This document shows positions 1 to 62,371 of a DNA stretch of 62,371 nucleotides, in pieces. The position numbers and the translations under genes are program-made. This DNA comes from a virus: the IMG/VR virus record IMGVR_UViG_3300029267_002381, positions 1 through 62,371 of that record. One strand, given 5' to 3'. Below the pieces are notes generated by a model. That model saw only the letters and a program-made list of their open reading frames with translations, was not told the origin of the DNA and did no database searches. Position 1 is the stretch's first letter. Each line of letters begins with the position of its first letter.

Positions 1-144
1 ATTAATTGACGGTATCCGGCACTGGAACGAAGAAAGGGGACACATTCATTCACAATTACTTATTGATATGGGAGTTGTTGCACGGGCCGGCCAGCTAACC
101 TTATGGATTTTGGCATTTTTATTACTTCTAATCAAGTTTACAAT
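1..144. repeat. Terminal direct repeat, left copy
   Basis: Identical to 62228-62371. The gene starting at 62028 reads through this sequence and stops at 146-148, so the two ends overlap and the molecule closes at 62,227 unique bases. It could be an assembly overlap of a circular or permuted genome, or a true terminal redundancy; sequence alone cannot decide. Confidence 0.95.
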
Positions 145-148
145 ATAA
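2..148 (+). CDS. C-terminal part of small HTH/membrane protein (continues from 62028)
   Basis: This is the end of the gene that begins at 62028 and crosses the contig junction. The codons 2-148 encode the last part, ending in a hydrophobic helix (LTLWILAFLLLLIKF) and a TAA stop. The next gene's ribosome-binding site (AAGGAGA) overlaps the stop, so they are likely cotranscribed. See the 62028 entry for the full product. Confidence 0.8.
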   Translation, partial: LIDGIRHWNEERGHIHSQLLIDMGVVARAGQLTLWILAFLLLLIKFTI

Positions 149-158
149 GGAGAATGTT

Positions 159-662
159 TTGAAAGAAAGTCGACGTGAATTCATCAAGAACCTTTTAGAG
201 GGATCACTGGCTACTGTTTTTGGTGCTTTGGTTGCCTGTTTAAAATCGCCCACCAAAACAGAACAATCCGAACGAATCGAGAATCCGACGAAAACTGTTT
301 ATCACTACACCCCATGCTATTGGGATAAGTTTTTAGAAGATGTCAACAGTATGACAGAGGGGGAAGCGAAGGATTGGATTTCTAAGATTGTTCAGCGTGT
401 TTTCATGCACGATCAAGAAAAGGTATCGGCGGGGATAAAGAGAACGGTTTATGATAATTACGGATTCAGTTCCGGCACATACACCGATACCATTAACGCC
501 ATGTCAGAGCAGAAAGCAAAGAACTTCATCATCGACATGGTGGGTTGCGTTTTTACTGAGAACACATTCAAGCATTGTGAAAAATATTATAAGGCACTTT
601 GTGGTTCTTGGAGAACCTGCGCTGGATTTCCGTTTTCATGTCCAAATTGTGTGCCGGCGTGA
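159..662 (+). CDS. Predicted Tat-exported lipoprotein
   Basis: 167 residues from a TTG start placed 5 bases after AGGAGA. The N-terminus has a twin-arginine motif (SRREFIK, residues 4-10), a hydrophobic stretch, and a lipobox-like LVAC near residue 27, so the mature protein would be lipid-anchored after export in a folded state. The mature part holds several Cys, with a Cys-rich end (C-x6-C-x6-C-x2-C). No enzyme family is recognised. The location in the early rightward operon, downstream of the repressor control region, suggests a role at the envelope during lysogeny or early infection, for example superinfection exclusion; that role is inference. A Tat lipoprotein in a phage is unusual. Confidence 0.72.
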   Translation: MKESRREFIKNLLEGSLATVFGALVACLKSPTKTEQSERIENPTKTVYHYTPCYWDKFLEDVNSMTEGEAKDWISKIVQRVFMHDQEKVSAGIKRTVYDNYGFSSGTYTDTINAMSEQKAKNFIIDMVGCVFTENTFKHCEKYYKALCGSWRTCAGFPFSCPNCVPA

Positions 663-669
663 GGGGATC

Positions 670-814
670 AATGCTTATCACCTGCTACAGAACTCCAATC
701 TCCCAAATCTTCTTGATTGGGATTTGGGGAAAGTGGATTGATTATCTATCACGATTCCGGATCCGGAGAGAGCGGAAACATTTTACAATCTATTTAAGAA
801 AGAGGGGGTTATGA
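670..814 (+). CDS. Small ORF of unknown function
   Basis: 47 residues, starting at an ATG 5 bases after GAGGGG and overlapping the next gene by ATGA, which suggests translational coupling. The first half is hydrophobic (SQIFLIGIWGKW) and the second half is very basic. It resembles nothing I recognise, and the call rests on the ribosome-binding site and packing only. Confidence 0.4.
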
Positions 815-1077
815 TGGTTGAAATACCAATGACAGTGCCGGATGCAGAGGAGAGATTTCTTGCGCGGAGGGCTTTATATAGAATTTGGCTTAAACATCAC
901 AGCGATCTTGATAAAGAATCTATGCGCGCCATCAAACGAGTACTCGGCAATATAGCCGAAATATGTCCTCAGTGTTTTGAGAATCGACACAATGATCAAA
1001 TCTTTAAGCGGACGGGTCTTTGTACTCAATGCACCGGACAGAACGCTTCGGATGAAAGCGAAGATTTTAAAGTTTAG
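811..1077 (+). CDS. Small zinc-ribbon-like protein
   Basis: 88 residues, with ATG at 811 or 814 after GAGGGGG. The C-terminal part has CPQC and CTQC pairs about 17 residues apart, a four-Cys treble-clef or ribbon site. The N-terminal half is helical and charged. Short zinc proteins like this are common phage accessory genes and often bind DNA or a host protein; the target is unknown. An open frame extends upstream to 742 without a usual start codon. Confidence 0.7.
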   Translation: MMVEIPMTVPDAEERFLARRALYRIWLKHHSDLDKESMRAIKRVLGNIAEICPQCFENRHNDQIFKRTGLCTQCTGQNASDESEDFKV

Positions 1078-1086
1078 GAGGGAGCC

Positions 1087-1857
1087 ATGTGTCAATTTTT
1101 TAGCGGAATCATCACACGCGAGAAAACCCTATGGGATTATTATAATGATTCCCATGAGGAGCTTATCCGCAAATATAAATTGAACGACAATACCCATGAT
1201 CCTGATTTTGTGCGTGTTGAGCTACTCCCACAAGATAATGACATTTTCAACCACGACATAAAAAACTGGAAACTTAAGGTTGACCAAGATTATCGACCAG
1301 AATGGTTTAATGAGAAATTCGCAGAACAGGAAATGAAAAAAGCCATTAAAAAAGTTTTCAAAAAGACGTTTTTAATGGATCAAAAAATTGACGAGTTAAT
1401 TAATCAACACATACGATTCGCAAAAAATGTAATTATAAATCGGATGCAAAGCTCCCGGGTCGGCGTGATGGGGGGAAGCTCCCGGGTCGGCGTGATGGGG
1501 GGAAGCTCCCGGGTCGGCGTGATGGGGGAAAGCTCCCAGGTCGGCGTGATGGGGGAAAGCTCCCAGGTCGGCGTGATGAGAGGAGGCTCCCAGGTCGGCG
1601 AGATGTGGGGGAGCTCCCAGGTCGGCGAGATGAGGGAAAGCTCCCAGGTCGGCGAGATGTGGGGGAGCTCCCAGGTCGGCGAGATGAGGGAAAGCTCCCA
1701 GGTCGGCGTGATGGGGGGAAGCTCCCAGGTCAAAAAATATAATAAAACTGTCAAGGTTAATAATCAATACGATAAATCGCTTGTTATTGAATATTCGGGT
1801 GATAGTGTGATCATTATAACACCAAACAAAGATACAAAATTGAAGAAATTGAAATGA
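1087..1857 (+). CDS. Repeat protein with nine-residue tandem repeats
   Basis: 256 residues. Residues 1-121 form a charged N-terminal domain (starts MCQFFSGIITREKTLWD) of a type I associate with phage proteins carrying solenoid-like repeats. From residue 122 come ten copies of SSxVGxMxx plus a partial copy, then a basic tail with a beta-rich segment (SLVIEYSGDSVIIITP). Val and Met recur at fixed positions while flanking residues vary between R/Q, V/E and G/R/W/E, as in a beta-solenoid with a constant core and variable face. AGGAGGGAGCCATG precedes this gene and the same string precedes the next, so the gene looks like a cassette. Function unknown. Confidence 0.85.
   Translation: MCQFFSGIITREKTLWDYYNDSHEELIRKYKLNDNTHDPDFVRVELLPQDNDIFNHDIKNWKLKVDQDYRPEWFNEKFAEQEMKKAIKKVFKKTFLMDQKIDELINQHIRFAKNVIINRMQSSRVGVMGGSSRVGVMGGSSRVGVMGESSQVGVMGESSQVGVMRGGSQVGEMWGSSQVGEMRESSQVGEMWGSSQVGEMRESSQVGVMGGSSQVKKYNKTVKVNNQYDKSLVIEYSGDSVIIITPNKDTKLKKLK
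1450..1731 (+). repeat. 27-bp tandem repeat array, ten units plus a partial
   Basis: Units start at 1450 and recur every 27 bases to 1719, then a 12-base partial copy. Units 6-7 and 8-9 form a 54-bp higher-order repeat. Seven columns vary, and each variable column has A in at least one unit. The array is in frame with the gene at 1087 and is far more GC-rich than its surroundings. Unit number could change by slippage or unequal recombination without shifting frame. Confidence 0.97.
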
Positions 1858-1867
1858 GGAGGGAGCC

Positions 1868-2221
1868 ATGGAAATAACAGAGAAAGTACGCAAAGTCATA
1901 CAACAGGAAACTGAGCGAGTCATTATTCAATCTCTTGACATGCAGAACAAATTGACCGCCGCGCGATTGCGAATCATCAACTTAGAACAACTCATACAGA
2001 GCATTGAAATCACCAATGGATCAATAACGGCACCCGAAACCACATGGAGAATGATAGAACACGAGCAAGGCAACATCAAGAAATTGAATGAAATCCGGTA
2101 CAAACAGAAACTTCCTTATAATACCGAAGAAGAAGATGCACGGCTTGACGCCGAAGAACGACTTTTAAGCATAGGCGTCCAACAGTGTCATGAAGATGGG
2201 AAAGGCCAAGCAGAGCGATGA
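1868..2221 (+). CDS. Coiled-coil protein of unknown function
   Basis: 117 residues after GGAGGGAGCC. It is mostly charged alpha-helix with heptad-like Leu/Ile spacing (residues 1-50 and 70-100), so probably an oligomeric soluble protein. It ends with ATGA overlap onto the next small ORF. No family recognised. Confidence 0.75.
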   Translation: MEITEKVRKVIQQETERVIIQSLDMQNKLTAARLRIINLEQLIQSIEITNGSITAPETTWRMIEHEQGNIKKLNEIRYKQKLPYNTEEEDARLDAEERLLSIGVQQCHEDGKGQAER

Positions 2222-2379
2222 TGATGAAAACGCCTCGTTATATGTCGGCTGTAATACACTTGGACGCCTTACAGGTTTTTAGTTGGCGACAACTAAAGAT
2301 GGTAGCCCCCAGGAAGGTGCAAGACCTTCACATATCAATGAGTCATACAGATTGTCTGATCTCTGCTTGGTCATATTAA
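2218..2379 (+). CDS. 53-residue ORF with hairpin-rich coding DNA
   Basis: Starts at a run of three ATGs overlapping the previous stop and ends at the TAA just before the AAAGGAGGG of the next gene, so it fills the gap exactly. There is no good Shine-Dalgarno site. The DNA could also fold into CTGTAA/TTACAG, a perfect 8-bp TTTAGTTG/CAACTAAA hairpin with a GCGA loop (about 2278-2297), and GAAGGT/ACCTTC (about 2313-2329). It may be a gene, a structured leader of the next gene, or both. Confidence 0.45.
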   Translation: MMMKTPRYMSAVIHLDALQVFSWRQLKMVAPRKVQDLHISMSHTDCLISAWSY

Positions 2380-2393
2380 AGGAGGGAATAAAA

Positions 2394-2945
2394 ATGGAAG
2401 TCGAAATTTATCAAGAAAAAGGCATCGGCGTTCAGCCAGAAGTAGATCAAGAATACAAAGAGTTGGTGGAGGAGCTTGGTCTTGAGGGACAAAAAAAACT
2501 TATTAGCGAATCGCCAGAGGACTCCATTATTCCATTTCAAAAAATGGAGCCAAACATTAAAACAATTTGGAGGGCCTATTGTCCAGGGAAGAAAAGTTTG
2601 GATGATTATGATGCAGGTCTCATCCCTCTGCAAATTCTTGGTGTCGTGAAACTCGCAGAAGAAAAAGGATATTTCAAGAAGTTTGTTGTCTGGACCGAGT
2701 TTGAAAACGATCCCGATCCGATTCTTGTCGGAGTCACAGATGATAGCAAAGAATATCTCCTTGGCCGATGGGGGGAAAGCTTAAAGCCTTGGCCCGAAAT
2801 AGTAAAATTAGCAAAAGAAAAATGGATTAATAAAGTGCGGGCGAAGCTCGAAAAAGAAATCCGCGAAAACCAATTAACATTAGATACTTTGGAGGGTGTC
2901 GCCGAGAGACACTTTGCGGGAGAACATACGGGAATTTATATATAA
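2394..2945 (+). CDS. Phage protein of unknown function
   Basis: 183 residues; the ATG at 2394 follows AAAGGAGGG and is preferred over an in-frame TTG at 2283. A soluble alpha/beta protein, with a middle part resembling a conserved phage domain (CPGKKSLDDYDAGLIPLQIL; LLGRWGESLKPWPEIVKLA). The position just before the annealing protein suggests a part in replication or recombination, but the function is unknown. Confidence 0.8.
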   Translation: MEVEIYQEKGIGVQPEVDQEYKELVEELGLEGQKKLISESPEDSIIPFQKMEPNIKTIWRAYCPGKKSLDDYDAGLIPLQILGVVKLAEEKGYFKKFVVWTEFENDPDPILVGVTDDSKEYLLGRWGESLKPWPEIVKLAKEKWINKVRAKLEKEIRENQLTLDTLEGVAERHFAGEHTGIYI

Positions 2946-3019
2946 CATCACTTCTCCGGCCTCCTGTCTCTCCCTCTCAAGATAGGGGGTCGGGGATAAT
3001 ATCTTGGAGGGAAAAGAAA

Positions 3020-3787
3020 ATGAAAGACGTAGAAACTACAGAAGAAATTTTGCCAGCAACACAAGAATTGCCCGCACTTCAACACGGTGTTTTTGCGGAT
3101 GACCCTCTCATTGCCATTGAACAGGCCGAAGCTTTGGTAAGGGCCGTTTCATCGAGATGTGTAGGACCAAAATTCGTATGTAAAATTAAAGGTAGGGATT
3201 ATCCAAAAGTTGAATGGTGGACAACGGTAGGGGCCGTTCTTAATCTTTTCCCCGTTATTCTATCGGCAGAACGAGTTGATAGAGACAATGGAGAATATCT
3301 CTATCTCGCCAAAGTTGAGGTACGCCGAGACGGAAACGTGGTCACTTCCGCAGAAGCGATTTGCTCAAACGCTGAGAAGCGATGGAACTACGCCGACGAA
3401 TACGCTATCAAGTCAATGGCACAGACAAGGGCTGTAGCAAAGGCATATCGTATTGGCCTTTCGTTTCTGGCGACCCTCGCCGGACTCGAAGCGACACCAG
3501 CCGAAGAAGTTCCTCCAAATGGGTTTGAATCACCACCCAAGAAGAAACCAGAGAAAAAATTCGACACAGAACACAAGAAATTCGCCAAGCGAATGCACAA
3601 TTATTTTCTCGCAAAAGCCAATGAATCGGACGAGGGCGCACAAAAGCTATTCATAGCCTTGTTGAAAGACCTTGATATTACTGGAAAGAAAATGTTCAAC
3701 GACCTGACTAACGGACAGATAGACCAAATGTGGATGAAGATATGCCACAAGGTCGAAGATTTTGAGAAAGCAACGACGGCGAAATGA
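3020..3787 (+). CDS. Probable single-strand annealing (Rad52/ERF-like) protein
   Basis: 255 residues after TTGGAGGG. The N-terminal 170 residues carry a pattern I associate with phage recombination proteins: a KVEWWTTVGAVL segment, a beta-rich middle (YLAKVEVRRDG), then SMAQTRAVAKAYR and a Thr-Pro-Ala-Glu-Glu end of domain. A Lys/Pro linker (PPKKKPEKK) leads to a helical C-terminal domain. Such proteins pair complementary single strands during phage recombination. The family call is from memory of sequence style, not a search, so it is moderate. Confidence 0.5.
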   Translation: MKDVETTEEILPATQELPALQHGVFADDPLIAIEQAEALVRAVSSRCVGPKFVCKIKGRDYPKVEWWTTVGAVLNLFPVILSAERVDRDNGEYLYLAKVEVRRDGNVVTSAEAICSNAEKRWNYADEYAIKSMAQTRAVAKAYRIGLSFLATLAGLEATPAEEVPPNGFESPPKKKPEKKFDTEHKKFAKRMHNYFLAKANESDEGAQKLFIALLKDLDITGKKMFNDLTNGQIDQMWMKICHKVEDFEKATTAK

Positions 3788-3792
3788 GAATG

Positions 3793-3871
3793 CCACCGGC
3801 CCACTTAAAATCTACTGACAGTCCACCGGTGAGGAGGTTTGACTAAAAGCAGTAGGTTTGTGGGCCGGTGG
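3793..3871 (+). promoter_or_regulatory. Long nested RNA hairpin
   Basis: Three nested helices: a perfect 12-bp stem CCACCGGCCCAC/GTGGGCCGGTGG (3793-3804 with 3860-3871), CTACTG/CAGTAG (3812-3817 with 3850-3855) and AGTC/GACT (3820-3823 with 3841-3844). It sits between two operon parts and ends just before the AAGGAGG of the next ORF. Candidate cis-acting RNA (attenuator, antiterminator or processing site). A 20-codon frame (3784-3846) also crosses it, but the pairing is too regular to be explained by that. Confidence 0.6.
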
Positions 3872-3889
3872 GGAGGTAAGGAGGACAAG

Positions 3890-3952
3890 ATGGAAAACAC
3901 TATTTTATGGGAAGTCAAAAGATACACTAAAATGGAATTCGAGTATAAATGA
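3890..3952 (+). CDS. 20-residue leader-like ORF
   Basis: ATG 6 bases after a strong AAGGAGG, encoding MENTILWEVKRYTKMEFEYK. It lies right after the nested hairpin and 10 bases before the next gene, whose ribosome-binding site overlaps its stop. It may be a real microprotein or a leader peptide. Confidence 0.4.
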   Translation: MENTILWEVKRYTKMEFEYK

Positions 3953-3962
3953 GGAGTAAAAA

Positions 3963-4151
3963 ATGGAACTCATTGAAGGCCGTTATTATTGGTATAAAGA
4001 CAGTGTAAGATTTCAATATCCTGTAATTTGTCAAATTGGCCCAAATGGAATTGCCTATCCTGCATATAGAATTAATGGGATGAAAATTGATAATTTGCCA
4101 GGCCAATGGTCATTAATACCGGAGCCGAAAAAGTGGATGTCATTGAAATAG
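3963..4151 (+). CDS. Small basic protein, possible SH3-like fold
   Basis: 62 residues after GAGGAG. Aromatic-rich and beta-rich (GRYYWYKDSVRFQYPVICQI), ending KKWMSLK. Its end overlaps the start of the next gene by 19 bases. No family assigned. Confidence 0.7.
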   Translation: MELIEGRYYWYKDSVRFQYPVICQIGPNGIAYPAYRINGMKIDNLPGQWSLIPEPKKWMSLK

Positions 4152-4492
4152 CAGAAAGAATAGACGAGAAAATCCGACAGCTTGAACGTGGGCGCGCCGA
4201 ACTCAAGAAGCGTGGTGACGCAAGTGCTAAGGCAATAAGTGACTACCGGAAAGAACGCGCTAAGGTTATAATGCAACTCAGAAACGGTGTTGAATTTGAA
4301 CTCGACGACGTTAAGATAAAAAACCCGTCCGTTTCAATTACAGATAATCTCGCACGTGGGATTTGTTGGAAAGAAAAATTAGCTGAACAGCTTGCAATCA
4401 ATCAATATACAACCGCCATTAATGGTATGAAAGCACTTACCGCAGAACTTAACGGACTCCAATCTATTTATAGGCATTTGGAGGAGAAATGA
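4133..4492 (+). CDS. Conserved phage protein, helical
   Basis: 119 residues. I prefer the GTG at 4133, 8 bases after GGAG, over the ATG at 4106, which would overlap the previous gene deeply. The protein is a long charged helix (IAERIDEKIRQLERGRAELKK) followed by a conserved-looking block ENPSVSITDNLARGICWKEK-like (here KNPSVSITDNLARGICW) and a final helix. It resembles a family common in phage replication regions, with no known activity. Confidence 0.7.
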   Translation: MDVIEIAERIDEKIRQLERGRAELKKRGDASAKAISDYRKERAKVIMQLRNGVEFELDDVKIKNPSVSITDNLARGICWKEKLAEQLAINQYTTAINGMKALTAELNGLQSIYRHLEEK

Positions 4493-4671
4493 GCGCAGAG
4501 CTTACCGAAACAGAACTTATCATATGGCGGGAATGCGTTCAACAGGGCAGAGATGCTTATCGTTTTGGTAAATCTGAAAAAGACAATCCTCATCATGATA
4601 TAAATTCAATCGAATATCAAGCCTGGCTACAGGGATGGCATTGGGAAGAACGGGAATCAGACGGTATGTGA
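4489..4671 (+). CDS. RMF-like small protein
   Basis: 60 residues, coupled to the previous gene by ATGA. The core GRDAYRFGKSEKDNPHHD...YQAWLQGWHW follows the pattern of ribosome modulation factor relatives (GxxAxxxGxxxxxxP...W..GW). RMF binds ribosomes and promotes hibernation; phage-encoded relatives exist but their role is unclear. The match is to pattern only. Confidence 0.6.
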   Translation: MSAELTETELIIWRECVQQGRDAYRFGKSEKDNPHHDINSIEYQAWLQGWHWEERESDGM

Positions 4672-4682
4672 AAGGAAAGAAC

Positions 4683-4895
4683 ATGTTGATAATCGCTTTT
4701 CATAATGATGGAACTGGAAATAATAGAATTGCAAATTATGATTATACAGTTTATGTAAATACAAGCATAATAGATTCTGGCCGAATTGAAAAACACGATA
4801 GAACCTGTGGGTGGGAGGGTTTGCTCCGGGATTTATTGGATGACAGGGATAGAGAAATAGAAGCGTCATCCCAAAGCCCTAAAAACACCAAATAA
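4683..4895 (+). CDS. Small protein of unknown function
   Basis: 70 residues; ATG 5 bases after AGGAAAG. It starts with a beta-strand (MLIIAFHNDG) and has a WEGLLRDLLDDRDREIE helix at the end. No family recognised. Confidence 0.6.
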   Translation: MLIIAFHNDGTGNNRIANYDYTVYVNTSIIDSGRIEKHDRTCGWEGLLRDLLDDRDREIEASSQSPKNTK

Positions 4896-4973
4896 CGGCA
4901 TTTTAAAAAATGAACAGCCTCAGCAACATTTTAAAAAATAAAATCCCGTAGACGCTAAGTTAAGCGGTTTAAA

Positions 4974-5453
4974 ATGACTTTTGTGGTAGAGACACCGACA
5001 TTGTTTGATACTGGCAAGAAAGTCCGCAAATGCAAATGTGGTTGTGGCCGGAGCCTTGAAGGTTTTCACGGCAAACGAGAGATTCATCCCGACTGTGAGG
5101 AGCGGTGCGATAGACTGAGACGTGAGGCAAGACGCAGACAGATTGAAGAAGAACGAAAGGCCCGTGCCGAAGAAAAGTTCCTGAAATTCCATCGAGAGAA
5201 TCCGCACGTTTACAGAATCATCCTTGAAAAGACTTGGAAGCTTTGGCACGCCGGTCACCGACACCACGGAATGAAAGCAATCTTTGAATCTATACGCTGG
5301 GATCAGAAGGTTGGAACTATCAGCGACGACTTTAAACTGAACAATAATTTTACACCTTTTTACGCAAGATTAATCATGGAAAACGAACCGAAGTTAAGGG
5401 GATTTTTTCAGACGAGGGAGAACAATGGGAAACGCAATGAAGGCAATGTTTGA
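4974..5453 (+). CDS. Conserved phage protein with N-terminal zinc site
   Basis: 159 residues. An N-terminal CKCGCG plus a HxxC (IHPDCEERC) likely binds zinc, a basic coiled coil follows (residues 42-72), then a block I know from many phages: FLKFHRENPHVYR, MKAIFESIRWDQ and LNNNFTPFYARLIMENEP. The function of that family is unknown. No clear ribosome-binding site precedes the start. The gap upstream has two copies of CATTTTAAAAAAT. Confidence 0.75.
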   Translation: MTFVVETPTLFDTGKKVRKCKCGCGRSLEGFHGKREIHPDCEERCDRLRREARRRQIEEERKARAEEKFLKFHRENPHVYRIILEKTWKLWHAGHRHHGMKAIFESIRWDQKVGTISDDFKLNNNFTPFYARLIMENEPKLRGFFQTRENNGKRNEGNV

Positions 5454-5688
5454 TAAATGGGTTTTAGACGTTACATTTTGGAACCCACAAGAAGAAATGC
5501 CAACATTCATTCCAATCGAATCAAACGGGGATTTAGTAATTGGCATGAATTGTATGGGATTCTGTCCTGGAGAACTCATTGGTATCGTACATTTGGACGG
5601 CCAAGAAAAAGTAAACAAGTGGTATGAAAACGAACATAACAAAAAATTATTTGAACAATATCAAAAAGAAGCAGGAAAAATGCCATGA
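5425..5688 (+). CDS. Small phage protein of unknown function
   Basis: 87 residues from ATG after GAGGGAG, starting inside the previous gene and overlapping the next by ATGA. Beta-rich with conserved-looking GDLVIGMNCMGFCPGELIG. No family assigned. Confidence 0.7.
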   Translation: MGNAMKAMFDKWVLDVTFWNPQEEMPTFIPIESNGDLVIGMNCMGFCPGELIGIVHLDGQEKVNKWYENEHNKKLFEQYQKEAGKMP

Positions 5689-5843
5689 CCGCCCTCCGTC
5701 GCTTCATCTTCGGGTGGAGCGTGAAAGATTTTAAGTGTGAGTATGGCTATTCAAAAATGTACGAATATGTTCATGGGACAAATGCAAATTGGCGAATAAC
5801 AATTTGGCGCCGTTGGCTAATCCCTGTTTTTGAGGAAACATGA
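5685..5843 (+). CDS. 52-residue ORF
   Basis: Overlaps its neighbours at both ends by ATGA, which is strong evidence for a translated gene in a coupled operon. Basic and aromatic (MTALRRFIFGWSV; WRITIWRRWLIPVF). Function unknown. Confidence 0.6.
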   Translation: MTALRRFIFGWSVKDFKCEYGYSKMYEYVHGTNANWRITIWRRWLIPVFEET

Positions 5844-6541
5844 TTGAACCTTATTACAAAGACGATTGGGTGACGATTTATCACGGCGATTGTTTAGAGA
5901 TCATGTTGGATCTCGAGCAATGTGATTTAATTCTTACGGATCCACCGTATAATTTAGGTAAAAAATACGGGGCTAAATTTAATGATGCTCGAGACCCCGA
6001 TCAATACTGGGAATGGTTTTTAAATGTTTTTGAAAAAGCATTTAAGTTGATTTCAAATGGATATTTTTATATTTCTCATTCTGATAAGGGAGTTTACAGG
6101 GCAAAATCAATACTCGAGACCATCGGTTTTGAATATATCCAGACTCTTATTTGGTGGGGGCCAAATGGATATTCAATGCAATTAAAACGAAAAACGTGGT
6201 CATATCGCCACGAACCAATTCTTTTTATGGGAAAAGGCGAATTGCCGGATCTCGAGGCGGGAGAAAAAGGAATGTGGTATACATCTGTCTTGCCGGTCCC
6301 GAGACCACAATCAAACTTCAAAGAAGGTAGATATCATTTAACCCAAAAACCATTGAAACTATATAAGATTATTTTGCAAAGAACGCCAAGCGATTGTATC
6401 CTCGACCCCTTTCTTGGTTCTGGCACAACCTGTGTAGCAGCCAAACAACTCAACCGTAAATGTATCGGTATCGAGATAGAAGAAAAATACTGTGAAATTG
6501 CAGCAAAGAGATGTAGTCAAGAAGTTTTAGATTTGAGGTAA
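5840..6541 (+). CDS. DNA methyltransferase, N6-adenine/N4-cytosine type
   Basis: 233 residues. It has catalytic DPPY (residues 34-37, LILTDPPYNLG) followed late in the chain by the SAM-binding motif DPFLGSGTTCVAA, the beta-class order for DNA amino-methyltransferases, and IGIEIEEKYCEIA after it. It transfers a methyl from SAM to adenine N6 or cytosine N4 in duplex DNA. No restriction enzyme lies beside it, so it is an orphan enzyme, probably protecting phage DNA or tuning regulation. Confidence 0.92.
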   Translation: MIEPYYKDDWVTIYHGDCLEIMLDLEQCDLILTDPPYNLGKKYGAKFNDARDPDQYWEWFLNVFEKAFKLISNGYFYISHSDKGVYRAKSILETIGFEYIQTLIWWGPNGYSMQLKRKTWSYRHEPILFMGKGELPDLEAGEKGMWYTSVLPVPRPQSNFKEGRYHLTQKPLKLYKIILQRTPSDCILDPFLGSGTTCVAAKQLNRKCIGIEIEEKYCEIAAKRCSQEVLDLR

Positions 6542-6551
6542 TCATGTATAA

Positions 6552-6692
6552 ATGCCCAACGGCGAAAAACACGAATTAGTATACGGATGGAGAAAGCACG
6601 GCATGAGATTACATGATTGTTATCCACCAAATTTTTGTCCTGTCTGTTGGGAAGAAGTTGAGGAAATAGATGACACCACGCAAACGACTTGA
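6552..6692 (+). CDS. 46-residue zinc-binding ORF
   Basis: Begins 10 bases after the methyltransferase stop and overlaps the HNH gene by 23 bases. Carries DCYPPNFCPVCW, a C-x6-C-x2-C group. Its first 23 bases are identical to 53153-53175 in another reading frame, which is odd (see findings). Confidence 0.5.
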   Translation: MPNGEKHELVYGWRKHGMRLHDCYPPNFCPVCWEEVEEIDDTTQTT

Positions 6693-7065
6693 AAAAGAAT
6701 GTGAAGAACTCTGGCGTAAGATTCTTTTAATAAAAGCTGATTATAAGTCTGAACTTTCTGGAATTGCTGGTAAACAGACTGACAAAAATGGAGCTGTTTT
6801 AGATGTTCATCACATCGCCCGAAAACCCAACTACAGACTTAGATATGAACTTGAAAACGGAATAGTCCTAACTAAATGGGAACATCGATACGGAATTCAT
6901 GGCAACCATGAAGAAGAGTACAGAAAAGCCATTAAACGAGTTAAAGGTAAAGATATTTATGAGCGAATGGCTTTATTAAGAAATCAAACCACCCATGATT
7001 TAAGAATGGTTAAAACTTATTTAGAAAAGAAGTTGAAAGAAGTAGAAGAATTTGAGGACGCATGA
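6670..7065 (+). CDS. HNH-type endonuclease, NinG-like
   Basis: 131 residues. The core DVHHIARKPNYRLRYELENGIVL...HRYGIH matches the HNH layout seen in phage recombination nucleases (His pair, LRYxLENGI strand, later His). The usual Cys zinc ligands are absent. Flanking helices are charged. Likely a structure-selective or nicking nuclease in recombination or DNA maturation. Confidence 0.6.
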   Translation: MTPRKRLEKECEELWRKILLIKADYKSELSGIAGKQTDKNGAVLDVHHIARKPNYRLRYELENGIVLTKWEHRYGIHGNHEEEYRKAIKRVKGKDIYERMALLRNQTTHDLRMVKTYLEKKLKEVEEFEDA

Positions 7066-7418
7066 TGGCCTATGGTGATAAATGTACTCATTGTGGAAGA
7101 TGTTGTAAGACTATTCCTTGCGGGATCGGACTTGCATTATTGGGTGATCATCGCCCATGTAAAGCACTTGAGGAAATCGACGGTAAATATTATTGTGGAT
7201 TGGTATTGCACGCAAATAAATATATTGATTTAGGTGAAAACGTTGGATGGAAAGAAGAATTTTTAAAAAAACTATTTTCGCACATGCTCGGTATTGGCAT
7301 GGGATGTTGTATTTGTCCTGAAAATGAATTGATTAAAAACGAAATGCGGGAGAAATTGACATTCAAGAATGCGCTTTATAAAACCGTAGAAGAATTTGAA
7401 AGGTGCGCAATTTTATAA
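7062..7418 (+). CDS. Cys-rich YkgJ-like protein
   Basis: 118 residues, ATGATG start overlapping the HNH gene. The N-terminus has CTHCGRCCKTIPC, the CxxCxxCC signature of YkgJ-type proteins thought to bind zinc or an Fe-S cluster, with further Cys pairs at YYCGL and GCCICPEN. Phages often carry copies; function is unknown. Confidence 0.72.
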   Translation: MMAYGDKCTHCGRCCKTIPCGIGLALLGDHRPCKALEEIDGKYYCGLVLHANKYIDLGENVGWKEEFLKKLFSHMLGIGMGCCICPENELIKNEMREKLTFKNALYKTVEEFERCAIL

Positions 7419-7448
7419 AACTTTCGGCTGTGACTTTTGGGAGAAGAA

Positions 7449-7628
7449 ATGACCTTCGTTTGGAAATCTGCACCTTGCTATAATGAGTCTCATCTTGTCC
7501 AAGGGGATAGTACGTTTGCACTTTGTACTATAAAACCCATGAAACCTTATGGATGGCGAAAAAACGACAAGAAACCCAAGTGTGAACTTTGTATTAAAGA
7601 ATATGAAAAGCATATAAAGCGAGGATAA
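7449..7628 (+). CDS. Small Cys-containing protein
   Basis: 59 residues; ATG follows GGAGAAGAA (a TTG at 7437 is in frame but lacks a site). Cys at APC, ALC and KCELC could bind one zinc. Lys-rich C-terminus. No family recognised. Confidence 0.6.
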   Translation: MTFVWKSAPCYNESHLVQGDSTFALCTIKPMKPYGWRKNDKKPKCELCIKEYEKHIKRG

Positions 7629-7632
7629 AAAG

Positions 7633-7854
7633 ATGCTTAACGGCCCACCCAAGACTTTAAAAGACGCGCGGAAACATAGATACCATCAATGGGCAGGAAA
7701 TCCCAAAGGTTGGAGTTATAATGAGGGATATTGTGCTTATGAGGTTGGTGATCTTATTGGTTATCAGTGCTCTCGCAAAAACGGCCATGGCCCTGCAGGG
7801 CTTTACTGCAAACAACACGCGGGGATGATTAAGAAAATGGAAGGAGGGGAATGA
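7633..7854 (+). CDS. Small zinc-binding phage protein
   Basis: 73 residues. The pattern GYCAYEVGDLIGYQCSRKNG HGPAGLYCKQH (Cys, Cys, Cys, His) looks like a single zinc site of a type seen in many phage small proteins. It ends in ATGATG overlap with the next gene. Confidence 0.65.
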   Translation: MLNGPPKTLKDARKHRYHQWAGNPKGWSYNEGYCAYEVGDLIGYQCSRKNGHGPAGLYCKQHAGMIKKMEGGE

Positions 7855-8084
7855 TGTTTATAACAAAAGGCAAACAAACTGTAAACATGGATAATGTTTC
7901 ATCGTTTTTTGTAAGCGGAACAGACGTTTATTTTTGTGGAATTCAACATGGCTATCGCACAAATTCTGACACATCCATATATGATGAGCAGTATGTTGAT
8001 GTTTTTACTTTTGAAAACAATGTTGGGGCATTGGAAGCATATACTAAAATTGTAGACGTGCTTGAAAAACAATATTCAATTTGA
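7851..8084 (+). CDS. Small protein of unknown function
   Basis: 77 residues, translationally coupled to the gene before it. Mixed beta then helix (ALEAYTKIVDVLEKQY). Its end carries a 19-bp sequence nearly repeated at the end of the next gene. Confidence 0.6.
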   Translation: MMFITKGKQTVNMDNVSSFFVSGTDVYFCGIQHGYRTNSDTSIYDEQYVDVFTFENNVGALEAYTKIVDVLEKQYSI

Positions 8085-8111
8085 CACCGGGGCCATTGAA
8101 GGAGGGGAATA

Positions 8112-8294
8112 ATGGGGAAAATGTATGAAGAAGATATGTATTTGCCAAAAGATAAAATGTGTTGTCATTGTTATCACTTTACGAGATGCGTTTGGTTGAT
8201 CGGTATTGGAGGCTCGGAACGTCATTGTGATTGGTCGCCGAGTCGATTTAAAGATGCGAAAACGAAAATTGACACCGGAGCCATTGATGGGTAA
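8112..8294 (+). CDS. Small zinc-binding protein
   Basis: 60 residues after GAGGGG. CCHCYHFTRC and RHCDW give a plausible zinc site. Its final codons (IDTGAIDG) come from DNA nearly identical to 8083-8101, suggesting a duplication at the gene boundary. It overlaps the DUF1376 gene start. Confidence 0.6.
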   Translation: MGKMYEEDMYLPKDKMCCHCYHFTRCVWLIGIGGSERHCDWSPSRFKDAKTKIDTGAIDG

Positions 8295-8778
8295 AGCACC
8301 AGCCTTTCCACTTTACGCTTCTGACTTTTATATGGACACGTCCGCATGGACAGTTTCAGAGATTGGAGCTTACACTCGGCTATTGGTTGTTGAAGAAATT
8401 CACGGAAACCTACCAAGCGAAATGAGCCGGCTTGCGCGAATTGCAGGATGTACGCCAGACGAGTTTACGCCGATATGGAAAACCATAAAAACCAAATTCG
8501 ACATTGATAATAGTGTATTGCATTCAAACGTTGTTTATTATCAAAGCCGATTTATTCCTAAACATATCCGCGATAAAGTATTATCTGTTGGTAAGTGTAA
8601 ATTGTGCGGAAGTGATCAAAATCTTGAGGTTGATCACATAATACCATTTAGTTTAGGGGGAAGCAACGATTTAAACAATCTGCAATGCCTGTGTAAATCA
8701 TGCAATCTATCTAAGGGTAATAAAATTTTAAGCAATCACCGGAAAGAGATACAAAAAAGTGGACACACTAATGCCTAA
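8287..8778 (+). CDS. DUF1376-HNH fusion
   Basis: 163 residues from the ATG at 8287 (GGAG 8 bases upstream). Residues 1-70 match DUF1376/YdaU, typical of phage replication initiators (APAFPLYASDFYMDT, then GAYTRLLVVEE). Residues 95-150 form an HNH nuclease with CKLCG, EVDHIIPFSLGG, LQCLCKSCNLSKG: two Cys pairs and the DH pair. In most phages DUF1376 is followed by a DNA-binding or helicase-loader domain instead, so an HNH domain may have replaced it. The product could be a nicking initiator or a homing-type insertion. Confidence 0.82.
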   Translation: MGKAPAFPLYASDFYMDTSAWTVSEIGAYTRLLVVEEIHGNLPSEMSRLARIAGCTPDEFTPIWKTIKTKFDIDNSVLHSNVVYYQSRFIPKHIRDKVLSVGKCKLCGSDQNLEVDHIIPFSLGGSNDLNNLQCLCKSCNLSKGNKILSNHRKEIQKSGHTNA

Positions 8779-9541
8779 ACGATTTACCGATACGTCTATG
8801 TGGCACGAAGACTGGATCATTGGCCTCGACCCCGAATATATCATGTTGTGGATATACATTAAAGACAATTGTGATCATGCGGGTATCTGGAAGCCGAACA
8901 AAAAGTTTATTGAAATAATAACCAAAGCGGAAATTGACTTAGAAAAAGCATTCAAATTATTTAATGAAGATAAGCAACGATTAATTGAATTAAAAAATGG
9001 CAGATGGTTGCTTGTTGATTTTTTTGTGTTCCAATATGGTCGGATCATGAACTTAAACAATAGGGTTCACCGGTCAATTTATGAACTTTGGGGTCAAAAT
9101 GGGGTCAACTTGGAGTCAATTAGGGGTCAAGTTGAGGTCAGGGATGGGGTTAAAGACAAAGATAAAGACAAAGAAAAAGAAAAGGAAAAAGAAAATAAAG
9201 AAGAAAAAGAAGTTGATATAGTAATAGAATGTTTTAATAAAATTGTTGGAACAAAGTATAAAACAGGGGAGAAATCAGTTCGGGAAAACATACATGCGAG
9301 GCTGTGTGGTGGATACACTATTGAGGACTGCATAAAAGTTATTCAAACAAAAAAAGAGGATTGGGAACACGACGAAAAAATGATAAAATTTTTAAGACCC
9401 TCAACTTTATTCAGGCCGACAAAATTTCCAGAATATTTGAATCAAGTACGAAGATCATTAAAGCCTAAAATCCAACAACGGTATGATAGCTTTATGGAAA
9501 AATACGGTAACAAAATAATGGGATCAGAAAATGACCAATAA
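8771..9541 (+). CDS. Replisome organiser-like protein with Phg_2220_C domain
   Basis: 256 residues; ATG 8771 is preferred, GTG 8759 is possible. The N-terminal winged-helix-like part (FTDTSMWHEDWIIGLDPEY, then DNCDHAGIWKPNKKF) matches phage replication initiators; a Lys/Glu/Asp linker (about residues 120-145) follows, then the conserved phage C-terminal domain (CFNKIVGTKYKTG, IKFLRPSTLFRPTKFPEYL). The protein likely binds the phage origin and recruits the helicase loader encoded next. The origin may lie inside the A-rich linker DNA (9150-9210), as in other phages; that is inference. Confidence 0.82.
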   Translation: MPKRFTDTSMWHEDWIIGLDPEYIMLWIYIKDNCDHAGIWKPNKKFIEIITKAEIDLEKAFKLFNEDKQRLIELKNGRWLLVDFFVFQYGRIMNLNNRVHRSIYELWGQNGVNLESIRGQVEVRDGVKDKDKDKEKEKEKENKEEKEVDIVIECFNKIVGTKYKTGEKSVRENIHARLCGGYTIEDCIKVIQTKKEDWEHDEKMIKFLRPSTLFRPTKFPEYLNQVRRSLKPKIQQRYDSFMEKYGNKIMGSENDQ

Positions 9542-10055
9542 AGAGATTGAAGAATTCAATGGTTTGATGCAGGGGCTTGCAGAGATTTACGGAGAAAATG
9601 TCTCTGACGAAAGATTGCTTTTGTTTTGGGAAGCGCTAAAAGACCTTCCACTCGGAACGATCAAAAGCAATATCAACAATCACATCAGATTAAATAAATT
9701 TTTTCCAAAACCCTCGGAGCTACGTGGAGAGCAAAATATTGAAATTCAAGCTCAGAAGGATATTGCCTATTTAGAAAATCTTTTAAATAATTATTATTTC
9801 CCTGGGTTTGGAGAGTCAAGTATGAACATAATAAGCCAGAAACTCAAAGAAGATGGCAAAGAATATTTAGCTGAAATGATTGATCGATTTGGGGTTGAAA
9901 TGGTGAATCAGTTTAATCCATCAGCTACCCGCGCTCAAATGTTAAATGCGTATAAAGCAGATGTTAAGGCAGGGCGGTTAATGTTAAATGAAAAGCAAGA
10001 AACCAAAGAGATATGTGGCAAAACAGAAAAGTTGATTGATAAAATTGTTGATTGA
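9531..10055 (+). CDS. Probable helicase loader (G39P/DnaI-like)
   Basis: 174 residues, overlapping the replisome organiser. The region LFWEALKDLPLGTIKSNI followed by HIRLNKFFPKPSELRG has the helical layout and FPxPxxL ending of SPP1 G39P-like loaders. The C-terminal half is helical (YLAEMIDRFG). It would deliver host DnaB to the origin. No Walker motif, which fits an adaptor rather than an ATPase. Confidence 0.6.
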   Translation: MTNKEIEEFNGLMQGLAEIYGENVSDERLLLFWEALKDLPLGTIKSNINNHIRLNKFFPKPSELRGEQNIEIQAQKDIAYLENLLNNYYFPGFGESSMNIISQKLKEDGKEYLAEMIDRFGVEMVNQFNPSATRAQMLNAYKADVKAGRLMLNEKQETKEICGKTEKLIDKIVD

Positions 10056-10088
10056 ACGCAAGGCCAAAGAGTTGGCAAGGGATAAGCC

Positions 10089-10475
10089 ATGACGAAATTT
10101 AATTTTTATTGGCAATACATTGAACGACCAAGACGAATAATTTCAGGTTTTTTCTTACGAAAAATGTTGAAATGGGACAATGCTAAACACATTCAATGGG
10201 GAGTAAATAAACATAGAAATGAATTGGTTTTGAGCCAGGGGAATGAAGTAGCGAGATTGCTTGGGTGGACAGACCAATATGAGGATGACTATTATTGGGT
10301 GATATATGTACCGAGAACGGGCGTACGCTTAGAAACTTGTGTTGGAGGGCCTCTTTGGCTAAAAAAACGATTGTCCGGGTTTGAGTATTATAGATTAGAA
10401 CGCAATTTTGAAATAAACAATCCTATGGAAATAGCAAAACAGTTAATTGAAGAACAGAAAATTATATTAAAATAA
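10089..10475 (+). CDS. Phage protein of unknown function
   Basis: 128 residues, Trp- and Tyr-rich, beta-structured middle (DDYYWVIYVPRTGVRLE) and helical end. It ends at the first copy of the 36-bp boundary repeat. No family recognised. Confidence 0.65.
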   Translation: MTKFNFYWQYIERPRRIISGFFLRKMLKWDNAKHIQWGVNKHRNELVLSQGNEVARLLGWTDQYEDDYYWVIYVPRTGVRLETCVGGPLWLKKRLSGFEYYRLERNFEINNPMEIAKQLIEEQKIILK

Positions 10476-10506
10476 TCTGGAAGAAAAACAAGGAGAGAAG
10501 CCATGA
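10471..10506 (+). repeat. 36-bp direct repeat, copy 1
   Basis: Matches 10611-10646 with one mismatch. It holds the ribosome-binding site AAGGAGAGAAGCC and the ATGA start of the 47-residue gene. A shorter version (GGAGAGAAGCCATGA) recurs at about 11014-11028. The repeats bracket exactly one gene. Confidence 0.95.
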
Positions 10507-10646
10507 CGAAAGAAGAAGTAATAGAAAATTTGAAAGATGAAAACGCAAACGCAGAGATTGAAGGATTAGAATTTGTTGTTATACCCGTGGAAGCAATAGA
10601 TTGGTTACTTAATTATCTGGAAGAAAAACAAGGAGAGAAGCCATGA
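10503..10646 (+). CDS. 47-residue acidic protein in a direct-repeat cassette
   Basis: Small acidic protein (MTKEEVIENLKDENANAEIEG, then IDWLLNYLEEKQGEKP). It starts in one copy of a 36-bp repeat and ends in the next, overlapping the following start by ATGA. Recombination between repeats would remove it cleanly while keeping the next gene's translation signals. Confidence 0.65.
   Translation: MTKEEVIENLKDENANAEIEGLEFVVIPVEAIDWLLNYLEEKQGEKP
10611..10646 (+). repeat. 36-bp direct repeat, copy 2
   Basis: Second copy of the 10471-10506 repeat, 140 bases downstream. In this copy the repeat encodes the C-terminus of the 47-residue protein as well as the ribosome-binding site of the RyR-like gene. 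Confidence 0.95.
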
Positions 10647-11029
10647 ATGTAACAGATATTATAACAAGACGGGCAAAATTTGTCTACGAGGCAGCTCGAC
10701 TTGCAGCGATAGCGGCCGAAGCACCGATTGTGCCGGTGTTCTGGGATGATCGCGAAGAAGCATTCCGTAAGCAGTTTTTGAAAGTGATTGAGCGACAATG
10801 TGGCGAACAGCGTTCGAAGTCGCCAGAAGAATTACATGGAAGTTGGATGCAATCATATTTTGCAATGGGTTGGGAGTATGGCCCTGAATACAGCCAGGAA
10901 AACAAAACCCATCCAGATTTGGTTCCTTACGCAGACCTCGGCCAGTTGGAACGTGATAAAGACGCTGTGTTTGTGGCCTTGTGTGAAATCGCACGGCGAT
11001 GGATTTATGATATAGGAGAGAAGCCATGA
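10643..11029 (+). CDS. RyR-domain-like phage protein
   Basis: 128 residues. The C-terminal half HGSWMQSYFAMGWEYGPEY, then KTHPDLVPYADL and ERDKDAVF follows the RyR domain pattern (W-x-GWxYG...KxHPxLVPYxxLxxxExxKD). Phage and bacterial copies are common; they may recognise phosphorylated or nucleotide ligands, but the phage role is unknown. The N-terminal half is Ala-rich helix. Confidence 0.72.
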   Translation: MNVTDIITRRAKFVYEAARLAAIAAEAPIVPVFWDDREEAFRKQFLKVIERQCGEQRSKSPEELHGSWMQSYFAMGWEYGPEYSQENKTHPDLVPYADLGQLERDKDAVFVALCEIARRWIYDIGEKP

Positions 11030-11244
11030 TGAATGTTCGCTCAAAAATAAAAGCTGGCGACCTCGTAAAATACAAGAAAAAGAAATGGATAGTTATTTAT
11101 TGGGATATTGTGTGTGAGGGAAATGTCATGAGGCTGTCGATGGTTAAATATCCAAAGAATTCGTGCCCTCGACTTCTGTGGACAAAAGAACTTTATGATG
11201 AACAAATTGAAGAACTTGAAATTTTAAAGGAGAAAAGACCATGA
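11026..11244 (+). CDS. Small basic beta-rich protein
   Basis: 72 residues, overlapping by ATGATG. The start KAGDLVKYKKKKWIVIYWD resembles a small beta-barrel of the kind seen in phage and ribosomal proteins; the end is an acidic helix. No function assigned. Confidence 0.6.
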   Translation: MMNVRSKIKAGDLVKYKKKKWIVIYWDIVCEGNVMRLSMVKYPKNSCPRLLWTKELYDEQIEELEILKEKRP

Positions 11245-11624
11245 AATACTTCACAACAATTTTAGTCCTGCTCGCCGTCTCGGTGATGGGGCAGACAACA
11301 ACGGGAAATTCACTTTCTGACGACCAGCTTAAAGAGTTATTCGATTGGACTGACTTTGATTCATTTTATACAAACCAAGATTCTCTAAACGATACAGCAC
11401 CACAATCCTGGACTTTTCATTTTTCAGACACTCTGCACACCATTAGATTTCATGGGATAATCATTATAGGTGGAGATGTTGAACTTGAATACTCCGACCC
11501 CAGATTTAACGCTGCGGAATATGCTTTTGAAGAATGGTTCCAAAATCTTACGATAAAGGAAATAAGAGAAAAATATGGATTTGACATATTCAGAATGAAC
11601 GTCATCAAGGAGGAAGAAAGATGA
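11241..11624 (+). CDS. Secreted protein, Sec signal peptide with +1 Gln
   Basis: 127 residues. MKYFTTILVLLAVSVMG is a textbook Sec signal peptide with cleavage expected before Gln18. The mature part is acidic and soluble with no known domain. Coupled by ATG overlap to both neighbours; with the next gene it forms a pair of exported accessory proteins, presumably acting in the periplasm or outside the cell. Confidence 0.7.
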   Translation: MKYFTTILVLLAVSVMGQTTTGNSLSDDQLKELFDWTDFDSFYTNQDSLNDTAPQSWTFHFSDTLHTIRFHGIIIIGGDVELEYSDPRFNAAEYAFEEWFQNLTIKEIREKYGFDIFRMNVIKEEER

Positions 11625-12481
11625 AACGCACAATCGCACGACTCGCATTCATCGCCCTCATTCCGGCGATGCTGGCAGGACAGACAATTAAAACCGACAC
11701 ATTATCACACCGAACGGGCTCCGTGGTGGACTCTGCGTTTACAGAGGAAAACACAACCTATCTTTTTAACACGTCCTGGGACTCGCTTGTTTTGCAGGTC
11801 ACAGTTACGTACACAGACACAACTGAAGCCCCGCCCGATACAACTGCTCCCGATTCAACAGCCGGAACTGTAAGGCTCTGCATCGATCCCGACAATCAAG
11901 GAGATAACTGGTTTTTCATGTCCGTTCACAACATGAGCAACCGGACACTCGGACATATTATATTCTCAGGGTTAAAGTTTGACCAAATTAGAGCCAATAT
12001 AGACAACGGATTTATTCTTTGTGGAGGAACAAATGACGGCAACATTCCACCATTTCTATGCCAAAGAGCGGAAACGGATATTCTTCTCGTAAGCGGGGAT
12101 ATATTGCCAATATCTGTTGTTCATAAAAGCGACAATTACGCAAATTTGACGGTTCAACTACTTTTCGGGCAGGATACATTGACTGTACCGCTTGGGGCTG
12201 TTGAGGATACGGAACTTGACGTGCCGGTTGGCGATGTTACTCCTGGGGGAACTGCGGGAATTAAAGTCAAGTGGAACCCAAACACCGAGGAAGACCTGGC
12301 AGGCTATCGCACTCATTTAGGACTTTGGCCTGGAGAGTTTTATACAAGTATCGACGTTGCCAACGTGACCGAATGGAATACACGGATCAACAGGGGCATC
12401 AGATATATCATCGGTGTATCAGCGTATGATTATTCGTTCAATGAATCAGATCCGACGTCGGTGGATTACGTAGCTGAATAG
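11621..12481 (+). CDS. Secreted protein with C-terminal fibronectin-III-like domain
   Basis: 286 residues. Signal peptide of about 20 residues (MKRTIARLAFIALIPAMLAG, then Gln). A Thr/Pro/Asp-rich linker (TEAPPDTTAPDSTAG) separates domains. The C-terminus (IKVKWNPNTEEDLAGYRTHL; IIGVSAYDYSFNESDPT) reads like a fibronectin type III fold, common in FCB-group surface proteins. Likely exported and binding surfaces or sugars. Possibly of host origin. Confidence 0.72.
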   Translation: MKRTIARLAFIALIPAMLAGQTIKTDTLSHRTGSVVDSAFTEENTTYLFNTSWDSLVLQVTVTYTDTTEAPPDTTAPDSTAGTVRLCIDPDNQGDNWFFMSVHNMSNRTLGHIIFSGLKFDQIRANIDNGFILCGGTNDGNIPPFLCQRAETDILLVSGDILPISVVHKSDNYANLTVQLLFGQDTLTVPLGAVEDTELDVPVGDVTPGGTAGIKVKWNPNTEEDLAGYRTHLGLWPGEFYTSIDVANVTEWNTRINRGIRYIIGVSAYDYSFNESDPTSVDYVAE

Positions 12482-12490
12482 GAGGATGTC

Positions 12491-12778
12491 ATGCAGAAAC
12501 GAGGCCAACTAACCCAGCGAATAAAAGAAAAATCTAAAGAACTATTTGGTTACGAGATCAATCAAACGGAATTAAGGTTTATTCCCTATTTACAATATGT
12601 GATGTGTAATGAACAGCGACTCGACCCCACCTGCGTTTCCAGTGAAGAAAGAAAAATATTAAGGAAATGGAAGGATGCTGGCTACATTGAAGGAGGAGCT
12701 TCGGGAATGCTTATTTCAAGAGAATTTTGGGACATTATGTGCGAGATTGTATTTCTTGGATATGTTGACATTGATTAA
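12491..12778 (+). CDS. Small protein of unknown function
   Basis: 95 residues after TAGGAGGATGTC. A helical N-terminus, then SSEERKILRKWKDAGYIEGG as in small helical phage proteins. The GCTGAATAGGAGGATGTCATG at its start is nearly repeated at the start of the gene at 13169, bracketing two genes. Confidence 0.6.
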   Translation: MQKRGQLTQRIKEKSKELFGYEINQTELRFIPYLQYVMCNEQRLDPTCVSSEERKILRKWKDAGYIEGGASGMLISREFWDIMCEIVFLGYVDID

Positions 12779-12790
12779 TAGGAGGACATT

Positions 12791-13159
12791 ATGTGGAATA
12801 AACGGGGATATACCGAGGGAGTCTTAAGACAAGCCTTGAATTTGATTTCTGTGGGAGAGTATGGAGATATAAAAGATTTTGACATGATTAGATTCTGTGG
12901 TGATCTCAGAAGAGATTTAATGAGTTACCGAGACAAAGAAATAACTATTGTCGTGCATGACTTTGGCGATCCATCGGTGGGTATTCCTCATGTAGTGTTT
13001 GAAGTTAAACCAAGTATATTCATTGAGGAAAATGAAAGAGAATCGATTAGAAAAGCGTTTGAAGATGCTTTTTCATTGGTGACGGATTGCCCGAATGTTG
13101 AGTTTTCGGATGAAGCTCAAAAACGAGTAGAAGAAGAGAATAAAATGTTAGCAGAATAG
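12791..13159 (+). CDS. Protein of unknown function
   Basis: 122 residues after AGGAGG. Mixed helix and strand (ITIVVHDFGDPSVGIPHVVF) with acidic C-terminal helix. No family recognised. Part of the two-gene block between the boundary repeats. Confidence 0.6.
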   Translation: MWNKRGYTEGVLRQALNLISVGEYGDIKDFDMIRFCGDLRRDLMSYRDKEITIVVHDFGDPSVGIPHVVFEVKPSIFIEENERESIRKAFEDAFSLVTDCPNVEFSDEAQKRVEEENKMLAE

Positions 13160-13168
13160 GAGGATGTC

Positions 13169-13525
13169 ATGGAAACGTTAAAACTGAAAAAAGGAAGTAT
13201 TGTGAAAATTAACGGTGTGCCATTGACACTAAAAAAATCGGTGAAAGCCGAAACCCACGAAGGGAATCTAAGACTTTTACAACAACAGACTCCCAATGTT
13301 AAGTATGAGGAGAATGGATGGGAGAAAGAAGGGATGAGTGAAAACAAAACAAAGAAACTTTACCGCATCAGATTAGGTGCGGAGGGATCAATGGCAATTG
13401 AGAAGGGCCAACACTACCACGATGTAATTGCGGAAGACATTGAAGGAGTTTTGATAAAAATGAAAAAGAGTCATCCAGATTTCAAAATAGTAGAATTGGT
13501 TTGTATTGGTGAAGAAGACATTTAA
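13169..13525 (+). CDS. Protein of unknown function, possibly two fused parts
   Basis: 118 residues after AGGAGG. The N-terminal half is basic and beta-rich (LKKGSIVKINGVPLTLKK), the C-terminal half (LYRIRLGAEGSMAIEKG, then acidic helix) seems separate, and an internal ATG at 13334 could start a second small product. No family recognised. Confidence 0.6.
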   Translation: METLKLKKGSIVKINGVPLTLKKSVKAETHEGNLRLLQQQTPNVKYEENGWEKEGMSENKTKKLYRIRLGAEGSMAIEKGQHYHDVIAEDIEGVLIKMKKSHPDFKIVELVCIGEEDI

Positions 13526-13527
13526 TC

Positions 13528-13677
13528 ATGGGGGGCATCGTGGCGGAAGCGCGGGAAAAACAGCTTAGGCGCCTGCGAGAAGTAACGCACTTGGACGCAA
13601 GGTTGGTTGCGGAAGGACGGAGCATCACGAGCCATCCGTTTTCCATGCAGGTACCGAATCCTGCCGATGCCCTCTGA
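13528..13677 (+). CDS. GC-rich 49-residue ORF or structured RNA
   Basis: Encodes MGGIVAEAREKQLRRL... in codons (GCG, CGG, CTG) much more GC-rich than its neighbours. There is no good ribosome-binding site. The ends pair as GGGGGCATCG/CGATGCCCTC (13531-13540 with 13665-13674, including one wobble), with inner hairpins ACGGA/TCCGT and GCAGG/CCTGC. Coding and RNA readings are both possible. It looks like a late arrival. Confidence 0.4.
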   Translation: MGGIVAEAREKQLRRLREVTHLDARLVAEGRSITSHPFSMQVPNPADAL

Positions 13678-13693
13678 ATGAAAGGGACATGAG

Positions 13694-13870
13694 ATGGAAG
13701 AAACTATAAGAGTTGCCGTTTGTCCTAAATGTTTACAAGTATATACAGAACAATCGATTGTAGATTCTGTTGAAAAAGGAATTAAAATACAATGTAAAAC
13801 TTGCAATCGGATACTCACAAATGGACTTTTGTCATGGATAATTCCCAATACAAATGAAGTGAGAGGATAA
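13694..13870 (+). CDS. 58-residue zinc ribbon protein
   Basis: ATG about 9 bases after AAAGGGA. CPKC and CKTC pairs separated by about 21 residues make a zinc ribbon. The rest is a short helix and an Asn-rich tail. Probable nucleic-acid or protein-binding microprotein. Confidence 0.65.
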   Translation: MEETIRVAVCPKCLQVYTEQSIVDSVEKGIKIQCKTCNRILTNGLLSWIIPNTNEVRG

Positions 13871-13874
13871 AACA

Positions 13875-14105
13875 ATGTCATCATCTCGGCAGCCACAGCA
13901 AAACTTGAAGCCGTTGGTATGGGAGAAAAAGTATCGTATTATCGATGTCGGGAAAAGAGAGGATTACTATTTAGCAAGAACATATTTCGGTTGCTATTTT
14001 ATTGAGCGTTGTTCAAATGGAAAATGGTACGGCAAAGCCAAGTGTGAAGCCGACTGGCGGGAGAGAATCAAGGAATGTTTTAGGGAGGCGGGATGTGGCA
14101 ATTAG
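13875..14105 (+). CDS. Small phage protein, paralogue of the 14460 gene
   Basis: 76 residues. It shares with the 14460 product the layout 'VWEKKY-R... ARTYFGCYFIE....GKWY...AK.ECEADWRERI', typical of a widespread small phage family of unknown function. The pair probably arose by duplication. Overlaps the next gene. Confidence 0.65.
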   Translation: MSSSRQPQQNLKPLVWEKKYRIIDVGKREDYYLARTYFGCYFIERCSNGKWYGKAKCEADWRERIKECFREAGCGN

Positions 14106-14287
14106 ACGAGGGCAGCCCGAGAGTAAGTTATGATTGTGGAGAAGATGGAGATGCTGGTTTTGTTCGGGTATGTGAAAAATGCCATCGATTCGTGAAGCCA
14201 GATAAAGAGATTTATACAAGCTTAAGTGGGATCTCTGAAAAACCAAACGCAACCTGTTCGAAATGTGGGCGAATAAGTTTTATTTGA
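14093..14287 (+). CDS. Small zinc ribbon protein
   Basis: 64 residues. CEKCHRF and CSKCGRISF, about 30 residues apart, form a four-Cys zinc site. Starts inside the previous gene and ends inside the next. Confidence 0.62.
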   Translation: MWQLDEGSPRVSYDCGEDGDAGFVRVCEKCHRFVKPDKEIYTSLSGISEKPNATCSKCGRISFI

Positions 14288-14463
14288 TTCCTAAGTCAAG
14301 GGCAATAAATGAAGAATACAAGGAGTTGGATCAACGAACACAGACAGCCTTAGAAGAAGCGAAGAAGACTCAACGAAAGTCTGAGAGAATGCTTGGAAAA
14401 TCTGAGAAAATGCTTGCGATGGCTAAAAAAATTATAGCCTCATTTGAGGAGCAACAGCCATGA
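14263..14463 (+). CDS. Coiled-coil small protein
   Basis: 66 residues, nearly all helix, with repeated KSERMLGKSEKMLAMAKK. Likely an oligomeric coiled coil. Overlaps both neighbours. Function unknown. Confidence 0.6.
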   Translation: MWANKFYLIPKSRAINEEYKELDQRTQTALEEAKKTQRKSERMLGKSEKMLAMAKKIIASFEEQQP

Positions 14464-14735
14464 AAGTGAGAGAGCTTGAATGGAAGGAGCTACGCGGAGT
14501 TCCGCAATATCGTGCGGAAACATCATTTGGCCGGTATCACATATTTAAGGCTTTATCAGGTTGGACGATCTACTGGAGAAATTCATATCTTGGCTTTCAG
14601 GACACGCCCGCCGAAGCCAAACAAGCTTGCCAAGAAGATTTTAACGAACGGGTAATGAAGTGTTTATGTTTGGATGATAGCGAGAAGGGCTTAATGATTC
14701 CTGGCGTAGATAGTTTTTGTCCAACAGACAGATAA
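14460..14735 (+). CDS. Small phage protein, paralogue of the 13875 gene
   Basis: 91 residues after GAGGAGCAACAGCC, overlapping by ATGA. Core: LEWKELRGVPQYRAETSFGR, then W...PAEAKQACQEDFNERV. Same family as 13875 with a longer C-terminal tail. Function unknown. Confidence 0.65.
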   Translation: MKVRELEWKELRGVPQYRAETSFGRYHIFKALSGWTIYWRNSYLGFQDTPAEAKQACQEDFNERVMKCLCLDDSEKGLMIPGVDSFCPTDR

Positions 14736-14766
14736 AGAAAGCATTGGAGTGTTTGGAGGAGGGATG

Positions 14767-14949
14767 ATGGACTGGAAAGCGCGATCGCGGATAAAAAGGA
14801 AAGTTCGCAAAAGAGTTAAAGAGGCCAACAAATATATTGAGCAACACGGTGACGCCATGTCGGTTGCTCGGGGAATCATCGAACTTGATCCCAAAAAACA
14901 AAAAGACGCCTTTGAGGAATATAACGGCATTATTTATGTTGCTGAATGA
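14767..14949 (+). CDS. Small basic protein
   Basis: 60 residues; ATG 14767 lies 7 bases after GGAGG (ATG 14764 is closer to the site). Very basic N-terminus (WKARSRIKRKVRKRVK), helical, possibly binding nucleic acid. No family recognised. Confidence 0.55.
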   Translation: MDWKARSRIKRKVRKRVKEANKYIEQHGDAMSVARGIIELDPKKQKDAFEEYNGIIYVAE

Positions 14950-14975
14950 ATATTTTTGATTGGGGGTGAAGTAAA

Positions 14976-15146
14976 ATGACTATCGGTGGAAGTCTTGAGG
15001 GAGAAAAAAGGCGTTGGCATAAAGATGTTGAGGAGGAAGCAGCCAGGCTAATCAGAACAGGAGTTGACCCTGATGATGCTACGGAGCAAGCAAAACGCAA
15101 TATCTGCGATAGGAGAAGCCGACAAACGACAACATTTATACCATGA
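14976..15146 (+). CDS. 56-residue charged protein
   Basis: ATG after GGGGGTGAAG. Helical and charged (LEGEKRRWHKDVEEEAARLI), then GVDPDDATEQAKRNICDRR, a pattern of small helical phage proteins. Function unknown. Confidence 0.5.
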   Translation: MTIGGSLEGEKRRWHKDVEEEAARLIRTGVDPDDATEQAKRNICDRRSRQTTTFIP

Positions 15147-15165
15147 GGATAGGAGGTAATGCCCA

Positions 15166-15267
15166 GTGCCGAAGGATGGCAAAGTACTTCCTGACGGAGC
15201 AGTTATGCCCCAACGGTGGGTCGCGCATACCGTTAATAACGCGGAAGAAAGGAGAAATGATGAATAA
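15166..15267 (+). CDS. 33-residue ORF
   Basis: GTG start 9 bases after AGGAGGT; encodes MPKDGKVLPDGAVMPQRWV... and overlaps the next gene. The good ribosome-binding site favours translation. An alternative longer frame from 15143 has no site of its own. Confidence 0.42.
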   Translation: MPKDGKVLPDGAVMPQRWVAHTVNNAEERRNDE

Positions 15268-15565
15268 ATTAAAATTACGACAAGAATTAAGTAAGCTCAC
15301 GGCCGATGCAAATGAAGCTATTGGTAGAGTAAAAGAAAAAAAGGTTGAAATGGGATGTCAGGGGGGTGCTGTCAATTGGGCTGATTTGCGTTGTGTAGAG
15401 GCTCAATATGTGCTGAGTTATCATCAAGGGGGCAAAGAATTGTATGCTCTATATCGAGTTGTAATAGAGGAAGCTTCGCCGAGTTGCACTCCATTTCAAA
15501 GTGCCGTTAGAATACTATTAAGAAAAAAGGGATGGGATAAAATTATTGTTGATACCGAATGGTGA
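15260..15565 (+). CDS. Protein of unknown function
   Basis: 101 residues from the ATG at 15260 (AAGGAG 5 bases upstream). Helical N-terminus (LRQELSKLTADANEAIGRVK), then beta strands (YVLSYHQGGKELYALYRVVI). No family recognised. Confidence 0.6.
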   Translation: MNKLKLRQELSKLTADANEAIGRVKEKKVEMGCQGGAVNWADLRCVEAQYVLSYHQGGKELYALYRVVIEEASPSCTPFQSAVRILLRKKGWDKIIVDTEW

Positions 15566-15587
15566 CCACGCAGAGAAGGAGCGAAAG

Positions 15588-15644
15588 ATGGAATGGATAA
15601 GCGTTGAGGAAAGATTGCCGAAAAAGAAAGAGGTAAAGCCATGA
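15588..15644 (+). pseudogene. DUF551 gene remnant
   Basis: Encodes 18 residues, MEWISVEERLPKKKEVKP. EWISVEERLP is the standard opening of DUF551 proteins, which are usually about 60 residues or more, so this looks like the surviving start of one, cut off by the membrane protein gene that follows (ATGA overlap). A good site (AAGGAG) precedes it, so it may still be translated. Confidence 0.55.
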
Positions 15645-15901
15645 AAAAAAGTCGAATTTTTTGGTTGTCCTGGTATTTGATTTTGTTTGGCGTAGTCGTC
15701 TTTGCTGGCCATCAGCTATGTTTACTTAGACAAGAAGATGCTGCGATTAAAGAAATGTCCGCTACCGATAGACCGATATATTGGGCTGATTTTTGGGTTT
15801 CTGATTCGCTTGGCAATCAGTATCGAGTAGGATTTTGGCCGATAAAAGATGTTGACGGGGTGGAAGCGGGCAAAGTTGTTTATTATAAAGTTCCAGAGTA
15901 A
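15641..15901 (+). CDS. Small membrane-anchored protein
   Basis: 86 residues: one N-terminal transmembrane helix (IFWLSWYLILFGVVVFAG) then a soluble beta-rich part (ADFWVSDSLGNQYRVGFWP). Probably inner membrane with the C-terminus outside the cytoplasm. Function unknown. Confidence 0.6.
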   Translation: MKKSRIFWLSWYLILFGVVVFAGHQLCLLRQEDAAIKEMSATDRPIYWADFWVSDSLGNQYRVGFWPIKDVDGVEAGKVVYYKVPE

Positions 15902-15918
15902 AGGAATAAAGTAATTAA

Positions 15919-16143
15919 ATGTCGGTAATAAGGGTTTATCAACTACACTGTAATGGCGAGGATTGTCGAAAGACATTCATTTTCTCAAATAAGTCTGTCC
16001 GGAGACTTCGAAGGGACGCAAAAGAGGTTGGTTGGCAACAGGTTTATACGGGAAGGGGTGAAAGTATTGATCTTTGTCCAGAATGTGTAAGAAAGATAGA
16101 ATTAAATGAGCGGAAACGGAAAATACGCACCCGAATACATTAG
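15919..16143 (+). CDS. Small zinc-binding protein
   Basis: 74 residues. CNGEDCRKTF and LCPECVRKIE give two Cys pairs about 40 residues apart, a zinc-finger pattern seen in small phage and host proteins with a basic tail (NERKRKIRTR). Overlaps the next gene by 38 bases. Confidence 0.6.
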   Translation: MSVIRVYQLHCNGEDCRKTFIFSNKSVRRLRRDAKEVGWQQVYTGRGESIDLCPECVRKIELNERKRKIRTRIH

Positions 16144-16435
16144 AAAAAGACGTAATGAGTTGAATCTTACACAAAAAGTCTGTGCGGGTATTGCAGGTGT
16201 ACATCTGAACACATGGAAAAAGTGGGAACGTGGTTTAATAAAACCGAGTCCAAATTCACGCATGAAAATAGACATAGCTATAGGCGACACCATAAAATTA
16301 ACACCTCAAGAAACCCGAAAAGTAATGAATGTCATAGTGCGCTGTGGAATTTATATTGATGGATTGACGCAAAAACAAAAAGATGATTTTGCTGAAGTAT
16401 ACGATATGCTTAATGAGAAACCTGGGGAACTTTGA
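16106..16435 (+). CDS. HTH (XRE-type) DNA-binding protein
   Basis: 109 residues. The helix-turn-helix spans about residues 12-38: RKRRNELNLTQKVCAGIAG followed by LNTWKKWERG, the Cro/C1 or MqsA-like layout (LTQ...AG...TW.KWE.G). The C-terminus is helical. A regulator within the accessory region; its target is unknown. Confidence 0.78.
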   Translation: MSGNGKYAPEYIRKRRNELNLTQKVCAGIAGVHLNTWKKWERGLIKPSPNSRMKIDIAIGDTIKLTPQETRKVMNVIVRCGIYIDGLTQKQKDDFAEVYDMLNEKPGEL

Positions 16436-16651
16436 ATGAGCCAGCAAAAACCAATCTTAAAAATATACTGTGAATGCTGCGATAGCATGCAAGAATTTAT
16501 TATCTGTCCGTTAGTGCAGCATGAAGATTGTCTGGAATACGGATACTGGGGAGACATTATCTGTAAGAGATGTAATTTTGTCATAGCCACACTTTCGTCG
16601 ACCGAAGAAGGCGAATACGAAATCTTGTTTATGCGATTCTCAGGCCGATAA
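16436..16651 (+). CDS. Small Cys-rich protein
   Basis: 71 residues. CECCDSMQEF and CKRCNF give a zinc ribbon with a helical insert between. It starts directly after the HTH gene's stop. Function unknown. Confidence 0.58.
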   Translation: MSQQKPILKIYCECCDSMQEFIICPLVQHEDCLEYGYWGDIICKRCNFVIATLSSTEEGEYEILFMRFSGR

Positions 16652-16652
16652 A

Positions 16653-16799
16653 ATGAAAAAGTTAACGAGATGTATTTTAAAATATATCATCTACCCGATA
16701 GGTATGGCCTGGGGAATATTTTGTGGTCTAATGGGATTTGTCTTCCTTGGGCCGAAGTTTATTAATGTTATTAAATATTTGAAGGAGAGGTCAAGATGA
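16653..16799 (+). CDS. 48-residue membrane protein
   Basis: Single hydrophobic segment (YPIGMAWGIFCGLMGFVFLG) with basic ends. Function unknown. Begins 1 base after the previous stop. A further short frame (from 16796) precedes the glycosyltransferase. Confidence 0.5.
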   Translation: MKKLTRCILKYIIYPIGMAWGIFCGLMGFVFLGPKFINVIKYLKERSR

Positions 16800-16829
16800 A
16801 GATACGGTTGTATTCAAAGGTGAAAATCA

Positions 16830-17783
16830 ATGAAATCCGCACATAAAATTTGGCTGTTAATTTTCCTCGTTTTCTGTATGATCTGGCTGATCCCTCATTC
16901 AGTCCCCAACTACGATGGGGATACAGACTTCCCCTGGAATTTCGTGCCAGCAGTGAAAGGTGAACACGTCGATCAGTTTCACGGATTCGTCTACACCTAT
17001 ACCCTTAAAGTTTTTCACGAAGTCTGGGGTGATTGGATGATGTCAGGTCGGATGATTTCAGCGTTATCAATGGCACTAAGTCTATTCTTCATCTTTCAAC
17101 TGACGGGCTGGACGGGAGTTATTTTACTGTTGATAAGTCCCCTGTTCTGGTGGTGTTCCTACCATTTGACGACTGACTCGTTGGCGTGGTTGTTTATGTG
17201 CGGTGCATATTGGGGTTGGTGTGATGGCTGTTGGATAAACGGATTATCAAAATTTAACAATTCCTCCCTGGGTGTGAATATTTTCTTTGTATTGTCGGGG
17301 GTCTATGCCGGTCTTGCGTTTTGTACTCGTTATCCCATGATATTGTTATTAATCTTAACGTTGTTCATCCCTTGGCGTAAGATTTGGCTATTTTTAGTTC
17401 CGTTTTTGAGTCTTGTCGGGTTTCAGGGATTTTTAAACCTGAGAAACGGATTCGGGATCCTTGGAAATAATTTCGGGATGAACGTCATGCAGAAAGGCAC
17501 GGCCTTGAACTTCGGGGCGATCCTGAAAAATCTCTGGCTATTCCCGATTCAGTTTATGTCTGAAATGTGGCCGCTGTTTGGGATAGTGTTAGTCTTGGCG
17601 TTTTATGAATTGGTTAGACAGAAGCGTTGGGAGTTAATTATAATTGGTGTGGTGATGATCGGGACGGTGAGCTTGACGTTTTATTCAATGCGGTTTTTCC
17701 TGCCGGTGATGTTGCCGGTTTTAATTGGGGCAAGTTTGTTTATAAGGAGATTAAGCCATGAAATGTGCGATAGTGTTGGCTGA
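16830..17783 (+). CDS. GT-C (PMT/ArnT-like) membrane glycosyltransferase, membrane part
   Basis: 317 residues, about eight to nine membrane segments. An acidic loop after the first helix (PNYDGDTDFPWNF) sits where GT-C enzymes carry catalytic Asp. These enzymes move a sugar from a polyprenyl phosphate to a lipid or glycan outside the inner membrane. The last natural residues are about SLFIRR; the remaining dozen (LSHEMCDSVG) come from reading into the next gene. The missing last helix and soluble domain appear at 18033, so the enzyme looks split. Likely role: modifying host surface glycan in lysogens. Confidence 0.7.
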   Translation: MKSAHKIWLLIFLVFCMIWLIPHSVPNYDGDTDFPWNFVPAVKGEHVDQFHGFVYTYTLKVFHEVWGDWMMSGRMISALSMALSLFFIFQLTGWTGVILLLISPLFWWCSYHLTTDSLAWLFMCGAYWGWCDGCWINGLSKFNNSSLGVNIFFVLSGVYAGLAFCTRYPMILLLILTLFIPWRKIWLFLVPFLSLVGFQGFLNLRNGFGILGNNFGMNVMQKGTALNFGAILKNLWLFPIQFMSEMWPLFGIVLVLAFYELVRQKRWELIIIGVVMIGTVSLTFYSMRFFLPVMLPVLIGASLFIRRLSHEMCDSVG

Positions 17784-18036
17784 CGGAGTAAAGCAAATAA
17801 TGTTTGCCCCTGAAAACGAAAATGAAAAGCAAGCTTTACAAATGATTACGGTAGCCGATGATATTACAATTGAAACGAAACATGGTTCTTTTTATGAAAA
17901 TTATGGTAACGTTTTGGGTTATAAAGTTAATTTTTGTCACGGCGGATGGTTAAGAGCGTTTGCAGATGATGATTGCGTAATGCTTGTTTTAACACCCAAG
18001 AAAAAAGAAGATTCTCGAAAGGGAAAAGACGAATGA
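17758..18036 (+). CDS. Small phage protein lying between two glycosyltransferase parts
   Basis: 92 residues with its own AAGGAGATTAAGCC. Beta-rich (CAIVLADGVKQIMFAPENE), resembling small phage proteins of unknown function. It overlaps the end of the first glycosyltransferase part and the start of the second by ATGA, as if inserted between them. Confidence 0.65.
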   Translation: MKCAIVLADGVKQIMFAPENENEKQALQMITVADDITIETKHGSFYENYGNVLGYKVNFCHGGWLRAFADDDCVMLVLTPKKKEDSRKGKDE

Positions 18037-18407
18037 AAATAACGATAATAGCAATAATCCTGATTAGTGCCTTTGTCGTTGCAGTCAACATCGATCGATG
18101 GGCAGACCTTCAGGACGAGGGTTTGGTCTACTTAGGCCAGGCCAAAACAAAGCTCAACTTAACCGGAACCCTAACAGCGAGAAAGGCAAATCAAGCTTTT
18201 ATGCTGGGCTTAAAGTTTCGGTGCATCCCCCAAGACATAGAGACGCAAGATTTTATACCCTGGTGTAAAAGTAATGATGTTCAGTACATTTTTTGGGGAC
18301 GCTTAGAGGCACAATCCAGACCTCAACTGTCAAGACTGGAATGGCTTAAAGACTGTGAGGTTATTTGGCATCTTGAAAATTGGGGAATTATAGCGAGGGT
18401 GAAATGA
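18033..18407 (+). CDS. Glycosyltransferase C-terminal part (membrane helix plus soluble domain)
   Basis: 124 residues: one membrane helix (ITIIAIILISAFVVAVN) then a soluble domain ending CEVIWHLENWGIIARVK. Helix plus soluble tail is what usually ends PMT/ArnT-type enzymes, and the upstream protein stops just before it. Most likely both make one functional split enzyme. Its last bases are repeated at 19069-19101. Confidence 0.55.
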   Translation: MKITIIAIILISAFVVAVNIDRWADLQDEGLVYLGQAKTKLNLTGTLTARKANQAFMLGLKFRCIPQDIETQDFIPWCKSNDVQYIFWGRLEAQSRPQLSRLEWLKDCEVIWHLENWGIIARVK

Positions 18408-18410
18408 AAA
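18380..18410 (+). repeat. 31-bp direct repeat, copy 1
   Basis: TTGGGGAATTATAGCGAGGG plus GTGAAATGAAAA-like sequence covering the end of one gene and the start of the next; the second copy is at 19069-19101 with one substitution and a 2-base insertion. The repeats bracket about 690 bases. Confidence 0.85.
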
Positions 18411-18793
18411 TATATAAAATATTTGATTATGTTTATGGTGTTGATTTAATTGTCATTATAGGTAAATGGGAAGATTATCAAAGATATTTAAAGAGGAGTT
18501 GGGATGTTGAGATGGAAGAATGGCAATATCAGGCAGGACAGGCATCGCACTTGATAAGAACAAAAGATGGTTTTCAGACAAACGTAGTATGGCTAAAGAA
18601 TTTTAAATGGTGCGTTGAGGATTATGCTGTTCTCGCCCACGAAATATTACATTCTGTTCAGGCTACAGTGAAGCGAGTTAAAATTGAACCTGACTCAGAA
18701 GCGGTTAATTATTATTTTCAATATTTGTTTCGGACTGCATTGAGGAAAATTAAAAAAGGAAATGTTAAAAGAAAAAGGTCATCCCATGATTAG
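18404..18793 (+). CDS. Zincin-like metallopeptidase
   Basis: 129 residues; the ATG at 18404 overlaps the previous stop. It has the HExxH zinc motif (AHEILHSVQ, near residue 86) and a downstream Glu (PDSEAVNYYFQYLF) that fits the third zinc ligand. A domain of this kind occurs in many phages and may act on peptides or be inactive. It is the first gene inside the repeat-bracketed block. Confidence 0.7.
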   Translation: MKIYKIFDYVYGVDLIVIIGKWEDYQRYLKRSWDVEMEEWQYQAGQASHLIRTKDGFQTNVVWLKNFKWCVEDYAVLAHEILHSVQATVKRVKIEPDSEAVNYYFQYLFRTALRKIKKGNVKRKRSSHD

Positions 18794-18863
18794 ATATGTC
18801 AATCAGACAAGATTAGAGCAATATTTACTGGGAAATCTTATTATTGGGGTGAACAATAAGTAG
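18786..18863 (+). CDS. 25-residue ORF
   Basis: Overlaps the end of the metallopeptidase gene; encodes MIRYVNQTRLEQYLLGNLII... There is no clear ribosome-binding site. Weak call, listed because of the gap it fills. Confidence 0.2.
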   Translation: MIRYVNQTRLEQYLLGNLIIGVNNK

Positions 18864-18879
18864 GGCTCTTAAACCTTGG

Positions 18880-18957
18880 ATGGGGAAAATGGTTTTTTCA
18901 ATAATAGTATTATGCGTAGCGATAATTTCATTGATAGTTGCTCTTTGGGATGATTAG
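18880..18957 (+). CDS. 25-residue hydrophobic peptide
   Basis: MGKMVFSIIVLCVAIISLIV then ALWDD: a single membrane helix, as in small phage membrane peptides. No strong ribosome-binding site. Confidence 0.3.
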   Translation: MGKMVFSIIVLCVAIISLIVALWDD

Positions 18958-18985
18958 ATATAATGGTGATTTGGGGAAATTGAGA

Positions 18986-19111
18986 ATGAAACCAGAAAAA
19001 ATCGGCAGAGGCTTCGGTGAAATTATTAATTTAGCAGTCATTGCTCTTTTGGTTGCCAAGTGCGAAGGTTGGGGATTTATAGCGAGGGTGAAAAATGAAA
19101 AAGAAAATTAA
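18986..19111 (+). CDS. 41-residue ORF ending in a glycosyltransferase-like tail
   Basis: One hydrophobic segment (IINLAVIALLVAK) then CEGWGFIARVK, which copies the end of the 18033 protein (ENWGIIARVK). The match is due to the direct repeat at 19069, so the frame is probably a chimera made by recombination. Confidence 0.4.
   Translation: MKPEKIGRGFGEIINLAVIALLVAKCEGWGFIARVKNEKEN
19069..19101 (+). repeat. 31-bp direct repeat, copy 2
   Basis: Second copy of 18380-18410, now at the start of the 19095 gene. Confidence 0.85.
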
Positions 19112-19310
19112 AACAGATTTAACGCAATCATTTAAAGAATTAATACAGCTAAGAAAAAGAAAGTTGGCGAATATAATGTCCGAATGGATATTAGATATAA
19201 TTGATCAACGGTATTTATCGGAAGAAATACATATACTTAGTCTAAAAGAGCAAGTGAAAAAATTAAGCGATAAGCTATATGATAAATTAAAAAAGACAGG
19301 TTTTTATTAA
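19095..19310 (+). CDS. Small helical protein
   Basis: 71 residues after GAGGGTG, almost wholly charged helix (LTQSFKELIQLRKRKLANIM; LKEQVKKLSDKLYDKLKK). Probably a coiled coil. Function unknown. Confidence 0.55.
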   Translation: MKKKIKTDLTQSFKELIQLRKRKLANIMSEWILDIIDQRYLSEEIHILSLKEQVKKLSDKLYDKLKKTGFY

Positions 19311-19344
19311 TGGTAAAAAATGAATAAACAAAAAAGGCGATAAC

Positions 19345-19623
19345 ATGAATAACTACATCACCCAAAAGCATTTAAAACGGTTACGAGAATTAGTCGGTCA
19401 GGGTAGAATATGGGTTGTGATTACAAATCCCGGGAAAGTTTTGAAATGGCCCGGGCCGTATGGTAGAGAAATGAGAACAAAGTACGGAAAAGTAACGGCA
19501 CGACAGGCGAGGAATAGTGACATTGAGTACGTTGAGAAAATGAACGGCACGATCGGGTGTGCGTATTACAAAGGATTCTTTATTGCTGAGAATGGAAAGT
19601 TAATAGAATTGGAGCAGCCATGA
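19345..19623 (+). CDS. Protein of unknown function
   Basis: 92 residues, Gly/Tyr-rich and basic (NPGKVLKWPGPYGREMRTKY). It overlaps the next gene by ATGA. No recognisable family. Confidence 0.6.
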   Translation: MNNYITQKHLKRLRELVGQGRIWVVITNPGKVLKWPGPYGREMRTKYGKVTARQARNSDIEYVEKMNGTIGCAYYKGFFIAENGKLIELEQP

Positions 19624-19850
19624 CACAATTTATAGAATGTCCTAAATGTGGTTCTTCAAAAACAAGAGTCAAAGAAACTCGGAAAACATTCCAGAAAGAA
19701 GGAGTGACCAGAAAAAGACGATGTGAGGAATGCGGACATATTTTTTCTGAGGTTTCGGTGATTATAAACCAGAAACCAGTAACCCATGAAGTGATTTTGG
19801 ACAACAAAAGAACAAGGGTGTTTTTGCCGATAGATAAAAAGGAGGGTTGA
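19620..19850 (+). CDS. NrdR-like zinc ribbon protein
   Basis: 76 residues. ECPKCGSSKTRVKETRKTF followed by RKRRCEECGHIFSEVSV matches the zinc-ribbon half of NrdR (CPxCG...R-RRRCExCG..F). NrdR's ATP cone is absent, so it may be a DNA-binding regulator or an antagonist of host NrdR; that is inference. Confidence 0.65.
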   Translation: MTQFIECPKCGSSKTRVKETRKTFQKEGVTRKRRCEECGHIFSEVSVIINQKPVTHEVILDNKRTRVFLPIDKKEG

Positions 19851-19852
19851 GG

Positions 19853-20029
19853 GTGGAGCTAGAAAGAGATAAGCTTGAGCCGAGCCGTTATGCGTATTTG
19901 AATATTGAAGATTCAAAATTATATGACAGCGTAAAAAATAGTGAAGACCCAAAGGATAAGCAGATTAAAAGATTATTAGAAGAAAAGGCAAGGGGGGAGC
20001 AGGCAGCACATTGCAGATGTAAGTGGTAG
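19853..20029 (+). CDS. Small charged protein
   Basis: 58 residues from GTG 19853, 7 bases after GGAGG; a TTG at 19847 is the alternative. Acidic and helical, ending HCRCKW. Function unknown; last gene of the operon. Confidence 0.5.
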   Translation: MELERDKLEPSRYAYLNIEDSKLYDSVKNSEDPKDKQIKRLLEEKARGEQAAHCRCKW

Positions 20030-20074
20030 GGAAAAAACGTTGACACAAACCCACCTAAATAGCATAAACGCCTA

Positions 20075-20103
20075 TTGACATTAATTTATATAATGCGTAC
20101 ATT
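20075..20103 (+). promoter_or_regulatory. Candidate promoter
   Basis: TTGACA (20075-20080), 17-base spacer, TACATT (20098-20103). It also fits the TTG-N20-TAnnTTTG style of Bacteroidota. It would transcribe the 39-residue ORF and end at the terminator at 20240. Confidence 0.5.
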
Positions 20104-20133
20104 CAGATAGTTGAATATGCGCATTTTTTTATA

Positions 20134-20253
20134 ATGGATGAAGATGCGGACACCGAAACAAAAGATATTTTTCAAGAGTTTGAGACACCAGACCTTGAAA
20201 AGATGCTTCGTTTTATGGGATATGAATTAGAAATAGAAAGCCCCGCCGAATAA
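20134..20253 (+). CDS. 39-residue acidic ORF
   Basis: MDEDADTETKDIFQEFETPD... acidic helix. No Shine-Dalgarno site, but it lies between a candidate promoter and a terminator that overlaps its stop. The frame stays open upstream to 20068 without a usual start, so the gene may be truncated. Confidence 0.4.
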   Translation: MDEDADTETKDIFQEFETPDLEKMLRFMGYELEIESPAE

Positions 20254-20266
20254 GGCAGGGCTTTTT
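20240..20266 (+). terminator. Rho-independent terminator, possibly bidirectional
   Basis: GCCCCGCC/GGCAGGGC stem (one mismatch), 6-base loop, then TTTTT. It separates the rightward accessory operon from the leftward one, and the other strand also has a T-rich flank. Confidence 0.8.
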
Positions 20267-20337
20267 GCCAGCCCCTCCTGCAAGGTTGCGAGTCCGAGGA
20301 GAAGGGGCAAGGCGTTTCTTTGACAAGACGGGAGTTT

Positions 20338-20649
20338 TTAAGCTTCTTCGATCTGGTCCCCAAAGTATTTATCGGCTGCTTCTTCGCCGCCGTGGGTTTG
20401 CAGGAACCGGAAAGCATCGGTATCGGAGACAGGCTCGATTTTTTCGCCCCAGCCAAGGTTTGATCCGTGAGATGAGGCCATGTCGGTCATTGGCCCGCCA
20501 GTGTGGTGGATAAACCATGTACCTTTTTTGGTGCGATACAAATCTTTCGACCGACGGGCAAAATCGTTGGTATAATGTCCGTTGCTCCATCCGTAGATGT
20601 GGGTGGCAGTCTCCGTATTATACCGTTTGTTATTGATGATGGCTATCAT
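20338..20649 (-). CDS. Small plasmid/phage accessory protein
   Basis: 103 residues from the ATG at 20649 (AAGGAGAATACC upstream). Pattern MIAIINNKRYNTETATHIYG...DLYRTKKGTWFIHHTGGP...GWGEKIEPVSDTDAFRFL matches a small family I know from plasmids and phages, of unknown function. It is last in the leftward operon. Confidence 0.7.
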   Translation of the reverse strand: MIAIINNKRYNTETATHIYGWSNGHYTNDFARRSKDLYRTKKGTWFIHHTGGPMTDMASSHGSNLGWGEKIEPVSDTDAFRFLQTHGGEEAADKYFGDQIEEA

Positions 20650-20683
20650 GGTATTCTCCTTACGGCATACGTGCCGTCGTTGG

Positions 20684-20743
20684 TCAGGCTGGTTCCGCCA
20701 GCCCACCGGCCACAAGCAACATGCTTGCGGGTGTGTGTTCCAT
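20684..20743 (-). CDS. 19-residue ORF with strong ribosome-binding site
   Basis: MEHTPASMLLVAGGLAEPA follows AAGGAG at good spacing in the gap between two operon genes. It may be a microprotein or a leftover. Confidence 0.3.
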   Translation of the reverse strand: MEHTPASMLLVAGGLAEPA

Positions 20744-20764
20744 GGCTATTACTCCTTATGGTTA

Positions 20765-21748
20765 TCAATCGTAATAGGTATAAGCTGCACACTCGCCGTC
20801 GATGGATAATTTAAGCATGGATTTGTTTTTACATTCAGCTCCAGCCCAAAGACATAAAGAACATTGTTTTTTAATCTTTGGGGTGACCTCAGGGAATAAT
20901 TGGAAGTCGGCATCTTCAAAGCTTAAACCGTTTTCTTTCTGGTATTTGTCTTTGAGGTATATTTCGACGACTTGATGGGCTTTCCATTTGGCTGCATTAG
21001 TGAGGTGGAGTTGCCAGGCTTTGTTTCTTGGAGACCACCGGAAGCCACGGCGTTTTAATTCGGAGCGGATATTCGCGTCTGGCTTACCTGGAAAAACTAT
21101 TTGCAATCGGTTTTCTTCGGCGTTTTCGATGATCTCAACATCTCCAAAGGTTTCGGAATTGGTTACAGCGTTAAATTGGACGCTTAAATGTTCAAGGCGT
21201 TGTTTAGCTGACCGAATAGTTGCTCCAAGATTTGATAATTGCCAAGAAGCGAAAGGCTGTTTATTCCAGGAATAGTCATTGTCGATTTTGGTTTTCATTC
21301 GTTGAATTCCAGCATCATCCAAACCGAGAACTTTTAACTTTGAATCATCGCCCTTTTCGTAGGTTTTCCACGCCCTGTTAAAGACTTTCATCCGGTTTCG
21401 TTCTTCTTCAAGTTTAGTAATTTTTTCCTGTAGTTTGGTGAGTGCTTCGGGATCGTCAGAAGATATGGTTCGGTTGCTTTCGGCGGCATCGGCACGCTTG
21501 GTTAAATGGTCAGCCTTTTCTTGGAGCGCAATGGATTTGCCGAATTTGTTATGGATTTTGTTGCGGTAATTCCGGTCACGTTTTTCTGAGTGATGACCCA
21601 CAAGGATGGGTTGCCCGAAAGGTATTGCCCGTGCCATGTTATCAGCTTGTTCTCTTGTTTGTTGTGATTCTTCTTCGGCTTTTTCAGCACTTGCCCGTAA
21701 ACGCTCAATTCGGGCTTGTTTGCGGTCTTCATAATCTGCTTGAGGCAT
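20765..21748 (-). CDS. DUF3560 domain protein
   Basis: 327 residues. The N-terminal block (RKQARIERLRASAEKAEEES, then IPFGQPILVGHHSEKR) is the DUF3560 signature, found mostly on plasmids and mobile elements. A coiled coil follows, then a module with LKRRGFRWSPRNKAWQ, and a Cys-rich end (CSLCLWAGAECKNK). Its biochemical role is unknown; the family suggests exchange with plasmids. Confidence 0.85.
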   Translation of the reverse strand: MPQADYEDRKQARIERLRASAEKAEEESQQTREQADNMARAIPFGQPILVGHHSEKRDRNYRNKIHNKFGKSIALQEKADHLTKRADAAESNRTISSDDPEALTKLQEKITKLEEERNRMKVFNRAWKTYEKGDDSKLKVLGLDDAGIQRMKTKIDNDYSWNKQPFASWQLSNLGATIRSAKQRLEHLSVQFNAVTNSETFGDVEIIENAEENRLQIVFPGKPDANIRSELKRRGFRWSPRNKAWQLHLTNAAKWKAHQVVEIYLKDKYQKENGLSFEDADFQLFPEVTPKIKKQCSLCLWAGAECKNKSMLKLSIDGECAAYTYYD

Positions 21749-21766
21749 GATATACCTCCTTGTGAT

Positions 21767-21970
21767 TTATGAAAAGTCTGAAAGATTTCTGATTCTGAAC
21801 AGATCGACGGCGAATTCGTTTCCGGCCAAATCCCTGACGATCCATTCACCTGTTAAGTTGATCCTGACAAAGTGAGCCGAGTGTAAACGTTGATCCGAGT
21901 CCCAAAAGTCAACTCGTTTTCCCTGATGCTCTTGGGCTACATCGTGTAAAAAGGTTTCTTGTGCATTCAT
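21767..21970 (-). CDS. Small protein of unknown function
   Basis: 67 residues after AAGGAG. Beta-rich core (KRVDFWDSDQRLHSAHFVRI; GEWIVRDLAGNEFAVDL). It keeps company with the DUF3560 gene. No function known. Confidence 0.62.
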   Translation of the reverse strand: MNAQETFLHDVAQEHQGKRVDFWDSDQRLHSAHFVRINLTGEWIVRDLAGNEFAVDLFRIRNLSDFS

Positions 21971-21990
21971 GACGGCTTTCTCCTTGTGTT

Positions 21991-22221
21991 TTATGACATT
22001 GATTTTAGTAAAAATGAGCGAATATTGCCAGTGAGAACATAGCCCACATTGTCGTATATGCAGACAAAGTTATTTTTCTTTGTGCGACGGAAATATATTT
22101 CAGGAGTAGGGGAAAAGGGCAATTTATCGGAAGAAACCCATATCTGTAAAGCCTTCCCATAATCAGAACGAAAAACATTAATACGCTCACAGTCATTTAC
22201 ATTTATTCGTATCCACTTCAT
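21991..22221 (-). CDS. Small protein of unknown function
   Basis: 76 residues, beta-rich (MKWIRINVNDCERINVF; EIYFRRTKKNNFVCIYDN). The ribosome-binding site is weak (GGTGAT), and it starts 6 bases after the upstream gene's stop, so it may be coupled. Confidence 0.55.
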   Translation of the reverse strand: MKWIRINVNDCERINVFRSDYGKALQIWVSSDKLPFSPTPEIYFRRTKKNNFVCIYDNVGYVLTGNIRSFLLKSMS

Positions 22222-22227
22222 TTTATA

Positions 22228-22356
22228 TCACCATGACAGTAAAAGAGATTTGATTCGATTCCAAAGTTTCAGAAGAGCAAAAATGATGATGTTTTTGTGT
22301 GACGGGACGATAACCTCATCATCAAGAGCGGAGTAGTCAACATGTTTATATTTCAT
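22228..22356 (-). CDS. 42-residue protein, first gene of the leftward operon
   Basis: ATG preceded by TGAGGTATATC. Polar first half and a hydrophobic, basic second half (NIIIFALLKLWNRIKSLLLSW), possibly a membrane-associated helix. It directly follows the structured leader. Confidence 0.5.
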   Translation of the reverse strand: MKYKHVDYSALDDEVIVPSHKNIIIFALLKLWNRIKSLLLSW

Positions 22357-22376
22357 GATATACCTCAATATAAAAT

Positions 22377-22440
22377 CCCTGGCCTTGTCATCGGCTCACA
22401 AGTAAGCCGTGGCTATTCTTACGATATAGCCAGACCAGGG
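22377..22440 (-). promoter_or_regulatory. Three-way-junction leader RNA
   Basis: Three perfect helices in 64 bases: CCCTGG/CCAGGG (22377-22382 with 22435-22440), CGGCT/AGCCG (22392-22396 with 22405-22409) and TGGCTAT/ATAGCCA (22410-22416 with 22426-22432). On the minus strand it lies 21 bases before the first start codon. The two hairpin loops can also pair over about five bases with wobbles. Riboswitch-like in shape, but no known family's conserved bases were identified. Confidence 0.6.
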
Positions 22441-22464
22441 AATGATTAACGGGGGAATAAAAAA

Positions 22465-22587
22465 ATGTCGCATTCACGGAGCAACTCCCGACTTGTGATT
22501 AATGACTATGTAAAGGTAAGCAATAAAAATAAATTTGTCAAGGGAAATTTTTACCTACTTGAGCTAAGTTCAATAATTTGTGCGTGA
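22465..22587 (+). CDS. 40-residue ORF before the terminase genes
   Basis: ATG 9 bases after GGGGG, encoding MSHSRSNSRLVINDYVKVSN... Basic N-terminus. It overlaps the candidate leftward promoter, so the two calls compete. Confidence 0.3.
   Translation: MSHSRSNSRLVINDYVKVSNKNKFVKGNFYLLELSSIICA
22511..22541 (-). promoter_or_regulatory. Candidate promoter for the leftward operon
   Basis: Reading leftward: TTGACA (22536-22541), then TACCTTTA at 22511-22518, with 20 bases between TTG and TACC, as in Bacteroidota TTTG-N19to21-TAnnTTTG promoters. The transcript would carry the three-way junction. Confidence 0.5.
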
Positions 22588-22631
22588 AGAAAGTTGTAAA
22601 AAAATGAAATTGAGCAAAAAAAGATAAAAAG

Positions 22632-23108
22632 ATGGGTGCACCAAAAGGAAATAAATTTGCAATTGGGAATAATGGGGGCAGACCGCCCAAATATGAGAAC
22701 GTAGAGGATATTATACAAAAGATTGATGAGTATTTTAACAGTGGGTTAAAAAAGCGTAAAATATTAATCGGTAGAGTGCCAAATCAAATAGAGATTGAAG
22801 TTCCAGTTCCAACGATTACAGGATTAGCATATTATTTGGGATTTGAGAGCAGACAAAGTTTTTATGACTACGGTAAAAGAAAAGAGTTTTCTTACATAAT
22901 AAAAAGAGCGCGATTATTTATTGAGGTTGAGTATGAGGAGCAGTTGCAATATGGCAATGTGACCGGAGCTATTTTTGCGCTTAAAAACATGGGATGGGAA
23001 GACAAACTCACACACGACGTAAATGAGGAAATCATTGGAAAAATCAACAGTGTTTTGGAGAGAGCGGTTGAATTGGCTGAAAGTGTTGGGGGTATTTCTG
23101 GTGCTTAG
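22632..23108 (+). CDS. terS: Terminase small subunit, P22 gp3-like
   Basis: 158 residues. GNNGGRPPKYENVEDIIQKI, a PTITGLAYYLGFESRQSFYD helix-turn-helix and GAIFALKNMGWEDK are typical of the P22-type small terminase that recognises the packaging site and activates the large subunit. First gene of the packaging module, overlapping terL. Confidence 0.88.
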   Translation: MGAPKGNKFAIGNNGGRPPKYENVEDIIQKIDEYFNSGLKKRKILIGRVPNQIEIEVPVPTITGLAYYLGFESRQSFYDYGKRKEFSYIIKRARLFIEVEYEEQLQYGNVTGAIFALKNMGWEDKLTHDVNEEIIGKINSVLERAVELAESVGGISGA

Positions 23109-24741
23109 CTTTTTATCTACGCAACCGGAAGCTATTGCAGAAAAATTAGATACAGCGGAGCAGAAAAAGGAATTTTACGCAGGGGTTCTTCTTGATCCGC
23201 TAAAATTCTACTGTGCCAACGGGCCCGCAGAAAAGTATATCAAGACCGTAGCTAAGAGCCTGGAAGAGACAAAAATCCCAGTAATACTGTGCACTTATGC
23301 CAACGGTGTCGGAAAGACCACTACAACCCTACACATCCTTCTAAACTTCATTTACGGTCCGCAGAATGGATGGTTTGATTATCCGATTTTTCAAAATTTT
23401 CCGCTTCCGAAGAAAATATGGTACTGTTCAAGACCGGACGCGATAGCCGAAACAGTGGAGCCCATGCTCGAGGAAATCGTTAAGAAACAGCTACATATAG
23501 GCAGAGAATACACAGAGACCAAAGAAGGTAAGAGAGTCATTTCCAAGATACAGTTTCCTAACGGCTGGACTTGGTATTTTAAGACTTACAATCAGGACCC
23601 GGGAGAGTTTGAGTCGTCTACTGTAGGGATTATTGTACTGGACGAACCGGCCCCTGAGGGCATTTGGAAGGCCATAAAGTCCCGCAGACGTAAAGGTTGT
23701 ATCGTTTTAATGCCCATGACACCGTTGTACTGTCCGCCCTATATTTTAGACGAAGTCACACGGGCTGCTGATGACGGGATTCCAGGTTATTATCATTTGA
23801 CAGCCACGGTTTACGATGCCTGTCAAAAAAGAGGCATACGAGGACACCTGGAACCGGATATTGTCGACGATATGGTAAAAGGTTATGACGCAGAGGAACG
23901 AGAGGCAAGGGTTTACGGCGAGTTTATGTACTTTTCAGGCATGATTCATCCGATGCTTGATAAAGCCAAACATCTTGTTTCCCCTGCTGATTATCCCATA
24001 CCTGACTATTCACATATTTTACACATTGTAGACCCGCACGACTCGAGACCTTCGGTAGCTATTTGGATGGCAATATGTCCGAACGGACGTAAGATTGTAT
24101 TCGGTGAGTGCCCTTACGAGGTTGACAGACCTTTTTGGGAGATGAAAAAGACATATACCATCGACCAAGAAATTGAACTTTGGTTGGAATTTGAGAAGAA
24201 GTACAACCATTTCGAGGATAAAAAGCGATTTATGCAGTTTACCCGTATTCTGGATCGTCATTTTGGCTGGCAGTTAAGGGGCAAAAAGACCTTTGCAGAA
24301 CTATATCTTGACGGAGGCCGGAGAGCCGGGCATGATTTTATATTCTTGAAGTCCTACAAGAGCACCACAGAAACAGAACTTGCATACGGTCATAAGCGAG
24401 TCAACAGGGCATTGGAGTTATTAGAGGATGATAAGCCAGGTTTAGTGATTTGGAATACCTGTTATCATACCTGGAACGGTTTAACTCATTATATTCGTGC
24501 AAGATTGAAGGGGAAACAATTGGAGGAAAAAGCATCAGGTGAGGGAACCATTGTCCAGAAATACAAAGATTTTCCCGACGTTGTAAGGTACGGGGTTTGT
24601 GCGGATGCATTTGCCAAAATACCAGAGAAACCGAAGACCGAAGAAGAAAAAGAATGGGAACGAGTCAGGAGCAAAGACTACGTTCCCGAAGTGAAAGACA
24701 GCCCGATTGATCCGGATAGTGTTGGCTGGCTTAATACATGA
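23101..24741 (+). CDS. terL: Terminase large subunit
   Basis: 546 residues from the GTG at 23101 (GGGGGT upstream); the ATG at 23023 would overlap terS by 86 bases. The ATPase half has Walker A ANGVGKTT, and GIIVLDEP as Walker B with catalytic Glu; the nuclease half has an acidic HIVDPHD and a later YLDGG. It cuts concatemers and pumps DNA into the prohead through the portal. P22-like neighbours suggest headful packaging. Confidence 0.93.
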   Translation: MLSFLSTQPEAIAEKLDTAEQKKEFYAGVLLDPLKFYCANGPAEKYIKTVAKSLEETKIPVILCTYANGVGKTTTTLHILLNFIYGPQNGWFDYPIFQNFPLPKKIWYCSRPDAIAETVEPMLEEIVKKQLHIGREYTETKEGKRVISKIQFPNGWTWYFKTYNQDPGEFESSTVGIIVLDEPAPEGIWKAIKSRRRKGCIVLMPMTPLYCPPYILDEVTRAADDGIPGYYHLTATVYDACQKRGIRGHLEPDIVDDMVKGYDAEEREARVYGEFMYFSGMIHPMLDKAKHLVSPADYPIPDYSHILHIVDPHDSRPSVAIWMAICPNGRKIVFGECPYEVDRPFWEMKKTYTIDQEIELWLEFEKKYNHFEDKKRFMQFTRILDRHFGWQLRGKKTFAELYLDGGRRAGHDFIFLKSYKSTTETELAYGHKRVNRALELLEDDKPGLVIWNTCYHTWNGLTHYIRARLKGKQLEEKASGEGTIVQKYKDFPDVVRYGVCADAFAKIPEKPKTEEEKEWERVRSKDYVPEVKDSPIDPDSVGWLNT

Positions 24742-24748
24742 GGTTAGT

Positions 24749-25009
24749 ATGAGTTTAATTGAGATATTACTGGCGATTCTTTTGGTGGAAACGATTGCAT
24801 TGATGCCAGTGATAACCGTTTTTATCGTTCTGTTGTTCTCACGGAAAGACATTATTTTTAAAAAAGTAATGGATGTTGTCATCCCGCAATTCACAAAAAA
24901 GCTTTCCTCAGTAATCAATAAGAAAGTCAAGGAAAACGTCGATGAATATTTCAGTAAAAATAGAAGGGTTGAAGTGGAGAGCGATAATATGGATTTTTTA
25001 AACAGTTAG
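24749..25009 (+). CDS. Small membrane protein
   Basis: 86 residues, ATG 24749 after AGGTT. One long hydrophobic stretch (LLAILLVETIALMPVITVFIVLLF), then a charged helix. Unusual between terminase and portal; may be a lysis-related or accessory protein. Function unknown. Confidence 0.6.
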   Translation: MSLIEILLAILLVETIALMPVITVFIVLLFSRKDIIFKKVMDVVIPQFTKKLSSVINKKVKENVDEYFSKNRRVEVESDNMDFLNS

Positions 25010-25016
25010 GGTGAAT

Positions 25017-25313
25017 ATGATGAAAGAAGAACCGGCAAGTTTCGTAAATGGTAAAATTGATCAGGTTCAATGTGAGTACGTGAAGAACTTTGAATTTATA
25101 ATAAGTGAAGCATTAAAAGAGAACCAGATTTTAGCAATTAACAAGAAGCGGATTGCTAAAGAATGTAGGTTTGGGATATATCCAGGTGGACATAAAATTC
25201 TTTTCCATTTGGGCAAACCACTAATATTATTTAAGCCTATGCGCATTGAAGAAAAACAAAGTAACGGCAAATTTATAATTACTTTAAAACAAGAATACAG
25301 AAAACTGTATTAG
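25017..25313 (+). CDS. Protein of unknown function
   Basis: 98 residues (ATG 25017 or 25020, after AGGGTG). Basic, mixed helix and strand (IAKECRFGIYPGGHKILFHL). No family recognised. Confidence 0.55.
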   Translation: MMKEEPASFVNGKIDQVQCEYVKNFEFIISEALKENQILAINKKRIAKECRFGIYPGGHKILFHLGKPLILFKPMRIEEKQSNGKFIITLKQEYRKLY

Positions 25314-25341
25314 GTTATATGGTATTAAATGAGGTTTTCCC

Positions 25342-25512
25342 ATGACCAAGAATGCTATTGCTAAAAGATTAAAAGAACTCGATGATGTGGCGTATGGAAA
25401 CGAGATACACACAACCCCCAATTTGGTTTTTATAACAATAGCAAAGACATTGATTTTGATTGCTCACATGATTTTTAACAAGACGGGAAAACACAATGGG
25501 GGCTTAAAATGA
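25342..25512 (+). CDS. 56-residue protein
   Basis: Overlaps the next gene by ATGA. Has a hydrophobic segment (LVFITIAKTLILIAHMIF) with polar ends; perhaps membrane-associated. Upstream GAGG is weakly placed. Confidence 0.5.
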   Translation: MTKNAIAKRLKELDDVAYGNEIHTTPNLVFITIAKTLILIAHMIFNKTGKHNGGLK

Positions 25513-25739
25513 TTTACAAATTACAAAAAATTAGAATGTCTGGCAATGAACATGGTCGATTAAGAGCAAATACAATTTATGCTGAATTGGTAGATAGTGA
25601 CGGCAAGTTGGCAATATCTGCAACATTGGAACACATACTTTCTATAATAAGAGATCAAAGTTTAGCAGTGGAGGGAGTTTCCGTTCATAGAAATGTGCAA
25701 CGTGGAGAGTATTGTTCGGAAGTTACGCTTGATTTATAA
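25509..25739 (+). CDS. Small protein of unknown function
   Basis: 76 residues, coupled to the previous gene. Beta-rich start (MIYKLQKIRMSGNEHGRL) and a short helix. Located just before portal. Confidence 0.58.
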   Translation: MIYKLQKIRMSGNEHGRLRANTIYAELVDSDGKLAISATLEHILSIIRDQSLAVEGVSVHRNVQRGEYCSEVTLDL

Positions 25740-25760
25740 AAAGGTGCATAGCAGTAAAAC

Positions 25761-27722
25761 ATGGCAAAAAAAGATAAAATTGAAGCAAGTCGTTTTGAAA
25801 AGATAATGAACAACTTCGAGTATGCGAAGAAAACGATTGAATACAGGAAACTTCCCAATTCCTGGAACAAGATGGAGAAATATTATGATAACAGGTATTG
25901 GGAGGGATCGTCGAGGTCGTCATACTTAACAAGACACACGTCAAACGAGCTTTTTGAAACAGTAGAAGTGATGTTGCCCATCGTTACATCCCGGGCTCCC
26001 AGGCCAGACGTGGAGGTTGAGCCACCGCCTGAAGTACTGCAGTCTCTTGAAGAGAAGGGTGATGAGGCTTTCAGAGAGTATCTTAACGGGTTGGGTGAAT
26101 GGTCAGACAAACTTCAAAAGCAGTTGATAGATGTATTTATAAAATCAGATATGCAGACAAAAGCACAGGAAGCTTACCGCGATTATGGGATAAGGGGAAA
26201 CTATTGTGTTAAGTCATATTACGACAGCAAGAAAGGAGTCATAGTAAATGAAGTGATAGACCTTGCATGTTGTTTACCCGACCCAATGAAGGGCACAATT
26301 GAAGATTGTTATGATTCATGGTTTGTTTATGCTGATTACAAAGACGTAGAAGATATTAAAAAAGAATATGGTATCGAGGTTCCTCCAGAAGGAGATTTTG
26401 ATTTTGACGGAACTTTCAGGTATTACAATCAAAAGCGGGAAGCCACAAAACAGGCGATGGGTTCTGCGGAGAGAAAGGGTTTTGCTCTTGTAATTCAAAT
26501 GTACTCAAAATCAGACGAAGAAGAAGAATACGAAAGAGATGTTTATGATGATGAGGGCATGGTTAAAAAAGACGATGAGGGTAATGTTGTTAAGGAGAAC
26601 GCCCAAAGAACCAAGTACAAGTACGGAAAAATTGAGACCATAATCAGAAACCATGAAAACAAAGTCGTAAAAACAGTGCCGAACGCTTATCCGAGACTTC
26701 CGTTTTTCATGGGTGCTAATTTCAAACGCAGGGGAGATATTTGGGGAATAAGTGACGGCAAGAACCTTGAAACGCATATTCATGTAAAGAATCAGATTAT
26801 ATCCAATATCAATGACAATGTAAGAGCTACTGGCAATCCCCAAAAATTGAAACACCCGTCAGTTACCGACGTTGTAAACAACGATCCCAACAAAGTGTAT
26901 ACGTCAGAAATCCCCGATGCTGTTAAAAATATCGATCCCCCGTCCATGCCTGCGTACATACAACAATTTCTACAGTACAACGATCAGGATCGAGATAGAA
27001 AGTCCGGCATTAACGATGCTTTGAGGGGAGAATCTGTATCGGGTGACAGTGGGGTAAAGACACAGGCATTGATTTCACAGGCTACAGGCAGGATACAACC
27101 GAAGGTTTTAGAGTTTCATAATCTTTATCGAAAACTGTATGAACATTGGGCTTTTATCATTCGGAATTATTATCCTGAAATCGTAACTCAGAAAAAAGAT
27201 GACGAAGAGGGGAATTTAAACTATACTCTATTTAATACAAAACTTTATCCTGAAGTGGACATAAAAGTTAAGATAAGTTTGCTTTCAATGCTTCCATTGG
27301 ATCCCCAGGCTGAATTCGAGGAAATGATTCTTGTAAACAGGGAATGCAATTCAGTGTTCGGTTATCCTCCGATAGCGGTTGAACAACTTATCGATGCAGC
27401 GACCGCCATAACGGATAAACAAAGAGCCAAAGACAATGCTGCAAAGATTCAGCAACAAGGCCAAGAGCAGGCACAGAAAGAAGAACTTTTGGGGCAGTTT
27501 GAACAAATCGCAGGTGCATTTGATAATGTCCAGCCAGGGAGTCAGGAGGAAGAACAATTATTCGGGCAGGTTGTTCAAATAATTTTTCAGATTCCAGAAA
27601 TATTAACATCTCCGCTATACCAAGCACTTCCAGATAGACTGAAAAAAGGTATAGCCATGTATATAGCTAATGGTGGGGCAATGATGGGGAATCAACAAAG
27701 TGCGGAAGCAGTTAATGGATGA
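25761..27722 (+). CDS. Portal protein, P22-like
   Basis: 653 residues. N-terminal helical region with LPNSWNKMEKYYDNRYWEG and a long mixed body (PDVEVEPPPEV; NARDGKNLETHIHVKNQIIS-like segment around residue 340), ending in a Gln-rich helical tail (AAKIQQQGQEQAQKEE). Length and order (after terminase, before scaffold) match P22-group portals, which form the dodecameric gate for DNA entry and exit. The tail suggests an extended barrel. Confidence 0.85.
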   Translation: MAKKDKIEASRFEKIMNNFEYAKKTIEYRKLPNSWNKMEKYYDNRYWEGSSRSSYLTRHTSNELFETVEVMLPIVTSRAPRPDVEVEPPPEVLQSLEEKGDEAFREYLNGLGEWSDKLQKQLIDVFIKSDMQTKAQEAYRDYGIRGNYCVKSYYDSKKGVIVNEVIDLACCLPDPMKGTIEDCYDSWFVYADYKDVEDIKKEYGIEVPPEGDFDFDGTFRYYNQKREATKQAMGSAERKGFALVIQMYSKSDEEEEYERDVYDDEGMVKKDDEGNVVKENAQRTKYKYGKIETIIRNHENKVVKTVPNAYPRLPFFMGANFKRRGDIWGISDGKNLETHIHVKNQIISNINDNVRATGNPQKLKHPSVTDVVNNDPNKVYTSEIPDAVKNIDPPSMPAYIQQFLQYNDQDRDRKSGINDALRGESVSGDSGVKTQALISQATGRIQPKVLEFHNLYRKLYEHWAFIIRNYYPEIVTQKKDDEEGNLNYTLFNTKLYPEVDIKVKISLLSMLPLDPQAEFEEMILVNRECNSVFGYPPIAVEQLIDAATAITDKQRAKDNAAKIQQQGQEQAQKEELLGQFEQIAGAFDNVQPGSQEEEQLFGQVVQIIFQIPEILTSPLYQALPDRLKKGIAMYIANGGAMMGNQQSAEAVNG

Positions 27723-27777
27723 TACCATAAAAAGTATTGACCGAAGAAAATTCATCAAAACCGTTGCTGAGGCGTAG
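27715..27777 (+). CDS. 20-residue ORF with Tat-like motif
   Basis: MDDTIKSIDRRKFIKTVAEA followed by a stop. DRRKFIKT is a textbook twin-arginine motif, but the hydrophobic stretch that should follow is missing. Could be a remnant of an exported protein's signal peptide or chance. Confidence 0.3.
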   Translation: MDDTIKSIDRRKFIKTVAEA

Positions 27778-27782
27778 GCATA

Positions 27783-27929
27783 ATGAACTACGACCGCGTA
27801 AAAGAAATCTGTACTTTAATTATGAATTACATGAAACAGAAATTCACTGGTACCCTTTGGCTTTTAATTGATTTCAGCCAGGGAGGGATAACGCGAATAA
27901 GAACGATGGACAAGTTCAAAGATATATGA
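27783..27929 (+). CDS. DUF2292/YezD-like small protein
   Basis: 48 residues. MNYDRVKEICTLIMNYMKQK then FTGTLWLLIDFSQGGITRI matches the helix plus two-strand pattern of YezD-type small proteins (KxxGxLxIxxxxGxIxxI). Function of the family is unknown. Confidence 0.6.
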   Translation: MNYDRVKEICTLIMNYMKQKFTGTLWLLIDFSQGGITRIRTMDKFKDI

Positions 27930-27968
27930 GGTACAGGGAGACAACCGAAGAAATAAGGAGTAATAATT

Positions 27969-28163
27969 GTGGACAGTGCAGACATATCTAAACTAAAAAG
28001 ATCATTGGAAAAGAAATTATTGACCGAGCTTAACGAATATGAAAATATTACAGGTTGTAAAATTCATGAAATAAATCTTGAATTGAATCCTACGGAAGAA
28101 CTTGGGAAAAGAATAATTTTTGTTGATGTTAAAACAATGATTCCTGTTAGCATAGAAGATTGA
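27969..28163 (+). CDS. Small protein of unknown function
   Basis: 64 residues from GTG 9 bases after GGAG. Helical N-terminus (KLKRSLEKKLLTELNEYE) and beta C-terminus. Followed by a terminator. Confidence 0.55.
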   Translation: MDSADISKLKRSLEKKLLTELNEYENITGCKIHEINLELNPTEELGKRIIFVDVKTMIPVSIED

Positions 28164-28238
28164 GGGTAAATTTAAAAAAATAATAAACCAATTTTAACGG
28201 CAGCTTAGACTTCACCAGTCATCAGACTGGACATTTCT

Positions 28239-28278
28239 AAAGCCACTGATTACCGAAAGGTAAGAGGTGGCTTTTTTT
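28239..28278 (+). terminator. Rho-independent terminator
   Basis: AAAGCCAC/GTGGCTTT stem (28239-28246 with 28267-28274) with an inner TTACC-GAAA-GGTAA hairpin, then a T tract to 28278. A second hairpin, CCAGTC-ATCA-GACTGG, lies at 28215-28230. It separates portal-proximal genes from the scaffold/capsid genes. Confidence 0.85.
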
Positions 28279-28317
28279 ATTTACCAACCGCGCTGAAAAG
28301 CCAACAGGAGGTAAACC

Positions 28318-28638
28318 ATGGAAAAGAATGAAAAGAAAAAAATCGAAGAAGCCCCTGAGATCAAGGGGAAACAAGAAAAACCAGAGGATAAGGGCAAAAT
28401 TGATGATTTGCAACTCATCATGAAAAGACATGACGATGAAGGCATTACGCTTGTCGAGGGGATACAAGTCCCCGGGGTCGGTGTAATACTTCTAACCACA
28501 AAGATATTTAAAGAATCTTTGGGTGGTGGCAGCACTTCTAATTCCGTGTTCGTTCCGAAGGTGGAAATTGTCGAGGATGAAGACGGTAAGATTCTTTTTG
28601 GTATCGGCATGTTCAGAATCACAAAGAAGGCGGAGTAA
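28318..28638 (+). CDS. Small head-module protein of unknown function
   Basis: 106 residues after AGGAGG. Lys/Glu-rich N-terminal 30 residues, then a beta-rich domain (ITLVEGIQVPGVGVILLTTK; ILFGIGMFRITKK). First gene after the terminator; may be a head accessory. Confidence 0.6.
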   Translation: MEKNEKKKIEEAPEIKGKQEKPEDKGKIDDLQLIMKRHDDEGITLVEGIQVPGVGVILLTTKIFKESLGGGSTSNSVFVPKVEIVEDEDGKILFGIGMFRITKKAE

Positions 28639-28641
28639 GCT

Positions 28642-29817
28642 ATGAAAGACTTAGAAGCTGTAGCCGCCGACAAAGAGGCAGTGGAACTTACGGAAAATGC
28701 CGTTCTTGGACTGTCTCAAAAAACTTTCGATTCTGTTAAAGAAAATCCAGACGGAAGCCTTGAAATTGTTGAACCCGAGAAAAAAGATGATGATGATAAA
28801 CTGAAAGATAAAGAGGAGAAACCAAAAGAAGACAAGCCAAAAGAGAAAGATGAATCGAAAGAGACCGACATAGTTGAACCTTCCGGTAAAACTGACAAGC
28901 CCGAAAAGGCCACTGAAAAAGATACCGAGAAGGGGAAAGAGTCTGAAAAGTCTGACGAGGAGACCCAAGACGGGCAACCAAAGCCAGACGAGGAAGAAAC
29001 CGAAGATCGGGATAAGGATTTTCAGGATAAGGTGAATGATAAAGTACAGAACCTTGCTGAAGTCTATAAGACTGATAAGGAACGCAAGAAATTCCTGGAA
29101 GACCTTGACAATCATCCCAAATTCTTCGCTTCCAATACTCAAAAGGCTATGGAAATTGCAGAGGAGAGAAAGACGGTTGATGCGCTTGTGAAGCGGATCG
29201 GGGCTCCTGAACTGGTCGAAGCGATTGAGGCATTCGACAAGTCAACCGACAAAGAGGATGTTTTAAAAAGCCTTGATGATTGGTACGACGCAGAAAGTTC
29301 AGACCCATCAAAAAACCCAGTGCGTAAAGTTTTCGACCAATTTTCCAAAAGCGTGCCAGAGGTCCAGGGGTACAGTACTGAGAAAAAAGAACTGGCAGAC
29401 GAGAAAGGTATGCTTGAGGTTGAAAAAGAACTTATCGGGTTGAAACAGATAAAAGATTCCCCGTTTGATTATTCCAATGACGAAGAACTCAAGAAGACTA
29501 TCGACTTCGCTGACGAATACGCTGTTAAAACGGGCAACTTTATCAACCTGGATACCGCGCATAGAATAAGGTCTCTTGATGCAATGTCGAGTCAAATTGA
29601 TTCTCAGAAGGAAAAGATCGTTTCGCTTAAAAAAGAACTCAAAGAGCGAAACGAAGAAGTTAAGAAACTGAAGTCCGATAAAAAAATAGAGCCTACTGAC
29701 GAAACCACTGCCAGCGGCAAAACAGCTAAACGGGAAACCTACAAAGATCAACCGAAAGACGATAAAGAGCTAATGAACCGTATGTCAAGTGATTTCGATG
29801 CTCTTATGAACGAATAA
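28642..29817 (+). CDS. Scaffolding protein
   Basis: 391 residues, extremely rich in Lys, Glu and Asp (residues 45-125 are almost only these plus Pro/Thr/Ser), helical thereafter with a coiled coil near residues 310-350. It sits directly before the capsid gene. Composition, size and place fit a scaffold that guides prohead assembly and leaves before DNA entry. There is no direct homology call. Confidence 0.75.
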   Translation: MKDLEAVAADKEAVELTENAVLGLSQKTFDSVKENPDGSLEIVEPEKKDDDDKLKDKEEKPKEDKPKEKDESKETDIVEPSGKTDKPEKATEKDTEKGKESEKSDEETQDGQPKPDEEETEDRDKDFQDKVNDKVQNLAEVYKTDKERKKFLEDLDNHPKFFASNTQKAMEIAEERKTVDALVKRIGAPELVEAIEAFDKSTDKEDVLKSLDDWYDAESSDPSKNPVRKVFDQFSKSVPEVQGYSTEKKELADEKGMLEVEKELIGLKQIKDSPFDYSNDEELKKTIDFADEYAVKTGNFINLDTAHRIRSLDAMSSQIDSQKEKIVSLKKELKERNEEVKKLKSDKKIEPTDETTASGKTAKRETYKDQPKDDKELMNRMSSDFDALMNE

Positions 29818-29835
29818 CATTTAAGGAGATATTCG

Positions 29836-30837
29836 ATGGCTGATCCCACATTGACCAAAACCCTTGATACCCTAACTGTTCTTACCAGAGATCATCTAAG
29901 GCCAAGAATCATCGACCAGATTATAAATACAAATTACTTGACCAAGAAATTGCTTGGCAGTTCCGAGCCTGTTTCCGGTGGTGATCAAATCAAACAACTA
30001 CTTGAGTACGGCGATGATCGTCCTATCTGGATGGCAGAATGGGACAAGGTAGAATATAGAGTGAAAGAATTCGCAACGGCCGCCTATTTCACTTGGGCGC
30101 ATCTTGTGGATACGATTGCATTTTCCGAAAAACAGATCAGGGTGCAGAACACGGGCAAGGAAGCGATATTGAAGCTTCTGGATGTCGGCTCTAAGAACCT
30201 TGCGAAAACATTCAGGCGGGGTATGCAGGATATGATGTTTAAGAATTCTGCGGCTGCCTCTACGGAGCCTTTTAACCTGTACGACATTATCGTGAATTAC
30301 AGCGCCTCGCTTGCTGGCATTGATCCGTCTGATTCAAAATACGACTGGTGGCAGTCGAGATACCTGTCTCTGTCTGGGAAAACATACGCTCAGTGGATTA
30401 ATCCTACTGACGATTACTACATGGAAAAAGTTATCGGCGCTATGTACGATGAGTTGTGCAGCGACAACGAACACCCGGACCTGATAGTTACCACAAAAAA
30501 GACGTGGCGTACTTACGAAAACCTACTCCGAACGCAGAACAGGTATCAGGGAAAGAATCATGTCAACGGTTCTTTCAGTCTTTTGGATTTCGATCAAGCT
30601 GAGATGGTTGCGGATTCAAGTTGTCCATCTGGGCACATCTACTTCCTGAACACTAAGTATCTTCAGTTTGTACATCACAAAGACTTCAATTTTACGGTCG
30701 GTCCGTTCAAAGAGGTTACGACTGGACAGGAAGCGTTTGCGTCGAAAATTTCGTGGTACGGTGCACTTACCGTGTCGAACAGGGCGTATCAGGGTGTTAT
30801 TGTAAGTGCTCCTGAGAATCCCGTAACGATTACTTAA
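29836..30837 (+). CDS. Major capsid protein
   Basis: 333 residues after AAGGAG. The start MADPTLTKTLDTLTVLTRDH, the early PRIIDQIINTN helix and a C-terminal VTVSNRAYQGV-like strand fit a family of podovirus-type capsid proteins; place after the scaffold supports it. It would form the shell in HK97 fold. No processing site is evident. Confidence 0.82.
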   Translation: MADPTLTKTLDTLTVLTRDHLRPRIIDQIINTNYLTKKLLGSSEPVSGGDQIKQLLEYGDDRPIWMAEWDKVEYRVKEFATAAYFTWAHLVDTIAFSEKQIRVQNTGKEAILKLLDVGSKNLAKTFRRGMQDMMFKNSAAASTEPFNLYDIIVNYSASLAGIDPSDSKYDWWQSRYLSLSGKTYAQWINPTDDYYMEKVIGAMYDELCSDNEHPDLIVTTKKTWRTYENLLRTQNRYQGKNHVNGSFSLLDFDQAEMVADSSCPSGHIYFLNTKYLQFVHHKDFNFTVGPFKEVTTGQEAFASKISWYGALTVSNRAYQGVIVSAPENPVTIT

Positions 30838-30851
30838 AGGAGGACTCTTAG

Positions 30852-31301
30852 ATGGAACATGCAAAATTCGCAGGACATCGTTGGACAGATCAAGATGATA
30901 AAGATAAAGTCGCCCTGTATCATGTGGGAGCTGTAACGCTCGGCGTACCCTATGTGATTGATTATGACGGTACGTATGGCGAGTGTGCTATTGCCCCAGC
31001 CACAGAGGCAAGCATGAACAACAACAGAGTGGTAGTCGCCCTTGAAACGAGCGGTGCTGGCAAAATATCGAAGTTTCAGGAAATGGGTATAGTTGCACAG
31101 GCTTACGCTTATACCTGTGCAGTAGACGACCAGCTCGAATTGTTAAACACGGGAACGTATTTTGTCTGCAACGGCACATCTGAATCTACAACGAGAAACA
31201 TTAAGAGCTGTGCGATAGCAATGGAAGCTAACGCAGCGGCAGCGGCAGCGCTTATAAAGGTTTTGCTCTATCGGGAACCTTGTCAGATAGCTGCTTCATA
31301 A
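30852..31301 (+). CDS. Probable head decoration protein
   Basis: 149 residues. Beta-rich with Ala-rich end (AMEANAAAAAALIKVLLYRE), like small capsid decoration or stabilisation proteins placed right after the capsid gene. The role is inferred from position. Confidence 0.55.
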   Translation: MEHAKFAGHRWTDQDDKDKVALYHVGAVTLGVPYVIDYDGTYGECAIAPATEASMNNNRVVVALETSGAGKISKFQEMGIVAQAYAYTCAVDDQLELLNTGTYFVCNGTSESTTRNIKSCAIAMEANAAAAAALIKVLLYREPCQIAAS

Positions 31302-31312
31302 TAATCAAAATC

Positions 31313-31345
31313 GTAACAGGCAGGTTTTAAATGCTTGCCTGTTAC
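31313..31345 (+). terminator. Strong intergenic hairpin after head genes
   Basis: Perfect 10-bp stem GTAACAGGCA/TGCCTGTTAC with a 13-base loop. No clear T tract, so it may be a weak terminator, an mRNA processing site or a barrier. It follows the capsid genes. Confidence 0.6.
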
Positions 31346-31366
31346 TTAAATAAGGAGTATCTGATT

Positions 31367-32446
31367 ATGAAGAGATTTCTTCCAATCATCTTTATTCTTA
31401 TGATTACGATCCCTCTGTTTGCCCAACATCCAGCTTCAGTTCGGCAATATGTCGGATGGATGGATGCAGCGAAGTTGACCGCAAGTGATTTTCAAGGGAT
31501 GCAATTGCCGAAGATCGGGGGCACATGGTTTTGGGTTGACCCTGCCAATGGTACTGATTCTTCTACTTTGGATGGCAAATGCCATGATAATGCGTTCGCG
31601 AGCCTGACTTATGGTTATAATGCTTGTACTTCGGGTGCTGGTGATGGTATCATATTGGTTTCTGGCGCTGTTTCGGGTTCCAGTAATTCATCGACAATGA
31701 CGACACGAATAGCATGGGCCAAATATGGCATTACCGTTATTGGTCTTGCAGCTCCCAATGCTTATTTCGGCAGAGCGCGCGTAACGCACACGAGTGCTGC
31801 GGATTCACTGGTTACCCTTATCTATTTGACGGGCCAGAACAACACGTTTATCAATATTGATTTCTATAACAGCCCTGAAAACGACGGTGATCCTGTGAGT
31901 GCCACTGCTAAAGTGTCGGCCGTTCAGTTATCCGGCCCAAGGAATGCGTTTATAAACTGTCATTTCAACTGTTCTCCGCAGTCTGCCAATGCCTATAAGT
32001 CTGACTTAGAGATCAGGGTCAGTGGTGATGAAACCGTTTTCAACAACTGTTTTTTCGGGTCGAGTTCTTATGATGCTGGGGACAATGCAGCTTGCTGGAT
32101 TCATCTCTCGGGTGCAACGGCACAGAATTTCTTTACTGATTGCACCTTTCTACAGCAAGTGTCCGCCGGTACTGCATTCGGCGGGTTTGAGACTTCCGGC
32201 GCTGCTACTCTGAACGGCATTGATATTTTCAAGAGATGCGTTTTTGCGGTATGGAGAGCCAATACTCATGCCAATATCTGTGCCTCCTGGTTTATCGGAA
32301 CAAAGCCCAATACGGGCAATATCGGTATGCTGGATTGCCTTACGGTCGGTTTTACCAAGATCGATGCAGAGGCTGATAATGATGTTGTCTGGTCGAACCA
32401 GCCGGCGGCAGCCGCGGGTGGTGGGATTGGTGTCGCAACTTACTAA
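31367..32446 (+). CDS. Secreted-type beta-helix/surface protein in the head-tail region
   Basis: 359 residues from the ATG at 31367 (AAGGAG); an upstream ATG at 31331 lies inside the hairpin. Signal peptide MKRFLPIIFILMITIPLFA with Gln next. The body has the look of a right-handed beta-helix (ITVIGLAAPNAYFGRARV; NNTFINIDFYNSPEND; AFINCHFNCSPQ). Likely a surface or receptor-binding protein. The export signal is unexpected for a virion protein. Confidence 0.7.
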   Translation: MKRFLPIIFILMITIPLFAQHPASVRQYVGWMDAAKLTASDFQGMQLPKIGGTWFWVDPANGTDSSTLDGKCHDNAFASLTYGYNACTSGAGDGIILVSGAVSGSSNSSTMTTRIAWAKYGITVIGLAAPNAYFGRARVTHTSAADSLVTLIYLTGQNNTFINIDFYNSPENDGDPVSATAKVSAVQLSGPRNAFINCHFNCSPQSANAYKSDLEIRVSGDETVFNNCFFGSSSYDAGDNAACWIHLSGATAQNFFTDCTFLQQVSAGTAFGGFETSGAATLNGIDIFKRCVFAVWRANTHANICASWFIGTKPNTGNIGMLDCLTVGFTKIDAEADNDVVWSNQPAAAAGGGIGVATY

Positions 32447-32455
32447 GAGAAAAAT

Positions 32456-32483
32456 ATGGCAGGAGCTTAACGGTTCCTGCCAT
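32456..32483 (+). terminator. Intergenic hairpin
   Basis: Perfect 9-bp stem ATGGCAGGA/TCCTGCCAT, 10-base loop. It follows the exported beta-helix gene just as 31313-31345 precedes it, so hairpins bracket that gene. No T tract. Confidence 0.5.
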
Positions 32484-32502
32484 AAAGTTAAGGGTAATCT
32501 TA

Positions 32503-33165
32503 ATGACTTTTGCAACATTAAAAAACAACGTTACGAGAAAAACGGGTGTGTTGGGTTATGACTTTATTAGTCTGCTTCGGGAAGCTGAGAATGAATTCAT
32601 TGAAAAGACCCATTGCCTTTGGAAACATGATAAAGTAAGCACGGAAGACCTTAACGAAGGTACTCTTTCGGACACCTATGATCTCCCGACGGGATTTACT
32701 GGCTATGAATTTATCAAGCTTGAGTGGGAAGGGAATAAAATAGAACCCGTTCATGAAAAAAGTGGAGTTGAAATTTATCGTTCATCTGGTGTGTTGAAAA
32801 CCGGAATACCGGCAGCTTACCAGATTGAAGGAACTACATATAGATTGATCCCCAAGCCATCGAGTCATGGTTATATGGGGCGATGGTATCACTATTATCA
32901 AACTGCTACTGCGGACAGCCCGATCATTCCTGTAGTTGAACACAGGAGTTTAGCTTATTATGTCATTTTTACAGTATTTGAAATGGAAAAAAAATATGAT
33001 CAGGCTACCATTTATGAAAACAGATGGGAAAAAGAAATTCAAGCAGCAACAAAGAAATATAACATCATGAAAGCAAATCAGAAAATTGTTGAGGATGTTT
33101 TGGGCCGCACTGAAGAGGAAATGTTTTATAACGTCGATAACATTGAAGGTTATTTTTCAGAATAA
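32503..33165 (+). CDS. Head-tail connector (adaptor) protein
   Basis: 220 residues. Helical start (LLREAENEFIEKTHCLW), beta middle with DLPTGFTGYEFIKLEWEGNK and GTTYRLIPKPSSHGYMGRWY, and a helical end. The helix-beta-helix plan matches adaptors that dock under the portal (P22 gp4, T7 gp11 type). Position agrees. Confidence 0.62.
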   Translation: MTFATLKNNVTRKTGVLGYDFISLLREAENEFIEKTHCLWKHDKVSTEDLNEGTLSDTYDLPTGFTGYEFIKLEWEGNKIEPVHEKSGVEIYRSSGVLKTGIPAAYQIEGTTYRLIPKPSSHGYMGRWYHYYQTATADSPIIPVVEHRSLAYYVIFTVFEMEKKYDQATIYENRWEKEIQAATKKYNIMKANQKIVEDVLGRTEEEMFYNVDNIEGYFSE

Positions 33166-33177
33166 GGAGATTTGAAG

Positions 33178-33666
33178 ATGAGAAACTATGTGGTTGTGTT
33201 ATTCATGATAATAGCAATGCCTTTATTGGGACAGAATTTCGTGGATTGTCCTCAATACATGGTGATGGATACGCTGTTTACCCAAACCAGGGTAGTTCGG
33301 GATTTCTATTTCAACATGAACAATGACTCGACTTCGCTGAACCGGCATATAGGGCCGGTAGATTATTCTATTCTTGCCAAGGTTGGGTCTGCGACGGACA
33401 CATTGACTGTTGAAGCCTATGGGATAACAAGAAAATTACTTACCGGATTGACAAATTATCGCACAGAGTATGCCGATTCTGTAAGAGTGGCAACAATCTC
33501 GCTGACGACTGCTTATGCTTTTAACACTTATCCCATTGATCCTTTATTTGTCAATTTCAGAGTATACGACGGCATTCGGATAGTTCTGAAGAAGGGCGGT
33601 TCAGACGATGATGAGGACACCTCTTATCACAACATCCGTATTTGGCCACAGGGGAATCAAAGATGA
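33178..33666 (+). CDS. Signal-peptide protein in the tail module
   Basis: 162 residues from ATG 33178 (AAGGAG upstream). MRNYVVVLFMIIAMPLLG then Gln is a Sec signal peptide. The mature part is a small beta-rich domain. It may be part of the virion surface or an exported accessory factor; neighbours are structural genes. Confidence 0.62.
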   Translation: MRNYVVVLFMIIAMPLLGQNFVDCPQYMVMDTLFTQTRVVRDFYFNMNNDSTSLNRHIGPVDYSILAKVGSATDTLTVEAYGITRKLLTGLTNYRTEYADSVRVATISLTTAYAFNTYPIDPLFVNFRVYDGIRIVLKKGGSDDDEDTSYHNIRIWPQGNQR

Positions 33667-34001
33667 AAAGAATTCTATGTCTTGTTCTTTTAATAGCCAT
33701 ACCTCTGTTCGGTCAGGGGAAGAAAAAGGTCTATTTCGTGGTGGAATTCAGTTGTATGGAGATTAACGGAGAGGAGTATCATGGCACACCCAGGGGGAAC
33801 AGGCATGAGTCTGATGCGAAAATTACTTATGAATTTGATGAACCCATTTTTATGGTCAGTCTTAGCGATACCACTGTTTATTCCAAAGCAAAAAAAGCAG
33901 TTATAACATATTGGAAAAATGATAAATGGCACACGAAGAACGTTATGGGGAAAATCAAGAAGGGAATTAAGAGATCATCGAGAATTAAAGAAGACAAATA
34001 A
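33663..34001 (+). CDS. Signal-peptide protein, truncated or bounded by an inverted repeat
   Basis: 112 residues from ATG 33663, overlapping the previous gene. MKRILCLVLLIAIPLFG then Gln is a Sec signal. The rest is a basic beta-rich domain. Its stop codon TAA lies inside the left terminal inverted repeat of the next element, so the original C-terminus may have been changed by insertion. Confidence 0.6.
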   Translation: MKRILCLVLLIAIPLFGQGKKKVYFVVEFSCMEINGEEYHGTPRGNRHESDAKITYEFDEPIFMVSLSDTTVYSKAKKAVITYWKNDKWHTKNVMGKIKKGIKRSSRIKEDK

Positions 34002-34541
34002 TTATGTACTTGACAAATCCATAACAGGAGGACACCTATCATGTCTGAAAAAAAAGTATCAGCAGAAAACCCCGTGGAATATGTCGTGGATGGAAAAAAG
34101 CATTTTCGTGAAATGTTTGAAAGAGACCACAAGGTCAAATTGGTAGACAAGAGGTTTGTCGAGACCGCATATCCAGAATTTTACAAATGGATACAAAATA
34201 TCAGTTGGAGAAATGGCAAATCTATTATTTATGGCATTAATGATCAAGGTACAAAAGAAGAACGACTACGTGTTTTCTTATATACTCATTGCAGTCGATA
34301 CAATATTTGTATCAGAAAACCAAATAACGACAAAGGCTATATAGGGTGTACTGTAAGCAATCGCATGGAACGACCAGGGGAAACATGGAAAAGGGGCCGA
34401 GATTTACCCGATGGGCCTTTTGAACAATCTACAATGCTTAAAATTATTTATGGTATCATAGCCTATGAACTAAAATCTGTTCCCAATTATTATTTAACAA
34501 CGGAATAAAAAACAAGGTGGTTTGTCAAGTACATAATTATT
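33997..34541 (+). mobile_element. One-gene element with 21-bp terminal inverted repeats
   Basis: The ends 33997-34017 and 34521-34541 are perfect inverted repeats of AATAATTATGTACTTGACAA (plus one base). They enclose a single gene (34041-34508). No transposase motif, reverse transcriptase or obvious target-site duplication is seen. The element sits in the structural operon between two exported-protein genes. Confidence 0.7.
34041..34508 (+). CDS. Cargo or recombination protein of the inverted-repeat element
   Basis: 155 residues, ATG after AGGAGG. Mixed alpha/beta, with WIQNISWRNGKSIIYGINDQ, ERLRVFLYTHCSRYNICIR and a late helix (MLKIIYGIIAYEL). No HUH, DDE, GIY-YIG or HNH motif is apparent. 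It is not obviously structural. Could be cargo (a moron) or a mobility factor of a new kind; unresolved. Confidence 0.6.
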   Translation: MSEKKVSAENPVEYVVDGKKHFREMFERDHKVKLVDKRFVETAYPEFYKWIQNISWRNGKSIIYGINDQGTKEERLRVFLYTHCSRYNICIRKPNNDKGYIGCTVSNRMERPGETWKRGRDLPDGPFEQSTMLKIIYGIIAYELKSVPNYYLTTE

Positions 34542-34553
34542 AAAGGAAAAGCC

Positions 34554-37500
34554 ATGAAGAAGATATTCATTTTTTTAGCAATCCTTATCCTTTTGTTCGG
34601 TCAGTCGGCCATGGGTCAGGGAAGACTTGGGAATAAGTTTGTCTATGCCACGAACGACACGATATGGATAAAGGGATTTGGTTATATCGTGGGGATAGAT
34701 AGCCTTCATGTGGCCGATCTTTACGCTGTTTTACTTCAAGTAGATAGCCTTCATGCGACCGAACTTACGGCCGACAGTGTGACGATCAATGAATACTATT
34801 ATCAGATTGAAATCGGAATAGTCGATTCAGCGACGGCCTGGGTTGCGGACAATGATACGATTAGGATTGATGCTTCGAGGTCAAAATATTTTATCGAAAT
34901 AAAAGATGAGGGAACTCAGGCATTTTGGGTGGATACATCTGGAGGGGTCTACACGCTTCAGACAGTTACTATTGGTGATACCACGACGGGCGACCATGAT
35001 GCAATTCTCTATTTTGCCGATGATGGGAGTTTTACGGCTGAAAGCTTCAAGTGGGACGACGGGAATAGTAGATTTGAACTATCTAATAATTTTTATGTAG
35101 ATGGTGATTTAGAAGCTAACGGGAATGCAACTGCCGATACTGTTTTATCAGATTATTTCTCCGATGCAGATGACACGACCCGGGTTGGAGATGTAATGAA
35201 AGGGAAGGGAGGTTCTATTGGGTTTAAAGGTTCTATTGAACCCGTTGATGATGGGAGTCATGATTCTGCACACCCCGATAAGAGATGGCAGGTTGTGTAC
35301 AGTAAGAGATTCATGGTTACTGATGACTCCAAGGCAGACTCTTCTTATTGGTATGACGATGGAGACACGACTCGAATAGTATCAGATAACCCCATTAAGG
35401 TTGGAAATCAGTCTTTGATAATAAAGACAGACGGGAAAGTCCAGGCTACCGGAGATTTTTCTGCCAAGAGCTATGAAACGAATGTATCCGCGACCGAATT
35501 AGGCTATTTGTCCTCTGTAACCTCGGACGTGCAGACGCAGATTGATTCCAAAGTTAACAAAGTAGATTCTACATCTCATGCAGTAAATCATTATATGACA
35601 CGTTCTGCTGGTACGGACACGGCTTCTAATCATTGGACAGAAATAAATAAAAAAGTAAACATTGCCGATTCAACCAGCCATGCTACAGGTCATGTGGCGA
35701 CCCGAAGCGCGCTAACAGATTCGGCTTCTGCCTTACGAACTGCACTTAGTGGGGTGAACACCTATTGGAGTCAGGATGACACGGCGACTTATGTTGCCGA
35801 GTCGTCTGAAGAGGTAGAATTTAGAAAAGATGGTCTCAATCATGGTATGACCGGTTTGAGTTCTTCTGATGCCTATGCTAATTTCAGTATTAATGATGGT
35901 AGCGATGGGGGGTTAAGATTAATTGGTCTTACTAAGGCAGCCGATGTAGAAGGTCTATGGTTGGCTGGCGCATCTACCCAAGCCACGCCTACCGATTATG
36001 TTATGAAGTTTTCTGCTGGCGAAAAGACGGCTACAACATGGTCTCCCTTTGGTGCTGGAAAGAAGCTTTTCGGGTGGTATAATGACACACAATTGAGAAT
36101 GAGCCTTTCCTCGTCCGGTAATTTAGCTCTTACTCTATATGGTAGTGCGAATGGTATATCTGTTGACGGAAACAAGACAACTGGCAATCTTGCAGAATTT
36201 ATAAATGATGATGACGGTGTCGCTGGAGATAGTTCTTCCGTAGTAAATAAGTTGGGTCAATGGGTTAGTGGAGTACCAGTTGGAACCTCACCTTTCTCAA
36301 TAACGTCTACCACAGTCAACACAAATTTAAACGCCGATCTATTGGATGGAGAGGAAGCAACTGCTTTTCAGGATGCTCATGCAGCCCTGGCGAGTATTGC
36401 AGGGTTGACAGAAGCAGACGTTTCTATCCTCGAAACGACAGCCGACAACACCTATGGCGTTGTTACTTCGGGTGGGAATAATTATATCCTGGGCTCCAAT
36501 TCCGATAACTCTGCTTTGGAATTTAAAACACCGGCAAATGTATTGACTCAAATCGGCGGGCAAGGATTAGACGCAAACTTAACATCACTCGCCGGACAAT
36601 CTCACGCAGTCGGGGACTTGTTATATGCCACTGCCGCGGAGACTTATGGTAAACTTGCTGATGTGGCCGCCGGACAGCCTCTTTTAAGTGGTGGGGTTAC
36701 AACGGCTCCTGCCTATGCCGGATATACATTCTCTGGAACCGCCGCGCAGACATATACTTTTCCAACTTCAACGGCCAGTTTGGCACCGCTTAACAGCCCA
36801 CTGTTTACAACTCAAATTGCCATAGGCGACGCCGTTATAAATGAGGCTGAATTAGAGGTCATTGATGATTTGTCCACAACCAGAACACAACTTAATTATT
36901 TGAGTAATGCAACGGGTACGACGGGTACTGTTTCGACCAATATAGTATTTAGTACGGCTCCTGATTTTATCGGTCCAGTTGATATTAACACGTCTGGCAG
37001 TGCCCTTGGGTTAAAGATTGATGGTAACAAAACGACTGGCAATTTATTCCAAGCTATCAACGATGACGACGGCAACCCTGGGGATAGTAGTGTTGTCGTA
37101 ACAGCGAAAGGTTGGCTTGGTGTTTGTACGGCAAACCCTGATTATCCATTTCAGGTCATTGGTGCAGAGGTTGGTTTTGACCAGACAGTTAAGCATAATG
37201 GCGACCCCGATACGTACTTTGCATTTGCGAATGACCGATTTTATCTAAAAACTGGCGACGTATTAATGTTCGATATGTTAGAGAATGACTCCCAAGACTA
37301 CTTCGAGATTAATGGTAATGGAGGTGATGTGGATTTCCGTGTTCAATCAGCGAATGAAGATAGTGCGCTTATAGTAAATGCTTCTGATGGTGATGTTTTT
37401 ATGCAAGGGCTTGACACGGGAACTGGACAAACATTGTATAGAGTAGCCAATACAGATGAAATTGTTGAGGATGCTTCCAGTAGAATCTATAAAAACAATA

Positions 37501-37766
37501 TTAAGGGATGGAAGTTAGACCCAATCAAAATAAACATGCTTTGTCCCGTTGAATTTGACTGGAATGAAAAAAGTGCGGTCGCCGGAATGCACGATTATGG
37601 ATTGGTTGCCGAGGACGTGGCTAGGGTGTTGCCAGAACTTATCACAGCCTATGACAGTGAAGGAAATCCTAAAGACTGGCACCAGAAACGGATGATAACC
37701 TACTTGATTGGTGTCATTCAAGATCAACAGAAACGTATCGAAGCTCTTGAGGAGAAAATAAAATGA
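34554..37766 (+). CDS. Tail fibre with Sec signal peptide and C-terminal S74 chaperone domain
   Basis: 1070 residues. Signal peptide MKKIFIFLAILILLFG, then Gln (a second Ala-Met-Gly-Gln follows). A long repetitive beta-rich shaft (STSHA repeats, DLLDGEEATAF, several NKTTGNL blocks) leads to a peptidase S74 intramolecular chaperone at about residues 970-1070 (ASSRIYKNNIKGWKLD, with the Ser and Lys five apart as in the catalytic dyad), ending in a coiled coil. S74 domains trimerise fibres and then cut themselves off. Usually such fibres have no signal peptide. Confidence 0.88.
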   Translation: MKKIFIFLAILILLFGQSAMGQGRLGNKFVYATNDTIWIKGFGYIVGIDSLHVADLYAVLLQVDSLHATELTADSVTINEYYYQIEIGIVDSATAWVADNDTIRIDASRSKYFIEIKDEGTQAFWVDTSGGVYTLQTVTIGDTTTGDHDAILYFADDGSFTAESFKWDDGNSRFELSNNFYVDGDLEANGNATADTVLSDYFSDADDTTRVGDVMKGKGGSIGFKGSIEPVDDGSHDSAHPDKRWQVVYSKRFMVTDDSKADSSYWYDDGDTTRIVSDNPIKVGNQSLIIKTDGKVQATGDFSAKSYETNVSATELGYLSSVTSDVQTQIDSKVNKVDSTSHAVNHYMTRSAGTDTASNHWTEINKKVNIADSTSHATGHVATRSALTDSASALRTALSGVNTYWSQDDTATYVAESSEEVEFRKDGLNHGMTGLSSSDAYANFSINDGSDGGLRLIGLTKAADVEGLWLAGASTQATPTDYVMKFSAGEKTATTWSPFGAGKKLFGWYNDTQLRMSLSSSGNLALTLYGSANGISVDGNKTTGNLAEFINDDDGVAGDSSSVVNKLGQWVSGVPVGTSPFSITSTTVNTNLNADLLDGEEATAFQDAHAALASIAGLTEADVSILETTADNTYGVVTSGGNNYILGSNSDNSALEFKTPANVLTQIGGQGLDANLTSLAGQSHAVGDLLYATAAETYGKLADVAAGQPLLSGGVTTAPAYAGYTFSGTAAQTYTFPTSTASLAPLNSPLFTTQIAIGDAVINEAELEVIDDLSTTRTQLNYLSNATGTTGTVSTNIVFSTAPDFIGPVDINTSGSALGLKIDGNKTTGNLFQAINDDDGNPGDSSVVVTAKGWLGVCTANPDYPFQVIGAEVGFDQTVKHNGDPDTYFAFANDRFYLKTGDVLMFDMLENDSQDYFEINGNGGDVDFRVQSANEDSALIVNASDGDVFMQGLDTGTGQTLYRVANTDEIVEDASSRIYKNNIKGWKLDPIKINMLCPVEFDWNEKSAVAGMHDYGLVAEDVARVLPELITAYDSEGNPKDWHQKRMITYLIGVIQDQQKRIEALEEKIK

Positions 37767-39676
37767 AACGATTTGGAATATATATATTTACACTATTATT
37801 TGCCTCGATACTTTTTGGTCAATCATATAGAGGTAAAGAGACTAAATACGCCTATCAATATAATGCTTATTATACCGTAGACGGTTTCGATAGCCTCGGA
37901 GCTGCTTTGACGAAAGCTGCGTCCGATACTGCAACCCTACTCATCCCCGATGTGATTGGTCTTTCAACCGACGATACGGTAGATGCTAATGTTACTTTGG
38001 ATATCCCCATGGGTGGTAAAATCTCTCCGGGTAATGCCAAAACACTGCATTTAGATAATTGCTACATCAATGCAGGAAGGTATCAGATATTTGGCCCCAA
38101 TTTAACTATTACGGGCAAAATCAGCAATGAAGTGTGTTTCCCGGAATGGTGGGGAGTCGTTGGTGATGGGTCCACGGACAATGAGACCAATCATGAACGT
38201 GCAATAGATGCGAATATCTGCCGACACATGAGCTACAAGCCCTGGGTTACGTATATGATGAAGAAGATCACGTTTGATAGCAGTGGAGTGAAGTACGTGG
38301 GCCATTTTACGACATTGAAATGCGAATGTGATTCGGCTTATTCAATCTATTTTTGCTTTATTAATGGCGATAGTTGTACGTTTGAGGGATTGACATGGGA
38401 TGGGAATAGAAATCACCCAAAACACGATAAAACCAATTTTAATCTCATTCATGATGATGATGCAGCTGCGACACACTGCATTACTATGAAGAATTGTGCT
38501 TTCAAGGGTTCAGAGCATTATGGAATAAATATTGATAGTCCGTGGTACTGGTATTTTGAAAATTGTAGGTGGGACTCGATCGATTATGTGCATTTAAGGC
38601 TGCATTCAGGAAGGTCTAACAAAGTCATTGGATGTACTTTTACATTGACAAGAGAGCAGGAAGTCAATTCAAGTGCAATCTTTATAGATACTTATTACAA
38701 TAAGATTTCTAAGTCCTATTTCAAGAATATCCCTGACAATCTCGGCTATGATATTGCAGGAATAATTTTTAGTACAGATGGTTCTAATCCCTGTCAAGGA
38801 AATGTTGTTGAGGGCAATACATTTGAAGGGGATGGGAATATTGGCGGATCGCATGGGATTTCAGGTACAAACAGTACGACCATGAGAGGGAATTCTATAT
38901 ACGGGAACCATTTTAATAATTTAGATACTGGCATTGAAGCATATTGGGATTGGGGGACGATTACAGTCAATACATTCTATGGGTGCAAAGATGCTATAAT
39001 TAGCTCCGGTCCTGGAACGATCATATCATTCAATGTTTTGAAGGATTCCAGATCAATCAGGCCAAATGGTGGAAAGTCTATTGTCTGGGGGAATCTGGCC
39101 TGGGGTGATTCTTATGGTATTCGGACATCAGCTGCTGATAATATAATTGGTGGAAATTTACTTGGAGGGAGTTCTGTTTATGAAATCCGATTAGATGAAA
39201 GCGCTGATGATAACCTTATCGCTCTTAACTTTCTGCAAGATGTTGCATCGAGCAGTGGGTCATCATATCCCCATGTTATATACTTTTCCGGTGCTGGGGA
39301 TGGAAATGTATTTACTAATAACATGGTTGGGAGTGACTCCAGTGATGTCCCAACCAATTTTATAAAGGGAATCGCTGGGTCTGATAGTAATTATGTCAAA
39401 AATAATTATATAACAAATATATCCGGTGCTGTATTGAGTTCGCTGACGAATGCGGCGTCTGGAAGAGATTCATTTAGTGGTACGGCAGTAAAAGATACGG
39501 TTTTAATTCCAGGGGCAAAATCCACAGATAGTTATACCATCACGTTTCTTGGTTCTGCTGCCGACGCACAAGATGTTCCGAAGTGGGATGCAAGGAATGA
39601 TTCGTTGATCGTTGTAAGACCTGCTGACGGAGCTTCTGGTGCAGAATATCGTTGGGAAAAAAGCAAGGAAGAATAG
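37763..39676 (+). CDS. Tailspike-like pectate-lyase beta-helix protein with Sec signal
   Basis: 637 residues. Signal peptide MKRFGIYIFTLLFASILFG then Gln. The CFPEWWGVVGDGSTDNETNH segment is the hallmark of pectate-lyase-3-type spikes, followed by parallel beta-helix repeats (VIGCTFTL; NVVEGNTFEG; NVFTNNMVG). Such proteins bind or cut cell-surface polysaccharides. Coupled to the fibre gene by ATGA. Confidence 0.85.
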   Translation: MKRFGIYIFTLLFASILFGQSYRGKETKYAYQYNAYYTVDGFDSLGAALTKAASDTATLLIPDVIGLSTDDTVDANVTLDIPMGGKISPGNAKTLHLDNCYINAGRYQIFGPNLTITGKISNEVCFPEWWGVVGDGSTDNETNHERAIDANICRHMSYKPWVTYMMKKITFDSSGVKYVGHFTTLKCECDSAYSIYFCFINGDSCTFEGLTWDGNRNHPKHDKTNFNLIHDDDAAATHCITMKNCAFKGSEHYGINIDSPWYWYFENCRWDSIDYVHLRLHSGRSNKVIGCTFTLTREQEVNSSAIFIDTYYNKISKSYFKNIPDNLGYDIAGIIFSTDGSNPCQGNVVEGNTFEGDGNIGGSHGISGTNSTTMRGNSIYGNHFNNLDTGIEAYWDWGTITVNTFYGCKDAIISSGPGTIISFNVLKDSRSIRPNGGKSIVWGNLAWGDSYGIRTSAADNIIGGNLLGGSSVYEIRLDESADDNLIALNFLQDVASSSGSSYPHVIYFSGAGDGNVFTNNMVGSDSSDVPTNFIKGIAGSDSNYVKNNYITNISGAVLSSLTNAASGRDSFSGTAVKDTVLIPGAKSTDSYTITFLGSAADAQDVPKWDARNDSLIVVRPADGASGAEYRWEKSKEE

Positions 39677-39690
39677 CGGAGACTTAAATA

Positions 39691-40245
39691 ATGGCACGGC
39701 AAGTTATAAATAATAATGATTCTGGAGCGTCGGTACGGTCTAAATTAAACAGCATGTTCGATGAGTTGTTCAATTACATGCTTGCCGGACTTACTTGGAA
39801 AGGCGTGTTGAACAACGGAGATATAGTCACGGGTAGCCCGAGTTCGGGAGATTTTTATTATATAAACGAAGCCGGAACTTACGGAGGGGTCGTCTGTGAG
39901 CAGTTTGACGCAATTTTATATAATGGTTCCACATGGCAGATATTAACAAATTTCGGAGGGGGAAGGCTCGTAGAGATTCAAGCTTATTCTTCGGGTACGC
40001 CGAGTCCTTCTCCGGCGCCCGATGATCCTCTTGATTTAAATACAGTAACACACACCCTTGCTAAAACTTATACAACGACACCAAAAGTAAGCATAATTTC
40101 CAAATGTGACTGGGCGTTCCACAGGCAATCGGTGACTCTTGTGGCGGGTACTGTGACTGTGGTGGTTGGTGTGGGGGCCTATGGGAGTGTGGCGGATACA
40201 TCTAATTTAGATTATGAATTACAGGTATTTTCAAACAATATCTAA
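39691..40245 (+). CDS. Tail fibre tip or knob protein
   Basis: 184 residues, no signal peptide. Starts MARQVINNNDSGASVRSKLN, typical for podovirus tail proteins, then beta-rich segments (SSGDFYYINEAGTYGGVVC) and a compact C-terminal domain. Likely part of the receptor-binding complex. Confidence 0.6.
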   Translation: MARQVINNNDSGASVRSKLNSMFDELFNYMLAGLTWKGVLNNGDIVTGSPSSGDFYYINEAGTYGGVVCEQFDAILYNGSTWQILTNFGGGRLVEIQAYSSGTPSPSPAPDDPLDLNTVTHTLAKTYTTTPKVSIISKCDWAFHRQSVTLVAGTVTVVVGVGAYGSVADTSNLDYELQVFSNNI

Positions 40246-40247
40246 AG

Positions 40248-41810
40248 ATGAAAAGACTAATTAAAATACTCATTTTTCTCATTTTTGCCACTTCTTCTTT
40301 CGGGCAGATCAAATATCGATTGCTTCGGAAAAATCCAGCATCGGTGCGGGTTTCCGAACTCAGTAAGAATAGTGTCACCCTATGTATTTATAAAAGCCGA
40401 AGGTATCAGATTGCCGCAATTGATGGCAAAGTAGTTTGGTGGGAATTAACGAAGGGTACTCAGGTTGAAAACTTCATCGAAGATGTTGAAGATGCCCATG
40501 AGGAGATAACGGCAAACGCACATTCAGACATCACATCTTCTGGCGCCAATATTGAAGATGCGGTTTCTAAAAGACACACTCAAAATACCGATACTGTTTT
40601 AATGGTCAATACTTCAGATACGTTGATCTGTGGGGGAAATCTCCAAGATACTTTAACTGTTGATAATTTGATATTAATTGACGACAGAGACATTTCAGTA
40701 GATGGGGCAAAGCTCGATGGGATCGAAGCGAATGCCGATGTTACCGATTCGGCCAATGTAAGCGATGCTCTTAACTTAATACCCGTAAATGCACACGTGG
40801 ACATTACTTCTGCTGGCACTGACATAGAAGATGCTGTTTCGAAGAAACATGACAGAAAACATGATATTGACGGAACCGACGATCATAATGGAGTTTCGGG
40901 TGCAACAGAGGATAATTTCGTATCCTTTGACGCAAACGGACTACCAAAAGATTCAGGTAAATCCGATTCCGATTATGAAGATGCCGGTGCTGTTTCAACC
41001 CATGAATCAAGTTATGACCATTCTAAATTACACGACAGAAGCCACGCCATAGACTCAAGTTCGGATCATACATCTACGATCACAGAGAATAATCTGATGG
41101 ATGCGGACGCAAACGGTTTACCCGATGATAGTGGATTATCTGTTTCGGATGCGTCAGATGCGATCACTAAAAAACACACACAGAACTCAGATACACAACT
41201 TGATAATGGTGTGGTAAATGTTGATGCCAGCGATAATACGCAAATAGGCGACGGTGGGACTACAAATTATGCTCAGTTTGCAGCCGATGGCGAATTAAGC
41301 TTACATGGTACGGCCAGAATTTATCAAACAATATGGCTTGGGGCGAATGAGTTAAGAGAAAATAGCACCATGGCAGCCACTCTCTCTAATTGGGGGAATG
41401 GTAAAGGTTGGTCATTTGCCGACGGTGCAGATAAGGCGATCCGTGCAAATATTGGCATACCTGAAAACATGGATACAAGCGCAGACGCTACAGTAGTTCT
41501 TTTTTGGGCTACTAATAATATATCGGATGATGTTCAATGGGTTGTGACGCATCTTGCACGGACTGAAAATGAAGATACATCCATAGCGGGTTCTTCTTCG
41601 TCTTCCACCAAAACAAGTTCATCTACGTCTAAGGGTTTGAATATCGACACTTGGACTATATCGGCTTCTGACATCGGCGCAACGGATTATTACATAACCC
41701 TGGATGTGATGCGTGACGGAGATCATGCAAGCGATACTTGTACATCAGATGCTTATGTAATTATGATCGGTTTTAAATACGTGGCCAATTCACTGGGAGA
41801 AGCTCTTTAA
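40248..41810 (+). CDS. Tail fibre with Sec signal peptide
   Basis: 520 residues. MKRLIKILIFLIFATSSFG then Gln. The shaft has repeats (DAVSKKHDRKHDIDG; DANGLPKDSG and DANGLPDDSG; SKLHDRSHAIDSSSDH) seen in phage fibres, and a C-terminal beta-domain rich in Ser/Thr (SSSSTKTSSSTSKG). Likely binds the host surface. Confidence 0.78.
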   Translation: MKRLIKILIFLIFATSSFGQIKYRLLRKNPASVRVSELSKNSVTLCIYKSRRYQIAAIDGKVVWWELTKGTQVENFIEDVEDAHEEITANAHSDITSSGANIEDAVSKRHTQNTDTVLMVNTSDTLICGGNLQDTLTVDNLILIDDRDISVDGAKLDGIEANADVTDSANVSDALNLIPVNAHVDITSAGTDIEDAVSKKHDRKHDIDGTDDHNGVSGATEDNFVSFDANGLPKDSGKSDSDYEDAGAVSTHESSYDHSKLHDRSHAIDSSSDHTSTITENNLMDADANGLPDDSGLSVSDASDAITKKHTQNSDTQLDNGVVNVDASDNTQIGDGGTTNYAQFAADGELSLHGTARIYQTIWLGANELRENSTMAATLSNWGNGKGWSFADGADKAIRANIGIPENMDTSADATVVLFWATNNISDDVQWVVTHLARTENEDTSIAGSSSSSTKTSSSTSKGLNIDTWTISASDIGATDYYITLDVMRDGDHASDTCTSDAYVIMIGFKYVANSLGEAL

Positions 41811-44344
41811 TGTCGAAATACATTGAAATAGATCAATTCACAGGCCCGATTTCAAATGCTGATCTTGGGGACATCCCGAAGGAAACCCCAAGTTCTCTAC
41901 AGAATATGAAGGCCAAATATGGGAAATTGATGAAAACGTTCGGGTTTGGGGATCGATTGGCCATTATGGACGTGATCGAAAGTGGGAATTGGGATGACTC
42001 TAAGGCATGGACGGATCACGAATATTGGGTAGAGAGTGCTTATGACACTGAAATTGGCGAGTCTATAAAGAATATGTTTGTGTTTGTTCATCCTAATTTA
42101 TCGGATTTTCTGACTGATGGGGTGGATCATGTGACGATTGTTGTGATCATTAACTCTTCTACAAACGTTGTTACCCTGAAATATTGGGACGATGGGGAGT
42201 GGAAAAACATCAACACGCTTTTGAAAAATACTCTGGGAACGTTTTATCACAAATATGCAAAGAATCCTATCATTCATGCGGATAACATGCTGAGAATTCT
42301 GCCTGGAAATGTATCTGGTGGGCAGCCCATTTGGATCGGGTATATTGACAGGGATTACTTCGATGGACTTTATATAGAAGGAACAGATTATGATAAGGGA
42401 TTTTTCGCATATAATTCTCAGCTTACCAAACCCAATATAGCTTCTCTGAGTGCGTCTGGTTCTGCTATTGCAGGCGGGGCGTTTGCTGCTGCGGAATCTG
42501 GCGATACGGGAAGCAAAGAATATTGGTATTATAAACTTGCCTTTCTATATGACGGTGTGCAGGAAAGTCTTTTATCCGAGGATCCAATTATTGTTGAAAA
42601 AAGCACATCCGAATTCCATGTGAGATTGGCTTTTTCGATGATAGCAACCTCTTTCAATAAAAGAATTACGGGGATAAATGTTTATCGTTCGGATTCTATT
42701 AATGGCACGTATTATAGAATTCAAACCGTTGAATTAACGAGAGATACAGGAAAAGCACACACGGGAACTGACGGAGCCTATACAGGGGATCAGGTTGTCT
42801 ATCTTCCCGATTTAGAGTACGAATTGGATTTAGAGTCACATACGTATAAAGTTCATTTAGCTCATAAGGTTGGGCCTGGCTATTGGACGATTGGCACGAT
42901 AGCTTCTCAATTGAATTCAACGACATTAGTTGCAACGACGACGGCTTGGGCAGATGTGGGAGGTGAAACCGTAGACTATGGTTTTTGGAATTGTGATTGG
43001 CGACTTTATGAAGATGATGTTAAGGTAGCGGAAGGCGGTACCGATGAAGGAGGTGGTTTTGCCGGTGAAGATGTAGCGATAATATTAGACTATGATTCTA
43101 CGGGAGAAGGATATGAAGGTTCTGTAATTCTTTTAGATAATAGTTCAAACATGATTCTTGAAAATTACGGCCATGCTTTTTTGTGTTATGTCCATTGGTC
43201 TACCAAATCTGATGTTTCGTGGAAATTGGCTAAGATGATAGACGGGAGTTATCTGATTAATTGGTCAGGCGGGATTGCCACTTACAATTTTTTTGATAAT
43301 AACCTCACTGATGGAGAAGAACATCCTTATCAGGGTGAGCCTTCGATTAATGTTAATGGCCAGTATGCAGTTATAGTTAAAGAACTTTTGTGTTTAGCCG
43401 ATATCGTGCTCGACCCTGGTGGAGAGAATGAATCGCATGATGATTGGGGAGCCTTTTCTTATCCAGAATGTTATGATGCTATCCCGGTATCGAGAGTCAA
43501 AGCCTGTTTGGACAGAGAGGGCGGTCCGATCACGGGTATTGGCTCATCTTTCGGATCCCCAATGATATTTAAAAAACATGCCATATTCAAAATGGATATC
43601 GTGGATTTGATTGATATGAGTACATGGGGATTTAAGGAGGCACGATTCAACAGGGGGAATCTGGCTCCTAATGGTTTGGCTCAATCAGGTCATCGGATTG
43701 CCATGCCTTCCTATGACGGGATTTATGTGGTTGACGCCAACTTGGTGGCTGCTGCGGACGAAACGCCTTTGATTGAAAATCGTATTTCAGAACCGATCAA
43801 CGATAAGTATCTCGCTCTCGATCCTGAAAATGGGATGCCGAACATAATCGGAATTTACGATGAGGCTGAGAATGAGTTTATATTCCAATTTCCAAATGGG
43901 GAAGTATGGTCTTTCGATATTGTCGAACAAGCCTGGGAGCAGAAACTGACATCCCATTATATCGACATTGCATCGAAAGATTTTGACGGACGGGCTTTAA
44001 TCTATAACGAAAACACGCAGACATTATATTCTACGTTCGCACGGGAGAGTGTTATTGCAGGGTATAAATCGAAACGATTTCGTGTCTCATCCAAAAGAAA
44101 AGAGCCGGTGAGAATTTTAAGGGTTAAGTATAAATCAGCCGTTCCCCTGAGAGTGAATATGTATGTGGATGGTGTTGATGATATACCCGTAAGATCAAAA
44201 CCACTGCCAGCGAGTATTGTTGAAACCACGAAAGGTGTTGCGTTGCGGAAACGGTGTATGGATTTTATACTCGAAATCAGGGATGAGGTTAAGAATAAGT
44301 CATATTGGGAAATTTACGGCATAGAAGTCGATCCGACAGATTAA
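41810..44344 (+). CDS. Tail nozzle (beta-propeller) protein
   Basis: 844 residues, no signal peptide. Order and pattern (N-terminal IEIDQFTGPISNADLGDIP, a propeller-like middle, then SFGSPMIFKKHAIFKMDIVD, GLAQSGHRIAMPSYDGIYVV and NEFIFQFPNGEVWSFDI) fit the large tail tubular/nozzle proteins of podoviruses (P22 gp10, T7 gp12 type) that close the tail and hold fibres. Confidence 0.68.
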   Translation: MSKYIEIDQFTGPISNADLGDIPKETPSSLQNMKAKYGKLMKTFGFGDRLAIMDVIESGNWDDSKAWTDHEYWVESAYDTEIGESIKNMFVFVHPNLSDFLTDGVDHVTIVVIINSSTNVVTLKYWDDGEWKNINTLLKNTLGTFYHKYAKNPIIHADNMLRILPGNVSGGQPIWIGYIDRDYFDGLYIEGTDYDKGFFAYNSQLTKPNIASLSASGSAIAGGAFAAAESGDTGSKEYWYYKLAFLYDGVQESLLSEDPIIVEKSTSEFHVRLAFSMIATSFNKRITGINVYRSDSINGTYYRIQTVELTRDTGKAHTGTDGAYTGDQVVYLPDLEYELDLESHTYKVHLAHKVGPGYWTIGTIASQLNSTTLVATTTAWADVGGETVDYGFWNCDWRLYEDDVKVAEGGTDEGGGFAGEDVAIILDYDSTGEGYEGSVILLDNSSNMILENYGHAFLCYVHWSTKSDVSWKLAKMIDGSYLINWSGGIATYNFFDNNLTDGEEHPYQGEPSINVNGQYAVIVKELLCLADIVLDPGGENESHDDWGAFSYPECYDAIPVSRVKACLDREGGPITGIGSSFGSPMIFKKHAIFKMDIVDLIDMSTWGFKEARFNRGNLAPNGLAQSGHRIAMPSYDGIYVVDANLVAAADETPLIENRISEPINDKYLALDPENGMPNIIGIYDEAENEFIFQFPNGEVWSFDIVEQAWEQKLTSHYIDIASKDFDGRALIYNENTQTLYSTFARESVIAGYKSKRFRVSSKRKEPVRILRVKYKSAVPLRVNMYVDGVDDIPVRSKPLPASIVETTKGVALRKRCMDFILEIRDEVKNKSYWEIYGIEVDPTD

Positions 44345-44474
44345 TGTATGGGTATTCAAAATGCGAAATAAGGGGAATTTTGAAAATCGTATATGGTGTT
44401 ATGCCTGAAATAAAAAAATTAACGGATACGTTGATTTAAACGGGTTATTTTGGAAATAAGAATGAAGGTAGAAT

Positions 44475-45110
44475 ATGGGTGCGGATATCACAGCAGAGTT
44501 GGTCGAAAAATTACAAGTTAGGCTCGAAGATAATGAAGATCGCTTTACGGAAGTACAATTGATGGACTTCATTTCCGAGGCTCAGTTTGAGCTGGCCACG
44601 CTTCTTCATGAAGGTTATCTGGATGAATTGACGGATGTTGACGAAGATCAAGATGCTTCGGGTGGATATATTGCTATTTCAAGTTTGAATTCGGGTAATT
44701 CGATATTAAGGGGTGCCGCGGGTATTACGAATGTCAAAGTAGCCCCTGGGGGATCGGGAGCCCTATACGCAACACGAACAGAACTTTCAAAATTAAAAGA
44801 ACTTGAAACATCGGTCAGGGCTTACTCAAATACGAACATTTATTATTACGTATGGAAGTCGAGAGTATATGTCCTCTGCACAACATCTGAGGGAACCACT
44901 GCAGATATATTCTACCTGAAACCACCGCCGGAAGTTTCAGATTTGGTGGATCCGATAATCAATAAATCATTTCATAATATTCTTCTTGATCTTGCAGAAG
45001 CAAAGGCATGGTTGGTGGACGAACGGGCTGATCGTGCGGGAGAAGCACGTAAATTTGCGTACGATCAAATAAAGATGTTAAACGATCTTAAAATTAAGGA
45101 AACAAAATAA
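44475..45110 (+). CDS. Second adaptor-like protein
   Basis: 211 residues. Helices at both ends around a beta-domain (FTEVQLMDFISEAQFELATL; YYVWKSRVYVLCTTSEGTTA; LAEAKAWLVDERADRAGEA). This is the helix-beta-helix plan of head-tail adaptors. It begins the ejection-protein operon. The 130 bases before it carry no clear gene. Confidence 0.5.
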   Translation: MGADITAELVEKLQVRLEDNEDRFTEVQLMDFISEAQFELATLLHEGYLDELTDVDEDQDASGGYIAISSLNSGNSILRGAAGITNVKVAPGGSGALYATRTELSKLKELETSVRAYSNTNIYYYVWKSRVYVLCTTSEGTTADIFYLKPPPEVSDLVDPIINKSFHNILLDLAEAKAWLVDERADRAGEARKFAYDQIKMLNDLKIKETK

Positions 45111-45886
45111 TGGCAATCCCAATGTGGGTACCAGCGGCAGTTAAGGCGGGAAGCTCTTTACTTAGTTATTTTACTCGCAAGAAAGAACCCCGTTTTGAAA
45201 CGCTTCCCTATGCTCATCGATTACAACAATTGATGAAACAAGGAGTCTATACCCCTCGCTATCAACAAGAAGTCATCGGTGATGTGGCCCGTACAACGGG
45301 AGGCTTGACCCAACAGGCCAAAGCAGGGTACCGGGGCCGATTGGCTAAAATGGGAATGTTGGGTAGTATTGCGGGCGCTGGTAAGTTGGCAGAGTTTGAT
45401 ACTGAACATGCGGACAGACTGTCCGAAGCTTCCAGAAAGATGGCTATGGCGAACGCTCAATCCAAATCCGAGGCTGCTACTGAATATGCACGATTGAAAA
45501 CAGAATATGATCAAGGACAGAGAGAACGAGAAAGACAGGCCAAGGGTGAGCTATTCGGTGGTTTGGCGGGTGCTGCTGGAAGTTTGGCTTCGAATCTGCT
45601 CAATCAACAGCTTTTGGGTGCAAGGACGGCTTATTATAATCGGATGGGAAAGAAAGATATTAAACCCAACGTAATGGGTTTGATTGAAGCTTATCAGGGT
45701 GGCGCCGGAATGTCGCCTGAACAGTTTATCGGTGGTCTGATGGATATGGGACTTAATGAAAATGAAATCGGTATGCTGATTAGTCAAATACCAGAGGCTG
45801 AGATTGTAGCCAGCACTCCCTTCAGAACAGATACATCATATCGTCAGAGAATCAAAAACATGAGGACACAATTGGGGAATCGATGA
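45110..45886 (+). CDS. Internal virion/ejection protein
   Basis: 258 residues. Ala- and Gln-rich helices (GLTQQAKAGYRGRLAKMG; LFGGLAGAAGSLASNLLNQQ), in the place where podoviruses encode a small ejection protein (T7 gp14-like). It would leave the capsid with the DNA and form part of a trans-envelope channel. Confidence 0.62.
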   Translation: MAIPMWVPAAVKAGSSLLSYFTRKKEPRFETLPYAHRLQQLMKQGVYTPRYQQEVIGDVARTTGGLTQQAKAGYRGRLAKMGMLGSIAGAGKLAEFDTEHADRLSEASRKMAMANAQSKSEAATEYARLKTEYDQGQRERERQAKGELFGGLAGAAGSLASNLLNQQLLGARTAYYNRMGKKDIKPNVMGLIEAYQGGAGMSPEQFIGGLMDMGLNENEIGMLISQIPEAEIVASTPFRTDTSYRQRIKNMRTQLGNR

Positions 45887-46740
45887 ACGGCCAGACCAAA
45901 AAGAAAACCAGGCTCCAACAAACCTGGGAGCGAATGTTAAGACAGCAGGAGATGAGAGAGAAACCTTATCAATTCATTTCTCCTGAGAGCGATACGCTTT
46001 GGTTTAAGACTCCGAATGAGAGAGCTTTGTATAGGTCTCGCATAGAAAAGCTTTCAAGCCCTGGATCAAAACTTGACGTGATGAAAGATCAGAATCTTTT
46101 AAATCTCGCCACACAACCGACCCGCGAAGACAGCTTGATGTACGACCGACTTCATCCTGGGGAAAAGTCAATATTTCCTGAAAAAGAAAAATATGATTTC
46201 AAAAAAGCACGTGAACAGCGCTATGCTTATTTGGTTTCAAAGGCTTCAAAGGGTCAGGCTTCCCAAGAAGAACTTAATGAACTGGCTCGTTTAAGACAAT
46301 ATAAATACGCACCGAAAGAAGGCAAAAAAGGCAAAAGCAGTTCTGATAAACAAAAAGAATATATCAACCGCATGAAAGAAGCGGAAAATATTTTAAGTGC
46401 TACAAAAAAAGAAGGCACCGAATGGGATGCACCAATTGTTCCGAAATATTCAGAAGATTTGAGGGACATAGCAAAACAAACTCAGGCTGCTTATGCGGAT
46501 TCTGTTTTCTTTTTAAGAGAAGCTGACAGACTTCAAAAAAGTGGATTAGACATAACCCCTGGTCAATTAAGTCGAACCGTTGCAGAGGGTACGGCTATCG
46601 CTTCAGAATTGATGAACCAATGGCAAAACGGTGAACTGGATGTCCCCCGTGAAGAACTTGAGGCCATGATAAATGAAAGATTAAAGCCTTTAAATATGGA
46701 TTTGGACGATGTGATTTATTTCAGTCGAAAGGGTAAATAG
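45883..46740 (+). CDS. Internal virion/ejection protein
   Basis: 285 residues. Highly charged and helical (RLQQTWERMLRQQEMREKP), overlapping both neighbours. Probably the second ejection protein. No family recognised. Confidence 0.55.
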   Translation: MNGQTKKKTRLQQTWERMLRQQEMREKPYQFISPESDTLWFKTPNERALYRSRIEKLSSPGSKLDVMKDQNLLNLATQPTREDSLMYDRLHPGEKSIFPEKEKYDFKKAREQRYAYLVSKASKGQASQEELNELARLRQYKYAPKEGKKGKSSSDKQKEYINRMKEAENILSATKKEGTEWDAPIVPKYSEDLRDIAKQTQAAYADSVFFLREADRLQKSGLDITPGQLSRTVAEGTAIASELMNQWQNGELDVPREELEAMINERLKPLNMDLDDVIYFSRKGK

Positions 46741-49700
46741 TGTCGATCCTTTCCCCTAAAAAACAAGATCAATCTGATCTCAATACATTATACGACCAGG
46801 TGTTCGGTCAAGCAGGAGATGTGATGGAGGCCGAACGTAGATATTCTCAGAGATACCAGGAATTTCAACGTCCGACAAATATCATTGATCAGATTCTCGC
46901 CCCAAAGGAACCGGAAATTCCACGGGAAGATGTTGAGAAAAATCAAATAGCGATGGAACGTCCCGATCTGTATCCTGACTACAGCAAGTGGAGAAAAGAG
47001 GGGTTGACGCATGAAGCGGCTATGAGTCTGGCTGATTTTAATGTTCAGAAAAGCACAGAAAAAGGTGTTTCGGGTTTTAAGCCTCTTCTTGGAATGAAGG
47101 CTGCGGTTTCTGGATTTCCAGAAACCGCAGCGAGTCATCTCAGGGGCGCTACCGTGGGCTTGGGGAAACCACTCAGTCCCGAAGTACAGGAACAATTGGG
47201 AATTACACCAGAACAGGCAGAAAGTTTTTCGGATAAATATATTGATCCCGCACTATTAAAGGCAGCCGATTGGCTGGACAATCTGCCTAACGAACTGAGC
47301 GAAAAAGACTATGCGGAAATGAACAAGGCTATGGGAGCAAGTTTGATTCCCAAAAAGTTCAATCTGGAAGAAATTTCAAAGTCATTCAATAAGCTTCAGG
47401 TGCTTTTGGGGCGTAACTTGGCGACGCTTCTTTCTGCAAAAGTGGCTGGCAAAGCGTACGGGCCTTTGGGTGGTATTCTGGTAATGGGGAGTCAGGAGAC
47501 CGGAAATTTTGTTAAAAATGCCAACGAAACAGGAATCGATAAAGACATCACTGAGAAGTGGGCTGAAAGATACGGTGCAGTAGCCGGACCTGTTGAGTAT
47601 CTTCAGCAGGCATGGCTTTTTAGCCGGTTTGGCAAAACAAAGCCTGAACGTGAAATAGCTAAGAAGGTATTTTCCGAGTCTTTAAAGAAATTAATGATCT
47701 CAAAGGCAGGGAGGGTTATTGCCGAACTTTTGGGCGCGAGTGTAGAGGGTTTGGAAGAAGTCATCCAGGGCGGAACGCAGACTTGGATGATGAATAAAGC
47801 CATTGATGAGATGAGAGAACGCCACGGACTTTCCGAAGAGGAACTGCCTTATCAAAGCACTGATCTTAAGGAGGAATTTTTAGCGGGTGCAGCATTGGGT
47901 TTGGTTCATGCAGGTGCAGGTGGAGCAGTTCGCTCGGTAGCTAACAGAGTTTCCAATGCCGCTAAGAATGTTCGCTCAAAACCAATTGAAAATATTACCG
48001 AAGAAGATTTAAACGAAATTAATGAAGCCATCTCTGAGAAGATGAAACTTCATGAAGAAAAGCCTTTATCAGAACATGAACAATGGTGGATGGAGAATGT
48101 TTCTACATTAGAAAAATTACATAAAGTTCGTGCTTCTGAGGAAGGTCGGCAAGCCGTATTAGAAGCCCTTGCCGAGATGGAAAAAAAAGGTTTAGGAGAA
48201 GAAGATGCCTTACGCATACGAGGTGATGAAGCTGAGATTCAGGAAGGAGTTCGAGAAAGAGGGGTACTCGCCGGAGAGGGCATTGAAGAAGGCGAAGACC
48301 AAGGCGGCGAGAATATACAACGCCCAGAGAAAACAAGGCCAGAAGCCAGTGACAAGGAATTACGATTAGAGGAAAAATCAACGAAAACTAAGTGGCCTTC
48401 CAATTTACAAAGATTTATTGATGAAGAATCAAAGCAACTTCGAGAAAAATCAGACATCGAAGAACTACAGAATAATCCAGAAAAATATCTTAAAAATCGA
48501 ATTAAAACCAATAAATTAATATTAGAAATAGATTATTTCAAAAATGATAAAGAGATGATCACGACCGCAAGGGAGAATATTAAACAGTCCGAACAATTAT
48601 TAAAAGAGTTGAAAACAGAAAAAACTGAAGCCAAAGAAATATCAATTGAGGAAGTAGCGACCGAGAAAATAGAAAAACCATTATTTGAGAAAAAAATTTT
48701 TAAGCATTCTCAAACTGGCGAAGACAAACATGTTATCACTCTCGGTAAAAGAATTGATAAAGATCAATTCAAAGCATTAAGCCAACGCGCAAGATCATTG
48801 GGTGGGTATTATTCTAAATACAAACAACAGGGAGCTATCCCAGGATTTATCTTCAAAACTGAGCAGGACGCAGAGAAATTTATTGAAGGCCGATGGGGAG
48901 AAGGCAAAAAACCGATGACCTATCAGCATCTTGTCAGGAATTATGGTGGATTGAAATCAGAAGGTGATCTGGCTGGTGAGGTTAAAAGACTTCCCTTGTG
49001 GGTTCGCAGAGGAGATGGTCTTACCCTTGATCAAATGTGGGAAAGATTAAAAGAAGACGGTTATCCGGTTGAAAGCGTGAATGATCTTATCAATAAATTG
49101 ATGGCCAAAGAGGAACTTCCTGCCACTGGAAAACAAGTGAAAGAAACTGAGGAGAAAGCCCGAGAGAAAGAGGTCGAGGATTTTGAGAAATTCGAACCCG
49201 TGGAGATGACGGCTGGTGAAATTGCAAAGAAAGGTGTTGGTGCTAAAGTCAAGATTCGGGGGGAAGATTATGAAGTTAAAAAAGCCGAACCTGGGGAAAT
49301 AGTTCTGGAAGATGGTACACGGTATGAATTGGATGAATTTGATAAGATTACGGTTGATCGGGGAGAGATTATTCCTGCAGAAAAAGCGAAAGTTCTTTTC
49401 AAGCCAGGCGTAAAAGAAGCTATCAAGAAACACGACCTTGAATACATCGGTGTTCAGAAGGGCATTGCAGAACTTCCCGACCTTTTGATGTTCAACGACC
49501 CAGAAGCGAAAGGAACAACTTTTGGTGTGCCCACGGGGTCTACGGTTGAAGTGCTTGAAAAAAGAATGAATGAGGCGAGGGAAGGGTTTAAAGAGAAGCC
49601 GAAGAAAGAAGAACCGCAGATTGTAAAATTTAAGTCTGAAATGAAGAAAGATAAATTTGGTGAATCATATCCTTACAAACTGCCCGGATTTGGTGAATCA

Positions 49701-52700
49701 TATCCTTACAATCTGCCCGAAGGCGATTATCAGTTCAGGATAGAACCCAAAAAGACCGGTAAGGGATATAATTTAATCCCCATTGATGAAAACGGAGAGC
49801 CAGTTCAAGTAAAAACTGTACATGGCGACAGTATTGATAAAATTGGCATTACGCAGCAAATGTATGAACGGGATCTTGAAAAACAAATTAAAGAACAGCC
49901 CGCAAAAGAACCCTGGGAGATGACTTGGAAAGATTATTTTGATCAGAACGCATATTTTTATCATAAAGATACTGGCGAAAAAATTAGAAACGCAATTCCA
50001 GAAGACCAATTAAAAGCACGTCATAGATTATCAATAAAAAAACGGATTAGGGCTGGCAAGCCCGTACCCGCAGAAGTGCTGAAGGATTATCCAGAATTGA
50101 AGGAGAAAAAGAGTTTATTGGTGGATGGGCACAAACGAGACAACCAGGGTGGTGGATATGAAGACGTAGAAATACCCATTGGAGTTGCACGGAACATTGT
50201 TGCGCGACATGGTGGGGGTTGGGTATCCACCAAAAAACTTGAATTACCAGACGACATTAAAAAGGTTTTTAAATACGTAAGCATAAAGGATAAAGATTAT
50301 CCAAAATTACAGCCCAAGAAACTCACCACCCAAAAAGTCCCAGGTGCTAAGCACGAACAAATAGTATCTCCCGAACTTCTCGGTCAAGCCAAGATGCCGA
50401 CAGGCAAGATTAAAAAAGAAACCAAGCCAGTAGTGGGTCGTGAAGGTGTGGGGATGTTTAAGACCAAGGAACTCAAAACGGGAGATTTATTTAAAGCACA
50501 GGAGAAAGTCAGTTTTTACGATAAGAATGATGCTCTTCGTACAGGAACATTCGTTCGGAAGATTGAGAAAGGAAAGAACAAGGGTCACGTTGTTGTTGAA
50601 TATGAGGGGACAGAAAAGACAATAGCACCTGAGAAAGTAAGGATGTACGGCGGCGGCCCTTCAGCTAAAGAGGTCGTGGCTGCTACAAAAAAGGCCATTA
50701 CTCCCATTGCGAAGGTCGTTGAACCTGCAAAGCTTGTAGAATGGAAACACGGTTCTAAGGTCGCCGCCGACGTTATTAAAGCCTTTCATCATGCTCAGGC
50801 ACAACAGGTTGAGTTTTCGGATAGGGCTATCAGCAAATCGGACAAAACCTTCGGTGATGTAGAACAATATTTGAACAAGAATTTTAGTAATGCCGAACTT
50901 GATAATTTTATGCTGACAAGGGGTGATCCTACAGATATAGAGGGGATAGATTTACAGAAAGAAGCCACTCATAAAGTCTCACCTGAAATGAGAAATGTAT
51001 ACGAAAGAACTATGGCAGTCACCCAGGAAGCGGCTGACATTGCTTATGGCAAACTTTTACGATATGCCGAGGAAACCGGAAAAGGGGATGGTTTGACAGC
51101 CGACGAGATGACAGAGATTAACCTATTTTATGTAAACGACTATTTCAGGGGTGTTTACAAAAACAACGACGCTTACAGAGATTATATAAGAGATGTTAAG
51201 AAAAGACTCCAAGATCATTTCAGAAATTCAACATCGTTCTTACATCCCAAAACATTTGGGACTTATGCAGACGCAAAGGCAATTTACGGACTTGAATTGA
51301 AAAATCCAAATCCGATAACGAATATCAAATCTGAAATCGGAACGATTGAAAGAATCCGAGCCAACACGTGGTTAAGGGAAACACTTTTAGAAGACGGCAA
51401 AGACAAATACGTTATGCGCCAGACACCCAAAAAGAAACGACCGGCAGGATGGAAGCTAATCGGAGCAGAGGGTGATCCCGTGTGGAATAATATTTGGGCC
51501 GAACCTGACCTGGCAAGATTGATCAACAGCCTGCTATCTATAAATAAAATTACCACGAATAAAACTGGACGATTTTTCTGGTCGATGAATAATTATTTAA
51601 GGGCTTTTAAATTCTTGTTTAGTGCCTTTCATCAAATGTCAGTTACCAAACAGGCTTTTGCGGACAATGGTTGGTTTGGCTTTATGAATCCCAAGAAATT
51701 TACCGGCACTGTTAGGGATGCCGTAAGAATCACAAAAGATGCCCACTCGAAAGTTATCAAAGACCCGACGATTAAGAGGGCGTACCAACACTATATAAGA
51801 CTTGGCGGAACGCCTATCGGTGGTGAGGGCCATTTCGAGATTGAAAGAGCGGCTGTTCGTCAAATTGAAAAGTTGTTTGAGAAAACCGGCACGATGAAAG
51901 TTTTTAAAACCAAACTTGGCAGAGCCGCATTTAAGGTTCCGCAGTTGCCATTTAATTACGTAAGCTGGCTTTTTAGATGGTATATACCACAGCTTAAATT
52001 TCAGGCTTATATGAAAGACATTGCCAGACGCGAAACGAAATTAAAAAGAAATCTTACAGATGCCGAATTGATCGATACGATTAAGGAAGGACAAAATTTT
52101 TACGGTGAGATGAACGAGCGTCTTTTTGGGCGAAGCGGCACAACAACAACTTTAATGCGATTTATCTGGATGGCGCCCGGATATGCCGAAGGGAACTATA
52201 GAACGAACATTAAAGCTTTGGCCCAATGGGGAAAAGGTGGGCCTGGGGATCGATCCAGGCAGAACGTAGTCAATTCTTTGATTATTTCCGCAACACTGGC
52301 AACAATCGGGACATTAATATTTACAAAAAAATCACCCAAAAAACCGGAAACCGTTGAAGATATTAGAGATTTATTCAAAGTCAATACGGGGTTGAAGGAC
52401 GATAAAGACAGAGACATTATGATAGATATGCTCACTTATGACAAAGACTACTGGCAAATTTGGGGTAATCTTTTCACGGGACAGGCAGACAAGATACCCT
52501 CTGGTGTCCTTGATAGGGTGGGGGGTATGAATTCTACGTTATTGCAGGTGGCCACGGACATGGGTGAGTTGATGCAAGGCAAGGCTGTCATAGATTGGAA
52601 AAACGATGTTGTTGTTGATGTACCTTTGGATATGCAGGAAATAATGAAGTTTGTTAATTATGAATTGACCCGAATGGCGCCCATATCAACAAGCACTTTT

Positions 52701-53090
52701 CAGCAATCACGGCGTAGAGGTGCAAATGCAGCTCTGGCCTTTGCTATGTCTGCTCTTGGCGTGAGGACTACGGTTACAGAAGAAGAAAAAAGACGGAGAG
52801 AGCATTGGGAAAAGTTTTACAAACTAAGAAATAATCGAGATGAGTTATTCCGATATTTAACCACAATAAACGACCCGATAAAAAATGTAGAAGAATATAA
52901 TAAACAGATCAATAAATTTGTCGAAAAGGAATCCGTTCCCAAAGAGGTTCGAGATGCAGGAAGAAAGCTTTTGATAAATATAAAACGTTATCTGTGGCGA
53001 CAAAAAATGATTGCATCTGGAAGGCATAAAGCCACACATCAACAAAGGGAACGAGCGAAAAGGATTATTGAGAATTTTGAAAAGAAGTGA
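46740..53090 (+). CDS. Giant internal virion protein (polyvalent-type, T7 gp16-like role)
   Basis: 2116 residues from a GTG sharing a base with the previous stop. N-terminal third contains hydrophobic/amphipathic helices (AGAALGLVHAGAGGAVRSVA); the middle is Lys/Glu-rich with several small domains (YYSKYKQQGAIPGFIFKTEQ; KVKIRGEDYEVKKAEPGEI) and a tandem duplication of FGESYPYKLPG (49660-49721). The last 600 residues have membrane-like segments (SLIISATLATIGTLIF). Such proteins are ejected into the host, may protect phage DNA, and build the entry channel. No enzyme motif is certain. Confidence 0.75.
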   Translation: MSILSPKKQDQSDLNTLYDQVFGQAGDVMEAERRYSQRYQEFQRPTNIIDQILAPKEPEIPREDVEKNQIAMERPDLYPDYSKWRKEGLTHEAAMSLADFNVQKSTEKGVSGFKPLLGMKAAVSGFPETAASHLRGATVGLGKPLSPEVQEQLGITPEQAESFSDKYIDPALLKAADWLDNLPNELSEKDYAEMNKAMGASLIPKKFNLEEISKSFNKLQVLLGRNLATLLSAKVAGKAYGPLGGILVMGSQETGNFVKNANETGIDKDITEKWAERYGAVAGPVEYLQQAWLFSRFGKTKPEREIAKKVFSESLKKLMISKAGRVIAELLGASVEGLEEVIQGGTQTWMMNKAIDEMRERHGLSEEELPYQSTDLKEEFLAGAALGLVHAGAGGAVRSVANRVSNAAKNVRSKPIENITEEDLNEINEAISEKMKLHEEKPLSEHEQWWMENVSTLEKLHKVRASEEGRQAVLEALAEMEKKGLGEEDALRIRGDEAEIQEGVRERGVLAGEGIEEGEDQGGENIQRPEKTRPEASDKELRLEEKSTKTKWPSNLQRFIDEESKQLREKSDIEELQNNPEKYLKNRIKTNKLILEIDYFKNDKEMITTARENIKQSEQLLKELKTEKTEAKEISIEEVATEKIEKPLFEKKIFKHSQTGEDKHVITLGKRIDKDQFKALSQRARSLGGYYSKYKQQGAIPGFIFKTEQDAEKFIEGRWGEGKKPMTYQHLVRNYGGLKSEGDLAGEVKRLPLWVRRGDGLTLDQMWERLKEDGYPVESVNDLINKLMAKEELPATGKQVKETEEKAREKEVEDFEKFEPVEMTAGEIAKKGVGAKVKIRGEDYEVKKAEPGEIVLEDGTRYELDEFDKITVDRGEIIPAEKAKVLFKPGVKEAIKKHDLEYIGVQKGIAELPDLLMFNDPEAKGTTFGVPTGSTVEVLEKRMNEAREGFKEKPKKEEPQIVKFKSEMKKDKFGESYPYKLPGFGESYPYNLPEGDYQFRIEPKKTGKGYNLIPIDENGEPVQVKTVHGDSIDKIGITQQMYERDLEKQIKEQPAKEPWEMTWKDYFDQNAYFYHKDTGEKIRNAIPEDQLKARHRLSIKKRIRAGKPVPAEVLKDYPELKEKKSLLVDGHKRDNQGGGYEDVEIPIGVARNIVARHGGGWVSTKKLELPDDIKKVFKYVSIKDKDYPKLQPKKLTTQKVPGAKHEQIVSPELLGQAKMPTGKIKKETKPVVGREGVGMFKTKELKTGDLFKAQEKVSFYDKNDALRTGTFVRKIEKGKNKGHVVVEYEGTEKTIAPEKVRMYGGGPSAKEVVAATKKAITPIAKVVEPAKLVEWKHGSKVAADVIKAFHHAQAQQVEFSDRAISKSDKTFGDVEQYLNKNFSNAELDNFMLTRGDPTDIEGIDLQKEATHKVSPEMRNVYERTMAVTQEAADIAYGKLLRYAEETGKGDGLTADEMTEINLFYVNDYFRGVYKNNDAYRDYIRDVKKRLQDHFRNSTSFLHPKTFGTYADAKAIYGLELKNPNPITNIKSEIGTIERIRANTWLRETLLEDGKDKYVMRQTPKKKRPAGWKLIGAEGDPVWNNIWAEPDLARLINSLLSINKITTNKTGRFFWSMNNYLRAFKFLFSAFHQMSVTKQAFADNGWFGFMNPKKFTGTVRDAVRITKDAHSKVIKDPTIKRAYQHYIRLGGTPIGGEGHFEIERAAVRQIEKLFEKTGTMKVFKTKLGRAAFKVPQLPFNYVSWLFRWYIPQLKFQAYMKDIARRETKLKRNLTDAELIDTIKEGQNFYGEMNERLFGRSGTTTTLMRFIWMAPGYAEGNYRTNIKALAQWGKGGPGDRSRQNVVNSLIISATLATIGTLIFTKKSPKKPETVEDIRDLFKVNTGLKDDKDRDIMIDMLTYDKDYWQIWGNLFTGQADKIPSGVLDRVGGMNSTLLQVATDMGELMQGKAVIDWKNDVVVDVPLDMQEIMKFVNYELTRMAPISTSTFQQSRRRGANAALAFAMSALGVRTTVTEEEKRRREHWEKFYKLRNNRDELFRYLTTINDPIKNVEEYNKQINKFVEKESVPKEVRDAGRKLLINIKRYLWRQKMIASGRHKATHQQRERAKRIIENFEKK

Positions 53091-53100
53091 GGAGAATAGA

Positions 53101-53763
53101 ATGAAAACAAAATATTTGATATTGCTATTGATAGTTCTTCCAGTTTTTGTTCATGCCCAACGGCGAAAAACACGAGTTGACAGCCTTGAGATACGGGCCT
53201 ATGTAGAAATTCTGGATAATAATATCACGCGATTTTTGGGCTATAAGATCATAGATAACAAGCTTCGAAGTAGTGGTATCGGAGATACAGCTATTGCAAC
53301 AAGAGCCTTGAAAGAAGGGGCGGTAACATCGACTATTATTGAAGATGGCACTATTGTATTATCTGATTTGTCCGATGCAGCAAAATCATATGTCGGTGGT
53401 GATGTGACCAATAATCCCGATGATGTGACAATAAAGGCCAGTGGTGAGAATCTTTATGTGGCTAATCCATTTGGTAACCTGGATACCTTAACTCAGAATT
53501 CTGTAACTCCCAGCATAGCAGGGGGGCCTTCATTCAGGACAAATAATACCAGTTTAACGACGATTACGAGTTTTACGAATACGCCCGGGTCCAGTATTCC
53601 ACAATGGGGTCATATCTATGTGATGGACGATTCGACACAATTTCAACATGGAGCCACCTTTGATTGTGGTGGGGTGACGTTAGCACCAGACAGTTCGGAC
53701 GTGATGAGTTATGATTGGGATGGTCACATGGTATTCATTCGGTTCAGTCAGATTAAAAATTAA
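53101..53763 (+). CDS. Secreted-type late protein
   Basis: 220 residues from the ATG at 53101 (GAGGAG). Signal peptide MKTKYLILLLIVLPVFVHA then Gln. The mature body is Ser/Thr/Asp-rich and beta-like (TSTIIEDGTIVLSDLSDAAK), like fibre shafts. The DNA at the cleavage site (53153-53175) is identical to the start of the 6552 ORF. Confidence 0.65.
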   Translation: MKTKYLILLLIVLPVFVHAQRRKTRVDSLEIRAYVEILDNNITRFLGYKIIDNKLRSSGIGDTAIATRALKEGAVTSTIIEDGTIVLSDLSDAAKSYVGGDVTNNPDDVTIKASGENLYVANPFGNLDTLTQNSVTPSIAGGPSFRTNNTSLTTITSFTNTPGSSIPQWGHIYVMDDSTQFQHGATFDCGGVTLAPDSSDVMSYDWDGHMVFIRFSQIKN

Positions 53764-53776
53764 CAAGGTGAAAATA

Positions 53777-54145
53777 ATGCGCGAACTTAAAACTCCTTTT
53801 GAAACGAACGGTGACAATCAGATCGTTTTTAAATTTCGGAAACCTACGCTTAAAACGACACTGGCTTTTTTTGCACTCATAAGCATTGTTGGTGGAAGTC
53901 TTTATGCAGGTGTCAGGTTTTTTGGTAGTGTCCAAGATTCTATAAAAACTGTTCCAAGACTTGAAGAAAGGGTTGATACTCTGGAGATGATCGTGGCGGT
54001 CGAGCAGGCCAAAAGCAATGTGATTCTGGAGGCCATATTAAAAAAGGTTGCCCCTGAAAATGCCGACACAATTATCACCCAATCCAAAGAAATGGAAAAG
54101 GCTATGAAAGAACAGCTTGAAAAACAGAAAGAAAACCCGAAATGA
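53777..54145 (+). CDS. Membrane protein with coiled coil, possible spanin-like
   Basis: 122 residues from ATG 53777 (AAGGTG). A 35-residue cytoplasmic start, one transmembrane helix (TLAFFALISIVGGSLYAGV), then a periplasmic coiled coil (RLEERVDTLEMIVAVEQAK). Together with the endolysin and holin candidates it forms the lysis cassette; inner-membrane spanins have this plan. Confidence 0.6.
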   Translation: MRELKTPFETNGDNQIVFKFRKPTLKTTLAFFALISIVGGSLYAGVRFFGSVQDSIKTVPRLEERVDTLEMIVAVEQAKSNVILEAILKKVAPENADTIITQSKEMEKAMKEQLEKQKENPK

Positions 54146-54564
54146 GACTATCTGAACAACAGTCTGAGTTCATGTGGATGGTATCTGACTTTCTGTTATA
54201 TGCCAGAAATCTTTTCAATGGCAAGCAGTATTCTCACATGAAAGACATCTATTTGAAAGTAGCCGAATGGTACAGAACGCCCGAACAACAGAGATTAAAA
54301 GTTATTAGCGGAGCGTCGAAAACTTTGCGGTCCAAACACTTAAAGGGTTTAGCCGTGGATTTACTTATTTATAAAGCAGGACAACCCATCTATCAATCAC
54401 CCGTTTACGGTGTAATGGGAGCGTATTGGGAATCTCTTGGTGGTGTCTGGGGTGGAAGATGGAAGATGCCCAACGGCAGTTACGACGTAGGGCACTTTGA
54501 GTACAGTGAAGAAAATAGGAAGAAATGGAAAAGGGAAAATTTTGAAGATGAGGATATGCCATGA
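54142..54564 (+). CDS. Endolysin, M15-type peptidase
   Basis: 140 residues. KHLKGLAVDL is the SxHxxGxAxD zinc motif and DVGHFEY the second His; W near GGVWGGRW supports a VanY/L-alanyl-D-glutamate peptidase fold. It cuts peptide cross-links of peptidoglycan. Coupled to spanin-like and holin-like genes. Confidence 0.85.
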   Translation: MRLSEQQSEFMWMVSDFLLYARNLFNGKQYSHMKDIYLKVAEWYRTPEQQRLKVISGASKTLRSKHLKGLAVDLLIYKAGQPIYQSPVYGVMGAYWESLGGVWGGRWKMPNGSYDVGHFEYSEENRKKWKRENFEDEDMP

Positions 54565-54956
54565 ACGACATAGAACGCCTACCGTTGGACTCACCCGATC
54601 AGTTTGTTGACAAAGAATATCCAGAAATGGATTTGCCCGAAATTAATATCGGATGGTTAAAAAGGTTCTGGGCTAAAATTAACGGCCACAAGTCTACAAT
54701 CTGTTACATCGGCATGTTGGCCGGTGGAGTTTTGTCTGTAATCCCAGCAACGTCGCTTCTTGGCAAGGCTCTTTTTGCAGTTTCTTTTGGTAGTGTAGGA
54801 GCCTCCCTAATACATCGGGAAGGCAAGGCTTCTAAGTATGGCGAAGAAGGTAAGTTTGGATTTAAAGACTTGTGGAATGCTTTAAAGGATTTATTGAATG
54901 CCCTTTTAAGGGTATACACAGTCATAAAAAATCTTAAAAAAGAAGGAGGTAAATAA
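54561..54956 (+). CDS. Holin-like membrane protein
   Basis: 131 residues. Two hydrophobic segments (TICYIGMLAGGVLSVIPAT; ALFAVSFGSVGASLI) between charged ends, and position directly after the endolysin, suit a class II holin. Function inferred. Confidence 0.6.
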   Translation: MNDIERLPLDSPDQFVDKEYPEMDLPEINIGWLKRFWAKINGHKSTICYIGMLAGGVLSVIPATSLLGKALFAVSFGSVGASLIHREGKASKYGEEGKFGFKDLWNALKDLLNALLRVYTVIKNLKKEGGK

Positions 54957-54957
54957 T

Positions 54958-55305
54958 ATGGCTGGAATCCAAAATCTGAAGGAAGTCGTACTTTTCGGAT
55001 GCGAAATTGTGAATGGTATTGTCAAGTCTTACGAAGATGAACACCTGGACTGGAAAGACATTATCAATTTCGCACCGGCAGCGAAGGCCGCAATTCCTGC
55101 GATCAAAGACGTCGGGGAAATTCCTGCCGAGTTTGAAGACCTCGATGAAGCCGAGCGTAAGGAATTGACGGATTACGTCAGTGAAAAGTTCGACATTCCA
55201 GACGACAGGGTAGAGGAGTTTGTAGAAAAGGCTTTCCGTGTAGGTATCCAAATTGTCGATTTGGTACAGGACGGCATGGAAATCTTCGGTAAATCAGAAT
55301 CCTAA
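54958..55305 (+). CDS. Late protein of unknown function
   Basis: 115 residues, acidic and helical (FAPAAKAAIPAIKDVGEIPA; LTDYVSEKFDIPDDRVEEFV). A family of this kind follows lysis genes in other phages. Followed by a hairpin terminator. Confidence 0.6.
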   Translation: MAGIQNLKEVVLFGCEIVNGIVKSYEDEHLDWKDIINFAPAAKAAIPAIKDVGEIPAEFEDLDEAERKELTDYVSEKFDIPDDRVEEFVEKAFRVGIQIVDLVQDGMEIFGKSES

Positions 55306-55325
55306 TACCTTCTACATCCTCCCTG

Positions 55326-55347
55326 GGGGCCGGAATAATCCGGCCCC
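55326..55347 (+). terminator. Hairpin at the end of the lysis operon
   Basis: Perfect 8-bp GGGGCCGG/CCGGCCCC with AATAAT loop, followed by TTCCC. The T tract is short. Likely ends late transcription. Confidence 0.7.
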
Positions 55348-55354
55348 TTCCCTA

Positions 55355-55371
55355 AACTTTCTATATAATAA
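55355..55371 (+). repeat. 17-bp promoter-like direct repeat, copy 1
   Basis: AACTTTCTATATAATAA; repeated at 55949-55965. It contains a TATAAT-type -10 box and precedes the cytosine methyltransferase gene. Confidence 0.9.
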
Positions 55372-55949
55372 TGATAGCTGAAAATAAAATCATACTTGAT
55401 TTATGTGGCGGAACGGGTGCATGGTCGAACCCATATAAAGAAGCTGGATATGATGTAAGAAATATAACACTGCCAGAACATGATGTAAGATTATATGTTC
55501 CGCCCGAAAGTGTTTATGGAATTCTTGCAGCGCCACCATGTACTGAATTTTCTTTTGCAAAACACCTTGCCGGAAAGGGGAAATATAAACACGATTTTAT
55601 TAAGGGGCTCGAAACAGTAGATGCTTGTATGAGAATTATTTTAATATCGAGACCAAGATTTTGGGCGCTTGAAAATCCAAAGGGTTATTTAAGGAGGTTT
55701 TTGGGCGAACCCATTCTAACTTTTGATCCTTGGGAATTTGGAGGAAATTATCAGAAGAAAACTGATTTATGGGGCAATTTTAATTTACCCCAAAAGACCG
55801 TTTCTGAAAAACCTGAAAATTTAATCAAGTTTAGTTTGTTGAAAAGCAAGGACATCTGTCCCGAATTTTATGGAGAATTAAGCAGACAAGAAAGAAGGGC
55901 CATAACACCACAATGTTTTGCAAAAGCATTTTTTGAGGCCAATCAATGA
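55371..55949 (+). CDS. DNA cytosine-5 methyltransferase-like protein
   Basis: 192 residues. SAM-binding start LDLCGGTGAWSNPYKEAGYD, catalytic APPCTEFS with the PC motif, and WALENPKG in place of ENV. Short compared with Dcm/Dnmt enzymes because the target-recognition region is small; phage versions like this exist. It would methylate cytosine at C5 in DNA. The gene is bracketed by the 17-bp promoter-like repeat. Confidence 0.75.
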   Translation: MIAENKIILDLCGGTGAWSNPYKEAGYDVRNITLPEHDVRLYVPPESVYGILAAPPCTEFSFAKHLAGKGKYKHDFIKGLETVDACMRIILISRPRFWALENPKGYLRRFLGEPILTFDPWEFGGNYQKKTDLWGNFNLPQKTVSEKPENLIKFSLLKSKDICPEFYGELSRQERRAITPQCFAKAFFEANQ

Positions 55950-55965
55950 ACTTTCTATATAATAA
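55949..55965 (+). repeat. 17-bp promoter-like direct repeat, copy 2
   Basis: Identical to 55355-55371, 594 bases downstream, and placed before the next gene. Duplication of the promoter unit marks a gene cassette. Confidence 0.9.
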
Positions 55966-55974
55966 GGAAAGAAC

Positions 55975-56262
55975 ATGGTAACAAATTTAGTGCTTTTTGT
56001 TGCAGGTTTCTTCTATATGTTTCTTAAAAGCATGAATATCTGGCAAATTGCCAATGCTCGATATATAGGAATGTTCATAGTAGGGACTTTAATTACTTTC
56101 ACTTGGACATATATCGTAAAACAAATTGTAATAAGTGGTTTTTGGATAGCCCTTGTTTATTCGATCTTTGCGGGGCTTGGAACTTGTGCGGGGCGTTGGG
56201 CTGGGGAGCGCATTCATCTAAAGTGGGGAGATAAGATTCTAAATGGCAAAAAGCATATCTGA
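55975..56262 (+). CDS. Small membrane protein
   Basis: 95 residues after AAGGAAAG, three hydrophobic segments (NLVLFVAGFFYMFL; YIGMFIVGTLITFTWTYIV; FWIALVYSIFAGLGTC). Function unknown. Confidence 0.62.
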   Translation: MVTNLVLFVAGFFYMFLKSMNIWQIANARYIGMFIVGTLITFTWTYIVKQIVISGFWIALVYSIFAGLGTCAGRWAGERIHLKWGDKILNGKKHI

Positions 56263-56488
56263 AAAAGCGCTTAATAGACAAGTTGCGGGGAATCATTATA
56301 AAAATTTCCCGATTCAACCTGTAGAATATACAACCAAAAACAAGCTTTCCTTTTTACAGGGTTGTATAATAAAAAGAATAACAAGATATAATATAAAAGG
56401 GGGAAAGGGGTTGGAAGACTTAGAGAAAATAAAACATGAGATCGATTTGATTATTGAATTAGAGGGATGGGATGCATCGGCCCAATAG
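56243..56488 (+). CDS. DUF3310 protein
   Basis: 81 residues. VAGNHYKNFPIQPVEYTTKN, then KRITRYNIKGGKGLEDLEKI is the DUF3310 signature, frequent in phages and often annotated as a nucleotide-kinase-like protein without proof. Overlaps the previous gene. Confidence 0.85.
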   Translation: MAKSISEKALNRQVAGNHYKNFPIQPVEYTTKNKLSFLQGCIIKRITRYNIKGGKGLEDLEKIKHEIDLIIELEGWDASAQ

Positions 56489-56527
56489 AGGATAGACTAT
56501 GGGAATACAAGAATAGAGGTGGATAAA

Positions 56528-56806
56528 ATGCAAATGATAGACCTAATAAATGGTGTTTTTGAATTTACGGGTGGGTTGCTTCTTTGGATGAATTGTATAA
56601 AAATAGTCCGCGATAAAATGATTCGAGGTGTTTTTATCTTTCCGACTGTATTTTTTGGGTTATGGGGATTTTGGAATTTAATTTATTATCCCAGCTTGGA
56701 CCAATGGATGAGTTTTACTGGTGGTGCATTTGTTGTAACAGCTAATACGACTTGGGTCGTATTAGCATTATATTATAATAATAAAAATAAGGTTGCACGA
56801 GGATAA
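56528..56806 (+). CDS. Small membrane protein
   Basis: 92 residues from ATG 56528 (GAGGTGG; GTG 56519 is the alternative). Two to three hydrophobic segments (GVFIFPTVFFGLWGFWNLIY; FVVTANTTWVVLALYY). Similar to small phage membrane proteins of unknown function. Confidence 0.6.
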   Translation: MQMIDLINGVFEFTGGLLLWMNCIKIVRDKMIRGVFIFPTVFFGLWGFWNLIYYPSLDQWMSFTGGAFVVTANTTWVVLALYYNNKNKVARG

Positions 56807-56808
56807 TT

Positions 56809-58008
56809 ATGGAATGCCCTAAATGTAAAATAAAGTTACTTAAAAACGGTCATAATTATACGTCGACCGGAAAAGTCCAAAGATATAAATGCCCTGAATG
56901 CGGATTCAATGCCGTAGAAGAATGCGAAGCAAACCGAAGTAGCCGGACAGACAACCAATGGGAATTAATTGAGAAACAGAATAGCTCACTGAAAACGGAA
57001 AATGGGCGCTTAAAGGCTTTTCAAAAAACAATCATTGAAACCGTTGAAAGAAGTGTTGTTTCTCTGCCTACTATTCACAAACCCCGAATACCAAAACCCA
57101 AGACACAATATAAAGAAGAAACATCGATTTTGCTTTTGAGCGACTTTCAACTCGGTAGTTTTGTGGATCCAAACCTAACAGCCAGACTTGCCTATTATAA
57201 TAAAGAAGAACTAAAAAAACGAGCCGATTTGCTTATCAAAAAAATATACGAATGCGTGGATATTCAACGCAAAGCTATTCCATTAAGAAAGCTAAAAATA
57301 AATGTCTTGGGAGACATCGTTCAGGGCGAGGACGTATTTAAGGGACAGGGGTTTTCGCTGGATGCTTTGATGATGGAGCAGGTTTTTCAACTGGGCGATG
57401 AAGTTCTTGACAGAATCTTTTTACCGCTTGCGGAACTTTATGAGGATATTGAAATATTCTGCGTTCCTGGGAATCATGGAAAAGCAGGGGGTAAACACGG
57501 GACGCAATCCCGACAAACGAATTGGGATTATATAGTTTATTGGCTATGGAAACAACGCCTACAGAACATTAAACACGTTAAATTTTATATTTCAGCACCG
57601 CCATTTTTGATTTATGAACTTTACCCAGGCCAAAACCATGCCTTGATTCACGGCCAGCAGGCGCGGAGTTATATGGGCTATCCTTATTATGGGATCGACC
57701 GAATGTACAAAAAACTGACAACACTTTCGGGGCTTGTTATTCATTTTCTCTATCACGGACATCATCACCAACCACATACGGGTGAAGTTGCCATAGGAGA
57801 GATTATCGGCAACGGTTCCTTTGAGGGGGGATCGTGTTATTCCGTGAATGATCTTTTAACCGCGAACAAACCCGAACAGTTCTTTTTCGGCATGAACGAA
57901 CACGGCAAGACCTGGGAATACAAATTGAGACTTGCAGAATATACGAGACTGAAACCAGACGAAAATGGGATTTATACAACGTTGATGTTTCAAAAAGAGA
58001 ATTCTTAA
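56809..58008 (+). CDS. Metallophosphoesterase with N-terminal zinc ribbon
   Basis: 399 residues. Residues 3-32 form a zinc ribbon (CPKC...YKCPECGF), then a coiled coil, then a metallophosphoesterase core: LLLSDFQLGS, NVLGDIVQGED, VPGNHGKAGG and the late HGHHHQPH, the four metal-binding blocks. It could be a nuclease or phosphatase acting on DNA or nucleotides. The ribbon suggests nucleic-acid binding. Confidence 0.82.
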   Translation: MECPKCKIKLLKNGHNYTSTGKVQRYKCPECGFNAVEECEANRSSRTDNQWELIEKQNSSLKTENGRLKAFQKTIIETVERSVVSLPTIHKPRIPKPKTQYKEETSILLLSDFQLGSFVDPNLTARLAYYNKEELKKRADLLIKKIYECVDIQRKAIPLRKLKINVLGDIVQGEDVFKGQGFSLDALMMEQVFQLGDEVLDRIFLPLAELYEDIEIFCVPGNHGKAGGKHGTQSRQTNWDYIVYWLWKQRLQNIKHVKFYISAPPFLIYELYPGQNHALIHGQQARSYMGYPYYGIDRMYKKLTTLSGLVIHFLYHGHHHQPHTGEVAIGEIIGNGSFEGGSCYSVNDLLTANKPEQFFFGMNEHGKTWEYKLRLAEYTRLKPDENGIYTTLMFQKENS

Positions 58009-58020
58009 ACGAGGCAAAAA

Positions 58021-58191
58021 ATGAAAGAAACAACTATTTTAACCTTATTTGCCATTTCTGTTTTTCTTTTATTCGGTGGATTATTCTTAGGGGCAGCTCA
58101 TTTAAGTGTCGGACTTTCAATATTGGGAGGGGTGGGAGTTTTTATGGGTTTTATTGGCATGATAATATTCGGCGATAAAAAAGCTGTTTGA
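58021..58191 (+). CDS. 56-residue membrane protein
   Basis: ATG after GAGG. Two hydrophobic segments (ILTLFAISVFLLFGGLFLG; LSILGGVGVFMGFIGMIIF). Last gene before the noncoding/attP stretch. Confidence 0.6.
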   Translation: MKETTILTLFAISVFLLFGGLFLGAAHLSVGLSILGGVGVFMGFIGMIIFGDKKAV

Positions 58192-58366
58192 ACCACTGAA
58201 AGCGCGAATACGCCGTAGGTGGTGACTGCTTTCGCGCGAGAGTATTAACATGACTCATCTGTCAATTGCGACAGAAGGAGATCGGGGGCCACATAAAGTG
58301 GTCGCTGCAAACAGCACCAAGCTACGTGCTTGGCTTGCCCCTCAGATTACGATCTGGGGGGTTTTT
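58192..58366 (+). ncRNA. Candidate structured noncoding RNA
   Basis: A gene-free stretch packed with perfect hairpins: ACCAC/GTGGT (58192-58223), CTGTC/GACAG (58259-58274), GGCCAC/GTGGTC with one wobble (58287-58303), CCAAGC/GCTTGG (58317-58333) and a terminator (58338-58366). The ORF at 58250 that crosses it looks like translated hairpin. No known RNA family identified. It may be an sRNA or the trailer of the operon. Confidence 0.55.
58338..58366 (+). terminator. Rho-independent terminator
   Basis: Ten-pair stem (one wobble) from CCCCTCAGAT to ATCTGGGGGG with TACG loop, followed by TTTTT. Ends the rightward late/accessory transcription or the candidate ncRNA, before attP. Confidence 0.92.
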
Positions 58367-58380
58367 ATATTGATAAACCC

Positions 58381-58624
58381 GTGTCCTTTCTGGTGTCCTG
58401 TAAATTTTAAGACATCAATAAAAACAACATTTTAAGTATGCCAAAAAACGGCCTTTTAAGCCGTGGGTCTTGGGTTCGATCCCCAACACCCTCACCATTT
58501 TAAGTCCTTGATTTTTATGGTCAAGGGCTTTGTTATTTATGGGATTGTGAAAGTGACAAAACGAAGGCAAAATAACATTTCTATACACTTCTATACAAAT
58601 ATGTGTCCTGTATTGTGTCCTGTA
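58381..58624. other. attP: attP with arm-type repeats
   Basis: The core is the 3' half of a tRNA-Lys gene (58448-58497). Around it are direct repeats GTGTCCTGTA at 58393-58402, 58603-58612 and 58615-58624, with a variant GTGTCCTTTC at 58381, and ATTTTAAG at 58404, 58429 and 58497. This is the layout of a tyrosine-integrase attP: core plus P and P' arm sites. The integrase gene ends directly at the last repeat. Confidence 0.85.
58448..58497 (+). tRNA. Partial tRNA-Lys(UUU), 3' half only (att core)
   Basis: Anticodon arm ACGGC-CTTTTAA-GCCGT gives anticodon TTT; then a 5-base variable loop, T arm TTGGG-TTCGATC-CCCAA, acceptor strand CACCCTC, discriminator A and encoded CCA. The D arm and the 5' acceptor strand are missing, so it is not a working gene here; integration would restore a full host tRNA-Lys. 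Confidence 0.88.
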
Positions 58625-59644
58625 CTAAAGATCGTTTTCAATGTTTTTAGTTTTTTCTACTATTTTTTGAATGGCGAGTTGTGTATAAAGTTCTGTAGCG
58701 TTTAAAGAGGAATGTCCGAGAGCGTCTTTAATGTCTTTGATGTCCACGCCTTTTATTCTCATGGCAGTTCCAAAAGAATGTCTTAAGATGTGAACCGCAC
58801 CACGTTTTGTTATGCCTGCCTTGAAAATTGCCCGACGTATTAATTTAGTAAATGTGTCGGGTTCCATGTCTACCAAGAAATCATTGTCTTTTAAGTTCTG
58901 AAGAAGTGGTTTCATTTTTTCTTCCAAGATAGGATATAGGGGCCGTTTCTGATGTTCTGTGGTTTTGGCTTTTGGGATATTGATAATTCTCTGATTAAAC
59001 CATAAATCTTTTTTCCTGACGTTTCGCACGATCTCTTTTCTTCGCAATGCTCCGTATCTGCCAAGATACCATCCCCGCCTTGCTTTTGCGCTGGTAATGT
59101 ATTGCTCGATCCTGTCTTTTTCTTCTGGTATCAAAATGTCGGGAATTCTTTTATTCCTGGGAATTTTTATTTTTAAGAAAGGATTTTCCTTGATGACTTC
59201 TCGTTCTATACCAAAGTTAAACGCAGCCCGCAACGACCGGATGATAATAGACTTTGTGGCCGGCGCAAGACGGGAAATGGAATCCTCAAATTTAGACAGG
59301 GGAATGTCGTTGATAAATACATCGCCCACGCTGTTGATTAATATTTTAAATGTTCTTTCATAATCTTTAAGCGTTCGTTCGGCCACCGACTTTTTGTTTT
59401 CAAAAAACCATTCCCTGAACTCGGATATGGTATAAGCAGATGCTTTTTTATTGAGCGGATTTACAAAGGGTTCTCCGAGATTATAATTTGCAACGGCAAT
59501 TTCGAATCGATTAAGAATGGTTTTAGCTTTTAAGTAAGACGTTCCCAGGGGTAGATATGCGGGCTTTTGGCGTTTCTTGTTAAGGGAGTAACGGATTCGA
59601 TAGAGCGTGGTATTCTTGTATGGGATTTTATCGAGGTGTGGCAT
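58625..59644 (-). CDS. int: Tyrosine integrase
   Basis: 339 residues. N-terminal arm-binding and SAM-like core-binding regions (SEFREWFFENKKSVAERTLK), then the catalytic domain with Arg in GALRRKEI, HILRHSFGT (His-x-x-Arg-His), LGHSSL and the nucleophile Tyr in NATELYTQL. It recombines attP with the host tRNA-Lys gene. Its 3' end abuts attP. Confidence 0.95.
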   Translation of the reverse strand: MPHLDKIPYKNTTLYRIRYSLNKKRQKPAYLPLGTSYLKAKTILNRFEIAVANYNLGEPFVNPLNKKASAYTISEFREWFFENKKSVAERTLKDYERTFKILINSVGDVFINDIPLSKFEDSISRLAPATKSIIIRSLRAAFNFGIEREVIKENPFLKIKIPRNKRIPDILIPEEKDRIEQYITSAKARRGWYLGRYGALRRKEIVRNVRKKDLWFNQRIINIPKAKTTEHQKRPLYPILEEKMKPLLQNLKDNDFLVDMEPDTFTKLIRRAIFKAGITKRGAVHILRHSFGTAMRIKGVDIKDIKDALGHSSLNATELYTQLAIQKIVEKTKNIENDL

Positions 59645-59674
59645 GGTCGGTTCGTTTAGCGTGAGGAAGGTTTT

Positions 59675-60283
59675 TCACGTATTGCGTTTTGTCCCGACAC
59701 CAATTATTCTTGGTGGCAACATAATTGAGTATATTTTTATATTTTCAAAATCTTCAAAAAAAACATCCTTAAAAGTTTGTGGGCTGAACCGGTAATAGTC
59801 GCCTGGTGCTGAGTGTATTTGAAATGTTATGGTCGCAGTAAACAACATATTTAAATATTGATTTTTTTGTAATTTGTTTATAATCGGAATTTTCCTGAAA
59901 AGTTTTTTTAATTCTTCTATTTTAAAATAACTGTATCCAGGAGTTCCAATAACAACAAGCCCCCCAGGCTTAATCACTCTTTTGATTTCAGATATTGATT
60001 TCCAAAAATATTTATCGTGTTCAAATGTGGCGTTAGATAGAACGGCATCAAATTGTTCGTTCTCAAAAAAATCCATTTTATTCGCATTGCCCTTAATTAT
60101 TTTAAAGTCTTTATAGTCGTGTGGTCCATCTAAATTTAGTCCAATTTTCTCTTTGGCGTTTTTTAAGGATTCCATACACAAAAGAGATTTATCGTTGGGG
60201 GTAGCGCCAACCTCTAAAACGGAACCAATAATATGCCACGAAGAACAAATCTTTTCAAATTCTTTATAGACTCGTTTGTGCAT
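59675..60283 (-). CDS. SAM-dependent methyltransferase (type 11)
   Basis: 202 residues. Motif I GSVLEVGATPND, acidic motif after GLNLDGPHD, DAVLSNATFEH (motif IV) and VIKPGGLVVIGTPGY. A class I Rossmann methyltransferase on small molecules or glycans. Located between integrase and repressor, so likely expressed in lysogens; it may alter host surface sugars. Codon use is AT-rich. Confidence 0.82.
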   Translation of the reverse strand: MHKRVYKEFEKICSSWHIIGSVLEVGATPNDKSLLCMESLKNAKEKIGLNLDGPHDYKDFKIIKGNANKMDFFENEQFDAVLSNATFEHDKYFWKSISEIKRVIKPGGLVVIGTPGYSYFKIEELKKLFRKIPIINKLQKNQYLNMLFTATITFQIHSAPGDYYRFSPQTFKDVFFEDFENIKIYSIMLPPRIIGVGTKRNT

Positions 60284-60293
60284 TAATTATATT

Positions 60294-60401
60294 TTATTTA
60301 TTGAGCGTGGCAATTAAATAGCCAATTATAAAAGACATTAAGACTATCAAAAAATAATAAAATTTTTTATATTTTTTAAAATTCGTTCGCTTGAAATACA
60401 T
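60294..60401 (-). CDS. 35-residue membrane peptide
   Basis: Basic start (MYFKRTNFKKYKKF) and one hydrophobic helix (YYFLIVLMSFIIGYLIATL). GGAGG lies 12 bases upstream, so translation is uncertain. Sits in the lysogeny cluster. Confidence 0.4.
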   Translation of the reverse strand: MYFKRTNFKKYKKFYYFLIVLMSFIIGYLIATLNK

Positions 60402-60402
60402 T

Positions 60403-60609
60403 TCATGGCACACCTCCCTTTGTGCCTTGCCCCTTATTTTTTTCTATCGCCTTCATTATTGAATCGCAAAGACGATTAAAACATTTATCTCCCGGATAAT
60501 GGCCCTCCCTTAATTCAAGATGTTGACTGAACCATGGATATTTATACTGATTTTTTCTCCACCATTTTATAAAAAGCGCTTCACCTCTCGTTAATTTCGC
60601 CTTTATCAT
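60403..60609 (-). CDS. Small protein of unknown function in the lysogeny operon
   Basis: 68 residues from ATG 60609 (AAAGGCGAC upstream), overlapping the repressor's end by 29 bases. MIKAKLTRGEALFIKWWRKN..., basic helix, polar. Function unknown. Confidence 0.55.
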   Translation of the reverse strand: MIKAKLTRGEALFIKWWRKNQYKYPWFSQHLELREGHYPGDKCFNRLCDSIMKAIEKNKGQGTKGGVP

Positions 60610-61156
60610 TTTGTCGCCTTTCTCGATATTCAACAATGTTTTTTATGGACGCTAAAACATTGACATCACCTTCGACCATTTTATAAATGGATCGAAGGTG
60701 CTTCAAGGATATTTCAGGAACCTCATCATAAACCGATCCCGAAATATTACGAAGCGACAAAATAAAAATTATTTCACTGGTTGAAATCGGTGCAATTGCG
60801 AGAATATCATCCACCCGCCCAGAACCTTTTATGTCTGTGGATGACGGTGTTTTATCTTTCTGCAAATTTCGTTCCTCGATGATCTTGGAGAAATCTTTTT
60901 TTAACAGGGCTTGGCCGTTTTCAAAAAGATCATAGGGGATGTTCAAAACAAAAGAACATAGTTTGGCAAATTTTTCAAAATTTTTTTCTCTTTTAGGAAC
61001 AATACCTTTTCTATAATCAGTAAGTGTTCCTATCCCAAGATCAAATCGTTTCGCTAAAAAACGTTGACTATAACCATTTTTTTTACCCATATCTAAAAAG
61101 AATATAGCATTGTTTTTCCAGATGTTAGCGTTACTATTAGAAATATTAATGTTCAT
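60581..61156 (-). CDS. Phage repressor-like HTH protein
   Basis: 191 residues from the ATG at 61156; a start at 61189 is also open. The helix-turn-helix is YSQRFLAKRFDLGIGTLTDY then RKGIVP. The C-terminal part lacks a visible LexA-type Ser-Lys autoprotease. It faces the rightward early operon across a shared control region, as a CI-type repressor does. Confidence 0.75.
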   Translation of the reverse strand: MNINISNSNANIWKNNAIFFLDMGKKNGYSQRFLAKRFDLGIGTLTDYRKGIVPKREKNFEKFAKLCSFVLNIPYDLFENGQALLKKDFSKIIEERNLQKDKTPSSTDIKGSGRVDDILAIAPISTSEIIFILSLRNISGSVYDEVPEISLKHLRSIYKMVEGDVNVLASIKNIVEYRERRQNDKGEINER

Positions 61157-61207
61157 TATAAGTATTTTTCGCTTGACTTTTAGATACAAAATGTTTTTAT
61201 TATGAAC
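61151..61207. promoter_or_regulatory. Repressor/early divergent control region
   Basis: Between the repressor start and the rightward early operon. Inverted half-sites GTTCATTATAA (61151-61161) and TTATTATGAAC (61197-61207) match with one change. A rightward promoter TTGACT-17-TTTATT (61173-61201) lies between them. The half-sites may be operators; each also includes an ATGAAC start-like string, so they could reflect duplicated start regions instead. Confidence 0.5.
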
Positions 61208-61230
61208 GTGATTTAGATTTGAGGAGCACC

Positions 61231-61401
61231 ATGTTTAATCAACGTCAAAACAGTCCAACATATAGAGACAGTGCTTTCCTTCATGGCTCCTCTAATCACA
61301 CGCTGTCTCGTTTAAAAGCGGGTTCATTTTGCTACCGGCTTTTAATGGGCCCGCTTTGGATATTAATTGGAGCAGTATCATGGATTTGGCAGAAACCCTA
61401 A
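61231..61401 (+). CDS. 56-residue first gene of the rightward early operon
   Basis: ATG 3 bases after GAGGAGC. N-terminal polar part, then a hydrophobic helix (LLMGPLWILIGAVSWIWQKP). Perhaps a Cro-like position but without HTH. Its coding DNA contains an AAAGCGGG/CCCGCTTT pairing. Overlaps the next gene by 22 bases. Confidence 0.55.
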   Translation: MFNQRQNSPTYRDSAFLHGSSNHTLSRLKAGSFCYRLLMGPLWILIGAVSWIWQKP

Positions 61402-61586
61402 GCATTGATTCATCCTATTATTTGTTGGTGCCACCCCGTAAAGACATAGAAATGTCTGTATTGTCTAAAGATGATTTGGAAACATGGATGAAAGACGGTA
61501 GCATCTTGGATGGTGACATAATTTATGAAATTAAAATCATCCAAAGGCAAAAGGCAGTGATAAAAAATGAACTTGTTTTTGTGTGA
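61380..61586 (+). CDS. Small early protein of unknown function
   Basis: 68 residues from ATG 61380 (GGAG 8 bases upstream). Acidic, with TLSIDSSYYLLVPPRKDIEM and a helical middle (SKDDLETWMKDG). Function unknown. Confidence 0.55.
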   Translation: MDLAETLSIDSSYYLLVPPRKDIEMSVLSKDDLETWMKDGSILDGDIIYEIKIIQRQKAVIKNELVFV

Positions 61587-61631
61587 CATTACACACCAAA
61601 TCTTATCCTCTATCATCTCTACTCCTCCGAA

Positions 61632-61664
61632 ATACACGGCGGGTTGCATGGACTCGCCGTGTAT
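61632..61664 (+). promoter_or_regulatory. Long hairpin before the 61687 gene
   Basis: Perfect 10-bp ATACACGGCG/CGCCGTGTAT with a 13-base loop, ending 23 bases before a GTG start. No T tract, so more like a leader or attenuator than a terminator. Confidence 0.55.
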
Positions 61665-61686
61665 CTATTTATTGTAAGGATTTGCT

Positions 61687-61953
61687 GTGAATAAGTCAAG
61701 CAGAAATAATGCTGACCCTGATTTTGTAAAAGACTGCGATGATTTGGGGATTGATCACCGAGCCAATAAAATCCTCGCCAGATACGCAAGAATAATGTTA
61801 GGCAGAACATCAAAGGCATGGCAGGTAGCCGTTCATCGTTCAAGAAAAAAACACGGTGATCCCCGTCCTTATGGGATCCCACTTTATAAAGGAAACGACG
61901 GATACAATTATGTGATGCGCAATGATTTTCTAAGGGTCTATAACAAATCATGA
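61687..61953 (+). CDS. Small early protein of unknown function
   Basis: 88 residues from GTG 7 bases after AAGGA. Basic with a conserved-looking end (KKHGDPRPYGIPLYKGNDGY). Function unknown; possibly a DNA- or RNA-binding early regulator. Confidence 0.55.
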   Translation: MNKSSRNNADPDFVKDCDDLGIDHRANKILARYARIMLGRTSKAWQVAVHRSRKKHGDPRPYGIPLYKGNDGYNYVMRNDFLRVYNKS

Positions 61954-62027
61954 TGATAAAAGATAAAAAATTTTTTACCTAAAAATCAAGGAAAATGATT
62001 TGCCAGTTTTAGAAAGAAATTAACCCC

Positions 62028-62371
62028 ATGAGACGCAAAACAAATAGTCTTTCCGTTGAAGATTCCGATAGATATGATATTTTCAGGGCTATTGCAAGCG
62101 TCTGTGGAGATGCCGATATAAACGAAGAACATTTTGCAAAATCAATTGGATGGACATACAATCAATTTAATAAGGTTAAGCGGGGTGGGCGCGACGGCAT
62201 GGTTTTAACCAAAGAAAGACGCAAGGAATTAATTGACGGTATCCGGCACTGGAACGAAGAAAGGGGACACATTCATTCACAATTACTTATTGATATGGGA
62301 GTTGTTGCACGGGCCGGCCAGCTAACCTTATGGATTTTGGCATTTTTATTACTTCTAATCAAGTTTACAAT
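62028..62371 (+). CDS. Early HTH/membrane protein (N-terminal part; continues at base 1)
   Basis: Start of a gene that crosses the contig end and stops at 148 on the left side; full length about 115 residues. INEEHFAKSIGWTYNQFNKV resembles an HTH, and the C-terminus (LTLWILAFLLLLIKF) is a membrane helix. A small regulator anchored in the inner membrane is suggested. Position after the early promoter fits a regulatory role. Confidence 0.7.
   Translation, partial: MRRKTNSLSVEDSDRYDIFRAIASVCGDADINEEHFAKSIGWTYNQFNKVKRGGRDGMVLTKERRKELIDGIRHWNEERGHIHSQLLIDMGVVARAGQLTLWILAFLLLLIKFT
62228..62371. repeat. Terminal direct repeat, right copy
   Basis: Identical to 1-144. See that entry. Confidence 0.95.

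What the first reader, a model, noticed from the sequence alone, without database searches (positions are those of the whole stretch)
31367..53763. Virion and fibre proteins with Sec signal peptides, all with Gln at +1
Seven genes among head, connector, fibre and late genes (31367, 33178, 33663, 34554, 37763, 40248, 53101) start with classic Sec signal peptides, and two more lie at 11241 and 11621. All nine predicted cleavage sites are Ala/Gly followed by Gln. Phage fibres are normally made and folded in the cytoplasm. The S74 fibre and the pectate-lyase-like spike carry the signal too, while the portal, capsid, nozzle and ejection proteins do not. Either these proteins are exported to remodel or coat the host surface, or assembly includes a periplasmic step. 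The +1 Gln habit fits Bacteroidota, where such Gln can be cyclised.
Basis: partly seen in the sequence, partly recalled or inferred. Interest (0 to 1): 0.87.

Follow-up and report, generated by a model that had tools for sequence, protein, structure and literature searches.

The report
Phage fibres carrying bacterial export signals
This virus of bacteria appears to send its own fibre and spike proteins out of the cell's interior through the host's secretion gate before bursting the cell, which tailed viruses are not known to do and which may change how we picture virus assembly in a large, mostly uncultured group of bacteria.

Summary
Nine genes of this complete (144-bp terminal repeat) SU10-like podovirus begin with Sec/SPI signal peptides (SP), and each has an allowed Gly/Ala|Gln cleavage site; seven lie in the head, tail and late region. 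Portal, capsid, adaptors, nozzle-like and ejection-like proteins lack them.

(1) Protein 31367 belongs to an unnamed beta-helix family encoded right next to major capsid proteins of at least six unrelated PHROGs. Twenty of 25 members have no SP and five do, and on the tree the SP needs at least three gains or losses (one clade rejected, p-AU 8e-5). The same capsid-side protein is therefore made with or without an export signal. SP-bearing fibres also occur in phages with other capsids. (2) The Bacteroidota periplasmic O-glycosylation motif D[ST][AILVMT] is doubled in the SP proteins (48 vs 21.6 expected), but not in SP-less proteins of this phage or of cultured Bacteroidota phages.

Best reading: fibres and spikes are exported to the periplasm, processed there, and released at lysis, perhaps to join virions. 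Export is well supported; virion membership is not shown. Strong Shine-Dalgarno use argues against a classical Bacteroidia or Flavobacteriia host.

The parts
31367..32446 (+). SP (FA|Q) + right-handed beta-helix spike-like protein next to the capsid genes
   Evidence: Homologues in 30 IMG/VR loci, immediately after or within one gene of the MCP; AF2 pLDDT 80, pTM 0.84; Foldseek pectate lyase / PME / phage tailspikes
33178..33666 (+). SP (LG|Q) + small beta-rich protein after the first adaptor
   Evidence: Homologues in L036 and L038 at the same place also start with SP-like segments; Gln aligns in all three. AF2 model poor (pLDDT 47)
33663..34001 (+). SP (FG|Q) + basic 95-aa mature protein, function unknown
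34554..37766 (+). SP (MG|Q) + 1070-aa fibre ending in a Peptidase_S74 chaperone domain
   Evidence: PF13884 24.9 bits over cut-off 22 in the six-frame search; 19.8 bits, below cut-off, in the whole-protein scan
37763..39676 (+). SP (FG|Q) + pectate-lyase-like beta-helix spike
   Evidence: PF13229 24.5 bits, just below cut-off 25.9; 'FPEWWGVVGDGSTDN' motif read by eye
40248..41810 (+). SP (FG|Q) + repetitive fibre with HDRKHDIDGTDDH-type repeats
   Evidence: direct reading; no family match
53101..53763 (+). SP (HA|Q) + small fibre-like protein after the giant ejection-type gene
   Evidence: in G006 four SP genes occupy the same slot
11241..11624 (+). SP (MG|Q) + small secreted protein outside the structural module
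11621..12481 (+). SP (AG|Q) + protein with an FN3-like C-terminus
   Evidence: FN3-like nature read by eye, no Pfam match
29836..30837 (+). major capsid protein, no SP (contrast)
   Evidence: phrog_9953 E 2.6e-38
32503..33165 (+). SU10-type adaptor, no SP (contrast)
   Evidence: PF24175 E 1.2e-8
39691..40245 (+). fibre-like protein without SP; candidate ordinary virion fibre
   Evidence: 51% identical over 69 residues to an L038 gene after the 33178 homologue; no family match
41810..44344 (+). nozzle-like protein, no SP (contrast)
   Evidence: homologues in G001, G003, G004; no family match
46740..53090 (+). giant ejection-type protein, no SP (contrast)
   Evidence: no family match
54142..54564 (+). 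M15-type endolysin, no SP, directly after the last SP gene region
   Evidence: PF13539 E 6e-9, PHROG endolysin E 1.4e-15

Best explanation
Late in infection the phage makes a set of fibre, spike and small accessory proteins with type I Sec signal peptides. The host translocon carries them into the periplasm. Signal peptidase I cuts before Gln, the host's glutaminyl cyclase probably turns it into pyroglutamate, and the host's O-glycosylation machinery probably decorates D[ST]-hydrophobic sites. The proteins fold and trimerise there, apart from the heads and tails assembled in the cytoplasm. Endolysin-driven lysis then mixes the two pools, so that at least the spikes and fibres can attach to virions outside the cytoplasm. 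Shown by sequence: the SPs, the Gln, the motif enrichment, their repeated gain or loss on one capsid-side family, and the structural-module location. Inferred: cleavage, cyclisation, glycosylation, periplasmic folding and joining the virion.
For: Nine classical SPs with Gln at +1. The 31367 family follows the MCP in phages with six unrelated MCP PHROGs (1328, 267, 283, 9953, 752, 371); 20 of 25 members lack an SP; SP+ members are not one clade (at least 3 changes, p-AU 8e-5). 33178 homologues keep an SP-like start at about 29% identity. SP-bearing fibres in fibre-gene positions of other phages: G016 S74 fibre (PF13884 28 bits over cut-off) between tail genes and a lysozyme-like gene; G024 fibre-like protein LFG|Q; L036 fibre; G006 fibre 7633 and a four-gene cluster with non-Gln sites. 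D[ST][AILVMT] 48 vs 21.6 in SP proteins, 27 vs 9.8 in relatives' SP proteins; no excess in 11 non-SP window virion-type proteins (11 vs 14.9), 40 other window ORFs (18 vs 19.5) or 13.8 kaa of SP-less cultured-phage structural proteins (54 vs 55.6); reversed, E[ST], N[ST] and D[AGN] variants show no such excess in the window set. This motif is used only on exported proteins (PMC8729774). No lipobox, no T9SS sorting-domain match.
Against: No proteomics, so no SP protein is shown to be in a virion. No cultured Bacteroidota phage examined has an SP on a structural protein, including phi14:2 with MS/MS-annotated virion proteins, so the habit is not general. SP-less relatives show the phage type needs none of these genes. 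Within the 31367 family SP+ members have no more O-glycosylation motifs than SP- ones. The L038 homologue has an SP without Gln at +1. A non-SP fibre-like gene (39691) could serve as the real virion fibre.
Confidence: 0.48

Rival explanations
1. The proteins are exported but are not virion parts: they stay in the periplasm, envelope or medium of the infected cell, where they block superinfection, mask receptors on debris, or degrade surface polysaccharide before and after lysis.
For: Export evidence as above; beta-helix folds of 31367 and 37763 resemble polysaccharide lyases and esterases; two SP genes lie outside the structural module (11241, 11621); SP genes form variable islands missing from relatives; P. 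gingivalis phages encode Q-rule proteins of unknown function that their authors link to outer-membrane change (PMC10367356).
Against: 31367 homologues without SP are encoded next to six unrelated capsid genes, which looks like a virion component; S74 and repeat-fibre domains are virion-fibre hallmarks and sit in fibre-gene positions; no outer-membrane anchor or sorting domain was found.
Confidence: 0.36
2. A mixed set: 31367, 34554, 37763 and 40248 are exported virion spikes and fibres, while 33663, 11241, 11621 and perhaps 53101 are ordinary secreted host-modifying proteins.
For: Different gene neighbourhoods and sizes; only 31367 and 33178 have recognisable homologues at conserved positions.
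Against: The motif excess runs through most of them, including 11241, 11621, 33178 and 53101.
Confidence: 0.1
3. The segments are uncleaved hydrophobic N-terminal anchors or assembly tags that only look like SPs.
For: Cleavage is predicted, not shown; SignalP could not be run.
Against: Short uncharged core runs of 13-16 residues, allowed -3,-1 sites, Gln at +1 in all nine (chance about 1e-10), periplasmic glycosylation motif excess, and an SP on the same family gained or lost repeatedly.
Confidence: 0.04
4. Artefact: wrong start codons, a chimeric contig, or host secreted genes carried by chance.
For: The window is a metagenomic contig; 33663 and 40248 lack an obvious SD site.
Against: 144-bp direct terminal repeat marks a complete genome; SD sites precede most of the starts; homologues with SPs occur in independent contigs.
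Confidence: 0.02

Closest known systems
Bacteroidetes Q-rule substrates of signal peptidase I (PMC5837995, PMC10653852)
   Same: Type I SP followed by Gln in all nine proteins
   Different: Encoded by a phage on fibre/spike genes; strong SD use says the host is not a classical Bacteroidia or Flavobacteriia member; pyroglutamate untested
Q-rule proteins of Porphyromonas gingivalis Nixviridae prophages (PMC10367356)
   Same: Phage genes with SPs obeying the Q-rule
   Different: Those five are of unknown function in temperate phages; here fibre- and spike-type proteins in the structural module
Filamentous phage coat proteins with Sec signal peptides (M13 pIII, pVIII; from general knowledge)
   Same: Virion proteins routed through the membrane insertion/Sec machinery before joining the particle
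   Different: M13 particles are extruded through the membrane; this is a tailed podovirus with cytoplasmic head assembly
Phage SU10-like podoviruses (PF23899, PF24175)
   Same: Portal and two adaptors over Pfam cut-off
   Different: Late region holds a large island of SP-bearing genes
Peptidase_S74 tail fibres (PF13884)
   Same: C-terminal intramolecular chaperone domain
   Different: Begins with an SP; the S74 fibre of Cellulophaga phage phi38:1 does not
Bacteroidota O-glycoproteins, motif D(S/T)(A/I/L/V/M/T) (PMC8729774)
   Same: Motif doubled over chance in the exported set
   Different: Phage proteins; glycosylation itself unseen
FCL-2 gp71 of Flavobacterium columnare phages
   Same: Phage-encoded SP with S|Q and a fibre-like VGIATTTP start; matched in 78 records
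   Different: Short (147 aa), lies outside the structural module

Membership tests
Q-rule SPI substrates | type I Sec signal peptide | tested here: met
   own predictor, all nine; no SignalP
Q-rule SPI substrates | Gln at +1 of an allowed cleavage site | tested here: met
   9 of 9
Q-rule SPI substrates | cleavage and conversion to pyroglutamate | not testable with these tools
   needs mass spectrometry
Q-rule SPI substrates | host with high Q-value and a glutaminyl cyclase | not tested
   host unknown
Peptidase_S74 fibres (34554) | PF13884 over gathering score | tested here: met
   24.9 bits vs 22 in six-frame search; 19.8 bits in whole-protein scan
Peptidase_S74 fibres (34554) | self-cleavage | not testable with these tools
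   needs expression
SU10-like podoviruses | SU10 portal and adaptor | tested here: met
   PF23899 38.3 vs 30 bits; PF24175 twice, 36 vs 27 bits
Type IX secretion cargo | C-terminal sorting domain | tested here: not met
   no such family in Pfam or NCBIfam scans
Lipoproteins (superinfection exclusion type) | lipobox Cys at +1 | tested here: not met
   +1 is Gln in all nine
Bacteroidota O-glycoproteins | D[ST][AILVMT] sites beyond chance in exported proteins only | tested here: met
   48 vs 21.6 in SP set; no excess in controls
Bacteroidota O-glycoproteins | glycan on the site | not testable with these tools
   needs glycoproteomics
Virion component | presence in purified particles | not testable with these tools
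   indirect only: position next to capsid genes, fibre domains
Classical Bacteroidia/Flavobacteriia phage | genes largely without Shine-Dalgarno sites | tested here: not met
   59% vs 4-16% in cultured Bacteroidota phages

The most novel reading that the evidence does not exclude
Tailed phages of a large uncultured group of bacteria mature their receptor-binding spikes and fibres in the host periplasm as pyroglutamylated, O-glycosylated proteins, and attach them to heads and tails only at or after lysis. The export signal is an evolutionary switch gained or lost repeatedly on the same virion genes according to the host.
Probability: 0.35. Interest if true: 0.93.

Novelty: new variant of a known kind. 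Interest (0 to 1): 0.8.

Why it matters
Tailed-phage appendages are taken to be made and assembled in the cytoplasm; absence of a signal peptide has even been cited as a mark of phage origin (PMC6199706). If fibres are exported, assembly has a step on the other side of the membrane, host glycans may sit on phage receptor-binding proteins, and attachment may be completed after lysis. SP-plus-Gln and the D[ST] motif could also serve as genome-only clues to the host of uncultured phages. If they are not virion parts, the phage carries an unusually large set of secreted fibre-like effectors, also unexpected.

Tried and rejected
Single-protein scans of IMG/VR with the MCP, 31367 and S74 proteins found no usable relative (L023 proved unrelated). 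Megablast with the structural region, and tblastn with 37763, 31367 and the G024 fibre, found nothing among cultured phages.

The 33178 structure model was too poor to use. Sequence search of the PDB with 34554 and 37763 found nothing.

Cysteine content does not differ clearly between SP+ and SP- members of the 31367 family, so it says nothing about the compartment. The O-glycosylation motif likewise does not differ within that family.

The Cloacimonadota lead (L042, 39% terminase identity; G101) did not place the host: the L042 genome has no 31367 homologue, and a search of 123 Cloacimonadota genomes with that family gave only weak generic beta-helix matches.

Ten literature searches found no report of SP-bearing fibres in tailed phages; only open-access papers were searchable.
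Full report
WHAT IT IS. The window is a complete phage genome: 62,371 bases, 144-base direct terminal repeat, held as a virus record. Portal and two adaptor genes match the SU10 families over cut-off, and the capsid is phrog_9953. The gene order is terminase, portal, scaffold-like, capsid, adaptor, fibre island, nozzle-like, second adaptor, giant ejection-type gene, endolysin.

OBSERVATION. Nine genes start with a short positive n-region, an uncharged hydrophobic core and an allowed Gly/Ala|Gln cleavage site. The predictor is home-made. It recovered 7 of 8 known E. coli signal peptides and none of 5 negatives. For three of the nine its top-ranked site is a neighbouring one, but the Gly/Ala|Gln site is allowed in all. 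With 3% Gln, the chance of nine out of nine is about 1e-10. Seven of about 21 late genes carry an SP, against 0 of 71 structural genes in five cultured Bacteroidota phages, including MS/MS-annotated virion proteins of phi14:2.

A CAPSID-SIDE FAMILY WITH AN OPTIONAL SIGNAL. A two-sequence alignment of 31367 found 30 loci in IMG/VR. In the loci examined the gene follows the major capsid gene directly or after one small gene, in phages whose capsids belong to six PHROG families (1328, 267, 283, 9953, 752, 371), so it moves between capsid backgrounds. The predicted fold is a right-handed beta-helix (pLDDT 80, pTM 0.84); its nearest solved folds are pectate lyase Pel9A, rhamnogalacturonan lyase and pectin methylesterases, with phage tailspikes further down. 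The scores are moderate (TM about 0.5 or less), so enzymatic activity is not implied. Of 25 non-redundant members, 20 begin in the cytoplasmic form and no alternative start gives an SP. Five have an SP: window FA|Q, L059 YG|Q, L060 FA|Q, L061 NA|Q and L063 (the L038 contig), where the likely site is not followed by Gln. On a tree built without the N-terminal columns the SP needs at least three changes, and holding the five together is rejected (p-AU 8e-5). An SP gained or lost this often on one capsid-side gene is hard to explain unless export matters.

OTHER SP FIBRES. 33178 homologues in L036 and L038 keep SP-like starts and an aligned Gln at 29-30% identity; in L036 the best cut could lie a few residues before the Gln. 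L036 next encodes an SP fibre with VGIGTT repeats. G016, with a phrog_267 capsid, has a 904-residue SP protein ending in an S74 domain over cut-off, between tail genes and a lysozyme-like gene. G024 has a 681-residue fibre-like protein with LFG|Q in the tail-fibre position, though its 31367 homologue lacks an SP. G006, sharing only the terminase at sequence level but with a similar gene order, has an SP fibre after its nozzle-like gene and four SP genes after its giant gene, all without Gln at +1. Relatives in G004, L045/L046, L047 and L052 lack the island and any SP structural gene.

A SECOND, INDEPENDENT SIGN OF THE PERIPLASM. [quoted passage not shown] The nine mature proteins hold 48 such sites against 21.6 expected from shuffling (31 vs 14 without the largest protein). 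SP proteins of relatives hold 27 against 9.8. Eleven non-SP virion-type proteins of the window (11 vs 14.9), 40 other window ORFs (18 vs 19.5), and SP-less structural proteins of cultured Bacteroidota phages (54 vs 55.6) show no excess. Reversed and neighbouring motifs show no such excess in the window set. The test was chosen after the SP set was known, but the motif was fixed by the literature. G006's SP set is weaker and its reversed motif is equally raised. Within the 31367 family the motif does not separate SP+ from SP- members.

HOST. Gln at +1 suggests a Q-rule host, but SD-like sites precede 59% of window ORFs against 4-16% in three cultured Bacteroidota phages. Bacteroidetes naturally lack SD sites (PMC6847099, PMC3155529). 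Ignavibacterium album has a Q-value of 77% (PMC5837995), and Ignavibacteria are listed with SD usage (PMC10783764), so a host of that kind is a reasonable guess, not a result.

MECHANISM. Shown by sequence: SP, +1 Gln, motif excess, optional SP on a capsid-side family, positions among structural genes. Inferred: Sec export, SPI cleavage, cyclisation, glycosylation, periplasmic folding, release at lysis. Undecided: whether the mature proteins join virions (favoured) or act as secreted factors. For the virion view: capsid-adjacent synteny of SP-less homologues, S74 and fibre-repeat domains, fibre-gene positions. Against it: no proteomics, a spare SP-less fibre-like gene (39691), and SP genes outside the module. 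Surface display by known routes is less likely, since no lipobox and no type IX sorting domain was found.

NOVELTY. Phage-encoded Q-rule proteins are known (PMC10367356) and Sec-routed coat proteins are known from filamentous phages (general knowledge). Sec-routed fibres and spikes of tailed phages were not found in ten literature searches of open-access papers, and lack of an SP has been used as a sign of phage origin (PMC6199706). I rate this a new variant of a known kind.

Noticed in passing
window 31367-32446 and L059-L088: Unnamed beta-helix family (no PHROG or Pfam match) paired with at least six unrelated capsid families in uncultured phages; a candidate mobile head spike or decoration gene.
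   Followed up: partly
window 159-662; L036:10606-11088; L038:7614-7907 (-): Small genes with twin-arginine (RREF/RRDFLK/RRRSFLK) signal-like starts, the window one with a possible lipobox: possible Tat-exported phage proteins.
   Followed up: no
window 16830-17783 and 17973-18407: PMT_2-like membrane glycosyltransferase piece (E 7e-4, below cut-off) followed by an ORF that may be its C-terminal domain; could act on the periplasmic side. L036:5060-7629 has two further polytopic genes between portal and capsid.
   Followed up: partly
whole window: Strong Shine-Dalgarno use (59% of ORFs) together with Q-rule signal peptides: an unusual host fingerprint.
   Followed up: partly
L015:1167-4333 (G006): Four consecutive SP genes after a giant ejection-type gene, with sites not followed by Gln; one carries a ConA-like lectin domain (PF13385).
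   Followed up: partly
L056:45363-45806: Flavobacterium columnare phage FCL-2 gp71: SP (S|Q) plus fibre-like VGIATTTP start, matched in 78 phage records; a cultured model for the same question.
   Followed up: partly
window 55371-55949: Short protein with weak similarity to C5 cytosine methylases (E 0.022, below cut-off).
   Followed up: no
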